A program made the position numbers and the translations under genes. DNA of 64,000 nt from the NCBI GenBank assembly GCA_964017185.1, contig OZ024880.1, forward strand, positions 46,451,071 through 46,515,070. The letters run 5' to 3'. Shown one piece after another: positions 1 to 64,000 of the stretch (positions are counted from its first letter, which is position 1; the number at the start of each line of letters is the position of its first letter). The notes beneath the pieces are model-generated. The model was not told the DNA's origin. It saw only the letters and a program-made list of their open reading frames with translations, and ran no database searches. Source of the DNA: Rugalucina vietnamica. Its lineage: Eukaryota; Mollusca; Bivalvia; Lucinida; Lucinidae.

Positions 1-101
1 TATGTAGGCAGGTAGGATATTTGGGTGGAGAAAGGCGGGTTGGGTTTGTTGATAGGTAGGTATGTAGGTGGGTGGGTGAGTGGCTGGAATTAGGTGGATA
101 G

Positions 102-178
102 AGGTAGGTAGGTAGGTAGGTAGGTAGGTAGGTAGGTAGGTAGGTAGGTAGGTAGGTAGGTAGGTAGGTAGGTAGGTG
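102..178. repeat. (GGTA)n microsatellite
   Basis: About 19 uninterrupted GGTA units within a wider GT/GGT-rich stretch (1-330). Confidence 0.9.
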
Positions 179-180
179 GA

Positions 181-1848
181 TGGGTATTTGGGTGGAGGTA
201 GGTAGGTAGGTTGTCGGGTGTGTGTGTGGGTGGGTGTAAGTATCTAGGTAGATAGTAGGTGGGTGGATGGGTGGGTGGAGGTAGGTCGGTGAGTGGGTGA
301 AAGTAGGTGGGTGACAGGGTGTATGTAGGTAGCTAAACAGAAATGGTTGAAAAAAGGTATAAATAATTTGGCTAAAAAACCCAAACAAGAGGGTTTTGTG
401 TGTCCTAGTGAGGGTCTCCGACTAAAAGCCAAAACGACTGTTGGGACCGAAACGACACGTTGGATATCTGACTGGTCGAAACGACTAATGGGGCCGAAAC
501 GACCTGTTACAGATGTTTGGGGTTTTCGAATCGAGAGAGAAACTATTCGCGCCTGAAACGACCTTTTTGTGGCTCGGTTTGCTCGGCTCGAACCTGACTG
601 GAAAAAAACTCCGGTAAACCGTGTTACCCAGAGATCGTCGTCTGAATTTGTAAATTTTGCTTTAAATATTTTTTCACAGTTTTGTAAACAAATTTGATCT
701 GAAATAGGGCCGATAGAAGTACGTTTCACAAATGTATAGTTAAGAAAAGAAAAATAAAGTACGAATTTCCCCGACATCTGAATTGGCGACGAAAATGGCC
801 GTCCACAGCTTTCACCTTCCGGTTTAAGCCATTCTCGCGAGATCAGACGATACCTCATCTTGATCTCTCGCATTTGACGCTTTGAATCGTGGGATATAGC
901 CGATTTTGGCTACAAACGACACACGAAGAAAGCTGGAGCATCCCGCATGAATTTCCCAGATCCCACTGGCCAACTGCGACAGGTCAGTGCGTGAAGCGCT
1001 ACCTGTCAGCGACAATGGGTTTAAGCGCTTCGCTACGATTAGCTATGTTGTTGTTGTTGTTGTTCTTACATGTCTTAAGTACACATACACATGTAATTTT
1101 AAAGCAAACACATGTGTGTTTGTGTTTGCTATTATCTAACTTGGTTTCAAACAAAATTTTATTTGGAAAATATATCAAGTATTTGTACAATTTACAATGT
1201 ACCATTTTGATACAGGATCTAGCGGTGAGAAAAAGCTTAAATATGTAGATAAGTCAGCTCATGGCAAAAGTCTAGTATAAATCTACTGTTGAAGTGCTAA
1301 TTTTCGATGCATTTTATTCGATAATCCGACAAGATTACACTGGTTTAATATCTTTTCCATAGGTTTTGACTGCAAGATCCAATTACGGATTATGCATGTG
1401 AGCAATCACTGTTTGTTGACAGAGAAAGTTGTTCTATACTTTACAACCCTGCCTCTGATTAAGGTTTTTTTCGCAGAAAATGTTTGTATGGAGGACGAGG
1501 AAAACTATTTTCATGTCAAAATCTTGATCTTAGGTTTGCCTTAATAAGACTTGCAAAAAATGAAAGTACGTCTAAAGTTTTAACGACTGAAATGAATTTC
1601 GAAAAATGATTTTACATTGTCAAGGGAGATAATCGATGATCATGAAAATGGATAATTTTCGAAAATGATTATTTGATCATGAAGATTTCGTCTCGGGTAA
1701 GTCATTTGCGTCTTTTTTAATGATTTTAAGCACTCACAATAAAATAATGAAAATTTAACAATTTTGCGGGAAAATATTAATTTTACCTTCCTTCCGTGGA
1801 TGTGATTTTGTACAGAATATCCCTATTATAAATATTTTCAGAACTGTT
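181..1848. other. Left-edge region, no supported gene
   Basis: Between the microsatellite and the lectin gene's 3' end. AAACGAC occurs five times between 430 and 565 at irregular spacing, and a (GTT)n run lies at 1048. Open frames on both strands lack recognisable domains or splice partners. Confidence 0.4.
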
Positions 1849-1854
1849 TTTATT
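1849..1854 (-). terminator. Candidate polyadenylation signal of the lectin gene
   Basis: AATAAA on the minus strand about 67 bases past the proposed TAA. It supports ending the gene here, although in AT-rich DNA this hexamer is common by chance. Confidence 0.4.
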
Positions 1855-1920
1855 TGTCAACTGATTTTCAAAACTTTTGCTGAACATTTTGGAACTGACT
1901 AAATGCTAAATTATGCCAGT

Positions 1921-2577
1921 TTACAGATGATGAACTGCTATACCTTCGTATATTTCTACTTCGCAAAGAGTCAGATACTCGTTTCTTCCTGGGATATCAA
2001 TCGTGACAAACCTGAAATCATATGGTAGTTCATTTGATAAATATACAAATGGAAAAAAGTTAGGGACACAAGATTTTAAAGTGTTGTTTTTCGTTTGGGG
2101 TAAATTTTCAAACCACTATTGACTATACCCGAAATATTGTTTCGCCTACATATTGATCAATGTAAAGTAAAAATGCTAGCAAGAAATTGCAGTATATATG
2201 ATTGCTGATACACTGGATACACTCAAAGGCTTATTTTTAGTAAAATACCATTGATTCATAAGTAAGTGGCTAGGGGACACAGACTTTGTGGTAGATTAGT
2301 ATTGTGAATTTTGCAGCTGATACTAAAGTAGGCCGGAATTATCCATATCTTCGGTGAGCATTGGCAATGATTTGAATAAACATCACCATATCACAAACCA
2401 GGCTGTATCTCTGCTGCTTTGATTATGTAGCCATGTATCTTGTTATCTTATCAACACTATATAGGGGTTCATAATTATTAACTATCAAAACTGGAAAACG
2501 ATAATTTCTCAAATAGAAAATTACACCAAATTATTTTAGGCGTCCCTTTACGTTTTTCCAAGTGTATATTTTAGAAT

Positions 2578-2616
<39 letters not shown>

Positions 2617-4129
2617 CCATTTATCTACACACTATGATGGTATGTTTGTCGATTTTCTTCATCCAATCTGGCTTCGGGATTCAATAAGGTGGTTACAAAA
2701 AAAATAAGATAAAAATATGTGTAACAAGCATTGGTTACGTTTTACGTGTAATATTTTTCTCTTGTTCATGTTGTCATTAAAAAGTCCCAACTTTTTTGTT
2801 ATTTATATTGACACCGTTCTGTTAGAAAACTTCACATAATTTTATCCAAAATTGTAAGTTGTAAGCACGTTGTGAATGGGTCAGTAATTACCGTCCGAGC
2901 ACATGTTTCTTCGGCGTGATCCTGATTAATGGTCCCGGTTCATTCTGAGTGCTTATCAATACTGGCACAGAATTGCTGGTATCTTTAGTCTCGCTCACGA
3001 ACACCCGGAATCCATTCATTCGGGAGCGACACACTACACCTGTCAACATAAATGTTGGATGGCGTTGACATTGAAAATGTATAGCATCATGAAAACATGT
3101 CCGTGCAATATATACCCCCTTGAACCCCACTTTTATATAGCGAAACTGGGGTATGCAGGGGTATACCTATTTTTCTTATTTTTGCTCCAAAACATAGATT
3201 GTGGGTACTCGTTAGAACCGCCTCGGCGAGGCGGTTCTAACGTGCACCCACAATCTATGTTTTGAGCAAAAATAAGAAAAATATAAATTATCTGCTGAAA
3301 ATTTTCGGTTTTTAAAACTTAAAAAATCTCTGTATATTGCATGGGCAAGTTTTCGTAATGAAAGTGTGTTTGAATACCACAAAGTTCAATACCCGCCAAA
3401 AACGAAATGACTTGAACGATTGTCCGTTTCTGGCCATATGAAAAAAACGAGTCAATGCATTTTGTCCACAGCAAAATATTGCTGAATAGAAATCCTGGTA
3501 TGTTTTGTCTCCGAGGTTGCGCACATACTGTAGTCCATAATTATAAAACCATATACATGTAAATACATATTTTCCTGCTTCGGCTGTTCTTCTCGGCATT
3601 TTCAATTCGGTATCAAAAATACTTCTCCTCGACGACTTTTAAAAATAGGCACTTTGAGTTTCTGTTACATCACGAAACATTTCCATGAAAAACACGGGAA
3701 CATTTTCAGTTTTAAAAATGAGATTTTTTTTCTCTTATAGTTTTGCTTAAAACATAATTTAGGTACTCGTTAGAGGCGGTTCTATCATGTACCCTATCTA
3801 TTTTTGAACACAAATAAGAAAACATTTATTTTCCACTTTATTTTTGAAGGTGGAACAATTCCTATACCTTACATAGACGTGTTTATGTATTAATGATACG
3901 GAGCACTTACATGCATCCCATCTTCTTGTAATCACGATTTCTTTAATCGCCGTCATTTTGCCAAGGTCGACGCGCCACCATGGATTAAAATCATTACCAG
4001 TATGGCTGCAACACCCACTCTCCCAGGTGTTACTTTTACACCCATCGGTGGCTCGGAACGCGTCATATTCCCGTTTTTCGTAAACACTGGATTGTTCTAC
4101 CTCTTTCCCAAGGGCTATGTTATCTGTTT
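1921..4129 (-). CDS. F5/8 type C domain 2 and C-terminus, 3 exons
   Basis: Exons 3911-4129, 2892-3039 and 1921-2011. The domain reads [12 protein letters not shown], then [49 protein letters not shown], and the closing strand [21 protein letters not shown]. It mirrors F5/8C-1 in intron positions (phases 1, 1, 2), so the two probably arose by duplication. I end the gene at TAA 1921-1923 after EGIAVHHL because an AATAAA follows at 1849-1854. A GTATAG at 1938-1943 could instead be a phase-1 donor leading to exons beyond the left edge. Confidence 0.78.
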
Positions 4130-7100
4130 CTGAAAACACATGACACTGGAAAATGTGTTAAACAAATAGGAGCCCCTTTTACCGTGTTTACAAAACTCCA
4201 CCACGTGAGTTGAAGCGGCACGGTCAAAGTGTGTACCTATAGAAAGAGTTTATGATCACACCATGGATCAATTTATGTTTTTGTTACAATTAAGGAATGA
4301 AATTCAGATTTTAGCTTTCACTGGATGATGAAAAACATTAGGCTGTTTCAATGTCTGTGAAGCCCGAAGGGCTTCTCAGAGACATTAAAACAGCTTATGT
4401 TTTTCATCATCCAGTGAAAGCTAAAATCTGAATTTCAATACTTATATTTACAGTTTATATTATCAATCAAGTATCAGATTTTTAATTGCGCATATCACCG
4501 TTCATTTTTATGTTATTTGACATTAAATCCAACTTAACGTAATTTTGGAACAGCCAAAGCGTCAAATTTTCGCGCCTAACGTCACGGCGATACGCGACCA
4601 ACGTCACGACAACAAGAGTAAACAAACAACGTCACTGGATGTGTTTTGACGTCGCCCCGCCCATAGGCATGGCCTCTAGATCACGTGACTTAATGTTTTT
4701 CATTGGGAAATGAAGAACATCAAAAAAAAGATACTTTCATCAAGGTCGATTGCAATAAAAATGTAAATACATGGTTATGAATCGAGAAAATGTTATCTAA
4801 TATTTATGTTGTACGTATATATGTACATGCATATTGTAATTGCCTGAAACACCTGCAAGTAATTTTTGGCTTTTCTCATATGTGCCATAAGCGGCATAAA
4901 GGCATCTTTTTCATAAAACGGCCCACTGCGCTTAAAAGAGCATGCGAGTTCTAACAAATACGCGGGGGTATACTACTAAGTCTTATAGCTCGGTCTTGTA
5001 TCCTTCCTTACCTTTAGCGCAACACCAGCAGCCACCACACCCGGGGTATTCAGAGTTGTGTCCTCTCGTAAACTTTCGATGCCCGGTATACTCGCATATG
5101 TGTTGTTCGCTATGACCATCCGCCCGCATCGTTTTCTCGAATTGGGTGTAATGGTGGCATGTCCAGGACTCTACATATGAGCCATCTCGTGGAAAAACCA
5201 ACAATGTGGTTTCCGAAGAGGTTTGACACAAATCAGGCTGTACAGCTATAGAAGCAGGCTAGAAGCTTGAAATTTTGCAGTTAAGTAGAGGAGGAATTTT
5301 ACTATCCGAGTAGCGAAAACAAAGGCGCTGATCAGCTTCGCGGTTACCGCGAAGCTGATCTGCGTCTTTGTTTTCGCCTATGCAGATTGTTGGTTTTCCC
5401 ATGAGGCGGCTCATATGATATGTAAAAATACATGTTGGCTTCCCAGTTTTAATCTTTATTCTTTATACAGAAAATTCTACTTCTATTTACTAAAGTACCC
5501 CAGTCTATAAATTGTGTGCATGTAATTGCAACTTATATTTTGTTTAATTAAGCCAGTTCAGAGAATAACGACCTTTTGAAATTGACTCCTCGGTTTACCA
5601 TACTACTCCTTGTTTCTTACACCTTTACCCATTTCAATGTCGTACACTATTTTTATTGTCATTATTGTCAGCTCCTGTTCATTGCAATCTCAGCTTTAAC
5701 CAGTTTAGGAGGGACCTTACATATGAGCCGCCTCGTGGGAAAACCAACAATGTGGTTTCCGAAGAGGTTTGACACAAATCAGGCTGTACAGCTACAGAAG
5801 CAGGCTAGAAGCTTGAAATTTTGCAGTTAAGTAGAGGAGGAATTTTACTATCCGAGTAGCGAAAACAAAGGTGCTGATCAGTTTCGCGGTTACCGCGAAG
5901 CTGATCTGCGTCTTTGTTTTCGCCTATGCAGATTGTTGGTTTTCCCATGAGGCGGCTCATATGATATGTAAAAATACATGTTGGCTTCCCAGTTTTAATC
6001 TTTATTCTTTATACAGAAAATTCTACTTCTATTTACTAAAGTACCCCAGTCTATAAATTGTGTGCATGTAATTGCAACTAATATTTTGTTTAATTAAGCC
6101 AGTTCAGAGAGTAACGACCTTTTGAAATTGACTCCTCGGTTTACCATACTACTCCTTGTTTCTTACACCCCATCAACAACCACTTTACCCATTTCAATGT
6201 CGTACACTATTTTTATTGTCATTATTGTCAGCTCCTGTTCATTGTTATCTCAGCTTTAACCAGTTTAGGGGGGACTTTACAGTAAACGACAGACGCCAGA
6301 ATATGGGTATACTATAAGCTCACGATTTGAGCCTTACAGCTCTGGGAGCGTACAATCCTTTAAACCGCATAAACAAACTAAAATTTTATTTATCTGATGA
6401 CTTACCATAAGTGCTGGTAACAGCCGTTTTGGCTGAAAAAGAAAATGCAATTGAAATGTGACTGCATACATGTACTAAATTGTTTTAAAACAATAGATTT
6501 GAAGAGAAATGTTAATTATACTCAAACACTCCTGCATTATACAAGACAAGTCAATTATTTAGTTTTAGCCCATTGTCATAATTTGTCATATTGATGGTAT
6601 GCAGCAGCAATTCAAAGCTTATGCGATCCCATGCACCATGAGCAAAATAAATACTGTAACGAACGGCCGAGCTAAGCCACAGAAACCCCGTCAGTGGAAA
6701 AGCATGCTCATCCACCAAGGGTGGTTTACTGCGCTATATACCCAACACTTACTCGATTCACAAAGTGTCGAGTTTGAAATTTGCATATTTCTAAGGGAGG
6801 CTATCCCGTCACAATACCTTTCAATACAGCGAAACTCCAAAGTCCCGCTTTCCCATCCACAGAGTGTATCACAATGTCTGTCAGTGACTGTAAACTCTCG
6901 TCTGACCATTCCATAAAGGCATCCTTATCTACATCTGACCCTTTTCCAACTTTTATTTCTCCTCCAGCCCAGCTGAGCCAAAACTCTTTAAAGTCGGTTG
7001 CGTTTACAAGATCTTTCTCAAAGCTTGTATACTTTGTTTCTCCGTTCTTTCTAATCATCGATCGTGTCTTGCTATAACCGTCGATGATGATTTCATAAAT

Positions 7101-10100
7101 TGTCTTTGTATCGTCAGTGTTTTGTACCAGCATTAAATTGGCACTACTTTCTCCCTTGAATGAAAACTTCAGATTGTTTGTCTTTTTGAGATCTATGACG
7201 TTATTATCCTTCAGTGACACCATCTTCTTGCTAGCTCCAGTAAACAGTTTCCTAAATTTTCCTGAAAGACAAACATAAATTGCTCATTAACTTTTCTTGT
7301 GAGTAACTGACAATTGTGCAATTTAAACGATAAAGGTAGGAAGCAGGTGTACAGGGTATATCTAAAATGCGAAAAATTTCATTTTAATATTATTCAGTGT
7401 CATTATATTGTTAATGTTGTTAAAGTTGTAGTTATTACATTCAGGATTTTTACACATTTTTAAGGCTGACGTACCTAGTCGTTTGCAAACGTAGTGAAGC
7501 CTGTCCGCACACACGGTCATTACAAAACTTTCCTGCCATGGTTTATCCTTCAGTAAGAAAAGGCAGTTATGATTTCGGGCGTTTCCTGAAAAAAAGTAAA
7601 TTGGTATGGTATTAAAAAGTCCATGATGATTTGCCATTTTAAACGGGTATCAAACGAACAGGTGCATGACGTCAAAACAAACGTATATCAAAGTTTCAAC
7701 GTTGGATTGACGTTGTCATGGCGATTGTTATTGCCCCTTTCAGCGGAATGTTGTTTAGAAATAAAAAAAAAAAGTTTGTGTAAGCCAACAAAATTCTCAC
7801 CACTTTTCAAATTGTATTCCAGAATCAACTTGAGTGACATTAATTCTGTTGGATATTTTAAAGACAGTCGATCAATTTATCAATTACACGAATCAGAATG
7901 CAAAACAATAATTAGCCCTCTAGTGCCCAAACACCTTTTTGCTGAGCAGAAAATTATTATTTCATGATAGTGGGCTACGACCATGGAAGGTATTATAAAA
8001 TGTGAATATTGAATGAATTTGAATATCTGGTGCGATTTTATGGCATGTATCATATATGATACATTGTGCATTAAGTTCTGGTGTATCATATATGATACAT
8101 TCTTATAAAATCAAAATGCCTAATTATATCAATCCATTTGTTAAACAGGGATATTTAATTTGTTTTGAAATGTAACACAATGACTTGTGGAACAATAAAC
8201 AGCAACAATTGAACAGCAACAAAACCAAAATACAATGTCATTCAAAAAATGCATCTGATCACCTACATATATGATGAAACTGCAACAACATTAATACATA
8301 CCGGGAATTTTTCCCAGAGGCAGAGTTAAAATATCCATATTCTTTACTATACTTTTCCATCTTACACCTTCTACTGTATCATGGATTCCAATCCAAAACC
8401 GTTGAATGATCAAACTCTCCGGTGACTGAGAAAACCAATCTTAAATATGGATAAGAACATTTTTTGAGAACATTATTTGGTTCAGGTTATACGCACATGA
8501 CATACGACTACATGAACACACTGTTTTCTTGGTTTAAGAGGACAAAACTAATAATATGTGGTTAAATTTAAATTATTGTGAAGGCTATTTGTTATTCATA
8601 GCGTACATTCCATTATCGATGAATCTCATGAAAAAGTACAAGTAGAAAACTCCTCTATGGTTGGCTAACATATTCAATTCTTTTGTGTGTGTGCATGCAA
8701 GCCATGGATACATTGAAGGAAATATATAAAAATTGCACATTTTGATATTCTTTGATACCTTAGCCACACCAAATGGTTTCAAGGGAAACTCATTGAACGT
8801 TCCACAGAATAATCATTATACCAGAAAACTATTATTTTAATTATATGGGAGAGTGAAAGGATATTTATGACTAAAATAAGGCGTCGATCTCCAGCGAGGC
8901 AAGATTGTTATGTTCTAACGAGTTCCTATTATAATCTATTTTAGGAAAAATAAGGAATATATCAAACATTTTCAATTGAACATTCTTAATTTTACAGTTG
9001 TAAAAATCCGTCTATTTTACAGGCATGCTTTCTCATTAACTCATTTAAGCCTGGCGTCCCTTTTATGGGACATAGGCAAACAGTATAGCCGCAGATGTGA
9101 CGCCGCAGAACGCGTCCCATCTGGGGCTATTCTGCTTGCTAAAGATAATTCATCGGAAAAATGGAATAAAAAATAAAAATCGCTCCTAACACGACCTAAA
9201 ATGAACGTGGACTCACCCAAATGATTTTAATGGGGAAAATCCATTCGTGAAAAGTGGGTTTTAATAATGACTAGATCTAAACCTTTGATAAACTTTTGTT
9301 CCTCTTCGTCGTCCGGCACCAGTAGAGTTCCCCCTACAGCCTCACAGGACGATACCGCGTCAGACCAACATAGGAACTCTTCTCCGAGTTTATAACATTG
9401 CCCAGTTCGAGGGTTTTCATGCCATCCAGTGCCACAGTTCGGGCTCGCTGTTAAAACATTGAACATAATATGAAATAAGGCACTACCTTTGTCGCGACGC
9501 TCTACTCCCATTGTGCAGATAATTTTAAAATAAGCTACACATGACAGCTTCCTCACCCTGGTGACCATAGCCGACCATTACCATTATGGAAAATTAGTTT
9601 ATCAGTTTGTACAATGTTCGTATTGAAACGTGACGGCGACGTAAAACTATACGGAAAGTTGATTGATCAATTAGTATAATGCAGCAGCGCGTGTTGCAAC
9701 GTCACGATGACGTCAGAAATAACAATTCCGGTTCCGGTTGACGAAAGATTTTTTTTCTATCAATGAACAGAAGAGCAGAATAAAACAAAACTTTTATCCA
9801 CCACGTTCTACCAGCGTCGCTATTACATAAACCAGAGGCTTGTCCCTCATGGTTATCTCTTTTTTACTTCTTTTTTTCAAATTTGAACTAGAATTAGATC
9901 TAACTCGCCTTTAATGAAAGTTCTACACAATGATTGTGATGCCATACGCTAGACGTCAATGCTGTTAAGCTGGGTAGGTTGTTAAAAGTCATAAAAATAG
10001 AAAGTTTGGCAAAACATCAGTATGTAATGTAGATTTCACATACCAACATCATTGTTTTCCATGTTACTTTGGTCAGTAGTTGCTGAAATAGAGAAATCGT

Positions 10101-13100
10101 ATCGGTAACAATTGACTATAAATAGATCTATTATTGTAAATGGTATCTGTTGTGTTTTGTACAATGATGCCACACCTTGTAATGGGGTATTTCATTATGT
10201 ATTTAGAAAGAATAACTGTCCGTAAATTTCAACATTAACATGGTTCAGATAAAGCACAAGCACATGAAATAATGGTCATACATCATAAAATAATGCTTCA
10301 AATAAGTATTTGCGAACAGTAGATTTTTATCCATTATTTCATAATGTTACTTCAAGTGTATGTGAATAAATGGGTTGGAAAAAGACAACCAGAGGCCCAC
10401 AAAGCTCACCTGATTTAACAGCTATCGTTGAATGTAAAATTTAAGGCCACCCGACAACTAATAAAATTCTGTAATATTCTATCCAATGTTTTTGCAAAAA
10501 CACCATATTAGAGGTTAAATTAGAGTCATATAACAAAGACTACTCAATAAACATTTATACAAAAACAAAATTGAGACTGCAGAAATAGCCAATTTTTACT
10601 TGTCCTACAAGTCTCTGCAAACTGAAAGTTGTCAAAGCAACCAGAGTTCTTATCTGACTGAAACAAAAGTAAACAATTTCTTTGTAGAGGCTAAAGCCAG
10701 GAACATGGATGCAAAGGCATCAGCTTCATACAGCAAACAGTTTCTGAGAAAAAGATTTTTAAAGATTTTTTTTCTCTCGAAGATTTGCCCTTTAAGGGGC
10801 CCCAGCAACCAATCAAAGTAAGGGATTAGGATGAAGTTCATCTGCAACATATAGGAGTACTCAATAAACATTTCTGGAAAAAAAATCAATATCTCCAATG
10901 AGACTGCAGAAATATAAAATTTTCATTTTTCCCATTATAAGTCTATGGAAACTGAAAGTTGCCGTAGCAACCAGAGTTCTTATCTGACTGAAACAAAAAA
11001 CAACTGTTTTGCAGAGGCTAATGCTAGGAAGATATATGCAAAGTACCAGCTTCATAACCCAAACAGTTTCTGAAGACAAGATTTTGTAAGATTATTTTCG
11101 AAAATTTACCTTTTTGGGGGCCCAGCAACCAATCAAAATAAGGAATTAGGGCAAAAGTAATATGAAACATGTAGGACTACTAAATGACCATTTCTACAAA
11201 AGCAAAATTCAAATATCTCCAATGAGACTGCAGAAACAGCAAATTTTAACTTTTCCCATTAAAAGTCTATGGAAACTGAAAGTTGCCACAGCAACCAGAG
11301 TTCTTATCTGACTGGAACAAAAACAAATTTTTGTAGAGGCTTATGCCAGGAACATGTATGCAAAGTATCAGCTTCATAAGGCAAATAGTTTCTGAGGAGA
11401 ATATTTTTAAAGATTTTTTTTCCCGAAAATTTGTCCTTTTTGAGGCCCCAACAAACAATCAAAATAAGCGATCAGGATGATGGTCATCTGAAACGTAGAG
11501 CAGTACTCAATAAACATTTCTCTAAAAATAAGATTCAAATATCTCCATATATATGAGAAAGCAAAGATTTGCATTTTCCACTTTTTTTCCATTATAAGTC
11601 TATGGGACGTATAAGTTGCCATGGCAACCAGAGTTCTTATCCGATCTGAACAAAAATCAACATGCTTGGTTCCCCAGCCTGTGGATGCTTGATGCCAAAT
11701 ATCAAAAGTTTTGGCCTCACAGCTTCAGAGGAGAAGTCGTTTGAAAATGTTGACGGACGGACGACGGACGGACGAATGACTCCGGATACCTGCCTATCCT
11801 ATAAGCTCACCTTTGATCCTTCGGCTCAGGCGAGCTAATAAACACATAAAACAACCCTTTGAAACTTGAGTATGTTTACACTAAAATTTGTGCCAGTCAT
11901 TATGTATTTTTGGTTAAAACCTTTCAAAAAGTTTCTACAACTGTTAGGATTACAAGGTTGTTTTGCCTATTTCTGGTTTTGCAAAACAAATGAGCCACCA
12001 CATGGGAATACCAACAATCTGCATAGGCGAAAAAAAAGCGCAGATCAGCTTCGCGGTAACCGCTAAGCTGATCAGCGCCTTTGTTTTCGCTACTCGGATA
12101 GTACAATTTCTCTTTTACTTAAATCCGTAGCTCTTTTCTGTGCTTGTACAGGTCGGTTTGTGACGGACCTGTTCGGAAACTACATTGTTGGTTTTCCCAC
12201 GAGGCGGCTCAAATATTATGACAGATGATACGTGGCTTGTCCCAAAAGTCCCGTTACACATGCATTTTATTTTGAACACATAGCAGGAACCAACTAAAAT
12301 TACTCATGCAGAATAATTGGCCATATTGGAACTTATTTTACTGTACAATATTATACTCACTACATTGACCTAGCTGTTACAGTTACCTTGGTAACCATGA
12401 GTAGGCATGACCGGAGCAGGTCAAACTATGCAAAATGTTTTCGGAACTTCTATTTTTCGCAATCTGCTAAATCACCATTGGTAAAATGTGATCATTTAGA
12501 AAATATACCAGCCTAACAACCATTCTATGAGGGCCATTTAGTGATAATGTTATGAAATTTGGGAATGATTCGATAGTTTGGGAGACAAATAAAGAAGCTT
12601 ACCTATAAAAATTCAACAACAAAATTACGACGTCAGCGAAAACATACGGAGCAAAAATACAGGGTCATTATTTTTAAATGTCTAAAACGTGTTCTTTAAT
12701 GGAAACCAAACAATTGTTTAGCTTCATATTAGTTAGGGACTTCAATACTATTACACACCACCTATTTTAAAAAAGCTATTTCATCTAACAGAAATACATG
12801 TATTACTTGACCTAATAAAACATGGGCAGTGGTTAACAGTGCATTGCATTTAGTTAATTATTCTAAGTTTGCATGACTGATCTTTATAGTACTATTTTGA
12901 CGATTTGCTTATAAATATTTTACTTTGATTTCAAAATATATACTACAGTATCATTTAGCTTAATATAAATCTAATTTTAACATAGATTTCTTGTTTGTGG
13001 TGTATTTATCCGAATAGCCAAATATTAAGAAAAAATAACAATTAACGGCAACGTCATTAGACCTGCTCCGGTACAGTAGGGGTACAAGGGTTCAAACCTC

Positions 13101-16100
13101 CACTGCGTTTTAACAAATACACGTAGCAGTACGAATATTTGACCCCAAAGCCCTAAAATATAGTATTTGGTGACCATAAGTGTTGCAAGCTCTGACATGC
13201 TGTTATTGTGGCAAACCAATGAGTGTAATGGAACTCCCAGGGACGACCCTCGTAAGTATACTGTATATTGTATCAAAACATTACTGACCATCACATTGTG
13301 GTATACCACAGTATTCCCATCGTTTATTAGGATCTAACGTATAACACCAGGGTGTTCCGTCACCGTCTGGATCCCGGCAATAAGATTTGGCGCCAACCTG
13401 ACTCCCTTCTGGGTACCGGCTGTCAACATGGTAGTTATGTTTGTGGGGCGTGTCTTTTACCCATTCTTGACATTTTCTACCCGTCACAGTGTGTGAGATT
13501 GAGCCATTCCATGCCACAGAGTCGACGAAACAGTTCGCTGCATGCATAAATAGCGCTTGTTTGTAATATCGACTACTCGTCGAAATAGCAAAATCACTTT
13601 AAATACGATGTGCACAATAAAATTATTGAAATGGTATTATTTGGCTTTTTCAAGAAAAACAGCATATAGTTGCTTGATTCTTCTTATTAATGTTTGTTCT
13701 GTATTTTGATTGATGCAAAAATAATAGTATGGCATATTCTCTGGGCAGTTTGTGTTTGCAAAATATGTTTTATAATAAAAACAATACATACAATTGGTAG
13801 GTGTCAGAATACGACTGTAGATGTCTTTTGCTGGAAACAGAACAGAAATTATTTGTTTAACATTATGTAAATCAAGTGAAAGAGTACATTATATTAGTTG
13901 TTAATAATTTATTATAAACATCTTCTTATTCCTACCAAAATGTAAAGCTTCTCAGTTTTATTGCTACTGCAAAAGAGGTCAAGTATTTATACGAGTGCAT
14001 GTTCGCCAAATATATTTCAGAATTTTTCTGTACATCAGTGCTCATTAAATACATTCATTCACTCTAATGCAAAGCAAACAAGGGGGCATTAGGCAAAAAA
14101 AAAAGGAATGTTTCCGGTAACCCGACCGACCCTGTCAAAAACTCCCCGACCCTAATATTTTTTTTTCCTGTTTTCCGAAAATAAAAACCTCGAAAATCGA
14201 AAAAAGATCGTGTTTTTCAAGTACCGGACCGGCAAATGAATAAAAAATTTTAACTAAGAAGCTGTGCACGTGCACTGGAGGAGAAAACAGTTTCAAGAAT
14301 TCTGATTAAACTGTATATCTATGTTCAGGTATTTTACATGGTAAGGCTTCCCTCAAAAAAAAAATCCCGACCTATCGACCCATTTTTTTCTGGCATGTTA
14401 CCGGAAACATTCTTATTTTTTTATTTTTTTTATTTTTTTTATTTTTTATTTTTTTTTTTTTTTTTTTTTTTGGCCTAATATTCACAAACCTCTGAACACT
14501 TGAATCTCACAAAGAGACAGAACCTCCGACCTGTCTGGAATGTCTATTCTAATGTATCTGGAATTATAATATAGATAACATAATGAAAACACGCCCATGC
14601 AACATAAAGAGATTTTCTTCAATAGTAAAAAATGAAAATTTCTTTGGATTTTTTTTATATTTTTCTTATTTTTGCTCAAAACATAGATTGTGGGTACAGG
14701 TTAGAACCGCCTCGGCGAGGCGGTTGTAACGAGTACCCACAAGCTATGTTTTGGAGCAAAAATAAGAAAAATAGGTATACCCCTGCAAACCCCAGTTTTA
14801 CTATATAAAAGTGGGGTTTGAGGGGATATACTTTACACGGACATGTTTTCCTGATGAGTATAGTAAAGTGTGATGTGTTAATCAAGCCTGTGCGTGAGAA
14901 AACTAAAAATTTGGGTTCCGACCAGGTCCGACACAAACCGGGCTGTACGGTCACAGAAGATAGATAGAGGTTGGAAATTTTGGATTTAGAAAGTAGAGGA
15001 ATTGTACTATCCGTGTAGCGAAATCAGACTCGCAGTAATTGCGAAGCTGATCTGCGCCTTTGTTTTCGTCTATGCATATTGTTGGTTTTCCCATGCGGCG
15101 GCTCAAATACGAATATACTGAGAAAGTGTTAAAGTGACTATATTTAGGCATGCAAATATACACATCACCGTTGTGGAAGAACTGCTTCTTTTGGATGGTG
15201 ACGTTGCTCGTCGTGCTTCTTATGGTGTATACATTTCGTAACTTATTAGGTTTGCTTGAGTCTGCAAACATGTAACGGACTTCAACACACGAAATAAATG
15301 TTTAGCAGCCAAACTTCTCCGGAAGGGCTATCGGTATCATAAACTTCGAAAAACATTTTATAAATTTTATCGCAGTCACTATGACTTGGTTTCCAAATTT
15401 AATGTTGGGATAAAGACATTTTTACGTGAGGGCCTTTCGGAACCAAAATTTTATGGTGACTTGGAAACTTATAGGGTGGAATGTTTTTTTTTTTTTTTTC
15501 TTTTCAGTTCAGAAAAATCATAACACGTTACAGACGTATAGATTATAATTTGAATGTAATGCGACAGTCTGCATGCTTAGTTTTTAACCCAATCATGGTT
15601 GACAACTATGCTGCCTTCTTTAATTGCACGCCGTTGGGTCGGGCAACAGACTCTATGATGGCCCCGAAATAAAGCTATTCATTTTAGTTGGTTGGGACCG
15701 GAGCTTTTTGTCTGTTGTTAGGCCCACCGTGGTTCAACTGGCGATTTTCTTTTGCTCCGGGTTTCAGTAAGTTATTCGGCGCTCGGGGATCTCCATCGTC
15801 GGGCAGCTTATTGAATCTGTTGAGTCCTCGTTTTTGATTCATCAGGGTGGTTATCGTGATCTATTTGCTTGTCATTGACGATTCATAGACTAGAGATTCA
15901 CCACGAGGACCAAACAACTAACTAAATGTTGTGAACCACTGCAGAAGATGAGGGTGAGGTTAGGCGCCTGTAAAATCAATTTAAGTTCCCCAGTAATATT
16001 TTATATTACTGATCGTTCCAAGGCGATATTTCTGTTGTGGTTCCATTTGTTTTGTGTTTTTGGAGTCGAATTTTTGTGCTGTATGAACCTTACATACGTT

Positions 16101-17196
16101 TTCATATTTTTATATATTTAAGTTCGGGTAACTGAGTGGTCGCCTATTGGGAAATAGCTGCTCTCTCGGCTCAAGATATGTTTTCTAAGTATAAGTACCT
16201 AATTGTTAATTTAATTTTTCGAACCTAAGTTTTTGGGGTGAGAATTTCTTTCTGATTGCGCCTCCTCCTGATCGTTGCCTACTTGTACCTTCTTCGCTTT
16301 CTTTATATAATGTTTTGATATTTTTCATCGTGCGATAAAGATTATATTATTATTCGCCATAGTGCTGAACTTTCCAGGACAGAACAATTATTGTATTGAC
16401 TGGAAGTTCTGCTTAAATATAATATTAAAAATGTCGTGAAAGTAAGAAAAAAATCACCTTGCCAAGACTGGTGACTGAAGGTCTATTGTAATCTCAGGAG
16501 GTGGCTTAGGTCGTGTGTCTTGAAATACTTTGAACTTCTCGTCAGTTGTGCCGCTACTGTTACTTAGAAACACTCGAAAGTTGTGTAGACGTGTTTTACA
16601 AACTTCACCTAAAATGCAAGAGAAAGATCCATAGAGCAGAAGTCAGTCATGGCATCGATTTAGATTTTTTGTTTTAAAATGGAATATGAAATACGGAACA
16701 ATTTAGGGTAAAAATAAGAAATATACTGTATTTCCACTAGTTTGAAGGTGTCTTATTTATGGGTGTTTTAAAATTTGAAAAAAAAAAAAAACACTGCTAC
16801 TTGTACCAAGCCTTTGAAACCAAAAAATGTATCCTTCTCATATGAAAGGGACTGGCATATTTCCTTGTGTTTCATGAAAATATATGTTTTTGCAACTTTC
16901 TGACACCACAGCTATGGACATTCGATGCCGAATCGACATTCATACAAATCTTTTTCATCGGGAAAACTTGTCCGTGATATGAATACCCCTACATCCCACT
17001 TTTTATAGCAACACTTGGGTGTACAGGGCCACACCGTTTTTTCTTCTTCTTCTTCTTATTATTATTTTTGATCCAAAACAGATTGTGGGTACTCTTTAGA
17101 ACCGCACCGGCAGGGCCGTTCTGATGTGTATCCACTATCAATGTTTTGAGGTACATGTATGTTTTGAGCAAAAATACAGAAATATTCAACATTTTC

Positions 17197-17234
<38 letters not shown>

Positions 17235-18691
17235 CAAAGCCGAAAAATATCTCTATCTAATGCATGTGACAAGTTGTCGACTTACAACCTCCATCATAGC
17301 GCCTATGTATGACAATTCTACCGATGTCATAGGTCGTCCCCATGTCCAACTCCCACCAGGGATTTTGCTCATAGTTCGTGTGTGAACAGCAAGCACTAGC
17401 AAAATGCCTTGTAGCACAGCCATCTATAACCCTCTGTGCGTCATGGCCTTGGTGATCGCTTGACTGGGTTGCATGTTTACCCGGAGCTATGTTGTACTCT
17501 GTTAAAATAAACAAAAAAGAAAACTATTCAGAAAGCACATCATACATCAAGGCTTGATCGAATAAGAATCTGTCTCCTGGGCTACACCCTCGAGTCCAAA
17601 CAAGCCTCATTGCGTCAAGGTCACTAAAATAGGAGAATGGAAGCTCAAACACTCCACCAAGCAATCCACCAAGCCTCATTAACTGCGCATGAATTCTTTA
17701 AGGATGTTCGCTGCTAACATTTGACATTTCGGAACTTCCGGTTTTTCTTTTCTTGAATATCTCGTAAACGGTTGCAGATATTTTCCTAATATTTGATATT
17801 TGGATACATATTGATGATATGCATTGAATGAGCCATAAAAATTGTCGATCTAAGAAACTTCATTTTTTCACCCCATTTTCTGCAACTTTTCAGAAAATTT
17901 TAGTTGACAGTAAAATTTAGGGGGTAGGGTAGATTAAACTTAAATATTACACATCTTCAAATTAATTGCACTAGTTCGATGTTAATTTTAGCAGCAGTAT
18001 ATGTGTACATGGTCTTCTAAGTCATTTGTTGTGTCTTTGGTGTGCTGGTTTTAAAATTTTAGGTGGTTTTATGAAATGGGCTTTTAGAAACAAAACAGCC
18101 GAAGAAAGGCTGAAAATGGCGATTTTCAAGTTGTTGGTTCTCTCTAATATGCTCACTACCCTATATATTTCTTTCTTTTATTCGAACAACATTACCAAGT
18201 TCTATGTTGTGTGAAAATACAAGAAAAAGTTTGAATCAACAAATACGGGTTTGGCACATTTCAAAATAATGATTTTTTCCGACTTTTCAAGTATGGGGGT
18301 AGGGTTGGAAAAGGAATCGTTAAATTTTGTCATCCACTTCAAGTTGCAAATTTTTCTATGCTTTTGGTCCAAAATAGTCTGCGTTACATAAATATTATGA
18401 CTTTTGAAAGCATTCTAAGTGTATTTTTGTTCAAGACTGGTATGTTTCAAAGAATTAAAAATTAAATTAATTTTACCAATTTTAAAACATGGTGCTCAGA
18501 GGTATCATTCAGAGGCCTGTAGCTTGAAAAAATGCACACTACCCTATATTTATTTTGTTTTCAAATGTCTTGTGTTGTATTTTGGAATCAAAAAAGAGTG
18601 GTTAGAAAAAAAGTTTGAATACTTTTTCATTGGCAGCGAACATCCTTAAATGAAACTAAGATCCGTCCGCGAAGCTGCTCAGAACCGTAAC

Positions 18692-18744
<53 letters not shown>

Positions 18745-21700
18745 GAAAGACATGCATACAAACACTGAACATTGAATATAAAGTTATGATGAAACATTAA
18801 GCATTAAATACACATGTATAAAGTTATAATGATTATTGTTATTTCAAAAACATATTACAATTAAATCAGCATTGATTGACCCACCTGCTCTCTGCTGACA
18901 TACATATCCCAGTTTGAAACTACAAGGGTACGTTATCCACTGACGGTTCACCATGGCCACACAGTTTCTCAAATACCTCCCCCCTATCACGTGATTATTG
19001 ATCTCTTTCTTCTTCCAGAATGTTGTTGTAGGCTGAAAATGGAAATCGTGTCTTATCCAATATTGTTTCATAGACTGGACAGACTAGAAAAATGTCAGAG
19101 AAGGTATTCTTTGTAGCAATTCAAAAATAATAAAAAAAACTCATTTTGTGTATGCACGGTCTTATTTGTGTACGACATATATGGAGCAATCATGTGAGAT
19201 CTTACAAGGAGGCAGCGAAGATATTTTTAATGTAATTAACTTATCATTTTAAAAAATGCAAATAAGAAAGAATTAAAACACAAGAAGAGTAAGACAGCGT
19301 CCAATACCTCGTGTTTAGTGTCTAGCCATACAACCTTTGATTCCGTTGTCCGTTTGCTTAAACCGATCCATATTTCTTGGTTGACTAGATCTGAAATGTA
19401 CAAGTGGGTGCTTCATTATATCTTATTACTGTTGTGGTTTTGTTTGTTTAAAGATTTAGATGTTTGGAATTACTTGCTCTAAAATATTTTACTCTTAAGG
19501 TAGACGACACAATTGATTTAATATTCTTTACACCTTTCACTGTCTTAAATTGTATGAAATGTTTGGCAGTAACTTAGTGTTTCTGACAGTATAACAGAGT
19601 TAATTACTCACTTATATAGAATTGTCTTGACACATACATGCAAGGTATCTTGAAGTTGAGCAGGGTTGCCCAACATCTGAAGATGTCTTATACTTGTCTG
19701 GGGTTGACAGACCCTAAGGACTGTCCTTCACTTAGAGTCTGGAATCTAGGGTTGTCAAGTAATTACAATGGATGCTTAATGGTACCTGATTGTTAGTGTG
19801 TTTTCTTCCCACCTCGGTTTTTGGAGTGGGAATCTTTTTCTGATTGCGCCTTTTCCTGATCTTTGCCTACTTGTACCTTTTTAACTACTATATTGAGGGT
19901 CGTCTTGTATATTCAGTTGGCCAGCATTTAGAAATAGCCGTGCATCGAGGTTTGTTAGACAAGCTGAGCCATCGTGCACTTTAGTGGTCGTTCGTCTCTC
20001 ACTAATGAGAAAGACCATCGATATTGTTGGTGAGTGAGTTCTTTGGTGGCTGACTTGGCCAATTCTAGCTCTAAACTGTCGGTTGCAAGTAGAGCAAGTC
20101 AATGTCATGGAATCAGCTGGTGGCCCATTGGTATTGGCTTTGTGTTCTCTGCGTTTTCATTCAGATTCACAGATTCTCTGTTTTCATAGAGAGCTGCTCC
20201 TTTGTTGATAAGACCTCACCACTTTGATCGCTCCTGAGCAGTCTGTTCCCAAGACCCAACTGGTATGTCGAAATCCTCACAGCACTTTCCCTCTTGTAGT
20301 TCTCCATAGAAGACTTTTTTGGAAGTCGCTCAGCAGGCATTCTTATAACATGGCCAGTCCACCTTAGCTGTGTTAGCTTTAAGACAGTATGCATGCTTTG
20401 CATCCCTGCTTTCTTCAGGACTTCTGTGTCTGGGATCTTGTCTTGCCACTTGATTTCAAACAGCTTTCTCAAACAGCTTAAGTGGAAGTGGTTGTCTCTT
20501 TGCATGACGCTGGTATACTGTCCAGGTCTCACATGCATACAAGAGGGTTGGAAGTACCACAGCCTTGTAGACTTTCAGCTTGGTAACAAGCTGGTGTTTA
20601 GTTTCTAAATTATTAACTTCCTGTCTTACTGCTATCAAATCTCATGTCATACGATACTGTGAGACGGTGTATGAAACTTCAAATAAAATATGGTTTTGGT
20701 CAATAAAAAATTCTAGCGAGGTGCTTAGTAAATTGAAGTGTAGAGGGTTCCTTGCGACGAGCTTGTCCACATATTTTTCTACTCTGTATACCACATTGCC
20801 ATATAATCTGACTAATGAAAAAAATACTCGATTGAAAAACTATGGTTCACTTTATTTGGCCTGTAATGACAGAAAAGCTTTTTTTTTTCACTTCCTCTGA
20901 CCAAAGTCGATATACACTTTGGTCATGTCAGAATGTATGCGATACCTTATCCTATCTCCTGGATAATCTTTATATTTGATTTGGATCCAAGTTATACAGA
21001 CAAACTGTTGAAATCCCGATGGGTACAAATTGCGCCCCTCTCGTAGCTATCTATTTTTATACTGCTACGAAAGAGATTTCATGGATTTTCTTAACCATGA
21101 CAATCAAGTTGATGTTATCGAGGCTTTTAATTCGACTTCTTAGTATCTCTATGACCTTTTGAACATTGACAATCCTTATTTTGAAGGCATGATCGACAAA
21201 CACATTTATCCCCCTGAACTACAGTTGAATATAGCAAACAACACAAATACCGAAGCCCCATTTTTAGACTCACATCTTCCTACAGCAAATGGATTCGTTT
21301 CTTCTAAAATTTATGATAAACGCGATGACTTTGATTTTGATAAAGTAAACTTTCCGTTTTTGGATGGTGACGTTCCTCGCCGTGCTTCTTTAAACGGCGT
21401 ATACATTTCGCAACTTATTAGGTTTGCTAGAGTCTGCAATCATGTTGCGGACTTCAATGCGCGAAATAAATGTCTCCCCGTACATCATCCACAGTGCAGA
21501 TTATATTTTTATTTAGGTCCTTTGAGATCAGTAAAGATATTTAGAGTGTTCAAAACATTCAAGTTTAGAAACATACTTCTAACCAATGTTTAAATTATTT
21601 GACCCCGTTTAGGAATGTGTCTTTGATTTAGACTTCTCGTGTTAATGTTCTAAATTACAGTACAATAGTCTGGCTTTCGTCGCCGGTTTTAAAAAGGCTA

Positions 21701-24700
21701 CTGATGAGGGTTCATTACCCGAAATTGCGCAATATAGTCCATGCTATCTCCCTTTGAATGTTCTTATTGCTTCCAAAGGATCAAACCTTTATAATATTAA
21801 CAGCCAAACCTCTTCAGCAGGGTTATCAGTATCATAAACTTCGAAAAACCTTTTCTAAATTTTATCGCAGACACTATGAACTGATTTCCAAATTTAATGT
21901 TTGGCTAAAGACCCTTTTACGCGAGGGCCTTACGGAACCAGAAATTTATGGTGACTTGGTTTACTTTAAGAAACTTATCGGAAGGAATGATTTTTCTTTT
22001 CAATTCAGGAAAATCATAACGCGTTACAACTTAAATGTTATGCGACAGTCTGCATGCTTAGTTTTTAACCCAATCAAAGTTGATAGCTATGCTGCCTTCT
22101 TTAATTGCACGCCGGTGGGTCGGGCGTCAGACTCTATGATGGCCCCGACATAAAGCTATTCATTTTAGTTGGTTGGGGCCGGAGCTTCTTGTCTGTTGCA
22201 TGGACCACCGGGGCTCAACTGGTGTTTTTATTTTGCTCCGGAGTTAGTAAGTTATTGGGCGCCCACGGATCTCCATCGTCGGGCAGCTAACTCAGTCTGC
22301 GAGTCCTCGTTTTCATCATGGAGTTTATCATGATTTATTTGTTTGTCCATGATGATTTATAGACTAGTTAGAGATTCACCACGAGGACCGAACAACTGAT
22401 TAAATGTTGTGAACCACTGCAGAAGCTGACGGCGAGGTCAGGTACCTGTAAAACCGGTTAAAGCCCGCTAGTAATTTTATATTACTGATCGTTCCAAGGC
22501 GATATTTCTTTGTTGGTTCTTATTGTTTTATGTCTTGGTATTTAAGATTTTTGTGCTGTTGGCGCCTTATGTATGTTATCATATTGTTAGTTAAGTTTAG
22601 GTAACTGAGTGGCCACCTATTAGGAAAATAGCTGCTCATTCGGCTTACGATATGTTTTCATGGTAAAAAAACCTGGTTGTTAATTTATGTTTTCCCACTG
22701 CGGTTTTTGGAGTGGGAATCTTTTTCTGATTGCGCATTTTCCTGATCGTTGCCTACCTGTACCTTTTCCAGCTTGGTGTCAAGCTTTATTCCTTTTCGCT
22801 CCCAGACATTTGCACGGAGTCTTCTAAATGCCACACTGGCTTTTGCAATTCTGGCAGTGACCTCATCATCAATGTGCACTGCATTGGAAAGAGTGCTTCC
22901 CAGGTAGGTGAATTTATCAATTACTTTCAGTTTTTGTCCATTCACGGTGATGGTTGGTTCATTGTACGGTTTTCCAGGTGCTGGTTGGTGTACAGCCTCT
23001 GTCTTTTTTGTGCAGATTGTGAGATCATAGTTATCACATGACTGTGATACTTGATCCATGGCTCTTTGCATTTTTGTCTCTGAGCTGGCTTCTTATCCAT
23101 ATCATCTGCATAGAGGAGCTCATCTAGCACATCAGTCTGCACCTTAGTTTTGGCTTGCCATCAAAACGGTACCTGAGTGGAAAACCAGTGTCACTGTCTT
23201 GAAAAGCATCCATGAGCATGGCAGAAAACATCATGCTGAACAGTGTTGGTGCCATAAGTCAGCCCTGCTGACCCCATTCATTACCTGAAATGGTTCAGAG
23301 AACTCTCCCTCATTTTGCACACGTGCCTGTATGCCATCATGAAATTGCCGCACCATTGCTATGAATCTGGGTGGACAGCCAAACTTGGCCATGATTTTCC
23401 AGAGTCCATCACGACTAATTGTGTCAAAAGCTTTGGTGAGGTCAACAAAAGTCATGTATAGATCTACATTCTGTTCTTGACATTTCTTCTGAAGCTGTCT
23501 TGCTATGAAGATCATGTCTATTGTCCCTCTGTCTTTCTGAATCCACATTGACTTTCTGGGAATAGTACCTTCTGATCAAGATGAACATTCAGGCGGTTCA
23601 ACAGAATTTTTACCAGTGGTTGTCACAGACTTGTGGATTTCCTTTCCGCTTGTATAGGTCGATTATGGATGCATCCTTAAATTCTTGTGGGATAACCTCC
23701 TTCCTCCACATACAGTGAAACAACTCTGTCAGTTTCTCTGCCATTGATAGCCCCACCCCCACCCCCGCCCCACTGCCTTATAAACCTCTGCAGTAATTGC
23801 ATCTGCACCTGGAGCTTTGCCAGATGACAGTTGTTGAACTGTTTTTCTTGTTTTCATGACGGTTGGAAATTCGTCTAACAGAACGTTGCACTCTCTCCGT
23901 GGCAGTCTGTCGATTGCATCCTCATTGATGCTTGACGGTCGATTCAGCAGCATACTATCGAAATGTTCTGCCCACCTTTTCAAGATAGCCTCTTTATCTG
24001 TGAGAAGAGTGCTTTCATCTGCACTGAGCAATGTGGTGGCTCCAGAACTCTTTGGGGCATAAATAGTTTTCAGTGCATTATGAAATTTCTTCATGTCCTT
24101 TCTGTCCGCAAAAGACTGAATTTCTTCTGTTTTCTTCCTCAGCCAGGAATCTTGCATATCCCTAAGCTTGGTCTGGACTGTCTTACAAATGTTACTATAG
24201 GCTGCAGGTTATATTTTCTTTTTGGTCTTTTGAGATCAGCGATGATATTCTGAGAAATCAGAAATTTATTATCGGTTTAGATTCATTCTCTAACCAATGT
24301 TTAACATATTATTTGGTCCCACTAAGATAATATTAGTCTTTGTATCTGTTGGAAGTTGCAAAATTTCAGTAATTCTCTTTGGCTCCATGTTGCCAAATCT
24401 AAAGGGCCACTGACAAGGATTTAATAGTCGAAACCGCGGTATGGCCCATCCCCTTTCTCATTAATGTGTTCACTGCTCTTAAAGGATCTCAGTTTTAATT
24501 TTTCTTGTATACTGAGCTAGTATCATCTTTATGTGCCTAGTATCATCTTGATGTGCCTTGTGCAAGCGGTGTTTTTATTTAAGAAGCCTCTGAATTTCAT
24601 CATCATTCTCATCAAACCAGTCTTGATTTTTGCGAGATGGATGCCCTATCGAAAACTGTCCAGTTTTCTTCGGGGTTCTGAACTGAGATTGATTGCACCC

Positions 24701-27700
24701 AGTTGGTTGCAGATGTCCGTTAAGAAAGCTTGTTTCGTGCTGTCTTTATTCAGCTTTGAGACATCCAATCTTTTAGGAGAATTCTTGCCTTGAGGACGCC
24801 TCGCAGGCTGGATTCTTAGGTTGAGTTTGCTGACAACTAGTCTATAATCTGTCCAGCAGTCTGCACCACACATAGTCTTTGACACTCTGACATACTGCCT
24901 GTATGTTCTCCGCACTATGACATAGTCTATGAGATGTCAGTGTTTGGAACGGGGATGTGTCCAGGATGTTTTATTTCTGTTTGGTAGACGAAAGACTGTA
25001 TTGGTGTTTAGGAGATCATGTTCAGCACACTATCTTAGAAGCAAGAGACCATTGCTGTTGCACTTTCCAACACCGTCTGGACCTATAACTCCTTCCCAGG
25101 TCTGTTTTAGTGTCGTGAACTTTAGTACATAGACTGAGAACAGCATGCAAGCTATCTTACCTGCGATATAATCCAGTGTGTCTTTGTCATTTAGGGTCAC
25201 AAGATCTCCTCCGACCTGCTGACATTCCTGTCTCGCTGCTAGCCAGGATAGGGCATCGTATCTCACAATATAGCACTTGTTGTTTCTCTTTATCCACGAT
25301 AGTGGGCATTCATACTGTGCTAAAATGGAAAATCACTTGTAGTAATAAGTCTGACTAATATGAGATCTGAAGCTGAGAGCGAGAATCGGGGCCCTATGAA
25401 TCAGATTCTTTTTACTGGCTTTTTGTAGGTAGTGTTGCAATAATAATAAGTGATAATATGCATGTGACGACTCGTGATATACCCGAGTCCTTCTCTGGTT
25501 AAAGGGGTACGCCTCAATGCTTAGAGGGAAAAAAATCAAAATTCTTCGAATGAAACTTTCACTTTTTATAGCTGAAAAAATCTCTGTATATTGCATGGGC
25601 AAGTTTTCATAATTGTGTAATTCGCTCACGCAACATGGTAGACGGAGGTATAACCGGCGTGTTGACAGGAACTGTACACAATACCAGCTTCGTTGTTCCA
25701 CAGTCTCCCAGCTGTAACTTCGTCTGATCTGTAATTGTAGTAAAGATTTTAAAAGATGTGTACTACGTACCTAAATCACTAACGGCTCATATGGCTCAAC
25801 ATTTTTCTGATGTATTTAAGAAGTGTTGTTCCATCATTGCTAGAATTCGTTAGGTTCAAATCTGTGTAATGCGTTAAAGGTGACATAGCTTTTTTTACAT
25901 AAATTGAGTCGAGTCATGAGAAACCTCATCAACTGCCATAACCGCGAAGCTGAGCAACACCTTTGTTTTCGGTGCACAGATACTTACAATGCCTCTCCAA
26001 AATTTCAAGCTTCTAGCCTTCTTCTGTGACTGTACAAGCCAGTTTGTGTCGGAACTGATCGGCAACCCATATTGTTGCTTTTCTTATGCAGAGGATTCAA
26101 CTAGTCTAGTCCCATTTCTTAAAATTATCATTATAATATACTTGTAAGGGTATGCTTCGACACTGTTTTTACTTATTCGTGACAGTATGTCGACGGACTT
26201 ATTCCATGGCATTGTTGTGTTTGTTTTTTGAATTGATTCTGAATGTCCCAGTCAACAGCTATGGTCATGTCGGGGCGTTGCCTCCATTTTATGGGACTTT
26301 AACCAAAAATGAAGATGGCATGACCACCAAAACGTTCTTAAAAATAACCACACAAGTAAGCCACAAAGGTTAATACGTATGGATGGCTTGATTTGAACCA
26401 CTTTTACTGGACAGGCTCAGACCAGAGTGGTTAAACAGTAATCAGATGGTCAGTCAATAGCGTATAAGCTTTGCCTGGAGGCAGAAGACACCTATATATT
26501 TCTTTAGGCCCCAAAGAATTCTAAACTATATATTATGAAAATCTAGTCGTACCTGCTGACAGGAACGCACATCCAACGTCCCCTGATGCAAGCAAAACAT
26601 CTTTAGCAACATCGGGGCCAAATTCACTCGGCATGCCTGTATAATAAATTAAACATTAAATGACATGACTTTCAGATGACTTTTTCACTCAAATGTTGCC
26701 GAAAAATTAAGTCCAATTCGCATGCACCAAAAATACACGTGTGTAAATATACTCCGGTGTGCAAATTTTACTCGGGGTAAGTAAATGGCGCATGCGAACG
26801 CAAATACACACCGGAGTATATTTACATATGGGTAAATTTACTCCAGGGTCTGACCAGATGCAAATTTTATTTTTACAAATACACACGTGTAAATTTACTA
26901 TTTTGTCCCATGTGAACGCAAAGTAAAATTTACCCATGAGTATTTTTATTTCAAGTCACTATTCTGCTTTAAGATAACAAATTTTCACATTTTTTGTTCT
27001 TAACTAATTATATGACAGTTTCTGAAACTGTGGACATTGTTGCTAAATAAGAGTTTATTGTCATTCATCACATTTTAGATTATATGGAGTGCAAACAGCC
27101 ACACAATTTCTTCATCATTCTTGATGAAATTCTTTGGGCATTTAACAGTAATTCCTTGTCAAAAGATAATTAAAGTGAACTGTCTAACTGCTAAGATTAT
27201 GCCTGACCATTTACATGATTCTCCTCTGCTGCCAAAGTCTACAAGAACAAATTGAAGCAGCCTGTTCTTGTTTTGCAAATACAGAAAACTGAAATGAACA
27301 GGCTTTAATTCAGAAATGATAAATTTACATACAAAAATACTCCGGGTGATAAAACCCATGCGAACGCAATTCAAATTTACTCTCAGGTTGATTTGCACAC
27401 CGGAGTATATATACACACCGGAGTATATTTACACGCGTGTATTTTTTGCGCATGCGAATTGGACTTTAGTCGCTTTTTGTGAGGACCTTTCGGAACCAGA
27501 ATTTTAAGGTGACTTGGTTTAGAAATTTAAGAAAGTTATTTGAAGGAGTTGGTAAAATAGTTAAACGTTACAAACATATAGGATATAACTTAAATGTAAT
27601 GTGACAGTCTGAATGGTTGGTTTTTATCCCGATCACTAATGATTACCATGCTCCCTTCTTTTATTACACGCTAGTGGATCGGGCGTCAGACTCTATGATG

Positions 27701-30700
27701 ACCCGACTTAAAACTTTTCCTTTTAGCTGGTTTGGGCGACAGCTTTTTTTTTGTTGCTTGGCCAACCGGGGTTCAGCTGTTTTTGTTTTCTATATTTTTG
27801 GCTTTTCAGGGATCTCCAACTGCCAGGCAGCATACATGATTTCCAGGACAGCCTCTGGCGGTATGGTGCACACATGTATGCGCCACAACATGATAATAAT
27901 AATTATTAGCATATGGTCACATACCTTGCCTGTCTATCCACACGGAGGTTCCAGGTCCATTGGATTTTAAGAAGTTGACTATGAATGATTGGAAAGCGGA
28001 GCTAAAATTCAAACGAATATAGCATCTATAGGTACGGTCTGAGTACAAGACTGTTTCGTTTAGAAACCATGCCAATTATACTGATTTATTTATTTATTCA
28101 TTTATTTATTTATTTATTTATCTATCTATTTATTTATTTATTATCCTGAACATTAAAACGGCAAGATTTTTATATTTTTATAATATTTACCTTGCTAGGC
28201 TAGCGCCCTGGAGATTACACACTCCCCTAGCCTCGTTCCATGTGGTTTCCTGCCTCGTGTCAAGTCGAAAACAGGTGGACTGATGCTGCTGCCACATGTT
28301 TGGGCAAGTCCCTGAAAGATTGAAATATATGGTAGTTAAATCTTTCTGTATTTAATTGCATTACAATAGTTAGAACTCAATGTCTAGTTCACATCAGGAA
28401 AACTTTTCCGTGCAATGTATACCCCCTTGAACCTCACTTTTATATAGCAAAGCTGGGGTATGGAGGGGTATACCTATTTTTCTTATTTTTGCTCCAAAAC
28501 ATAGATTTATGTTTTGAGCAAAAATAAGGAAAACAGCACAATTTTTCTACTGAATATTATCATTTTTTACATCTTTAAAAACTCTCGGTATATTGCATGG
28601 GCAAGTTTTCGTAATGATATATGTATTTCGGACATTGAATGCCTCGTACTCTACTGGCATCCAATGGAAACGGGGATATACTAGAACAATAAACTATTTC
28701 ATTTGTCTTCATTTTGCATATGTGTGGAAAGTATCATACCTAAAGTGATGCAAACAAATGCAGCGTATACCTGACGGTTTCGAGCAAATAAATCCAATAT
28801 TTTCATTACAGCCGACAGCTTGCCAGTTCCCGTACCCACTGACCGACGTGTTCAGTGCAACACAGTGGAGGGACTCGTTCTTGACGCTGAAAATAAAAAT
28901 AATGGATTCCTTCACTGAAGACTATTAAGAATTCCAGTGAGAAGGGTTGTAAAGAGGTATTTGTTTTGACGGTCGTTATAAGAAATCAAATAATAATTAA
29001 GCCATTTCAACTGCTTGATTCTGAATTATTTCAAGGCAAACACAAATCTTGGTATCTGCATCGTTATCCATAATATATATGTAGAGCTTAGATCTATACC
29101 CGCTATTATCCGGTCCCTGATCTGTACCCGTGACGTCACTGATATGTATCTCCATTAATCTGTACCCACGCATACCTCTAATCTATAACCACTTTAAATC
29201 ATCGTAGCTATATTAATTGAAATTATCTGGGTATGTGTTAGGGTATTCACATGAAAGGTACAGATCAGAAAAAAAGCGTGGTTACAGATCAGAGAACAGA
29301 AAATTCTCGTGGGTACAGATCAGAAAACGTAGGTAATCATGGGTACAGATCAGAGAACGTAGGTAATCATGGTTACAGATCAGAGAACGTAGGTAATCAT
29401 GGGTACAGATCAGAGAACGTAGGTAATGATGGGTACAGATCAGAGAAAGCGCGGGTACAGATCGGAGAACTTAGGTTATTGTTGATACAGATTATAGAAC
29501 GCGTGGGTACAGATCAGAGAGTGTGTACAGATTAGGGCCAGGGTAGAGATTAGAGTCCTACATCTATGCAGTATGATGAGAAATATCACCTTTCATCGTC
29601 AGGTCTACCCCCTTGCCACCACTTGTTATTTGATAAGACAGTGTCATCTTCCCAATGCCAGTCGTTGCCGTCCACCGACTGAAATGCGTATACATTACAT
29701 TTGAGCCTTCGCGTGGGGAAAACCAACAATTTGGGGTTCCGACCAGGTCCGACACAAACCAAGCTGTACAGCCATGCACAAAAGCAGGCTAGAAGCTTTA
29801 AATTTCAGATTTAGAAAGAAGAGACATTGTACTATCTGTATAGCGAAAACAATGACGCTGATAAGCTGCGCCTTTGTTTTCGCATAAGCAGATTGTTGGT
29901 TTTCTGATGCAAATCAGCAAATATAATTCAAGACCCTGATTCAATGCTACCATTACGACCAGCATTATTGAACATCGAAATATTAGTAACTTGACGTCGA
30001 TCGAGAAGAGCGTTCTCCAAACAAGCCTTTTATTTTATCAGAATCGCCTAGAACTCTGTGTGTCTGTCTAAATCATTGTAAATGAATAAAAATGAGAAAA
30101 TAGCCTTCGCATGACAAAACCAACAATCTGCATATGCGAAAACAAAGACGCAGATCAGCTGTGCAGTAACTGCAGCTTCTAGCTTTCTTCTGTGACTGTA
30201 CAGCCTGGTTTGTGTCGGACCTGGTCGGAAACCCGAATTGTTGGTTTTCTCATGCACAGGCACAATTAATAAAGCTAAGTTCAAACCTCTTGTCGGTCTT
30301 TCCTTAGACCAAGCCAAGCAGCTTCCATCCCATCACTTTTCAAGAAGTCTGTCAGTAGATTCTGCTTGCCCTCTTCATCAACGTGCGTCAACAGGCTGGC
30401 GTCGTGGGCATCACACACTGCTCTAGAAATGATGCAAGTCAATATCGTGAAAACGGCCGTGAAAACATGCCCATTACAAGCAATATACAAAATTTTCATT
30501 TTTAGAAATTCTATATCTTTCTTAAAGATTTCTCAAAACATTGATTGTGGGTATAAACGCCTCGCCGAGTATTTACAACTTGTAAGTTTCTATGTTTTGG
30601 TATTAAAATAAATAATACACTTCTGGGATGTACAAGTGTATTATTTATTTTAATACCAAAACATAGACATTTACAAGTTGTAAATACTCGGCGAGGCGTT

Positions 30701-33564
30701 CGGAAACAGGTTTCCCCACAAGGCGGCTCATATGTCATTAATGTTCGTTCATCCTTGCATCGAGAGCCTCCGTGGTCATAGTAGTGGTTAAGGTGTACCC
30801 AAGAAAGGAATCAAACTTAAAAACAAAACATAACTGCCTAGTACCGGTTAAACGTCCAGGAATGGTAACCAAACTCTAACCCGAGATTGAGCCTTTGGGG
30901 GCTCCCAGGAACAAAATCGGCCTCCAAGTACTAGCCGACTGCCCAGCCAAGGGGCCGGACCAAAGGCTTGCCGTGGAACGCTAACTAACAAAACTTTAGA
31001 AACTAAAACTGCTTTGGGGCCAAGGAAGAGGAGTTTCACAAACTATGTCCTCAGCCGCAGTCGGCCGCCTAAGCGACGAAGTGACCATTAAAAGGGGTGA
31101 GTGAGGAGAACGAAGATATGTCTATAGACTTACTTGGCTGCTTCAAATGTATGTCCTTTGTCAAATACTTTGTAGCAGTTGTCGGGTGTCAAACCATCCC
31201 AACCTCCATCCACATCGCAGCGTAATGGTAAATCTAAAAACATATACAGACCAACAGAAGAAATCTGAGGCTTCCCATGGTGCCGAGTACAGGTAAACAA
31301 GGGTTTCGAATCTGGCACATTTCAATACATTACAAACTGCCAAAGCAAGTGGTATACTGAACCACCATATCGCTTGTGCTGACAATAATCTGCGTGTTAT
31401 CAAAATTAGTCTTGATTTTTCCTATATAGACTTCATGTTCAAGTCAGTCACTACTAATATGTATACGGGTGATAAACATGGGAACGAGCTCCAAAAGAGG
31501 TAGTGGACATTTGTTCCAATGGTAATTTCGAATTAGTTCCAAAGGTGACCAGAACGTGAATAGGTCTCAGTTGTTTTGTGACTACATTCGACGTACTTAA
31601 TTAAAGAAAGATGATTATCGCAATGCTATTCCGTTCAAAGATAATTTGCCATTTTTTTTGTACCGAGAGATTATCTTTACATGGAACAGCATTGAGATAT
31701 TTTTCCTGTTTTTTCACTAACGCTTCCAAAATCCCCATAAAAGCAACTGTCTACTTTACTCCAACCATTTTACGATCTCAAAATTGCTATTGGGACAAAA
31801 TTTCACTGCCTCTTTTTGGAGCTAGTTCCAATGTTTACCACCCTTGATGTAGAAGTATATCAGGGGAATACGTAAAAGGCACATCGTTTAAATATTGGAC
31901 ATGTATTTGTCCAGACGATTTTAGATGTTTACGTGCATTATTGTCTCAACAAACCGTTCACTAGTAATGTTGTAACAATCTGCAATCGGCTGGCTCAACA
32001 ACTATGTAAAATACCATCCCAAGCTTAAGAAGACCCGGCGTCCTTTTTGTGGGGCATAGGCAAACAGAATAGCCCCAGATGGGACGCCGCAGAACCCGGC
32101 GTCCCATCTGAGACTATTCTGTTTGCACAGAGAAATTTCATCGAAAAATGAGATGAAAAATAAAAATCACTCCTTACATCCCTAAAAATGAAAGTGGACT
32201 CACCCAACTGATAATGATGGGAGAATCCATTCGTCAAATATGGGTTAAAATCTGAATGTTATCGAAGATACCGACATATTTACCTTTTGGTCGTTCGCAG
32301 ATAAACTGTAGTGGCTGTCGACAGTTCTTGTCATTTAGAAGATTGTCCCAGATCTCAGCACATCGCTCTTCTCCTCTAAAATTGTTGGGCTCACCCGACC
32401 CCCATAAACTGGAAATAATTGATCACAAGTACGAATAAAGCCGCGGTGTTGACTGTACATGTATCGTGCTAGAATCTACTCCTGAACAGTTGAAAGAAAC
32501 AAGCTGATGTCTAGGAGATTTCTGTATCTAATATGCCAATAAATAGAGGACATTTGCTTTTTTGAGGTGAATACCAAATATATTTCATCGAGTGAGTTGA
32601 AAACATCAGAATTTTCACGAGTGCGCAGCACGAATGAAAATTATTATGTTTTCAACTCACGAGATGAAATATATTTGGTATCCACCGAAAAAAAGCAAAT
32701 TTTCTTTTTATTTTATACAATGCACAGGCATTTTCCAATGCACAAGGTAGGCGGTGAAAATGCAAAAACAAAATTTTTTTGAAAACACGAACAATTTTGG
32801 TACCACATTGTTCCTTATGTTCTAACTAAGAAAATGAATACCCACACTTTATGTTTTCGTTCATAAATAACGGAGTTATAGGCGTTTGAATTTCTGAAGT
32901 GAGACTCAAGTAAATGGAAACGTCAGAAGTAATCCAAAAAATCTGACGTCATTACAGTGACGATATAGGCTGATATCAGTCACTAGTGACTTTTGATATC
33001 AGTGAGATTTGATATCAGTGAAATTTCATATCAATGAAAATACCAATTTTGTCAAGTTTTGATATACAATGGGTTTCACTGTAAAGCTACAGTCACACTG
33101 TCACGTTTCGAGGCCTACGTTTTACTACGTTTCCAAGTCCCTTTTGCCCTTTTGTCCGGTTTTGCAGGTTGTTAGGTTTCAGAACGTTTATAGCTACGTT
33201 TTGCGACGTTGTACTCCGTATCGCTACGTATTGTCCGGTTAGCCAATGGCTTAGGGCCACAGTTTCACTAGGGATTGGTACGTTTAGCTACGTATTTACT
33301 ACGTGCCGATACGTTTTCCTACGATTCAGTAGGTTTTATCAGGTTATTACTACGTAGCGTCCGGATACTTCACTTGTATCCGTGACGTATTTATTGGAAT
33401 TATTGCACCAAAATTAATTAGTTGCATGATGACCACCAAGAGAGGATCCAAGAAAAGCTCCAGGGGTGGCAAATCTGCGCGTGCACCGGGGCTGTTTAGT
33501 GCACTGCAAGATGACACAGAAGAGGTAACCTTTTTTCTCTATATTTTGTGACTCGATCTATTGC

Positions 33565-33620
<56 letters not shown>

Positions 33621-36261
33621 CAACCAAACTGTACGCATTAAGTGCATATTACTATTTGTTTCGAAAATGCACCCAATTCTTAATCCCATGCGTACTGGCC
33701 ATGAACTTGAGCGTTCGATGATCGTATTCTTTGGAAATTTAATCGTATGCTTTTGTGTCCTTCTTAAGACGTATGAAATATATTCATATAACGCCATGAT
33801 TCCATATCATATAAAAGGTTTGGGAAATCAGCATTAACCTCTATTACGGCCCGTATGCGTAACCAAACGTAGTATTACATAGTTAAATCGTAGTAGAGCG
33901 TGTCAATACGAAGTGATACCTAGTAATACCTGCTGAAACCTACTGAAACCTATCAAAACGTAGGGTAACACGTAGCAAGTCGTAGTAAAACGTATTGAAA
34001 CGTAGTCCCTGCGTATTGATACGTACAGTTCCACCGGGTTGTAATTTACGTTTTAGTACGTATTTGTTACGTATGTACTACGTTTTACTACGATTCGACT
34101 ACGCTTTGCTACGTTTTACTACGTTTTACTAGGTATAAGCTACGTAAATCAGAGGTATAAGCTACGTAAATCAGAGTGCCACGTTCGAACTGTTTTTTAG
34201 TTCGAACGTGGCATGGGCCAGGTATATAGCCGTATATAGCCGTATGTAATACGTTCCACTACGTTGTAATACGTTTTACTACGTATATTGCCGTATTGCT
34301 ACGTTTCAGAAACGTAGTAAAACGTAGGCCTCGAAACGTGACAGTGTGACTGTAGCTTAAAGTATAAAATAAAGATGGGTATCACATCATTATACTGAAT
34401 GAATTGTATGCGACAGAAACAATTATAAAGCTCTATGAAGATTCCAGTTGAAGCTACATGTCAAGATCCATGATCATAGTTGGTTCTAGAGTAGAATTTG
34501 TTTTATAGGTTTTCACTATATAAAACTTATTTGCATGGCGGCCATCTTGGTCATGGTACCTGAATTATTTATACTTTACAGAGGCTTCATATAACATTTG
34601 GCTTCAAATAACCAATTGTGTATATAAAAAGTGATTTGTTAAACTGGTGGACAAAGGACGCCGATAGACCATTACTACATGCTAAATTTGTATACTTCAA
34701 AGGTGAGCTAAAAGGAGAAAGTGGTGAAAAACGGTTTCTGTGACGTTCGTCTAGGAGTAAGGGTATGAAAAATTGTTTGCATATAGAGCTTTCATTGAGG
34801 GGAGGGCAGGACCCTTTTCTATGATGTGTGATTGGCCTTTTTTTATCTCTGTGATTTGTGAAAAAGCAAAAATTAACTCTGTGATCTGTGACAGAGGTAG
34901 TTTCTGTGATGTGTGAAACACAAATTTAAATCCATGTGATGTGTGATTTATAAATTTTCAAGTCTATCATCATTCCTTGTAATTGTAAAACCAGTTATCT
35001 AAAAGTGAATTAAAATCGAATCCATGGACCTCCAGAATTATAAAATTTTCTCTTGGGAGATCCCCCGAACCCCGCCTGAAACATCTCATACTCTTTGCCA
35101 CTTGGCACTCATGAATTACTTTCAAATTATGTGGCCGACGGGTCTGGTGACTAACAGAAATAAAAGGAAGCAATTTTCATTTTAGGTTTAAGACTAGTAT
35201 GTATATTTTAAAGCTGTTAATATACTGACCAACACCGGAATGAAATATTGATGCATATCATGTTAAAAAAGTACAAGTAGGCAAAGATCAGGAAAAGGCG
35301 CAATCAGATAAAGACTCCCACTACAAAAACCAAGATGGGAAAAAACCAAACTAACAATCAGGTACTTATACCATGAAAACATTTCGTAAGCCGAATGAGC
35401 AGCTATTTTCCCAATAGGTGGCCACTCAGTTACCTTAACTTAACTAAAAATATGCAAACATACATAAGGCGCCAACAGCACAAAAATATTTTAAACACCA
35501 AGACATAAAACAAAAAGAACCACCACAGAAGTATCGACTTGGAACGATCAGTAACACAAAGTTACTGGCGGGTTTAAATCGATTTTACACGGCCGTAACC
35601 TCACCCTCAGCTTCTGCAGTGGTTCATAACATTTAGTTAGTTCTTCGGTCCTCGTGGTGAATCTCTAACTAGTAAATGAAAAGTTTAAGGTAGTTGCTAT
35701 ACTTTTTAGGCAGTAACGTTAAGTAACAATGATTCCATTTTCCTCTGCACCACTGTGAAAAGGCAAGAGTCTGTACCATACATGTAAGGCTAAGGTTTTC
35801 TTATTAAATACATGTAGCTATGAAATAATGAGTTAAAATGACACAGTCTTTTGATACAAATAGTTATTTTTCAGTAATTGAGAAGTTATATGCTGTAAAT
35901 CAGTCAATAATGTTCAAAAACATCGGCCAAATTGCTGAATTCCCTGTGATTATGAAAATTTATCGTGTTTATTTACAGTTGTTGCTGAGAATTTGCATGC
36001 CATTCTTACATAAAGGAATCATTTCTAGGCGTCCCGTCTGTCCAGACCCAGGTGTTTAAATCTTCTATGTTGTTCAGGCCTATCCACCATTCGTAGTTAG
36101 CTGGATATTCAACTATCCTTTTTATGAGCCAGTCCTGAAGAGAATAGAGATTTTTGTCATCAGAGAACTCGTATTGTTGTTGTTTTTCTTCTTCTTCTTC
36201 TTCTTCTTCTTCTTCTTCTTCTTCTTCTTCTTCTTCTTCTTCTTCTTCTTCTTCTTCATAC

Positions 36262-36302
<41 letters not shown>

Positions 36303-37574
36303 GTCGTAGTAGTAGTAGTAGTAGTATTAATATCATTACTATTAATTCTTTGTTCCTTATTATTGAAATTAGTATGATTATTCTTTCTTTTCTTCTTTTC
36401 GTTCTACATCTTCATAAGAAAAAATAAGGCAGAGTTGACAGCGATGTGTTGGGTGTGTGAAAGTACAGTACATGTAAGTTGTCCTGTTTTTGCTATGCCT
36501 GCACATCAAAAATGAACATCTTTCTTGATAATAAAAAGCTTTCTATAAATGCTAATCCACTATGCCCATTCATGCTTGTTTTCATTATTCGTGTAACTTT
36601 GGTTCATTAAGACTCAGAAAATTTATATATTTTAATTCGTCTGTTCATATAAAAATGTGCATTTGCTGAACAATGCACTCGAATATTGTACATAAATCGG
36701 AGTATACTCGTGCAATGTTATTACCTTTTCGTCTTGTGAGTCTAGCTTCAATAAATCTCCGTCATATGCTTGACAAGTTGTGCGCGCTTCGTCCCAGGTT
36801 TTGAGGGGTGAGGGCCAGAGTCTATAGCAGGAGTCCCCGCCCGGTCTATCTAACCACCGGTTTGGGCACCGATTACAAGTGACTGTATAATAAATGCAAA
36901 TTTATGCACATTGTGTTCTAGCATTTTCTTGCTAGGGTACTTTTCACGAGTAACATGAGAAAAATGTTCGTTGAATCTTAACAAGCATTCATATATTTTT
37001 CTTGTTTTGCTCTGAAACAAACTTTAAGGGTACCATTACTCTTGAACTGTTTCTGTAATTATTGTAGTCATTATATTTTTATACATGTTGATCGCTACTT
37101 AATAATTTAGAGGTATCAAAATAATTCCAAAATACTGTTTATACAGACGGTCAGAATTATGTGTGTTTTGTGTTTTAACGACCCATTCAACACTTTTTCA
37201 GTAATGTCGATCTATAGCCTTAACAATTCACACTTTATTGCAAAAAGATGCTGTCTGTAAACATCAGGAAAACATGACCGTGTAATACTCCAAAACATAG
37301 ATTGTGGGTACTCGTAAGAACCGCCTCGGCAAGGCGATTCTAACGTGTACCCACAATCTATGATTTGAGCAAAAATAAGAAAAATATCAAATATTTTCAG
37401 CGAAAATTTTCGATTTTTAAAGCTGAAAAAAAAAATCTGTATGGGCAAGTTTTCGTAATGAACATGTTTAATATATACCTTTGAAAAAGAGTATTCCGGA
37501 CAGAATCAAAAAAGTCATTAAGGTCTCCATTATAAATGATTTTTGTAAAATTTCCAAACGAGAAAAATAAGGAA
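1921..37574 (-). CDS. Multidomain secreted lectin: SP-4xCTLD-F5/8C-kringle-CTLD-FAMT-Cys-F5/8C (whole gene)
   Basis: Thirty coding exons on the minus strand join into one frame of 1310 codons plus stop. The start is ATG at 37528-37530 in an exon (37479-37574) encoding [17 protein letters not shown], a short signal peptide. Domain order by residue: CTLD1 18-153, CTLD2 154-300, CTLD3 301-427, CTLD4 428-557, F5/8C-1 558-701, linker 702-714, kringle 715-797, linker 798-810, CTLD5 811-948, FAMT 949-1096, linker 1097-1105, Cys-rich 1106-1158, F5/8C-2 1159-1310. Every domain boundary is a phase-1 intron and every internal phase matches its partner, which is strong internal support. The last exon reads to a TAA at 1921-1923 and an AATAAA lies about 67 bases further on, with no transmembrane segment, so the product is predicted secreted. 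The family roles (sugar or surface recognition) are known; the function of this combination is inference. A 5' UTR exon must lie upstream because the start exon has its own acceptor. Confidence 0.85.
2580..2614. repeat. (GT)n microsatellite
   Basis: About 17 GT units in the lectin-gene intron. Confidence 0.9.
3086..3360. mobile_element. MITE family M2
   Basis: Family M2 starts near CATCAGGAAAACATGTCCG, has a long stem with the palindromic core CGCCTCGGCGAGGCG flanked by ACATAGATTGTGGGTAC, and ends GTTTTCGTAATG. Complete copy in the intron after F5/8C-2 exon 1. Confidence 0.8.
4298..4437. repeat. Long near-perfect hairpin
   Basis: Arms TGAAATTCAGATTTTAGCTTTCACTGG... meet at GAAGCCCGAAGGGCTTC. 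The 4560-4680 stretch downstream has several AACGTCAC/GACGTC motifs. Confidence 0.75.
5012..5170 (-). CDS. Cys-rich 53-residue exon of unknown fold
   Basis: A 159-base phase 1-1 exon with a strong GTAAGG donor, encoding [15 protein letters not shown], then [11 protein letters not shown] and [11 protein letters not shown], with six cysteines in all. I do not recognise the domain; it lacks the fibronectin-II, EGF, WAP or TSP patterns I looked for. The frame fits between the 6406-6432 and 3911-4129 exons. Its acceptor (ATGTAG) abuts a fold-back MITE at 5178-5413, so the upstream intron sequence now comes from the transposon. The exon could be poorly spliced. Confidence 0.5.
5178..5413. mobile_element. 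Fold-back MITE, family M1
   Basis: Family M1 has ends TGAGCCGCCTCGTGGGAAAACC and a perfect central palindrome (around GATCAGCTTCGCGGTTACCG). This copy starts directly at the acceptor of the Cys-rich exon and is part of the 5.2-6.3 kb tandem duplication. Confidence 0.8.
5724..5959. mobile_element. Fold-back MITE, family M1 (duplicated copy)
   Basis: Nearly identical to the 5178 copy, at an offset of 546 bases. Confidence 0.8.
6406..6432 (-). CDS. 9-residue micro-exon (linker)
   Basis: A 27-base phase 1-1 exon encoding A-KTAVTSTY, between a TTTTTCAG acceptor and a GTAAGT donor. Thr/Ser-rich, probably a flexible and possibly O-glycosylated spacer after the FAMT domain. Good splice signals, but too short for any domain evidence. 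Confidence 0.45.
6818..7261 (-). CDS. Farnesoic acid O-methyltransferase-like (Methyltransf_FA) domain exon
   Basis: One 444-base phase 1-1 exon encoding 148 residues. The pattern [50 protein letters not shown], and a terminal [15 protein letters not shown] is characteristic of the Methyltransf_FA family. That name is historical; in molluscs and arthropods the domain often occurs as an extracellular module beside lectin domains, with no demonstrated methyltransferase motif. There is no S-adenosylmethionine-binding glycine motif here. It follows CTLD5 directly. Confidence 0.8.
7475..9447 (-). CDS. CTLD5 of the lectin gene (3 exons)
   Basis: Exons 9283-9447, 8302-8439 and 7475-7585, 138 residues. 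The first has [18 protein letters not shown] and [21 protein letters not shown]; the second has [19 protein letters not shown] and RWKSI; the third has [19 protein letters not shown]. No EPN/QPD motif is present ([10 protein letters not shown] at that site). The acceptor of the middle exon was placed at 8440-8441 because this keeps phase 1 and yields the expected Lys-Asp-Trp continuation. The first donor (GTTTAG) is weak and is followed within about 20 bases by a short interspersed repeat. Confidence 0.8.
9046..9265. repeat. Short interspersed repeat, copy 1
   Basis: GGCGTCCC, ATAGGCAAACAG, CGCCGCAGAAC and GGACTCACCCAA blocks shared with 32026-32253. It directly follows the weak donor of CTLD5 exon 1. 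Confidence 0.65.
10044..10082 (-). CDS. 13-residue linker exon after the kringle
   Basis: A 39-base phase 1-1 exon (TATTTCAG acceptor, GTATGT donor) encoding [13 protein letters not shown], a polar spacer between the kringle and CTLD5. It has the same length as the linker before the kringle. Supported by splice sites and phase only. Confidence 0.5.
10390..11840. repeat. Element of four ~320-bp tandem units
   Basis: Units begin around 10550, 10860, 11180 and 11500 and share ACTCAATAAACATTTCT, GAGACTGCAGAAA, GCAACCAGAGTTCTTATC and TGAAAGTTG blocks. The right end has GACGGACGACGGACGGACG, then CTTCGGCTCAGGCGAGCTAA; the left end has the complementary AAAGCTCACCTG. This is a typical molluscan transposon tail; no gene. 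Open frames here are repeat artefacts. Confidence 0.7.
11991..12211. mobile_element. Fold-back MITE, family M1
   Basis: Ends TGAGCCACCACATGGG and GGCGGCTCA; internal GCGGTAACCGC palindrome. Confidence 0.75.
13289..13537 (-). CDS. Kringle domain exon
   Basis: A single 249-base phase 1-1 exon encoding 83 residues. All six kringle cysteines are present ([28 protein letters not shown]), along with the hallmarks [12 protein letters not shown], a His-Pro-like start [19 protein letters not shown] and [10 protein letters not shown]. Kringles mediate protein or lysine binding in clotting proteases, ROR receptors and various invertebrate lectin-like proteins; here no protease domain accompanies it. 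The acceptor is ATGCATGCAG with a weak pyrimidine tract; the donor is GTCAGT. Confidence 0.9.
13792..13830 (-). CDS. 13-residue linker exon before the kringle
   Basis: A 39-base phase 1-1 exon with a TTTCCAG acceptor and a GTATGT donor, encoding [13 protein letters not shown]. It connects the first F5/8C domain to the kringle. Removing it would keep the frame, so it could be alternatively included. Support is splice signals and phase only. Confidence 0.5.
14105..14416. mobile_element. 0.3-kb MITE
   Basis: Ends GAATGTTTCCGGTAAC and GTTACCGGAAACATTC are perfect inverted repeats around CCCGACC-rich interior sequence; T-rich sequence follows on the right. It lies between the kringle linker and the last F5/8C-1 exon. 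Confidence 0.65.
14490..17498 (-). CDS. F5/8 type C (discoidin/F-lectin-like) domain 1, 3 exons
   Basis: Exons 17286-17498, 16458-16608 and 14490-14557, 144 residues. The domain opens [12 protein letters not shown], continues with [19 protein letters not shown] and NPWWELDMG, and ends YIRIDIP...[10 protein letters not shown]. This is the classical discoidin outline and is closest to the fucolectin/F-type branch (CCSHT, WW.(L/V)D, a paired Arg and an Asp in HRRYDGG). F5/8C domains bind sugars or phospholipids on cell surfaces. The His to RxD spacing and the residue after it do not fit the strict F-type fucose motif, so specificity is open. The first exon ends at GTAAGT, with a T-rich MITE relic directly beyond. 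Confidence 0.85.
14581..14856. mobile_element. MITE family M2, reverse orientation
   Basis: Complete, with the core CGCCTCGGCGAGGCG at 14709 and a GTTTTCCTGATG end; immediately upstream of the last F5/8C-1 exon. Confidence 0.8.
14882..15104. mobile_element. Fold-back MITE, family M1, diverged
   Basis: Shares the GTCCGACACAAACC and GCGCCTTTGTTTTCG blocks; the left end is degraded. Confidence 0.6.
15185..16305 (+). mobile_element. 3' portion of the same RT element family
   Basis: Contains GTGTATACATTTCG, the [17 protein letters not shown] region and, in a final open frame, [17 protein letters not shown] and [18 protein letters not shown], then the conserved 3' region ending at GCCTACTTGTACC. 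Frameshifts and a T-run at 15485 show decay. It lies in the lectin-gene intron inside F5/8C-1. Confidence 0.65.
16956..17283. mobile_element. MITE family M2, degenerate, with T-runs
   Basis: TTGTGGGTACTC, ACTTGTCCGTG and TTTTGAGCAAAAATA blocks match M2. A T-run at 17201-17230 and a TTC run at 17040-17056 interrupt it. It abuts the donor at 17286. Confidence 0.6.
17702..18645 (+). mobile_element. 944-bp TTAA-type non-autonomous transposon, copy 1
   Basis: Begins GGATGTTCGCTGCTAACATT and ends GGCAGCGAACATCC, short inverted repeats, with TTAA at the right flank. It has no coding potential. The copy at 41125-42068 is its reverse complement with the same length. TTAA targets are typical of piggyBac- or Kolobok-like families. 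It lies in the intron between CTLD4 and F5/8C-1. Confidence 0.8.
18698..18740. repeat. (CT)n microsatellite
   Basis: About 21 CT units close to the end of the TTAA element. Confidence 0.9.
18885..25319 (-). CDS. CTLD4 of the lectin gene (3 exons) split by a retroelement-filled intron
   Basis: Exons 25161-25319, 19308-19390 and 18885-19032, about 130 residues. The first has [17 protein letters not shown] and [20 protein letters not shown]; the second has [18 protein letters not shown]; the third has a tryptophan, two Cys and LGYVCQQRA. There is no EPN/QPD; the equivalent stretch reads [10 protein letters not shown]. The 5.8-kb intron after the first exon is occupied by a 5'-truncated LINE with nested reverse-transcriptase fragments, and the insertion edge is only about 45-55 bases from the donor. 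Confidence 0.82.
20585..22769 (+). mobile_element. Decayed reverse-transcriptase element (Penelope-like type suspected) inside the LINE copy
   Basis: Plus-strand remnants include PMGTNCAPL (20.99-21.04 kb), a damaged active site where the YLDD position reads YLYD, then [67 protein letters not shown] and a terminus [18 protein letters not shown] at 22153. About 600 bases of 3' region end in GCCTACCTGTACC. An 8-base repeat AGCTTGGT (20577-20584 and 22770-22777) brackets it, and the surrounding LINE is continuous across the break, so it is a clean insertion. The family is common in mollusc and cnidarian genomes; its class is my inference. Confidence 0.7.
24206..24498 (+). mobile_element. Second small fragment of the same RT element in the LINE copy
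   Basis: Resembles 21503-21790 of the neighbouring element (TTTTGAGATCAG, CTAACCAATGTTTAA). It interrupts the LINE between sequence matching 48527-48545 of the intact copy and its continuation, so it is a separate, internally deleted insertion. Confidence 0.55.
25630..28311 (-). CDS. CTLD3 of the lectin gene (4 exons), divergent
   Basis: Exons 28191-28311, 27925-28001, 26553-26636 and 25630-25728, about 127 residues. The N-terminal half is clear ([32 protein letters not shown]), and the WIGL position reads SVWIDRQ. The third exon has no EPN or QPD motif. The fourth gives [11 protein letters not shown], followed by a proline- and threonine-rich linker that ends at a GTGAGC donor. The fold is supported by Cys spacing and neighbours; sugar binding is not. 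A MITE-like element (26709-27466) and a retroelement fragment lie in the intron between exons 2 and 3. Confidence 0.75.
25913..26099. mobile_element. Fold-back MITE, family M1, relic
   Basis: CTTTGTTTTCGGTGCACAG, CTTCTAGCCTTCTTCTGTG and GTGTCGGAACTGATCGG blocks match M1; the ends are lost. Confidence 0.5.
26709..27466. mobile_element. 0.76-kb inverted-repeat MITE
   Basis: Ends are AAGTCCAATTCGCATGC and its complement GCATGCGAATTGGACTT. Repeats of ACTCCGGTGTG and AAATATACTCC occur in both arms. Non-coding. It lies within the lectin-gene intron of CTLD3. Confidence 0.75.
27475..27830 (+). mobile_element. Short RT-element remnant
   Basis: Matches the C-terminal reverse-transcriptase region of the elements at 15.2 and 21-22 kb ([26 protein letters not shown]). 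It is immediately adjacent to the inverted-repeat element ending at 27466. Confidence 0.55.
28079..28142. repeat. (ATTT)n microsatellite
   Basis: Tetranucleotide run between CTLD3 exons 1 and 2. Confidence 0.9.
28392..28615. mobile_element. MITE family M2, internally deleted
   Basis: CATCAGGAAAACTTTTCCGTG start, GTTTTCGTAATG end. The GC-rich core is missing: CCAAAACATAGATT meets ATGTTTTGAGC directly. Confidence 0.75.
28771..31233 (-). CDS. CTLD2 of the lectin gene (4 exons)
   Basis: Exons 31134-31233, 30287-30422, 29590-29678 and 28771-28886, about 147 residues. Visible: [15 protein letters not shown] at the N-terminus, [17 protein letters not shown] in the helix 2 region, AAWLGLRK as the WIGL motif, NDWHWEDDT, and a C-terminus with Cys residues ending in GFICSKPSG. 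The usual EPN/QPD position reads GGRPDDE, so canonical calcium-dependent sugar binding is doubtful. Exon 2 uses a GTTTGA donor, less usual than the others. Phases (1, 2, 0, 2, 1) are consistent. Confidence 0.82.
29262..29540. repeat. 30-bp minisatellite (GGGTACAGATCAGAGAACGT unit)
   Basis: About eight units, the central four almost identical at a 30-base period. Just upstream (29110-29190) single reverse-orientation units (CTGATCTGTACCC) occur. It lies in the intron between CTLD2 exons 3 and 4. A plus-strand 94-residue frame through it is a repeat artefact. Confidence 0.8.
29702..29912. mobile_element. Fold-back MITE, family M1
   Basis: Left end TGAGCCTTCGCGTGGGG; central GCTGATAAGCTGCGCC; right end diverged. 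Confidence 0.6.
30102..30263. mobile_element. Fold-back MITE, family M1, internally deleted
   Basis: AAAACCAACAATCTGCATATG and GTGTCGGACCTGGTCGGAA blocks match M1. Confidence 0.6.
30467..30720. repeat. M2-related long hairpin
   Basis: Contains the M2 start (GTGAAAACATGCCC), then an 80-base-class hairpin whose arms TGTTTTGGTATTAAAATAAA and its complement meet at CTTCTGGGATG. It ends with CGGCGAGGCG and part of an M1 end (GGCGGCTCA at 30723). Confidence 0.6.
32026..32253. repeat. Short interspersed repeat, copy 2
   Basis: Same blocks as the 9-kb copy; GATGGGACGCCGCAG and its inverted CGGCGTCCCATCTG form a hairpin. Confidence 0.65.
32284..36882 (-). CDS. CTLD1 of the lectin gene (3 exons), canonical EPN
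   Basis: Exons 36725-36882, 36010-36134 and 32284-32408. The first carries the N-terminal CTLD half ([29 protein letters not shown]). The second has the WWIGL core motif and WVWTDGTP. The third has GSGEPNNF and ends with a Cys pair and FICERPK. EPN is the mannose-type calcium and sugar-binding signature in C-type lectins, and this is the only CTLD of the five where it is intact. The 3.6-kb intron between exons 2 and 3 holds a 1.3-kb inverted-repeat element and a retroelement tail. Confidence 0.85.
32566..32684. repeat. Long hairpin in the CTLD1 intron
   Basis: Arms ATACCAAATATATTTCATC and complement meet at ACGAGTGCGCAGCACG. AATCTGACGTCATTACAGTGACG follows at about 32938. Confidence 0.75.
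33084..34358. mobile_element. 1.3-kb inverted-repeat element rich in TACGTTT motifs
   Basis: The two ends are near-perfect inverted repeats of about 49 bases, beginning AAGCTACAGTCACACTGTCA on the left and ending as its complement on the right. Inside, both arms carry dozens of degenerate TACGTTT/AAACGTA copies, in opposite senses on the two sides. A 52-base A-run (33566-33617) and a short coding-like exon (33426-33524) lie within. This looks like a non-autonomous DNA transposon with subterminal repeats. The target duplication is ambiguous (TAAA-like). Confidence 0.8.
33426..33524 (+). CDS. Coding-like first exon inside the inverted-repeat element
   Basis: ATG ATG opens 33 codons, [18 protein letters not shown] then [15 protein letters not shown], followed directly by a GTAACC donor-like site. 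Its base composition (GC-rich, basic N-terminus) stands out from the AT-rich surroundings. It may be a relic of a transposase or DNA-binding-protein exon, or captured host sequence. No downstream exon was found. Confidence 0.3.
35275..35685 (-). mobile_element. 3' tail of the RT element, reverse orientation
   Basis: The reverse complement matches the noncoding 3' region at 22310-22760, including the GCCTACTTGTAC end. There is no coding part. It lies in the 3.6-kb CTLD1 intron. Confidence 0.6.
36186..36321. repeat. Compound (TTC)n-(ATT)n-(AGT)n microsatellite
   Basis: About 25 TTC, 14 ATT and several AGT units; produces a spurious poly-Phe/Leu/Val frame. Confidence 0.9.
37262..37460. mobile_element. 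MITE family M2 beside the signal-peptide exon donor
   Basis: Core CGCCTCGGCAAGGCG at 37322; the right end GTTTTCGTAATG is about 20 bases from the donor at 37478. Confidence 0.78.
37479..37574 (-). CDS. Signal-peptide exon of the lectin gene
   Basis: The exon follows a pyrimidine-rich acceptor ending TTTCTTTCAG and has about 44 bases of 5' UTR before ATG at 37528-37530. It encodes 17 residues with a hydrophobic run ([13 protein letters not shown]) and stops after one base of codon 18 at a GTATAT donor. The next exon (36725-36882) opens with two bases, giving Val-Thr-Cys and then the first CTLD. The phase match and hydrophobic content decide the start. A fold-back MITE (37262-37460) begins fewer than 20 bases past the donor. 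Confidence 0.75.
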
Positions 37575-38010
37575 CTGAAAGAAAATGTCAAGACATGACG
37601 TGTCAAAAAAAAAAAAGGAACTTATTACAGTGCACTATTATAAGCAATATTTATGAGGCCAGACATAGTATATTTTGCATGGGCATCCAAGGCCATTGTC
37701 TAATCATTTTAATATTTATATACCATTTTTTTCTCAAAAATGATTTAGTATGACATTTTCTCTCTTGTGCCTAGTTCGCTTCTTGCAATTTAATACAGCC
37801 GACTAAGCCGTGAGAATTGGGGTCCAGTAAATTCTATCTAAGTCCTGCAGTGATTTCTTTACTGCCCATTTCATGCGGTTTCGCGGTAATTTATCTTTAC
37901 GTTATGTTTATTGTTGTCTTTGTTTTCATTGAGGCTATCCGGGTGACTACCTTTCTGGGAAAGAGCTTCTTATATTGCTTTTCATCAATGCGTATGGTGT
38001 TTATGTGATA

Positions 38011-38235
38011 TTACCGCCTCATGGGAAAACAAACAATGTGGTTTTAGAACAGGTCCGATACAAACCGAGCTGTACAGACACTGAAAAAAGCTAGAGGCTC
38101 AGTGAAATATTAGATTTAGGGAGTAAAGGAATTGTGCTATCCGTGTAGAAAAAGGCGCTGATCAGCTTCGCAGTTACTGATCTGCGCCTTTGTTTTCGCA
38201 AATGCAAAATGTTGGTTTTCCCATGATGCGGCTCA
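38011..38235. mobile_element. Fold-back MITE, family M1
   Basis: ACCGCCTCATGGGAAAAC start and TGATGCGGCTCA end; lies between the two large genes. Confidence 0.7.
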
Positions 38236-38319
38236 TATATAGAAGCGTTCCTGCCTTTCCCGCCTGATGTCTGGGTTAAGATTTTGACTTAAATTGTGTC
38301 AATTCCAGGACTTTCTATT

Positions 38320-38554
38320 TGAGCCGCCTCGTGGGAAAACCAGCAATCTGCATAGGCGAAAACAAAGGCGCAGATCAGCTTCGCGGTAACCGCGAAGCTG
38401 ATCAGCGCCTTTGTTTTCGCTGCTCGGATAGTACAATTTCTCCTCTACTTAACTCCAAAATTCCAAGCCTCTAGCCTGCTTCTGTAGCTGTACAGGCTGT
38501 TTTGTGTCAGACCTGTTCGGAAACCACATTGTTGGTTTTCCCACGAGACGGCTC
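38320..38554. mobile_element. Fold-back MITE, family M1, inverted
   Basis: Complete ends TGAGCCGCCTCGTGGG and GAGACGGCTCA, with an intact central palindrome. Confidence 0.8.
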
Positions 38555-38996
38555 ATTTATTATAACAACAGGGTCGATTTTTTCAACCATTTTGAGACCT
38601 TTGCTAGTAGATTCATCCAGCAAAGCAAGGCAAACTAACATTTTTTTTTATCAATCCACCTGTGCCTTAAAATTTATCTTTATATTTTCGTATGACCAAA
38701 TTAGCCCTCTTCTCAACGAAGTAGGTCCGCACAATGTTCAAACTTTGTTCCTCCTTGCTTTTGCCAATTGTTTTAAGCATTTTGTGTTGACACTTCACCG
38801 GAAGATCAACTTAGGCATTAGAACTAATTAGTCCTGTGGATTATTTTATGAATGAACATTCGGTATGAGGCATTAAATGATATTATACTCAATATCCTGT
38901 GCAAAATTAGAACATTTGTTGTAAGTGAAGACATAAAACTGATACTGGTTCTTGAAACAACTAAAACAACAATTAGGCAAGCTGCAGTAGCCCTCA

Positions 38997-39274
38997 CATC
39001 AGGAAAACATATCCGTGAAATGTATACCCCCCTTATACCCCACTATTATATAGAAAAACTGGGGTATGCAGGGGTATACCTATTTTTCTTATTTTTGCTC
39101 CAAAACATAGATTGTGGGTACTCGTTAGAACTGCCTCGGCGAGGCGGTTCTAACGAGTACCCACAATCTATGTTTTGAGCGAAAATAAGAAAAATATCAA
39201 AACTTTTCTACTGAAAATTCTCATTTTTACCAATTAAAATATCCCTGTATATTGCATGGGCGTGTTTTCGTAAT
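38997..39274. mobile_element. MITE family M2
   Basis: Complete, with the core CTGCCTCGGCGAGGCGG and GAGTACCCACAATCTATG. Confidence 0.8.
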
Positions 39275-39447
39275 AAGTCTTCCGACGTAAGAGGGGTAAA
39301 CAGGCGAGTAAACAACTTGAAAGCACGTCTCGTTGTAGTAATTTTATTTCTGCATAAATATCACAGCACCACTCCCTTCCTCCTGCTTACATTTTACACA
39401 TACCCTGAATGACTAATTGGACAATGAAATCTTGCATATACTTAAGA

Positions 39448-39595
39448 GATGAATTTAATTTTTCTGATGTTCATGGAGCTATGAACCACAGTGGGTCGCG
39501 TGCAAAGTGAATGAACTCCGAAGGGGTTCGTGTAAGCTTTGCTAGCGACCCACTGTGGTTCATAGCTCCATGAACATCAGAAAAATTAAACTCAT
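39448..39595. repeat. Long hairpin between the two large genes
   Basis: Arms TTAATTTTTCTGATGTTCAT, then GGAGCTATGAACCACAGTGG and complement, meet at CTCCGAAGGGG. Clustered GACGTCATGACG and CGTGACGTCGCGTGAC follow at 39710-39805. Confidence 0.8.
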
Positions 39596-40053
39596 TGCTT
39601 ATCTTTACATTCATTTCTCTCTATTGCTTGTTGAAAAATTGTCAAGGCGATCACATTTATAAGCAAATAGAGAATTTACACACAGTGTGTGTTGAAACAG
39701 CGGAACGGCGTCGACGACGTCATGACGTTTACAACGTCCAATCACATTGGTGAGAGCCATGGTTTTTCATGACGTCAAGTTTGATCATGTGACGTCGCGT
39801 GACACGATGTTGTTCATGGATCTATAATTCGCATTGCAATTCTATAGACTCTGCTTCAGAAATGTAAATATATATAAATGACACATGACACATATTAGCC
39901 TGCACACCCGCCATCTCTGAACATTCTGCATCTTCTGAATTTAAGAACAATTACTCTAAGATAGACCACATGCCATCCTTTCTGTACAACTCATATCATA
40001 TCATTTGCAACCCTGTTGCATCCAGTGGACAAATCTCACGTCGGTTATAGTTT

Positions 40054-40624
40054 TTACTTCTTTGTGCTTCTGAATTTCATTTTGAACTTCCCCTTCTTCG
40101 GCGACTGGTCTGGCGATTGCGAAGTTGAGATTCTTCCGATTCTTGGCGAATCCATGCCACTTTCTCGACCAAGGTCGATCTCTGAATACGCTTCTGCGGA
40201 GCGGCGAATTGGGGAATCTTTTCGTATTTCACACACCGCGTCATCGTCATCATTATCGTCATGTGAAATTATAATTTTCATATCTTGAGCAATTCCAGCT
40301 GACTGTGCCTCGTTGCCATGGACGTGGTGTACGCCATTAGTAGCAAGAGACACGTTGATGTCAGTCTCACGTGACTCCGCGAAAGCAGCGTTTGTGAACG
40401 AACTGTCTTTGTATCCCTCCGCGTTCTTTATAACCACTTCTTGCACTTCTTCACCCATTGAAACTACGTCGCTTTTGTAGGACACACTTGTTTGTGGATT
40501 TAGGGTTTTGTTTGGGGTTGGCTCGACTTCTTTCTCACCCACACAGCAGTATGCGTAACAGGCAAACATTTTGCCACGATGTCGAGGATCTTCGGACGGA
40601 TTTCGAAGTAGCCATTTGTTGTAT
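40054..40624 (-). CDS. Cytoplasmic-tail terminal exon of a single-pass membrane protein
   Basis: After a TTCGTTTTGTAG acceptor the exon completes an Arg codon and continues for 189 residues to a stop. The start is juxtamembrane (YNKWLLRNPSEDPRHRGK), followed by a Cys cluster (CYAYCC) that could be palmitoylated. The middle is acidic and polar, with DDNDDDD and a YSEI sequence that fits a YxxΦ sorting signal. The end is Ser/Pro- and Lys-rich (SPDQSPKKGKFKMKF). No enzyme domain is visible. The frame joins the transmembrane exon at 42749-42842 through a phase-2 intron, so the side facing the cytosol is clear. The protein family is not recognised. Confidence 0.7.
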
Positions 40625-41124
40625 CTACAAAACGAAATGACGGCGATGTTATACTTAGAGTTCGCATGCTGACATACGTGGGGTGATCGGAATGTACGTA
40701 TAAAAATATTGTCATTTCTTTATCTTTCGTTATTTTGAGATGAAATTTCATCAAATAATGCAGCAATATATATGCAATTAATCCATTGCAATAACGCATG
40801 CATAAAACGCGCACGTGCGGTGCAGCTGTCGTTATGGAAACACCGCCTAACAGTATGCGGCGCAACGTAACGTCGAAATTTTATTCTTATTTCAAAATAC
40901 TTCTTAGTTGAAAGTACTATAACATCCGTTTTGATTGCGTATGCCCGCATTTTATTTAATACTTATTAACTGCAACGTACACGGCTCATATTTATAAAGT
41001 TACGAGGTTGTTTATCGAATGGATTTGTCTGTAGAGTCTTGCAAATACCGACTGTGTCAAATAAGACAAAACTGTTAACATCATTTCGTTAAACATCGGC
41101 CAGAAAACAAGGTATTGAATTTAA

Positions 41125-42068
41125 GGATGTTCGCTGCCAATGAAAAAGTATTCAAACTTTTTTTCTAACCACTCTTTTTGGATTCCAAAATACTATACAA
41201 GACATTTGAAAACAAAATAAGTATAGAGTAGTGTGCATTTTTTCAAACTACATGCCTGTGAATGAGACCGCTGAACAACATGTTTAAAATTTAGTAAAAT
41301 TAATTTAATTTTCAATTCTTTGAAACATACCCGTCTTGAACAAAAATACACCTAGAAAGCTGTCAAAAGTCATAATATTTATGCAATGCAGTCTATTTTG
41401 GACCAAAAGCACAGAACAATTTGCAACTTGAAGTGGATGACAAAATTTTACGAGTTGTTTTCCAACCCTACCCCCATACTTGAAAAGTCGGAAAAAATCA
41501 ATATTTTGAAATGTGCCAAACCCATATTTGTACATTCAAACTTTTTCTTGTATTTTCACACAACATAGAACTTGGTAATATTGTTCGAATAAAAGAAAGA
41601 AATATATAGGGTAGTGTGCATATAAGAGAGAACCAACAACTTGAAAATCGCCAGTTTAAGCCTTTTTTCGGCTGTTTTATTTCTTAAAGCTCATTTCATA
41701 AAACCACCCAAATTTTTAAAAGTAGCACACAAAAGACACAAAGACTGACTTAGAAGACAATATACACATATACTGCTGCTAAAATAAGCATCGGACTCGT
41801 GCAATTTATTTGAAGATGTGTAATATTAAGGTTTAATCTACCCTACCCCCTAAATTTTACTGACAACTAAAATTTTCTGAAAAAGTGCAGAAAATGGGGT
41901 GAAAAAATGAAGTTCCTTAGATTGACAATTTTCATGGCTTATTCAATGCATATCATCAATATGTATCCAAATATAAAATATTAGGAAAATATCTGCAACC
42001 GTTTACGAGATATTCAACAAAAGAAAAACCGGAAGTTCCGAAATGTCAAATGTTGGCAGCGAACATCC
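41125..42068 (-). mobile_element. 944-bp TTAA-type non-autonomous transposon, copy 2
   Basis: TTAA at 41121-41124 and 42069-42072 bracket the inverted GGATGTTCGCTGCCAA termini. It is in opposite orientation to the 17.7-kb copy and lies in the intron between the transmembrane and tail exons of the membrane-protein gene. Confidence 0.85.
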
Positions 42069-42748
42069 TTAAGTTTACAAAATGAAATCGACGTTCTTGC
42101 ATATTTTACGCTAACCTGTTGCATTCAATTTCACCGTATTAGTAGATAAAGCATCAGAATGCCGTATGTTTTCGAAAAATGGTCAATTAATGTTAGAAAA
42201 TTAGTTTCCATTAAAAATGTCGACCAACTTTCCTAACCCCACCAAATACACTCACAAAGTCAACCCAGGGGTACAGGTGCGCCGGGTCACGTGAAGTGAC
42301 GTCATTACGCTGCCTCGTGCATGAATGTCTGACGTCATTGTTTTAAAATGAGAATGGCATTTAATTACAAAAGGACCAATGTTTATTCGTACTAAATTAC
42401 ATATCAATCGGTTGACGCAAACTTATTTTACAACATTTTTATACGTACTTTCCGATCACCCCTCGTATTTTCATAAAAAAAATCGCCCTTGAGTAGAGAC
42501 GCGCCGCAACCCAAAGGAATTTGTTTCATTAAAACACTGTTAAAACAATATGGTTTCATATAGTAAATGAAGCAACAACAGACTAGTAGCCGAGTCGGTT
42601 CTTATGTGTACGCACAAGTCATAACAAATTAACAGAAAGGCAAAAATTAGAAAATGCCAAAATTTAATACTTAATAGTTGTCTACTTAACAGCTTTGAAT
42701 TTCAGTGTATATTGCATAGACATATTTTGTAGTCTTTAACTGACATAC

Positions 42749-42842
42749 CTGTACCTCATGACCAGGAAGTAGACAAAGATGAGTATACAGATCAGCACCG
42801 CCCCACCAGCGGCTATACCGATCACGGCAACGGTTCGAGCCT
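42749..42842 (-). CDS. Transmembrane exon of the same membrane protein
   Basis: A 94-base exon between ATTTCAG and GTATGT encoding ARTVAVIGIAAGG then AVLICILIFVYFLVMRY: a single 24-residue hydrophobic helix with a basic stop-transfer end. It enters in phase 1 and leaves in phase 2, matching the stalk exon (44675-44747) and the tail exon (40054-40624). Orientation is type I (outside to inside). Confidence 0.78.
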
Positions 42843-43036
42843 CTGAAATAGAGCATAAACTTCAAGAATCATACATACCAAAAATAGACATGTCCTATTC
42901 GGTTCCGTTTGCTTACATTTTCAAAATACCCGGGTCAAGTTGTTCAAACTGTTGATTAACGACATAGTCAGTTAACGATTCGTTAAAATTTCAAATGACA
43001 ATATTACAAATACACTATGATTATTATTATTATTAT

Positions 43037-43080
<44 letters not shown>

Positions 43081-43220
43081 TAAATAACAGTGTATTTGCT
43101 TTTAAGGTCGGTGTATAGTTAACATGAGGGGTTAACGACAGCGTTAAGCTAACGAATGTTTTAACAACTGGGTCCTGAAAGTTAATCTAACAAAATGTAG
43201 ATTTTTAATTCTTGTAGGTG

Positions 43221-43539
43221 TACATTTCACTGTCGGGAAACAAACTCCGTGTAAGCTATCATTTGTGTACACAACGGAGAGTCACAGGGAATTTTAGCAG
43301 TTCGGACTAAACATAAGTTCGGAAAATTTGTGGTGCCGTTTACTTGCCGTTATTTGTGAAATAGTTTTCATATCCTATCATATGTAGCATACTTGTTTGG
43401 TTGTAAAACTTTCGCAATTCATTATCTGGTCGCTGAGAACGCGTCGGAACCTTTAAAGTTCCGAAGTGTTCTAAATGTTGACAATTGTTTTGTGCAAAGA
43501 AAGAGAATAGTGATTATAATATGCCACATATGATAGGAT

Positions 43540-43578
<39 letters not shown>

Positions 43579-43690
43579 GCAACGCGCGGTTTCCGAAATT
43601 ATGTGCAGTACGAACGCTCTCTCTGTCTATGACGCATACACAAATGGTAGCGAACACGGACTTTGTTTCCCGACACTGACATTTGACAGC
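43221..43690. mobile_element. 0.47-kb inverted-repeat element
   Basis: Left arm CTGTCGGGAAACAAACTCCG and right arm complementary (CGGACTTTGTTTCCCGACAC), with a second inverted pair inside (CATATCCTATCATATG). An A-run lies at 43549-43576. Non-coding. Confidence 0.65.
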
Positions 43691-43848
43691 TTCATAAACC
43701 CAATTTTAAATTCTCGTAGCCTTTTGATCGAACTAACAATTCTGTATGAGCAACTTCATCGAGTCTAGATGTTCACCAGGGAAAGTAAAGCAAATAAGTC
43801 GTTAATGATCTATACATTCATCTACTCATCAATTACGCTCAAAGAATA

Positions 43849-44084
43849 TGAGCCGCCTCATGGGAAAACCAACAATCTGCATAGGCGAAAACAAAGGAGC
43901 AGATCAGCTTCGCGGTAACCGCGAAGCTGATCAGCGCCTTTGTTTTCGCTACTCGGAAAGTACAATTCCTCTTCTACTTAAATCCGAAATTTCAAGCTTC
44001 TAGACTGCTTCTGTGCTTGTACAGGCCGGTTTGTGTCTGACCTGTTCGGAAACCACATTGTTGGTTTTCCCACGAGGTGGCTCA
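43849..44084. mobile_element. Fold-back MITE, family M1
   Basis: Complete copy. ATCATCAATTACG-type sequence occurs on both flanks. Confidence 0.8.
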
Positions 44085-44394
44085 ATCATCAATTACGACT
44101 AAATATACCACGTCCATGTGATATACAGATTTTTCTTAAGTTGTAAAAAATTTGAAATTTTCATTACATTTCTTGCGATCTCGCCACGGCGAGAGCGCAT
44201 ATATAATTGAACAGGGCTGGAATCTTGTTGTTAATCGACCAGAGTTCCGGCCGCACTTGATTGGAGGCATTTCCGATTGAGTCACACTAAATACCGCATG
44301 CTGGCTCGGGTAAACCGAGCTGCCAGAGTCTTTTCGGTCTGTGGTTATCGCCGTGTCATACAGTGAAAATAGTGCAGAGAGATCGCAAGCGTTT

Positions 44395-44627
44395 TAAAAA
44401 CGCTTATACTTGTTTTATATATTTTTCATTAGATTTTTTTCTATATTTTTCTTATTTTTGCTCAAAACATAGATTGTGGGTACACGTTAGAACCGTTCTA
44501 ACGAGTACCCACAACCTATGTTTTGGAGCAAAAATAAGAAAATTATGTATACCCCTCCATACCCGAGTTTTAAAGTGGGGTTCAAGGGGGGGGGGTATAC
44601 ATGTCACGGACATGTTTTCTTAATGAG
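44395..44627. mobile_element. MITE family M2, reverse, truncated
   Basis: CAAAACATAGATTGTGGG and GTTCTAACGAGTACCC, with a shortened core, ending ATGTTTTCTTAATG. It lies just downstream of the stalk exon. Confidence 0.7.
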
Positions 44628-44674
44628 ATGCTACAAAAATAAACAACAACAAAAGAATCGATTCAGTACAATAC

Positions 44675-44747
44675 CTGTCATTGTCTTGCGAGTGTTAAAT
44701 CTGATATTAGAGAGTAGGGCGTTTTGCTGGCGACTGGATCTCGTATT
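44675..44747 (-). CDS. Stalk exon upstream of the transmembrane exon
   Basis: A 73-base open exon with a long T-run before CAG and a GTATTG donor, encoding NTRSSRQQNALLSN and IRFNTRKTMT. It is polar and Arg/Asn-rich, as expected of an extracellular stalk. It ends with one base that completes Glu at the start of the transmembrane exon. It needs an upstream phase-0 partner. Confidence 0.5.
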
Positions 44748-46399
44748 CTGAAAAAAAAAAAAAAAAAAAAAAATGAAACACTACGGTCGCTTTATCCGCA
44801 TTTCATTCATTTCATCATTTTAAATGCATGTAGTTATGAGGTAATTTCAGGTATGGGTGAAAGTATTCGTTTCACCTGTATTCGTAGTACGTAAAAAATG
44901 TTTACAGCATAACTTGTACCACTGCCTGCTGTGTATCTTTTGAGTATTTTTTCCGGTTTTGCAACTTTATTTAAAGAAAAGAGCCCGAAAATCACTGCAC
45001 ATTACATGTAACTACAACAACCATGAAAATACATAATTTATGCCCTCAAGTAATTTCTTAGATCAACTGGCTAACCTGCACTCCGATACACTTCGTGACC
45101 TCGTCCCTCTTTCGTGACAGAGGTTTGGCCGAGAGGTCTAACGGAACACCGATGGAAATATTCCGTCTGGTAATTTCTTTACTGGCCATTCCATGGCTTT
45201 TAGATGTTATAGTCAATCTTTATGTTGACTATTTAAGATGCATTTGATCGAACTAACAATTCTGTATGAGCAATTTCATCGAGTCTAGATGTTCACCAGG
45301 GAAAGTAAAGCAAAATGTCGTTAATGATCTATAATTATACATGCTCCATGCCTAACACGAAAACACAGTACAAACCATGTAGCCTACAAAAACCATTAAC
45401 TTTTGACACGTGTAAAAACATACTGAAGCACATATGCAAACTAGTTACAGTAAATATTTGTTGTCTCATAAAATACACGGACTTGATTAGGTTCTGGTTT
45501 GTTTGCACGACACTCGCACACTGGGGATGCATGTCAGAAGCGACCTAGGTAGGGAATGCCCAATCAGACAGTTTTCTTACATGCAACTTCAGTTTGCGAT
45601 TGCTGACATAGTGACTATATAAAATCTGGTCTGTATCGCCGTCCATGTCTATATACTGTGCCGAAATTCACTTTTAATCTTGAATTTTATTTCATTGAAT
45701 CTTAATCTCAAGCTACACTCTTACCAACTCCTTGTTTTAATCATGAAGGACTGAACATATTATCTCATTTTAACTTAACCATGTGTCTTAACAAACCCGC
45801 CAATTTTGAAAACAACTGTTTAATTATTTCATTCAAGGTGCTTTTAAATGTTTTAGACTCACTCAAATGATTCCTAGGCTTAGATTTTACTGATCCATTT
45901 CACGGCTAACAAACCTTTAAATGCGTAACCGCGGTTAAGAAAAGAAATCCGATTTATGTCCTTCCGGTTTCGCATCAGATGACCAACAAAAGGTAAACAA
46001 ACCTTTGCAGCTCGTGTTTTCGAGTAAAATATTTCGATTCGAAGACAAATATTATAATTCTCTCAATGCTATTTTATTAGTTAGACATTTCTATTTATGG
46101 ACCCCAAAGGATTTCCAGAAATTTTTCTTTATAATCATGATTTTTATTCCCTACCCCAAAACACATGTTGGGATTGCATTGTACACGACGAAAATGTGGG
46201 TCAGTCGCAGGGATATTTGTAGATTTCCACTCATTACGTCCATATTAACGGTAAGCAATACAGTGCGCAGATGATTTTAACATTGTGTGAGGTCTGGTGA
46301 CAGTTTCGTTGCCTCTGGCCAATGCATTCTATGCATATGTGGTTAAAAGCTGTGTCAACATTTCGGTTACGAATCTAATCATTAGAATGATAGCAATAT

Positions 46400-49300
46400 G
46401 ATAGTTCGTCTCTCACTAATGAGAAAGACCATCATTATTTCTTGAATAGTGCTGATGTGTGTTGGTGAGTTCTTTGATGGCTGACTAGGCCAATTCTGGC
46501 TCTAAACTGTCGGTTGCAAGTAGAGCAAGTCAATGTCATAGAGTCTGCTGGTGGCACATTTGTTTTGGCTTTGCGCTCTCTTCGCTTTCTTTCAGCTTCA
46601 CAGATTCTCTTCTTTTCATAGAGAGCTGCTCCTTTGTTGATGAGACCTCGCCACTTTGATCGCTCCTGTGCAGTCTGTTCCAAGGACCCCATTGGTATTT
46701 CGAAATCCTTCAGAGAGGCTTTGAGGGTGTCTTTGTAGCGTTTCTTCTGGCCACCTTGAGAGCGCTTTCCCTCCTGTAGTTCTCCGTAGAAAACTTTCTT
46801 TGGAAGTCGCGCATCAGGCATTCTTATAACATGGCCAGTCCATCTTAGCTGTGCTAGCTTTAAGACTGTATGCATGCTTTGCATCCCTGCTTTCCTCAGG
46901 ACCTCTGTGTCTGGAATCTTGTCCTGCCACTTGATTTTTAACAACTTTCTCAAACAGCTTAAGTGGAAATGGTTAAGTCTCTTTGCATGGCGTTGGTATA
47001 CTGTCCAGGTCTCACATGCATACAAGAGGGTTGGCAGTATCACAGCCTTGTAGACTTTCAGCTTGGTGTCAAGCTTGATTCCATTTCGCTCCCAGACATT
47101 TGCACGGAGTCTTCCGAATGCCACACTAGCTTTTGCAATTCTGGCAGTGATCTCATCATCAATATGCACTGCTCTGGAGAGAGTGCTTCCCAGGTAGGTG
47201 AACTTGTCAACAACTTTCAGTTTTTGCCCATTCACAGTGATGGTTGGTTCATTATATGGTTTTCCGGGGGCTGATTGGTGTACAACCTCTGTCTTTTTTG
47301 TGCTGATTGTGAGATCATAGTTATCACATGACTGTGAGACTTGATCCATGGCTCTTTGCATTTTTGCCTCTGTGTTGGCATTCTTATCCATATCATCTGC
47401 ATAGAGGAGCTCATCTAGCACATCAGTCTGGACCTTAGTTTTGGCTTGCAACCTTCTGAGGTTGAATATGTTGCCATCAAAACGGTACCTGATTGGAAAA
47501 CCAGTGTCACTGTCCTGAAAAGCATCCATAAGCATGGCAGAAAACATCATGCTGAACAGTGTTGGTGCCAGAACACAGCCTTGTTTGACCCCATTTGTTA
47601 CTTCAAATGGTTCAGAGAACTCTCCATCATTTTGCACACGTGCCTGCATGCCATCATGAAACTGCCGCACCATAGCTATGAATCTGGGTGGACAGCCAAA
47701 CTTGGCCATGATTTTCCAGAGTCCATCACGACTAACAGTGTCAAAAGCTTTGGTGAGGTCAACAAACGTCATGTATAGATCTACATTCTGTTCTTGGCAT
47801 TTCTCCTGAAGCTGTCTTGCTGTGAAGATCATGTCTATTGTCCCTCTGTCTTTTCTGAATCCACATTGACTTTCTGGGATAAGTCCCGTCTGATCAAGAT
47901 GAGCATTCTGACGATTCAACAGAATTTTTGCAAGTATCTTCCCAGCAATTGATAGGAGGGAGATGCCTCTGTGATTGTCACAGACTTGAGGATTTCCTTT
48001 CCGCTTGTATAGGTGGATTATGGATGCATCCTTAAATTCTTGTGGGATAGCCTCCTTCCTCCACATACAGTGAAACAACTCTGTCAGTTTCTCTGCCATG
48101 GGTAGCCCCCCAGCCTTGTAAACTTCGGCAGGAATTGCATCTGCACCTGGGGCTTTGCCAGATGATAGTTGTTGAACTGCTTTTCTTGTTTCCGTAACGG
48201 TAGGAAATTCATCTAACAGAACACTGCACTCTATCTGTGGAAGTCTGTCGATTGCATCCTGATTGATGCTTGATGGTCGATTAAGCACACTATTGAAGTG
48301 TTCTGCCCACCTTTCCAAGATAGCTTCTTTATCTGTGAGAAGAGTGTTTCCATCTGCACTGAGCAATGTGGTGGCTCCAGAACTCTTTGGACCATAAATG
48401 GTTTTCAGTGCATCATGAAATTTCTTCATGTCCTTTCTATCCGCAAAAGACTGAATTTCTTCTGTTTTCTTCCTCAGCCAGGAATCTTGCATGTCCCTAA
48501 GCTTGGTCTGGACTGTCTTACAAATGTTGCTGTAGGCTGCTTTCTTTGATACTGAGCTAGTATCATCTTGATGTGCCTTGAGCAAACGGTGCTTTTCTTC
48601 AAGAAGCCTCTGAATTTCATCATCATTCTCATCAAACCAGTCTTGATGTTTGCGAGATGGATGGCCTAAGGTGCTTGCAGCTGAAGAAAGAACTGTTTTA
48701 TGGAAAACTGTCCAGTTTTCTTCGGGGTCCTCTGAACTGAGATTCATTGCATCCAGTTGGTTGCAAATGTCTGTTAAGAAATCTTGTCTCATGCTGTCTT
48801 TATTCAGCTTTGAGACATCCAGTCTCTTAGAAGCTTTCTTGCCTTGAGGTCGCCTCGCAGGCTGTATTCTTAGGTTGAGTTTGCTGACAACCAGTCTATG
48901 ATCTGTCCAGCAGTCTGCACCACACATAGTCTTTGTCACTTTAACATCCTGCCTGTCTGTTCTCCGCACTATGACATAGTCTATGAGATGCCAGTGTTTG
49001 GAACGGGGATGCATCCAGGATGTTTTGTTCCTATTAGATAGACGGAAGACTGTGTTGGTGATTAGAAGATCATGTTCAGCACACTTCCTGAGAAGCAAGA
49101 GACCATTGCTGTTGTGCTTTCCAACCCCTTCTGGACCTATAACTCCTTCCCAGGTCTGGTGGTCTGTACCCACTCTGGCATTAAAGTCGCCAAGAAGGAT
49201 AAGCTTGTCTGTGCGGGGTGTTGCAGAAATAACATTGTCTAGGTCATCATAGAACTTGTCCTTGACCTCATCTGGATTGGTCATTGTGGGTGCATAAGCA

Positions 49301-50596
49301 CTGACAATAGTTGCATGTTTATTGCCTGACAGAGGAAGTCTCAATGTCATTAGACGGTCATTAATGCCTTTTGGCAATCCTGACAGCTTACCAACAAGTT
49401 CTGTTTTGATGGCAAAGCCAACTCCTGCTTCACACCTCTCTACACTTTTGCGTCCACTCCAGAAGAAGGTGTATCCAGCACCAACTTCTTTGATCTCCCC
49501 AACATCTGCGAACCGAGTCTCACTCAATGCAGCTATCTGTATATCATACCTCCCAAGTTCTCTGCCCACAAGGGCCGTTCTACGCTGTGGTCTATCTGAC
49601 CCAGCACTATCCATTAAAGTGCGCACATTCCATGCGCCAATCCGTAAGGGGATTACTCTAGCTTTTTTCTTTGTATTTCGACCGCTTAAGGGGATCCCCG
49701 CTGATCGCGGTTAACCAGCCAGGGGGTTTGAAGCAGGCAATTGTTTAGGGCACCTTTTCTAGCCCCTTCCCCATGCTACGGGGGTGAGCAGTGCGGTCCT
49801 AAATAGGTCTGCTCAGTCACTCAGCCGACTGCCGAATTCTGCTTACTGCTTCTCCTCACAGAAAACGACCATTAGAACTGAGCCGCCTGTGTGCAGGTCT
49901 GCAACTACAGCTCCCAGTGTGTCCTACACCTGCTGCTTCGCCACTCGCCCATCGCCACAGGACTTTGTAGGTATGTGGGTGCAAGTGTGATGAAATTGTT
50001 GTGTATGCAAGTGCTTGTGTGTTGAGAAATAAGATGACATGCGCTATGAAATTGGATTATAGTGAGGAAGAGGTGCGCAACGTCAACCTCACTCTCTAGT
50101 CCTCGCCCAGCTGCGCCCAGAGGCAAGACACAGGTCAAGACGTCTGGAGTTGGGTTTGGATGCAGTGGATGACCGTAACATCTTTAGTGCCTTGTCACGC
50201 TCTGCATGTTCCACAACATGTTGCTGTATCGCTTTCTGAACCGTTGAATCAGATGATTTCTTCCGCTCCATCTACCGAAACAGTCTTTGCATATCTGGAC
50301 TAGGCATATCCAAACACACAGGTTTGATTTTGGAGTTTCCTTCTCCTAGATGAGTTGCTGGCCACAGCTGAAGAGCTCCATCTACCCTTTCTTAGGTTTT
50401 GTTTAGAGACCTGTAAACTCCTAGGAGGGCTGTCAACCAAGACTAATGAGTTCCCCCTGCCCAGCTAGATTTTTGTGTAGAGAACTAGCTTAACTCCTAG
50501 ATGAGTTGCCTTCCAAGGCTAACGAGCCCCATCTGCACCGCATGACAACAGGTAGTACTGATTACATGTTACAGTAGCAGTTAAACTGACCTGACC
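46400..50596 (-). mobile_element. Full-length-looking LINE (non-LTR retrotransposon) with 12-bp TSD
   Basis: The element is bounded by a perfect 12-base direct repeat, TGATAGCAATAT, at 46388-46399 and 50597-50608, the expected target-site duplication. On the minus strand it has about 900 bases of 5' region (50596-49700), the ORF (49626-46435) and a 3' tail ending TGAGAGACGAACTATCA. There is no long poly-A tail. The sequence matches older fragments at 19.9-25.1 kb, whose shared 3' end confirms this boundary. The uninterrupted ORF and exact TSD suggest a recent insertion. It lies within a larger inverted-repeat element (45890-51442). Confidence 0.88.
46435..49698 (-). CDS. LINE ORF: AP endonuclease - reverse transcriptase - C2H2 zinc finger
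   Basis: The protein is about 1063 residues counted from a GTG at 49624-49626, and the frame stays open upstream to about 49698. An N-terminal APE-type endonuclease shows SETRF (35-39), GDFNA (146-150), LIDYVIV and DHRLV (242-246). The reverse transcriptase includes [39 protein letters not shown] and the catalytic YADD at 742-745. A downstream [17 protein letters not shown] segment follows, and the C-terminus ends in a C2H2 finger (CSTC...HQRTH, 1034-1054). The endonuclease's first strand (IGAWNVRTL) precedes the first in-frame ATG, at residue 5, so the true start is unclear. Often annotated in animal genomes as craniofacial-development-protein-2-like, a misnomer. Confidence 0.9.
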   Translation of the reverse strand, partial: GIPLSGRNTKKKARVIPLRIGAWNVRTLMDSAGSDRPQRRTALVGRELGRYDIQIAALSETRFADVGEIKEVGAGYTFFWSGRKSVERCEAGVGFAIKTELVGKLSGLPKGINDRLMTLRLPLSGNKHATIVSAYAPTMTNPDEVKDKFYDDLDNVISATPRTDKLILLGDFNARVGTDHQTWEGVIGPEGVGKHNSNGLLLLRKCAEHDLLITNTVFRLSNRNKTSWMHPRSKHWHLIDYVIVRRTDRQDVKVTKTMCGADCWTDHRLVVSKLNLRIQPARRPQGKKASKRLDVSKLNKDSMRQDFLTDICNQLDAMNLSSEDPEENWTVFHKTVLSSAASTLGHPSRKHQDWFDENDDEIQRLLEEKHRLLKAHQDDTSSVSKKAAYSNICKTVQTKLRDMQDSWLRKKTEEIQSFADRKDMKKFHDALKTIYGPKSSGATTLLSADGNTLLTDKEAILERWAEHFNSVLNRPSSINQDAIDRLPQIECSVLLDEFPTVTETRKAVQQLSSGKAPGADAIPAEVYKAGGLPMAEKLTELFHCMWRKEAIPQEFKDASIIHLYKRKGNPQVCDNHRGISLLSIAGKILAKILLNRQNAHLDQTGLIPESQCGFRKDRGTIDMIFTARQLQEKCQEQNVDLYMTFVDLTKAFDTVSRDGLWKIMAKFGCPPRFIAMVRQFHDGMQARVQNDGEFSEPFEVTNGVKQGCVLAPTLFSMMFSAMLMDAFQDSDTGFPIRYRFDGNIFNLRRLQAKTKVQTDVLDELLYADDMDKNANTEAKMQRAMDQVSQSCDNYDLTISTKKTEVVHQSAPGKPYNEPTITVNGQKLKVVDKFTYLGSTLSRAVHIDDEITARIAKASVAFGRLRANVWERNGIKLDTKLKVYKAVILPTLLYACETWTVYQRHAKRLNHFHLSCLRKLLKIKWQDKIPDTEVLRKAGMQSMHTVLKLAQLRWTGHVIRMPDARLPKKVFYGELQEGKRSQGGQKKRYKDTLKASLKDFEIPMGSLEQTAQERSKWRGLINKGAALYEKKRICEAERKRRERKAKTNVPPADSMTLTCSTCNRQFRARIGLVSHQRTHQHTSALFKK

Positions 50597-51601
50597 TGAT
50601 AGCAATATAGTCATTATAGAACACATGTATTAAAGTTTTTGTTTTTGTTAATTGTTTTACGCTGAAGATTATTGTCACATTCTCTCGTCCTTTCTTAATA
50701 GTTGCTTACTCAAATTTGGTGTGTTTGTGATATTTGCAGTGAATATGTTTGATATAAAATAATACAAACTGTCTATGAAATACATGTAATACAATAGTTC
50801 ACATGCATGATATTCCTGTTCATGAAGACGATTTTACAGCATTCTGTATACTTTAACTTGTTTTTTCTTGGTTTTATGTCTTTCAAAACGCTTTACAGGG
50901 AAATAAATACCATAACTTGAACAGGTTGAGGTTTTCAAACGTATCTTGAAATATATCCTTCATATTTTAATGATTAAATGCGTACCCATCTTTTCCTTCC
51001 CTTCAAATCGATAATGACGGGCATTAACACAACGAAATACTGGCACAGACATCAGATGCAATTTAGTTAATACATATCTGTAAATTTGTCGTGGAACAAT
51101 CACTAAAATTTGATATTTACCAGTAAATTGTCCAATTTTTAGTTGTATTTCGCCGACTTTGGCCTTGTTGGAACACCAGGTTCGAAGAAGGGAATAAATA
51201 ACTCAAAGACCATCAAATTATTTTGCGAGCTACTTTGGTGCTGAGTCACAATAGTAAATAAGTGACAAAATAGCATTCATAGATAATCGATATATTTCTG
51301 TACTAAAATATAATCATCAATCGATTCTAGTAGTGTATGTTTTGTTTACCTTTTCTTGGTCTTCATATGCGGAACCGGAAGGGCGTGAATCGGATTTTCT
51401 TTCTTAACCGGCGGTTACGCATTTAAAGGTTTGTTAGCCGTGCATTTGTAAAAATTTGTTTTGTAATGGACTGAATATGTATGTGTTCTATGAATGTATG
51501 ATTCTGTATATATGTTTTATGCATATTTCATGTTTTACAGAGGACCATATGTTAGATAAGTTCATGTTTGTACTTAATATGTAATCCTCTCAAAACAAAG
51601 A

Positions 51602-51603
<2 letters not shown>

Positions 51604-51653
<50 letters not shown>
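51604..51653. repeat. (ATT)n microsatellite
   Basis: About 16 units at the left of the 43-bp direct repeat. Confidence 0.9.
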
Positions 51654-51698
51654 CTGCCTATCTCTCTGTCATGCTCGTCATCTTTGTTTCTATTTGAT

Positions 51699-51947
51699 CA
51701 TCATGAAAATATATCCGTATAATGTATACCTCCTTGAACCCCACTTTTATATACCAAACTGGGGTATGCAAGGGTATACCTATTTTCTTATTTTTGCTCC
51801 AAAACATAGATTGTGGGTGAGGCGGTCCTAACGTGTACCTGCAATCTATGTTTTGAAAAATAAGAAAAATCATGACTTTCAGCTGAAAATTTTCAATTTT
51901 TAAAGCTAAAAAATCTCTGTATGTTGCATGGACATGATTTCGTAATG
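51699..51947. mobile_element. MITE family M2 between 43-bp direct repeats
   Basis: CATCATGAAAATATATCCG start and CGTAATGG end. The flanks TTCTGCCTATCTCTCTGTCA... (51651-51694 and 51949-51992) are nearly identical. Confidence 0.75.
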
Positions 51948-52158
51948 GTTCTGCCTATCCCTCTGTCATGCTCGTCATCTTTGTTTCTATTTAATATTGG
52001 CCGGATGGCTACCTCGCTGGGGAAGAGCTAGTCATCATGCTCTTTGTACGGCATATTACATTTTTATTGTACCTTGGGTTGTCATAGCCTGGTGTCTATG
52101 TTGGGATTCTAAATTCATTAAATTGTATGAATTCCTGGATTAGATCTTTTCTTCTTAC

Positions 52159-52305
52159 CTTGATCCTATAGATATGCAGTATTACTGTTGTCAGAAACGA
52201 TGATGAGTCAATATTCCTGGACTTTCGATTCTTGTTTAGCATCAAACAAGTAACAGGTGTTACTAAAATTAAAACCGTCCAGTCAACGTCTAAAATTCCG
52301 TTCAT
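52159..52305 (-). CDS. Candidate first exon of the membrane-protein gene (weak)
   Basis: ATG at 52303-52305 opens MNGILDVDWTVLILVTPV, a possible signal peptide, and reads 49 codons to a phase-0 GTAAGA donor, matching the phase-0 stalk exon at 44675-44747. If they join, the product would be about 294 residues with a very short ectodomain and a 7.4-kb intron containing the full-length LINE. Evidence is phase and hydrophobicity only. The real ectodomain exons may be elsewhere. Confidence 0.22.
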
Positions 52306-52528
52306 AAAAAAGTAAACCAGTGCCTCGTTTATGAAAATATAGATAAGAAACCTTAATACTCACCAATTTATTGAATCCAGTTTACATATAACTCGATGAT
52401 ATTATAAACAAATCTTTTTATAAGGAAGTACAGTCATACACACAAACAAAACTTTTGTGATAAAATTACAAAATTAGTTTTTGAATACACCAGCATATAT
52501 CAAATCAAAATGGAGTAACTAGATCATA

Positions 52529-52777
52529 TGAGCCGCGACGCGAGAAAATCGGAGAAACCCGGTCTTCTGGGTTCCCGACAAGGTCCGACATAAACCGGCC
52601 TGTACAGTCTCAGAACGTGGCTAGAAGCTTGAAATTTCGGATTTAGGAAGAAAAGAAATTGTACTATCCGAGTCGCGAAAACAATGGCGCTGATCAGCTT
52701 CGCAGTTACTGCGAAGCTGATCTGCGTCTTTGATTTTCACAAAGGCAAAAATCCGGTTTTTCTCACGATGCGGCTCA
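52529..52777. mobile_element. Fold-back MITE, family M1, variant ends
   Basis: Ends TGAGCCGCGACGCGAG and GATGCGGCTCA define a subfamily shared with 54445, 60773 and 61013. Confidence 0.7.
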
Positions 52778-53368
52778 ATATTATATCGGGGGTCTTTATC
52801 ACGTAAACCTGTTTTTCATTCAAAAAGAAATTCATTTTATCAATTTTCTTTATATTTTGACAGTATGGGTTCTAATTTTAAAGTACACCGGTTTGAATTA
52901 GGGGGAAAAAGCAACAGCATTTTTTCAACACTTTCAAAAAAAGAATGTGAAATGTGACGCATCTGAAAATTTTGCTACCACGCCATACCAGGCCAAGGAT
53001 GCATGTGGTTTGTTGGACAAAAGTAAATACGGTTAATTCTACGCTCGTATTTAACTTGGTCAATCACGTTGACGTAAGCTACACACCACACACACCACCG
53101 CCATACACAAGGCGCTTCTGTGTGGTACATTTAATAGACTGAATTCTATATAAAACTGTCGAAATAAAAGAGGTTCGTACATTGTACAAATAAAGCTGAT
53201 ACTATTCACAATGACCCATATGTATCATGTGTATCGCATATATTTTGAAATTTAAGATGCCTGTATCTCTTTCAGTTTGAAATAAAAACAAAAATCAACC
53301 GCCTCTGTGATCATATGTGCGCAAACTTAGTGGCCGAAGAACAAATGCATTTATATGTAGACTACCTA

Positions 53369-54405
53369 TACTCATCAAAAGAAGTTTTGCACCATTTAGA
53401 TTTGTTTCATATTTTTAAGTGACATTTTAACTAATAAATTTTAAACCTAGCTTTTTGAATTTGCACAGTCTGAAAGAGTTTTATAATGTGTATGATAAGA
53501 CCAAAAATCGTTGCGGAAACGATATAGGAAAAATTAAAATTCCCATTTTCTGTAAATGCTGAAAATTGGAAAATCGAAAAAATTCCACAAAAAATGCCAC
53601 AGCATTACGAATACATTTTTGTTTCCAAATTTACACACGCCAAAGCTAATGATTAAGCCTAAAAACAAATTTAAAAAATCTCAAAATTTCAGTAAAAAGT
53701 CATTTTTTGACAAAATTGCAATTATTGAGAAAAAATGATAAATATTGGAAAAAATGAGTAAAATCGAAATTGATTTCAGTTTTGGATCACTATGAGATGT
53801 TTTGACACCAAAACCTGCCGCTTGTCTTCTTTCTGTTAAAGGCAATCTCATGTCGAAGATGTTGCAGGAGTACTTTTTTGATATGCAGCTTTTTGAAAAT
53901 TCTGAATTTGGATGGGTTGAAAACCAGTACCTCCAGTTAAACATTTATGGGTGCTGCATGCTGTGTTTGAAAGAAAAACAACCCATTTTATTGGAGAGAT
54001 GAGTCACTAAGCTTTATCTTAGAATTTAAACAAAATCTCAAAAATCGTTATTTTTGGTCAAAAATAGTGTTTTTGTCCAAAAAATTCAATTTTTAGTTTT
54101 TCGCTTTAAATAATTGCTTTCAGTATCTCGAATGAGGATGTGAAACGAATTCGGATTTGGAAGCCCAATATTAAAGATGTGGGCTTTTTGCTGCATCCCA
54201 AATTTTGGTGTTTTCAAAAACATGGATTTTTGCACATTTTTTTTTTTTTAAATCTTTTTAAGAAAAAATATTGATTTGTTATTCAGGATGTCCAGCCCTT
54301 TAAGATGGTATTAAGTTTTAAAAGTTTTTATGAAAAATATCTATACTAGACATTATTTTAAAATGAGAAAAATATTAACTGGTGCAAAACTTCTTTTGAT
54401 GAGTA
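53369..54405. mobile_element. 1.04-kb inverted-repeat element
   Basis: About 27 bases are inverted at the two ends (TACTCATCAAAAGAAGTTTTG on the left, complement on the right, possibly a TATA target duplication). The interior is very AT-rich with no credible gene. Confidence 0.75.
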
Positions 54406-54444
54406 TATATCGGAACTTGTAAGATGGCCGCATTGCATGATAAT

Positions 54445-54659
54445 TGAGCCGCACCGTGAGAAAACCGGAATTTTAACAAAGACGCAGATCACCTCCGCAG
54501 CTGTTCAGCGCCTTTGTTTTCGCTACACGGACAGTACAATTTCTCTGCTTCTTAAATCCGAAATTTCAAGCTTCTAGCCTGCTTCTGTGACTGTACAGGC
54601 CGGTTTGTGTCGGACATAGTCGGTAACCCCGAATACCGGTTTTCTCGCGTCGCGGCTCA
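54445..54659. mobile_element. Fold-back MITE, family M1, variant ends
   Basis: Ends TGAGCCGCACCGTGAG and CGTCGCGGCTCA. Confidence 0.7.
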
Positions 54660-55090
54660 TATCATCTTGTTTTAAAACTTACCAATGCAGTGTCTTGTTT
54701 TGTCATTTCTTTTCTGCCTGGTGTTAGTGTTGGGATTAGAAATTAAACAGGATCAATTTCTAGTGGTGAAGTCCCTCTAAAATGGGGCCACACATAAAAT
54801 ACACTAAATGCGTATTCATTTTATTTCAGTACAAATAGAATAAAAACAAACAATCATAATAATACAAAAAAGAAATTAAATCTACATGCACTTACAACAT
54901 ATTCATGGCGATACAATTTCTCAACAATAAAATGAAAGCTAGACAGATCCTCAATTAAGCACCGAAAATAATTCTTTTGTACCAAACTTACACGGACAGT
55001 TCGTTTCAAAGATTACGACCACGCATGCAAACACGGTATGAATAACTTGTTCCCTGGGACTTCAAAATGTTTTGATAGTCAATCTATGTC

Positions 55091-56631
55091 TTATACCAAC
55101 GTGCCCGTGCCTCTCTTAATATGTCTAACTGTAAGAACAACCAACTTCACAATCAACATGGTTACAGCAATAGCGAGTAGAACCGCGGTAAATATAGAGT
55201 TCGTTCTCCCAGCCACAAAGTTCTTGGACACGCTACCAGCGAACGCGACCATCAACACAATGTAGGGTGTTACAGTGTATCTAGAGTATCTGTCCAGGAA
55301 CACAAGGTCGGTCACCACAAATGCCACGATTAATACAGTTAAAACGCTGAGAGTGATTGTAGATGTCGTCTCGAGTCCAATATCGTTGGCTGACCTGTAC
55401 AGGAGCAAGAAATTAAAGTTGAGCATGGTTGCTATGCAACACCACGTGCCATAGATAGCGAGTCCATTATGCACGAGACCACGCATGAGCCAGATATCTA
55501 CCTGCCGCCCCTGTTTTAGAAGTGTGTCCATCCCTCTGTCGAGACTTCTGTAGGTGAGCATCAAACACGTGATTAACGAAAGGGCCACCAGGAGCAGGAT
55601 CGCAAACGAGGCTTCAAGTTCTTCTCGGTCAAATGCGATCAACCAGCTCGCGGTCAGGATAACAAGCACTGAATAGAGAATCAAGAATGGTGCCGGTAGC
55701 AGAACCGGGTTGTTGTAGGCTGGTCCTTGTTCCGTCTTCCGGAATAGATTTACGCATGCGTAGATGATCCAGAGGGCTTGCCACGTGTATATGAATCCCC
55801 AGATTGAGAACGTCCAGCCAGCAGGAGTGATCTCGATGTAATATTTGTCAGATATGTTACCTGTGGACTGGGTAAATATTCCTGAAATAGACAATAATAA
55901 GATTAATTTAGGGGTGAAAGCGATCATGAGCATTTGAGCCGCCTCGTGGGAAAACCAACAATGTGGTTTCCGAACAGGTCAGACACAAATCAGGCTGTAC
56001 AATCACAGAAAATGACTAGAGACTGGAAATTTTGGATTTAGAAAGTAGAGGAAGTAGCGAAAACAAAGACGCTGATCAGCTTCGGGTTACCGCGAAGCTG
56101 ATCTGCGTCTTTGTTTTCGCATATGCAGATTGTTGGTTTTCCCATGAGGCGGCTCATTTACTGCATGCATGAACAGAAATTTCCAAACTATGATGACTGA
56201 TGATAGTAGTTATGTCTTGAATTAACCTCGGACAAAAAAAAAAAAAAAACGAGAATTAACTAACTAAGCACAGACTAAAAATCACCTTTCTAAAGTTCTA
56301 TGTAAAATTGTAAGAATAATTGTAGTAATATTTTCATGACCAAATGTTCATGAAAGAAATGTGCCGAACGTAACTTGATGATTGCGATCACTCGTCAGCT
56401 TCGTTACAAATCGGGCAAGCTACAGATCGAGCAATCGCACCAGGTTGCAAACAGCAGAGGCTTTCTAAAGAAGTCTTTTCAGTTAAATTGTTCAGCTGAA
56501 TTAAGTACTGTAAAGTTTGATTTACCTCCACTCGACTGTGGTTGACTCGCCAAAGCATTAAAAGCACAGTTGATAATAAAGATGATCGGTACAAGCACAG
56601 TCAGTACCACAAGCAGAATATTGTGACCCAT
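55091..56631 (-). CDS. TspO/MBR-like multi-pass membrane protein
   Basis: Two coding exons, 56526-56631 and 55091-55881, join in phase 1 to give 298 residues. The N-terminus is a hydrophobic segment (HNILLVVLTVLVPIIFIINC). Residues 54-65 read TPAGWTFSIWGF, the signature of the TspO/tryptophan-rich sensory family (AGWxFxIWGxIY), which binds porphyrins and cholesterol in known members. At least six further hydrophobic stretches follow, so it is roughly twice the length of classical 160-residue TspO and resembles the longer invertebrate/bacterial relatives. The exon 1 acceptor (TTCTCATTTCAG, just upstream of the ATG) shows a separate 5' UTR exon. Function is inferred only from the signature. Confidence 0.82.
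55935..56156. mobile_element. Fold-back MITE, family M1, in the TspO-like gene intron
   Basis: Complete ends TGAGCCGCCTCGTGGG and GAGGCGGCTCA, inside the intron between the two coding exons. Confidence 0.8.
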
Positions 56632-57188
56632 CTCTAGAGATCTGAAATGAGAAGTATCATGCGCGGATCCAGAAAATTTTCTCATGGGGGTCCAAATTCC
56701 CAGAGGGGTACGTACTGACGGAAAATTTCAACATGGCAAAAATTAATAATCTGGCAATTCCAGGGAGGGGGGGGGGGTCCGGACCCCCTCCCCCCCTCTG
56801 GATCCGCCCATGCGTATTGTCAATTTGACGTTTCACCAGTAAACTATTCTAATCTGATTCTGATCTGATCGACATAAGACTTGCCGAATATGGGTTTTTA
56901 CAATGTGGTACACGTAACTCTGGGATTTTACCTACGATCTCCACCGCACGAGCTATTTGTACACTTCCACTTATATATCTTCTCCTTTTTCAAGTTAAAA
57001 CTTGCGGAGAATCTAAGCAGTCCACATACGAGCCATCGTGGATCATCGTGGTGTGGAAATGCATAGTAGGCCTACCAGGCTACAGGCCGGCTCAGACTGA
57101 GATGCTTTATACATAAAAACATAAAGATAAACGCATTTTAAAAATCAAATCATACGTGATGTGAATGAAAAAGAAATAGTTGTCTTAC

Positions 57189-57260
57189 CTCTTTATTCTA
57201 TGACCTGTTGTTTCGGCAATGATTAAAGCCTATGGGTTTAAGCTATTTATTCACATGGGA
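57189..57260 (-). other. Probable 5' UTR exon of the TspO-like gene
   Basis: A strong donor, AGAG followed by GTAAGA, lies at 57189/57188 on the minus strand, in the right place to splice to the acceptor at about 56642. The upstream limit is not visible; the end given is nominal. The content is inferred. Confidence 0.35.
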
Positions 57261-58193
57261 AAACATGTGACTGACGTAAATATTTTCTAAAAATAGTTAT
57301 ACTTGTTTACATTCTTACACTGTATCCCGGCTGTATAATGTTTCTATTATCCAAAGCGATGAATGTACCGGTGACCAAAACAGTTGGCTTAAGCCCAGTG
57401 CATGGATCAATAAAATGATTTTTCCTTAACAAACCGGCAACCAGACATCCCGCTCTCTTATATAACCATTCTTAAGTGCATGAGTCTACATATTACAAAT
57501 ACATAATTATTTTATGTTTTTATCACGTTTATATCCTTTTCACTCAAATTTGGTTCACTAAGTTAAAAAAGTACTCGCGTACTTAACCAAATAAAAATTA
57601 AATCCGTAATGTTCGACTGTTCGCATCAGTCTTGCGGCAGTCAACACAGCTGAGACTGCCGTACTTCCATGATATTCCATCCATCGCAGCGTCGCAAGGC
57701 TGCAGTAGCGTCCTGCGGCGAATTTTCAACATGTTCATTTTCCTTGCGATCTGCATGCAATATTTGGAAGACACAAGGCAGTCGTAGGCCAGTGGCAAGC
57801 TATTTTACTATTTATTAAGATAACAGAGATCTTAAATATAGCAATTAAGATATCTGTTTTTATATTAGATATCTGAAACGTTAATTAAGATATCTTATAC
57901 AGTATATTAGATATCTATTTAGCTAAATTAAACGATTACAGTTTATTAGGAATTAACTGCAAAGTACATACATGAACAAGATATAAATAAGATATCCTAG
58001 TAAAGTATATGTCTAAACTTGACAAATAAGATATCTTAAAGGATAACTAAGTTAAGACAAATTTACTAATACCATACTCAGGCACTGTAAAAATGAAAGA
58101 GATGAACAAACATGCAGACACACAACGTGATGTCAATGTGACGCGAAAGTTAATTTGATGCAAAAGCCGCGTGCAAGAGTAAACACTTTGAGC

Positions 58194-58223
58194 TATTTAT
58201 TTATTTATTTATTTATTTATTTA
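58194..58223. repeat. (TTTA)n microsatellite
   Basis: About seven units between the TspO-like and CFAP410 genes. Confidence 0.9.
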
Positions 58224-58596
58224 GAATCTATTATCCTCTGATTACCACCACTACCACCCCAGGGATGGAACTACTTTGCTCATCACCAACCATAACCTTA
58301 ATATATTACTGTATTTCCATAATTGGGTTTTATTCCCTCGACCTTTAACTTGCTACTCGCCATTACTGTGCCATTCTAACCAGTCCCTTTCCCAAATGAA
58401 GCAATGTCGAGAGCTATCTGAGGTGGAGGAAAGCCAGGAATTTGTTTTCTTACACACCAGACAGAAATTGCCACAATTTTTACCTGGGTGATAAAATTAC
58501 ATCTCACCCAGGTGTTCTCACCCAGGCTAAGTGCGCCAAAAATTACGCAAAACCTTGAAATAAACCAGATTTTGGGGGTTGTTGTGCAAGAAAAAG

Positions 58597-58712
58597 AATC
58601 TAATATGGAGTTCTGTTCTAGATGGAAGTTTCCAACCCTCGGTTCCGCTCAGCACGGTCATCCCTTGGGTTGGAAACTTCCATCTAGAACAGAACTCCAT
58701 ATAAGATTCTTA
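58597..58712. repeat. Long hairpin between TspO-like and CFAP410 genes
   Basis: Arms ATGGAGTTCTGTTCTAGATG, then GAAGTTTCCAACCC and complement, meet at TCCGCTCAGCACGG. Confidence 0.75.
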
Positions 58713-59912
58713 TAGTCTTCTCTATCGTTGGTGCCCTTGTGCATGTATGAGAAGAGCTAGGATAGCGTCGACGTGAGTTTTGCTCATCACGCATCGTTCT
58801 CCTGAGTATATGTGAATTTACATTCGTTTTGGATGCATGATCTTTGCGAATCCCTAGATCCGGATTTGACCATGAACGCACGAATATTCGCACAACTGTC
58901 TTACAAATCTTATGTCAAAACATACATGTAATGCACCAGTCATTTGTATCCCCCCCACTCCGTGGATAGCAGGAACATAGCGGGGCTGAAGTGTCAGGTT
59001 TTAACCTCTGGTGAGTCCTGACAGTGCCGGGGTTAATTTCCCGCCACTACAGCAGTTTTAGTGTCCAGACACACTTTCTGACATGAATATCTCGCACTGA
59101 TTTAAATGAACTATTTACCTGTATTTTCACATTTAACATATATTCTTTAATTTCATGAGAACACGTCACAGCTGTTGAATTCTACCAAAATTTCAAGAAC
59201 ATTTGATGCGAAATGCACCCTGGTGTGTTTATGGGGGTATTCAAGTTTTTTCTCTGAAACCACTGGGTTAACTTTTACCCTATCTCACCACCACGGAATA
59301 GGTGAGTGAAGATGATTATTCAAATAGCTAAGGTCATTTGTCGTTCCTCATTATTGTCAGTCCCCGGAGGGCCGGGGGATTTAGTAGGGATTTTACTAAA
59401 AAATCGAAGAGCTGAAAGCCCCGCCCCGTGGATATAAATGACTGGTGCTTCGGCTTGTAAACTTTACACATTGCTATTATCCAATTCCATGCATTTACCG
59501 TGCATACTTTTGAGCACGTGCACAAGGCCACCTGTCATCGGTTTTAAGCTTTCGTTTTGATGTCCGGTGTAGCTGATCCATTCGTGATACGTCGTAAATG
59601 TTCGGCATTGGACTTTCCTTCAGTTGGCAAAAAGTAAGGCAAGATCGCCGCGTTTTCATTTTGTACGGAAATTATACCTTAGCTGTTCAGAACTACCCCA
59701 CCCCGCTCTAATAAGTTAACTTTTTAGCCATGGTTGCTTCGTGGTGTCAGATCAGTTCGCGCTGGATAACCAGACCGCTCCACCACCACCACGGCGGGAG
59801 CAGTCACAAGGACCGAATCGACCAGAATCATAAAGCGTAAGCCGTGCTGTTTAAACGACGTACACTGTAAAAGTTTCAAACAATATTCTCTAAATAAAAC
59901 TTCCGGTTGGAG

Positions 59913-62900
59913 ATGGAGAGCACAGGAACACTAACAGGTCCAATTGTTTTGGCCCGGACCAGAGCACCTGACCTCGAAAGTGTTAGAAAATTAAATTGTT
60001 GGTAGGTTCATTTAAAATGCTACACCTTGGGCCATAGGATCATTACGAAGCAGCCGCTATAGGTCGGATGGGATTTAGAGGTATCATAGAGGTATCTTCA
60101 TACCACTTTCATGACTTTCAGAATAATAATTGTTAGTGGTGAAATGCAAAACTGACAATACCACACTGGGGAAGTGGGGTCGAGCATGTATACCAATTAC
60201 ATCGGCTATCCACAATACTGCAGCACGGACAAGCCGCATTATCATTATTAGCATGACACTTGAAGACAGTCATTTGAATAGCCCCTGCCTTCAAATATAT
60301 TAGGTGATGCAGTTGATCAGTTGCTTATTGCCACATGGTATAACATATATATACATGGAAGCTGAGATGTGTCTGAATCTGCCGATTAATCCAAACACCT
60401 CCAAGGCTCCAATACATGGAGTGTTTTCCCCAACTGCAGGCACTCAGACAGCCCTTACTACTGCTGTATCCCTGGAAAATGGATTTTGTATAATATGGTA
60501 CAGCAGGGACATGGTAAGGTAAAGGAAGAAGGGAGAGAAATCTGCATTTGCTAAGGGTTATCACTTACCGAGACAAAGAAGAGTAGACTCCTATATTTTC
60601 ATATATGATGATAACTTTACTCTTGAACTTTAACTTAGATTCAAGTTATAATTGTTTATATCTTCACAAAAATTTTACATACTTGTTGAAGTTATGTGCC
60701 TGAATGAATAAAGATATTATCTTTTATTAAGAACTTGATTGATGAACACAAATTTAAAAATCTGCTCACAATTGAGCCGCAACGCGAGAAAATCAGTATT
60801 CAGAGTTTAATACTAGATCCGACACAAACCACTCTGTACAGTCACAGAAGAAAGCTAGAAGCTTGAGATTTTGGAATATATAATTAGAAGAGAAATTATA
60901 CTATCCCTGTTATGTGCCTGAAGTTATGTGCCTGAATGAATAAAGATATTATCTTTTGTTAACATGGTTAAGAATTTGGTTGATGAACACAAATTTAAAA
61001 AGCTGCTCACAATTAAGCCGCAACGCGAGAAAATCGGTATTCAGGGTTTAGTACTAGATCCGACACAAACCAGTCTGTACAGTCGCAGAAGAAAGCTAGA
61101 AGCTTGAGATTTTGGATATAATTAGAAGAGGAATTATACTATCCCTGTTGCGAAACAAAGACTGCATCTGTGTTCTTTGTGTACGACAGCTCATTTGTGT
61201 ATTTTGATCTATTTTCAGGGCCTCTGATATAGAAGATATAAGTGTTGTACAACAGATGCCAAACTTAGAGGTCTGCAGTGTAAGGTAAATAACAGAGGGG
61301 AAAAACACATAACTGATTTTTTTTATATATATAAAGATGCAGATGTCAGAGCTCCACAGTATTTGTGATGCTGATCAGCACCTTAGTTTTCACTACACAT
61401 ATAGTAGCACCTTAGTTTTCACTACACATGTAGCATGATTCTTCTACTTCCTTTAAAATGTTTTAGACTTTTGCTTTGCATTGGGTGCAATGATTTTTAG
61501 CCTTTTGTGTATTTCAAATTATTTTCATAATGTCTGGAAAGCAAGTCATTTTGAAACTGGAGTCACCTTGGATGGAAGTTACTGTGGTATAATAGAGATA
61601 TTGTCAAATGAGAAATCAGAGTATAAAGCACGCAGAAAATAATACAATTAAGTGAAAAATCTCAAAAGCATGTCACAGCAATTATATCAGATGTACAAAT
61701 TTAGGTCAAACTTGTTCACTTGTTGCATTTTGTCTGCAACCATGTGTGGCATCACTATTTTGGGCATTTTAAAGCTTACCAGGCCCCGAGGTTATAAAAC
61801 TTTTTTAAAGCTCAGCTCAGCTGATTATGAAATTTCAATAGCTCATAAATGCTGAAATAGTCAAAATTGGTGTAAAATGCAGGTCCAAAACTTCAAGAAC
61901 TGGTAATTATGTCCCCCCTCCGAAGGGGTGGGGGACATATTGTTTTTGGTGTGGATCCCGTCAGCGTCGGCGTAGCTTTTTGTCTCCTGAACCACTGGAT
62001 GGATTTAGACCAAACTGGCACAGAATCTTCATTGGGACAGCCGAATGGTGTGATTAGATTTCGGTGACCTTGACCTAATTTTCAAGGTCACAAAGGTCAA
62101 TTAACTGTTTGAAAATCCAGGTGTCTCCATTCGTTTCCGCTCTCGAACTTGACTAGTTTTTGACCGATTTTCTTCAAACTTTGCATAGTTGATACCGGCA
62201 AGGAGTGGTTTGGGATTGTAGATGGGTAAATTTCGTCAAACGACCTTAGAGTTATGGCCCTTGATTGAGGTTAAAAATTGCATTTTGTTCGTTTCCGCTC
62301 TCTAACTTGAGTAGTTTTTGATCGATTTTCTTCAAACTTTGCATATGAGTAGATATCGGCAAGGAGTGGTTTGGGATTGTATATGGGTAAATTTCGTCAA
62401 ATGACTTTAGAGTTATGGCCCTTGATTGAGGTTAAAAATTGCATTTTGTTCGTTTCCGCTCTCTAACTTGAGTAGTTTTTGACCGATTTTCTTCAAACTT
62501 TGTATATGAGTTGATACCGACAAGGTGTGGTTTGGGATTATAGATGGGTAAATTTCATCAAACGACCTCAGAGTTATGGCCCTTGATTGATGTTAAAAAT
62601 TGCATTTTGTTCGTTTCCGCTCTCTAACTTGAGTAGTTTTTGACCGATTTTCTTCAAACTTTGCATATGAGTTGATACCGACAAGGAGTGGTTTGGGATT
62701 GTAGATGGGTAAATTTCGTCAAACGACCTTAAAGTTATGGCCCTTGATTTATTTTAAAAATTGCATTTTGATCGTTTCCGCTCTCTAACTTGAGTAGTTT
62801 TTGACCGATTTTCTTCAAACTTTTCATATGAGTTGATACCGGCAAGGAGTGGTTTGGGATTGTAGATTGGTAAATTTTGTCAAATGACCTTAGAGTTATG

Positions 62901-63727
62901 GCCCTTGATTGAGGTTAAAAATTGCATTTTTTTCGTTTCCGCTCTCTAACTTGAGTAGTTTTTTACCGATTTTCTTCAAACTTTGCATATTAGTTGATAC
63001 CGGCAAGGAGTGGTTTGGGATTGTAATAGCCGCCAGTCAAAAATATCGAAGGCTATTTAATGTCAGAGCAGTCTCGGATTAGGTTATAAGTAAAAATTTA
63101 CAAAATTAAAAGTGGGTTGGGGCAGAGAGGGGGGACATATGTTTTCCTCTGAAAACTCCTTCTAGTTTATCCTGCTCATAAATGTTAAAATGCCAACAAT
63201 TGTTGACATTTTAACATTTATGGGCAGGATAAATTTCAAGCCCGGCTGAGTTGAACATGAAAAAAGTTTTATAACCTCAGGACCAGTTGAAACTGCATAA
63301 CAGGATCAGGGTTCAGGGGCAAGAATTACAATCTTTCCTTAACTTTAAAAAAACATTGTAATTCTGGGCCGTGGACATATATTTATGTTCTTCATCATCG
63401 ACATGTGAATAGAAGAACAAAGCTGAGATTTAGAAGCCACATAAGTTTATCTTGGTCTTTGCTGGGCTCAGCTATATTTTAATGTTCCTTTATTCTATTG
63501 CAGTGTCAATTCCATTACAACATTAGAAGACTTTTCACATTGTTCAAATCTACAAGAACTTTATATTCGCAATAACAAGATTGAGGAATTGTGGCAGATA
63601 TGTTATCTAAAAGACTTGGATAAGTTACGGATATTGTGGCTAGCTGACAATCCTTGTGCAACAGGAGACAATTACAGATCTACAGTTCTACGAAATCTTC
63701 CAGGTTTACAGAAGTTAGACAATATAG
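59913..63727 (+). CDS. CFAP410: CFAP410 (C21orf2) orthologue, first three coding exons, runs off the right edge
   Basis: Exons 59913-60001, 61219-61284 and 63504-63727 give 126 codons plus one base. The N-terminus [20 protein letters not shown] is followed by [10 protein letters not shown] and [16 protein letters not shown]. Exon 3 holds leucine-rich repeats: [39 protein letters not shown], then the LRR cap NLPGLQKLD. This order and spacing match vertebrate C21orf2/CFAP410, a ciliary basal-body and DNA-repair-associated LRR protein that partners NEK1. Donors are GTAGGT, GTAAAT and GTGAGA; phases match. The C-terminal half lies beyond the window. Confidence 0.85.
60679..61145. repeat. Tandem pair of truncated M1 MITEs in CFAP410 intron 1
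   Basis: Two copies of about 234 bases (GTGCCTGAATGAATAAAG start, GAGCCGCAACGCGAGAAAAT inside), separated by a short repeat. They lack the right MITE end, so the duplication happened after truncation. Confidence 0.6.
61905..63165. mobile_element. Element with six 161-bp tandem units in CFAP410 intron 2
   Basis: CGTTTCCGCTCTCTAACTTG recurs at 62132 (diverged), 62290, 62451, 62612, 62773 and 62934, i.e. period 158 once and then exactly 161. GGGGGACATAT-type sequence sits at both ends (61930, 63130) in similar contexts. Non-coding. It fills most of the intron. Confidence 0.75.
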
Positions 63728-64000
63728 GTGAGAAAGACAATGGTTGTAAAACATTACATTTCCATAGATATATTATGGCTACGTTCGGGTTCTTCCAATG
63801 GTAAAATCTGCAAATCTACCATTGGTACTGTTGGTACCTTTTTTACCAATGGTAACCAGAAAACCCTGAACGTTTTTCTGCTGCCAATGGTACCAATGGT
63901 ACCATTGGTAGACCACATGGTGGAATTTTTATCATATTGATCAATACACCTCACTTGTTTTTGTCTTTCCTATTTACTTCATGTATATTGTGTTATAACA

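Follow-up and report, generated by a model that had tools for sequence, protein, structure and literature searches.

A probable mannose-receptor-like locus combining C-type lectin, F-type lectin, kringle and FAMT modules in the bivalve Rugalucina vietnamica

Closest described systems

Bivalves have no antibodies; their lectin repertoires are large and change fast. In the Manila clam, 13 mannose-receptor genes (RpMR1-13) with 1-14 CLECT domains per protein are described, and FA58C, FTP, kringle, signal peptide and transmembrane regions occur among the family members (PMC12321717). These genes have 2-60 exons, encode proteins of up to 320 kDa, and several of them lie on one chromosome; the expression of RpMR1-6 was altered after Vibrio challenge (PMC12321717). 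Bivalve-specific multidomain proteins with C-type lectin domains (CTLDs) have been described as a class (PMC10140915).

In this study, 64,000 nucleotides of the R. vietnamica genome (contig OZ024880.1, hereafter C12; C12:46451071-46515070), called the window below, were analyzed; the genome comprises 1.09 Gb in 47 contigs. Compared by description only, the locus had the same set of CLECT, FA58C/FTP and kringle domains as the RpMR family, here in one open frame. Methyltransf_FA (FAMT) and ShK, by contrast, are not among the domains listed in the accessible part of the Manila clam article, nor does that text state which of them occur together in a protein (PMC12321717). An earlier note on this DNA had assigned the architecture to no described family, which was too strong, as the RpMR family has nearly this domain set, FAMT not being listed (PMC12321717). 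The locus is not an unknown architecture class, because both the RpMR family and the bivalve multidomain CTLD proteins are described (PMC12321717, PMC10140915).

The main text of the bivalve CTLD survey does not contain the words kringle, coagulation factor, FA58C, fucolectin or methyltransf (PMC10140915). In the open-access literature, no paper was found that combined farnesoic acid O-methyltransferase, kringle and lectin, or Methyltransf FA and C-type lectin. For insects, DM9 is named with FAMT in the accessible part of PMC5712788, and CTLD with FAMT is not.

Tandem CTLDs are shared with the vertebrate mannose-receptor family (MRC1, MRC2, LY75, PLA2R and the chicken IgY receptor), whereas kringle, F5/8C and FAMT modules are added at this locus. 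In the printed frames, examined by eye, no cysteine-rich (ricin-like) or FN2 exon was seen before CTLD1, and the signal-peptide exon was joined to CTLD1 across an intron of 596 nt. The first F5/8C domain was similar to the F-type lectins FBP32, Sm-hPAF and lectin 1k12; it differed from them by a four-residue insertion and by being part of a larger protein.

Exons and modules in the window

Minus-strand frames of at least 22 codons across the window were inspected by eye for extra exons. A total of 24 exons was re-derived, running from the ATG of the signal-peptide exon to position 1921 (Table 1). The 30 exons and 1310 residues given in the earlier note were not reproduced; the joined frame had 1161 codons, and its sole stop was the terminal one. 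All 23 introns were GT-AG, and the phases fitted at each junction. The exons in the window are real.

Table 1. Features of the locus (window positions, except the last row).
Feature	Position	Strand	Evidence or remark
Signal-peptide exon (17 residues)	37479..37530	-	phase-1 donor score 1.65, hydropathy 2.76
CTLD1 exon a	36725..36882	-	splice model, Pfam
CTLD1 exon b	36010..36134	-	splice model, Pfam
CTLD1 exon c, EPN and LND motifs	32284..32408	-	splice model, Pfam (CTLD1 74.1 bits)
CTLD2 exon a	31134..31233	-	splice model, Pfam
CTLD2 exon b	30287..30422	-	splice model, Pfam
CTLD2 exon c	29590..29678	-	splice model, Pfam
CTLD2 exon d	28771..28886	-	splice model, Pfam (CTLD2 50.7 bits)
CTLD3 exon a	28191..28311	-	splice model, CTLD profile, Pfam
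CTLD3 exon b, C-terminal half of domain not found	27925..28001	-	19.6 bits, below cut-off
CTLD4 exon a	25161..25319	-	splice model, Pfam, conserved on C1
CTLD4 exon b	19308..19390	-	splice model, Pfam, conserved on C1
CTLD4 exon c	18885..19032	-	splice model, Pfam (CTLD4 65.8 bits), conserved on C1
F5/8C (F-type lectin) domain 1 exon a	17286..17498	-	splice model, Pfam, C1 match, structure alignment
F5/8C domain 1 exon b	16458..16608	-	splice model, Pfam, C1 match
F5/8C domain 1 exon c	14490..14557	-	splice model, Pfam, C1 match
Kringle, single exon, six Cys	13289..13537	-	splice model, Pfam (75.7 bits), C1 match
CTLD5 exon a, weakest donor of the model (-3.1)	9283..9447	-	splice model, Pfam
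CTLD5 exon b, weak acceptor; its tail seems to be in another frame than in the homologue	8302..8439	-	splice model
CTLD5 exon c	7475..7585	-	splice model, Pfam (CTLD5 40.5 bits)
Methyltransf_FA (FAMT), single exon	6818..7261	-	splice model, Pfam (70.8 bits)
F5/8C domain 2 exon a	3911..4129	-	splice model, Pfam
F5/8C domain 2 exon b	2892..3039	-	splice model, Pfam
F5/8C domain 2 exon c, to phase-1 GT (GAAG/GTATAG, score 0.8)	1944..2011	-	splice model; earlier reading runs to stop 1921
Marker-order loci	46487965 down to 46385134 (this locus); 42057627-42113447; 54349912-54378026		C12 coordinates

The strength of the phase agreement was investigated by picking the best splice sites without regard to phase, within margins of 30, 45 and 60 nt. 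Agreement was found at 19 of the 23 junctions with the 30 nt margin and at 18 with the two wider margins, giving p values of ~1e-6 to 1e-5 against an expectation of one third per junction. Against shuffled phases the p value was 3e-4; the mean there was as high as 9.8/23 because phase 1 is common. By type, 8/9 between-module and 10/14 within-module junctions agreed, and the five mismatches at 45 nt were CTLD2b/c, CTLD2d/3a, CTLD4b/c, CTLD5a/b and CTLD5b/c. The frame continuity of the exon series exceeds chance. The earlier claim of one frame without phase conflict held over the 24 exons, and it says little about one gene or several, since all nine between-module junctions were in phase 1. Shuffled modules usually share this phase, and any of them would join; a frame that stays open after joining therefore cannot by itself prove one gene or set the gene ends. 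The order of exons across sister loci and the absence of good internal signal peptides are better evidence for one gene than the frame.

The modules were compared with Pfam profiles at cut-offs of 22.6 bits for CTLD (PF00059), 34.3 for kringle (PF00051) and 24.2 for Methyltransf_FA (PF12248), and eight of the nine modules scored above cut-off (Table 1; 54.1 and 43.9 bits for the F5/8C domains). The chimeric lectin architecture proposed earlier is real, as CTLD, F5/8C, kringle and Methyltransf_FA stood in one open frame, and Pfam confirmed the two F5/8C domains, the kringle and the FAMT in one row. Only four of the five CTLDs counted earlier were complete, CTLD3 being an N-terminal half of 66 residues. 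The six cysteines of the kringle lay within its exon, and the Methyltransf_FA match does not imply enzyme activity.

The calcium and sugar motifs of C-type lectin domains are EPN or QPD together with a WND-type motif. Both motifs were present in one of the four complete CTLDs of the window, CTLD1. Among five CTLDs tested downstream of the window (the downstream domains are numbered D1-D8), D2, D3 and D8 had both motifs, and D4 and D5 had one. Among proteins of solved structure, CTLD1 ranked highest with the chicken yolk-sac IgY receptor, LY75, PLA2R and mannose receptors, with scores summed over many CTLDs. By single domain, the mannose-receptor family reached 59.0 bits and a DC-SIGN-type chain 62.4 bits; the mannose-receptor ranking is thus partly a domain-sum effect.

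The first F5/8C domain was nearest to F-type lectins of solved structure (FBP32, E 4.7e-26). In the alignment with FBP32, a His, an Arg-x-Asp and a later Arg were kept, which we take to be the fucose-site residues, and the insertion fell between the Asp and the last Arg. For FAMT, the best match to a solved structure had an E value of 0.21, and a single-sequence fold prediction gave a mean pLDDT of 38.6. FAMT occupied one exon in the window, while a phase-1 intron split both the downstream FAMT and that at C12:54.37 Mb; this difference reflects either intron loss or an old difference.

The encoded protein would enter the secretory pathway and may act outside the cell as a multivalent recognizer of microbial or self glycans. 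Calcium-dependent contacts with sugars would be expected of CTLD1 and of some CTLDs past the window, and the F-type lectin domains, judged from their sequence, may bind fucose-type sugars. The kringle and FAMT could serve as binding or spacer modules.

Cassette paralogues and sister arrays

Relatives of parts of the locus were found on two other contigs, C1 and C2. On C1, a strong candidate signal-peptide exon (C1:93183143, donor 8.7) stood 4.3 kb before a CTLD4, and the CTLD4, F5/8C and kringle exons followed in the same order and on the same strand, to C1:93223779. All seven exons shared with the window kept their boundaries and phase, and length differences were multiples of three. In the shared exons, 230 of 346 residues were identical, with pN 0.21, pS 0.76 and pN/pS 0.28 (dS saturated). 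The excess of pS over pN showed purifying selection, although the ratio also reflects older selection. In the 100 kb examined on C1, no match to CTLD1-3, CTLD5, FAMT or the second F5/8C was found. A FAMT-F5/8C pair was found at C2:66672000-66678225, with ~33% and 40-43% identity to the window.

A dense array of CTLDs (named A1-A9) with a FAMT was found on the plus strand at C12:54.35-54.38 Mb. Its intron phases agreed with those of the window in CTLD1 and A1 (0, 2), CTLD4 and A3 (1, 0) and CTLD5 and A4 (1, 1). CTLD2 had phases 2, 0, 2 and A2 had 2, 0, ?, 2, the third exon of A2 not having been found. Downstream of the window, D2 and D4 had phases 1, 1, and the last acceptors of D1 and D3 were ambiguous. 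Several splice sites of A1, A2 and D1-D3 were weak or ambiguous. A signal-peptide candidate for the 54.35 Mb gene (L047:1883) was dropped, as it overlapped the acceptor (1928) of the first CTLD exon.

By similarity, the best partners of CTLD1-5, D1-D5 and D8 were, in this order, A1, A4, A1, A3, A4, A4, A4, A4, A4, A5 and A7. The order of these 11 CTLDs followed that of A1-A9 with a Spearman coefficient of 0.83 (permutation p 0.001); D6 and D7 were left out, and the sequences used for D1, A2 and A5 were incomplete. Two domains departed from the phase-based pairing: CTLD2 matched A4 best rather than A2, and the best match of CTLD3 was a weak one to A1.

Six markers (CTLD1a, CTLD5a, D7c, D8c, A8a and A9b) lay in one order at three C12 loci (Table 1). 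The markers were picked after the hits had been seen, and the best match per locus was used; further, weaker matches to these exon types lay at 42098452, 42100310, 42118574 and 54383850. At this locus the A8a and A9b markers gave weak matches, with E values of 5.8e-4 for A8a and 2.6e-4 for A9b. No F5/8C or kringle was among the matches listed at the 42.06-42.11 and 54.35-54.38 Mb loci.

These comparisons point to a backbone of CTLDs whose order would follow that of two or more sister arrays elsewhere on C12. The CTLD4-F5/8C-kringle cassette, also present as a separate gene on C1, would lie inside this backbone, and the FAMT-F5/8C cassette, a pair present on C2, would likewise lie inside it. 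Phase-1 introns between modules would allow such insertions. With the backbone and likely relatives of the cassettes in one genome, the origin of chimeric recognition proteins becomes directly testable.

Extent and integrity of the putative gene

The window exons are probably the 5' part of one mannose-receptor-like gene of ~100 kb with inserted CTLD-F5/8C-kringle and FAMT-F5/8C cassettes. Its predicted order would be signal peptide, CTLD1, CTLD2, half of CTLD3, CTLD4, F5/8C, kringle, CTLD5, FAMT and F5/8C, and further CTLDs, two ShK and a second FAMT past the window would belong to the same gene. We infer one transcript for these exons. For the fuller statement, the chances seem about even: one gene at C12:46.385-46.489 Mb may encode a protein with a CTLD number well in excess of ten, a kringle and two each of the F-type lectin, FAMT and ShK domains, its phase-1 cassettes, which have relatives elsewhere in the genome, having been put into a backbone colinear with at least two sister genes. 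If this is true, exon shuffling in an immune lectin could be traced stepwise at the locus.

The earlier note had presented the exons as a complete protein, secreted and lacking a transmembrane part; this was not supported, as CTLD matches on the same strand continued at least to C12:46385134, ~66 kb past the left window edge. At least seven further CTLDs (D1-D5 and D8, with partial D6 and D7) lay left of the window on that strand, where two ShK domains (a pair scoring 51 bits) and another FAMT (78.9 bits) were also present. Both the pair and this FAMT seem to be placed between exons of single CTLDs (minus strand of C12:46391071-46421070, L038-L040), an arrangement that is odd for one intact gene.

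A complete secreted protein, from the signal peptide to the second F5/8C domain and ending at 1921, with the downstream CTLD array forming a second family member in tandem, is rather unlikely. The frame is open to the stop at 1921, and an AATAAA lies 67 nt beyond it, at 1854; AATAAA or ATTAAA occurs ~2.1 times per kb on the minus strand. Neighboring genes of this kind are described in the Manila clam, where RpMR7 and RpMR4 lie ~2 kb apart on one strand (PMC12321717, Table 1). At this locus, the stop stood seven codons beyond the phase-1 GT at 1944, whose donor score was undercut by 4 of the 23 model donors, and the 3' end placed at 1921 probably falls within intron sequence.

Between the second F5/8C domain and D1 lay an LTR element (C12:46442935-46450857) with LTRs of 1432 bp that were 99.93% identical. 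This LTR retrotransposon is very young, and the gap was ~2.7 kb once it was discounted. The exon of D1, at C12:46442370, can start in phase 1 (acceptor 0.5). Against an end at 1921, no signal-peptide-like frame for a second gene was found in the ~2.7 kb outside the LTR element at thresholds of hydropathy >=1.7 and phase-1 donor >=-2; all such frames found in the gap lay inside that element. The marker order at the two sister loci also crosses this boundary, and A4 was the best match of CTLD5 and of D1-D4 alike.

That the locus is a decaying pseudogene of a mannose-receptor-like gene is distinctly unlikely. CTLD3 lacked its C-terminal half and CTLD5 exon b was apparently frameshifted, which would fit partial decay of the gene, as would the retrotransposon-like sequence in the introns. 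The missing half of CTLD3 was sought with a local CTLD profile in all minus-strand frames of at least 10 codons between 27925 and 25319, and nothing above 2.3 bits was found. An exon candidate at 25729, translated in the likeliest of its three frames, had no Pfam match.

In CTLD5, the junction between exons a and b was the weakest of the model (acceptor -1.1), and a better acceptor for exon b at 8425 (score 1.4) clashed in phase. The tail of exon b was more like its A4 homologue in another frame, in a stretch of 11 residues compared with KPFAFLNWAAG. It looks as if a compensated frameshift has changed the coding of the sugar-loop region: as exon b stays in phase as a whole, the loop would be recoded, not cut. 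An assembly indel may be the source of the frame change. Decay is opposed by the absence of internal stops from all 1161 codons and by the low pN/pS against C1 on seven exons, with the reservation on older selection given above. Furthermore, CTLD3 exons a and b together and CTLD5 exon b had phase 1 at both sides, so that both damaged parts could be skipped in frame.

At least two genes within the window, for example CTLD1-3 apart from a C1-like CTLD4-F5/8C-kringle gene, or CTLD5-FAMT-F5/8C as a gene of its own, are very unlikely: the C1 paralogue with its candidate signal peptide and without the other window modules fits such a division, and the phase-1 junctions are no bar to it, but only weak signal-peptide candidates occurred in 27925-25319 (best 26937, donor -1.4), those in 13289-9447 were of a kind seen 86 times in 124 kb, and the CTLD1-2-4-5 order and intron phases matched A1-A2-A3-A4.

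Around the putative ~100 kb gene, several other sequences were observed. Retrotransposon-like sequence occurred within introns of the locus. An open frame of 1091 codons at 49710-46435 (minus strand) looked by eye like a non-LTR retrotransposon protein, and the intron that separates CTLD4 exons a and b contained fragments of a similar element, at ~25.0-19.9 kb. A frame at 40719-40057 (minus strand; 171 residues from the first Met, with acidic stretches) had no Pfam match and stopped ~2.5 kb upstream of the signal-peptide exon; it is probably a neighboring gene. A 280-residue frame at 55978-55091 (minus strand) had many hydrophobic segments and no Pfam match above cut-off. On the plus strand, a leucine-rich-repeat exon was found at 63445-63804 (PF12799, 40 bits), and two near-identical 73-codon frames at 5289-6056, 546 bp apart, represented a local tandem duplication of repeat sequence.
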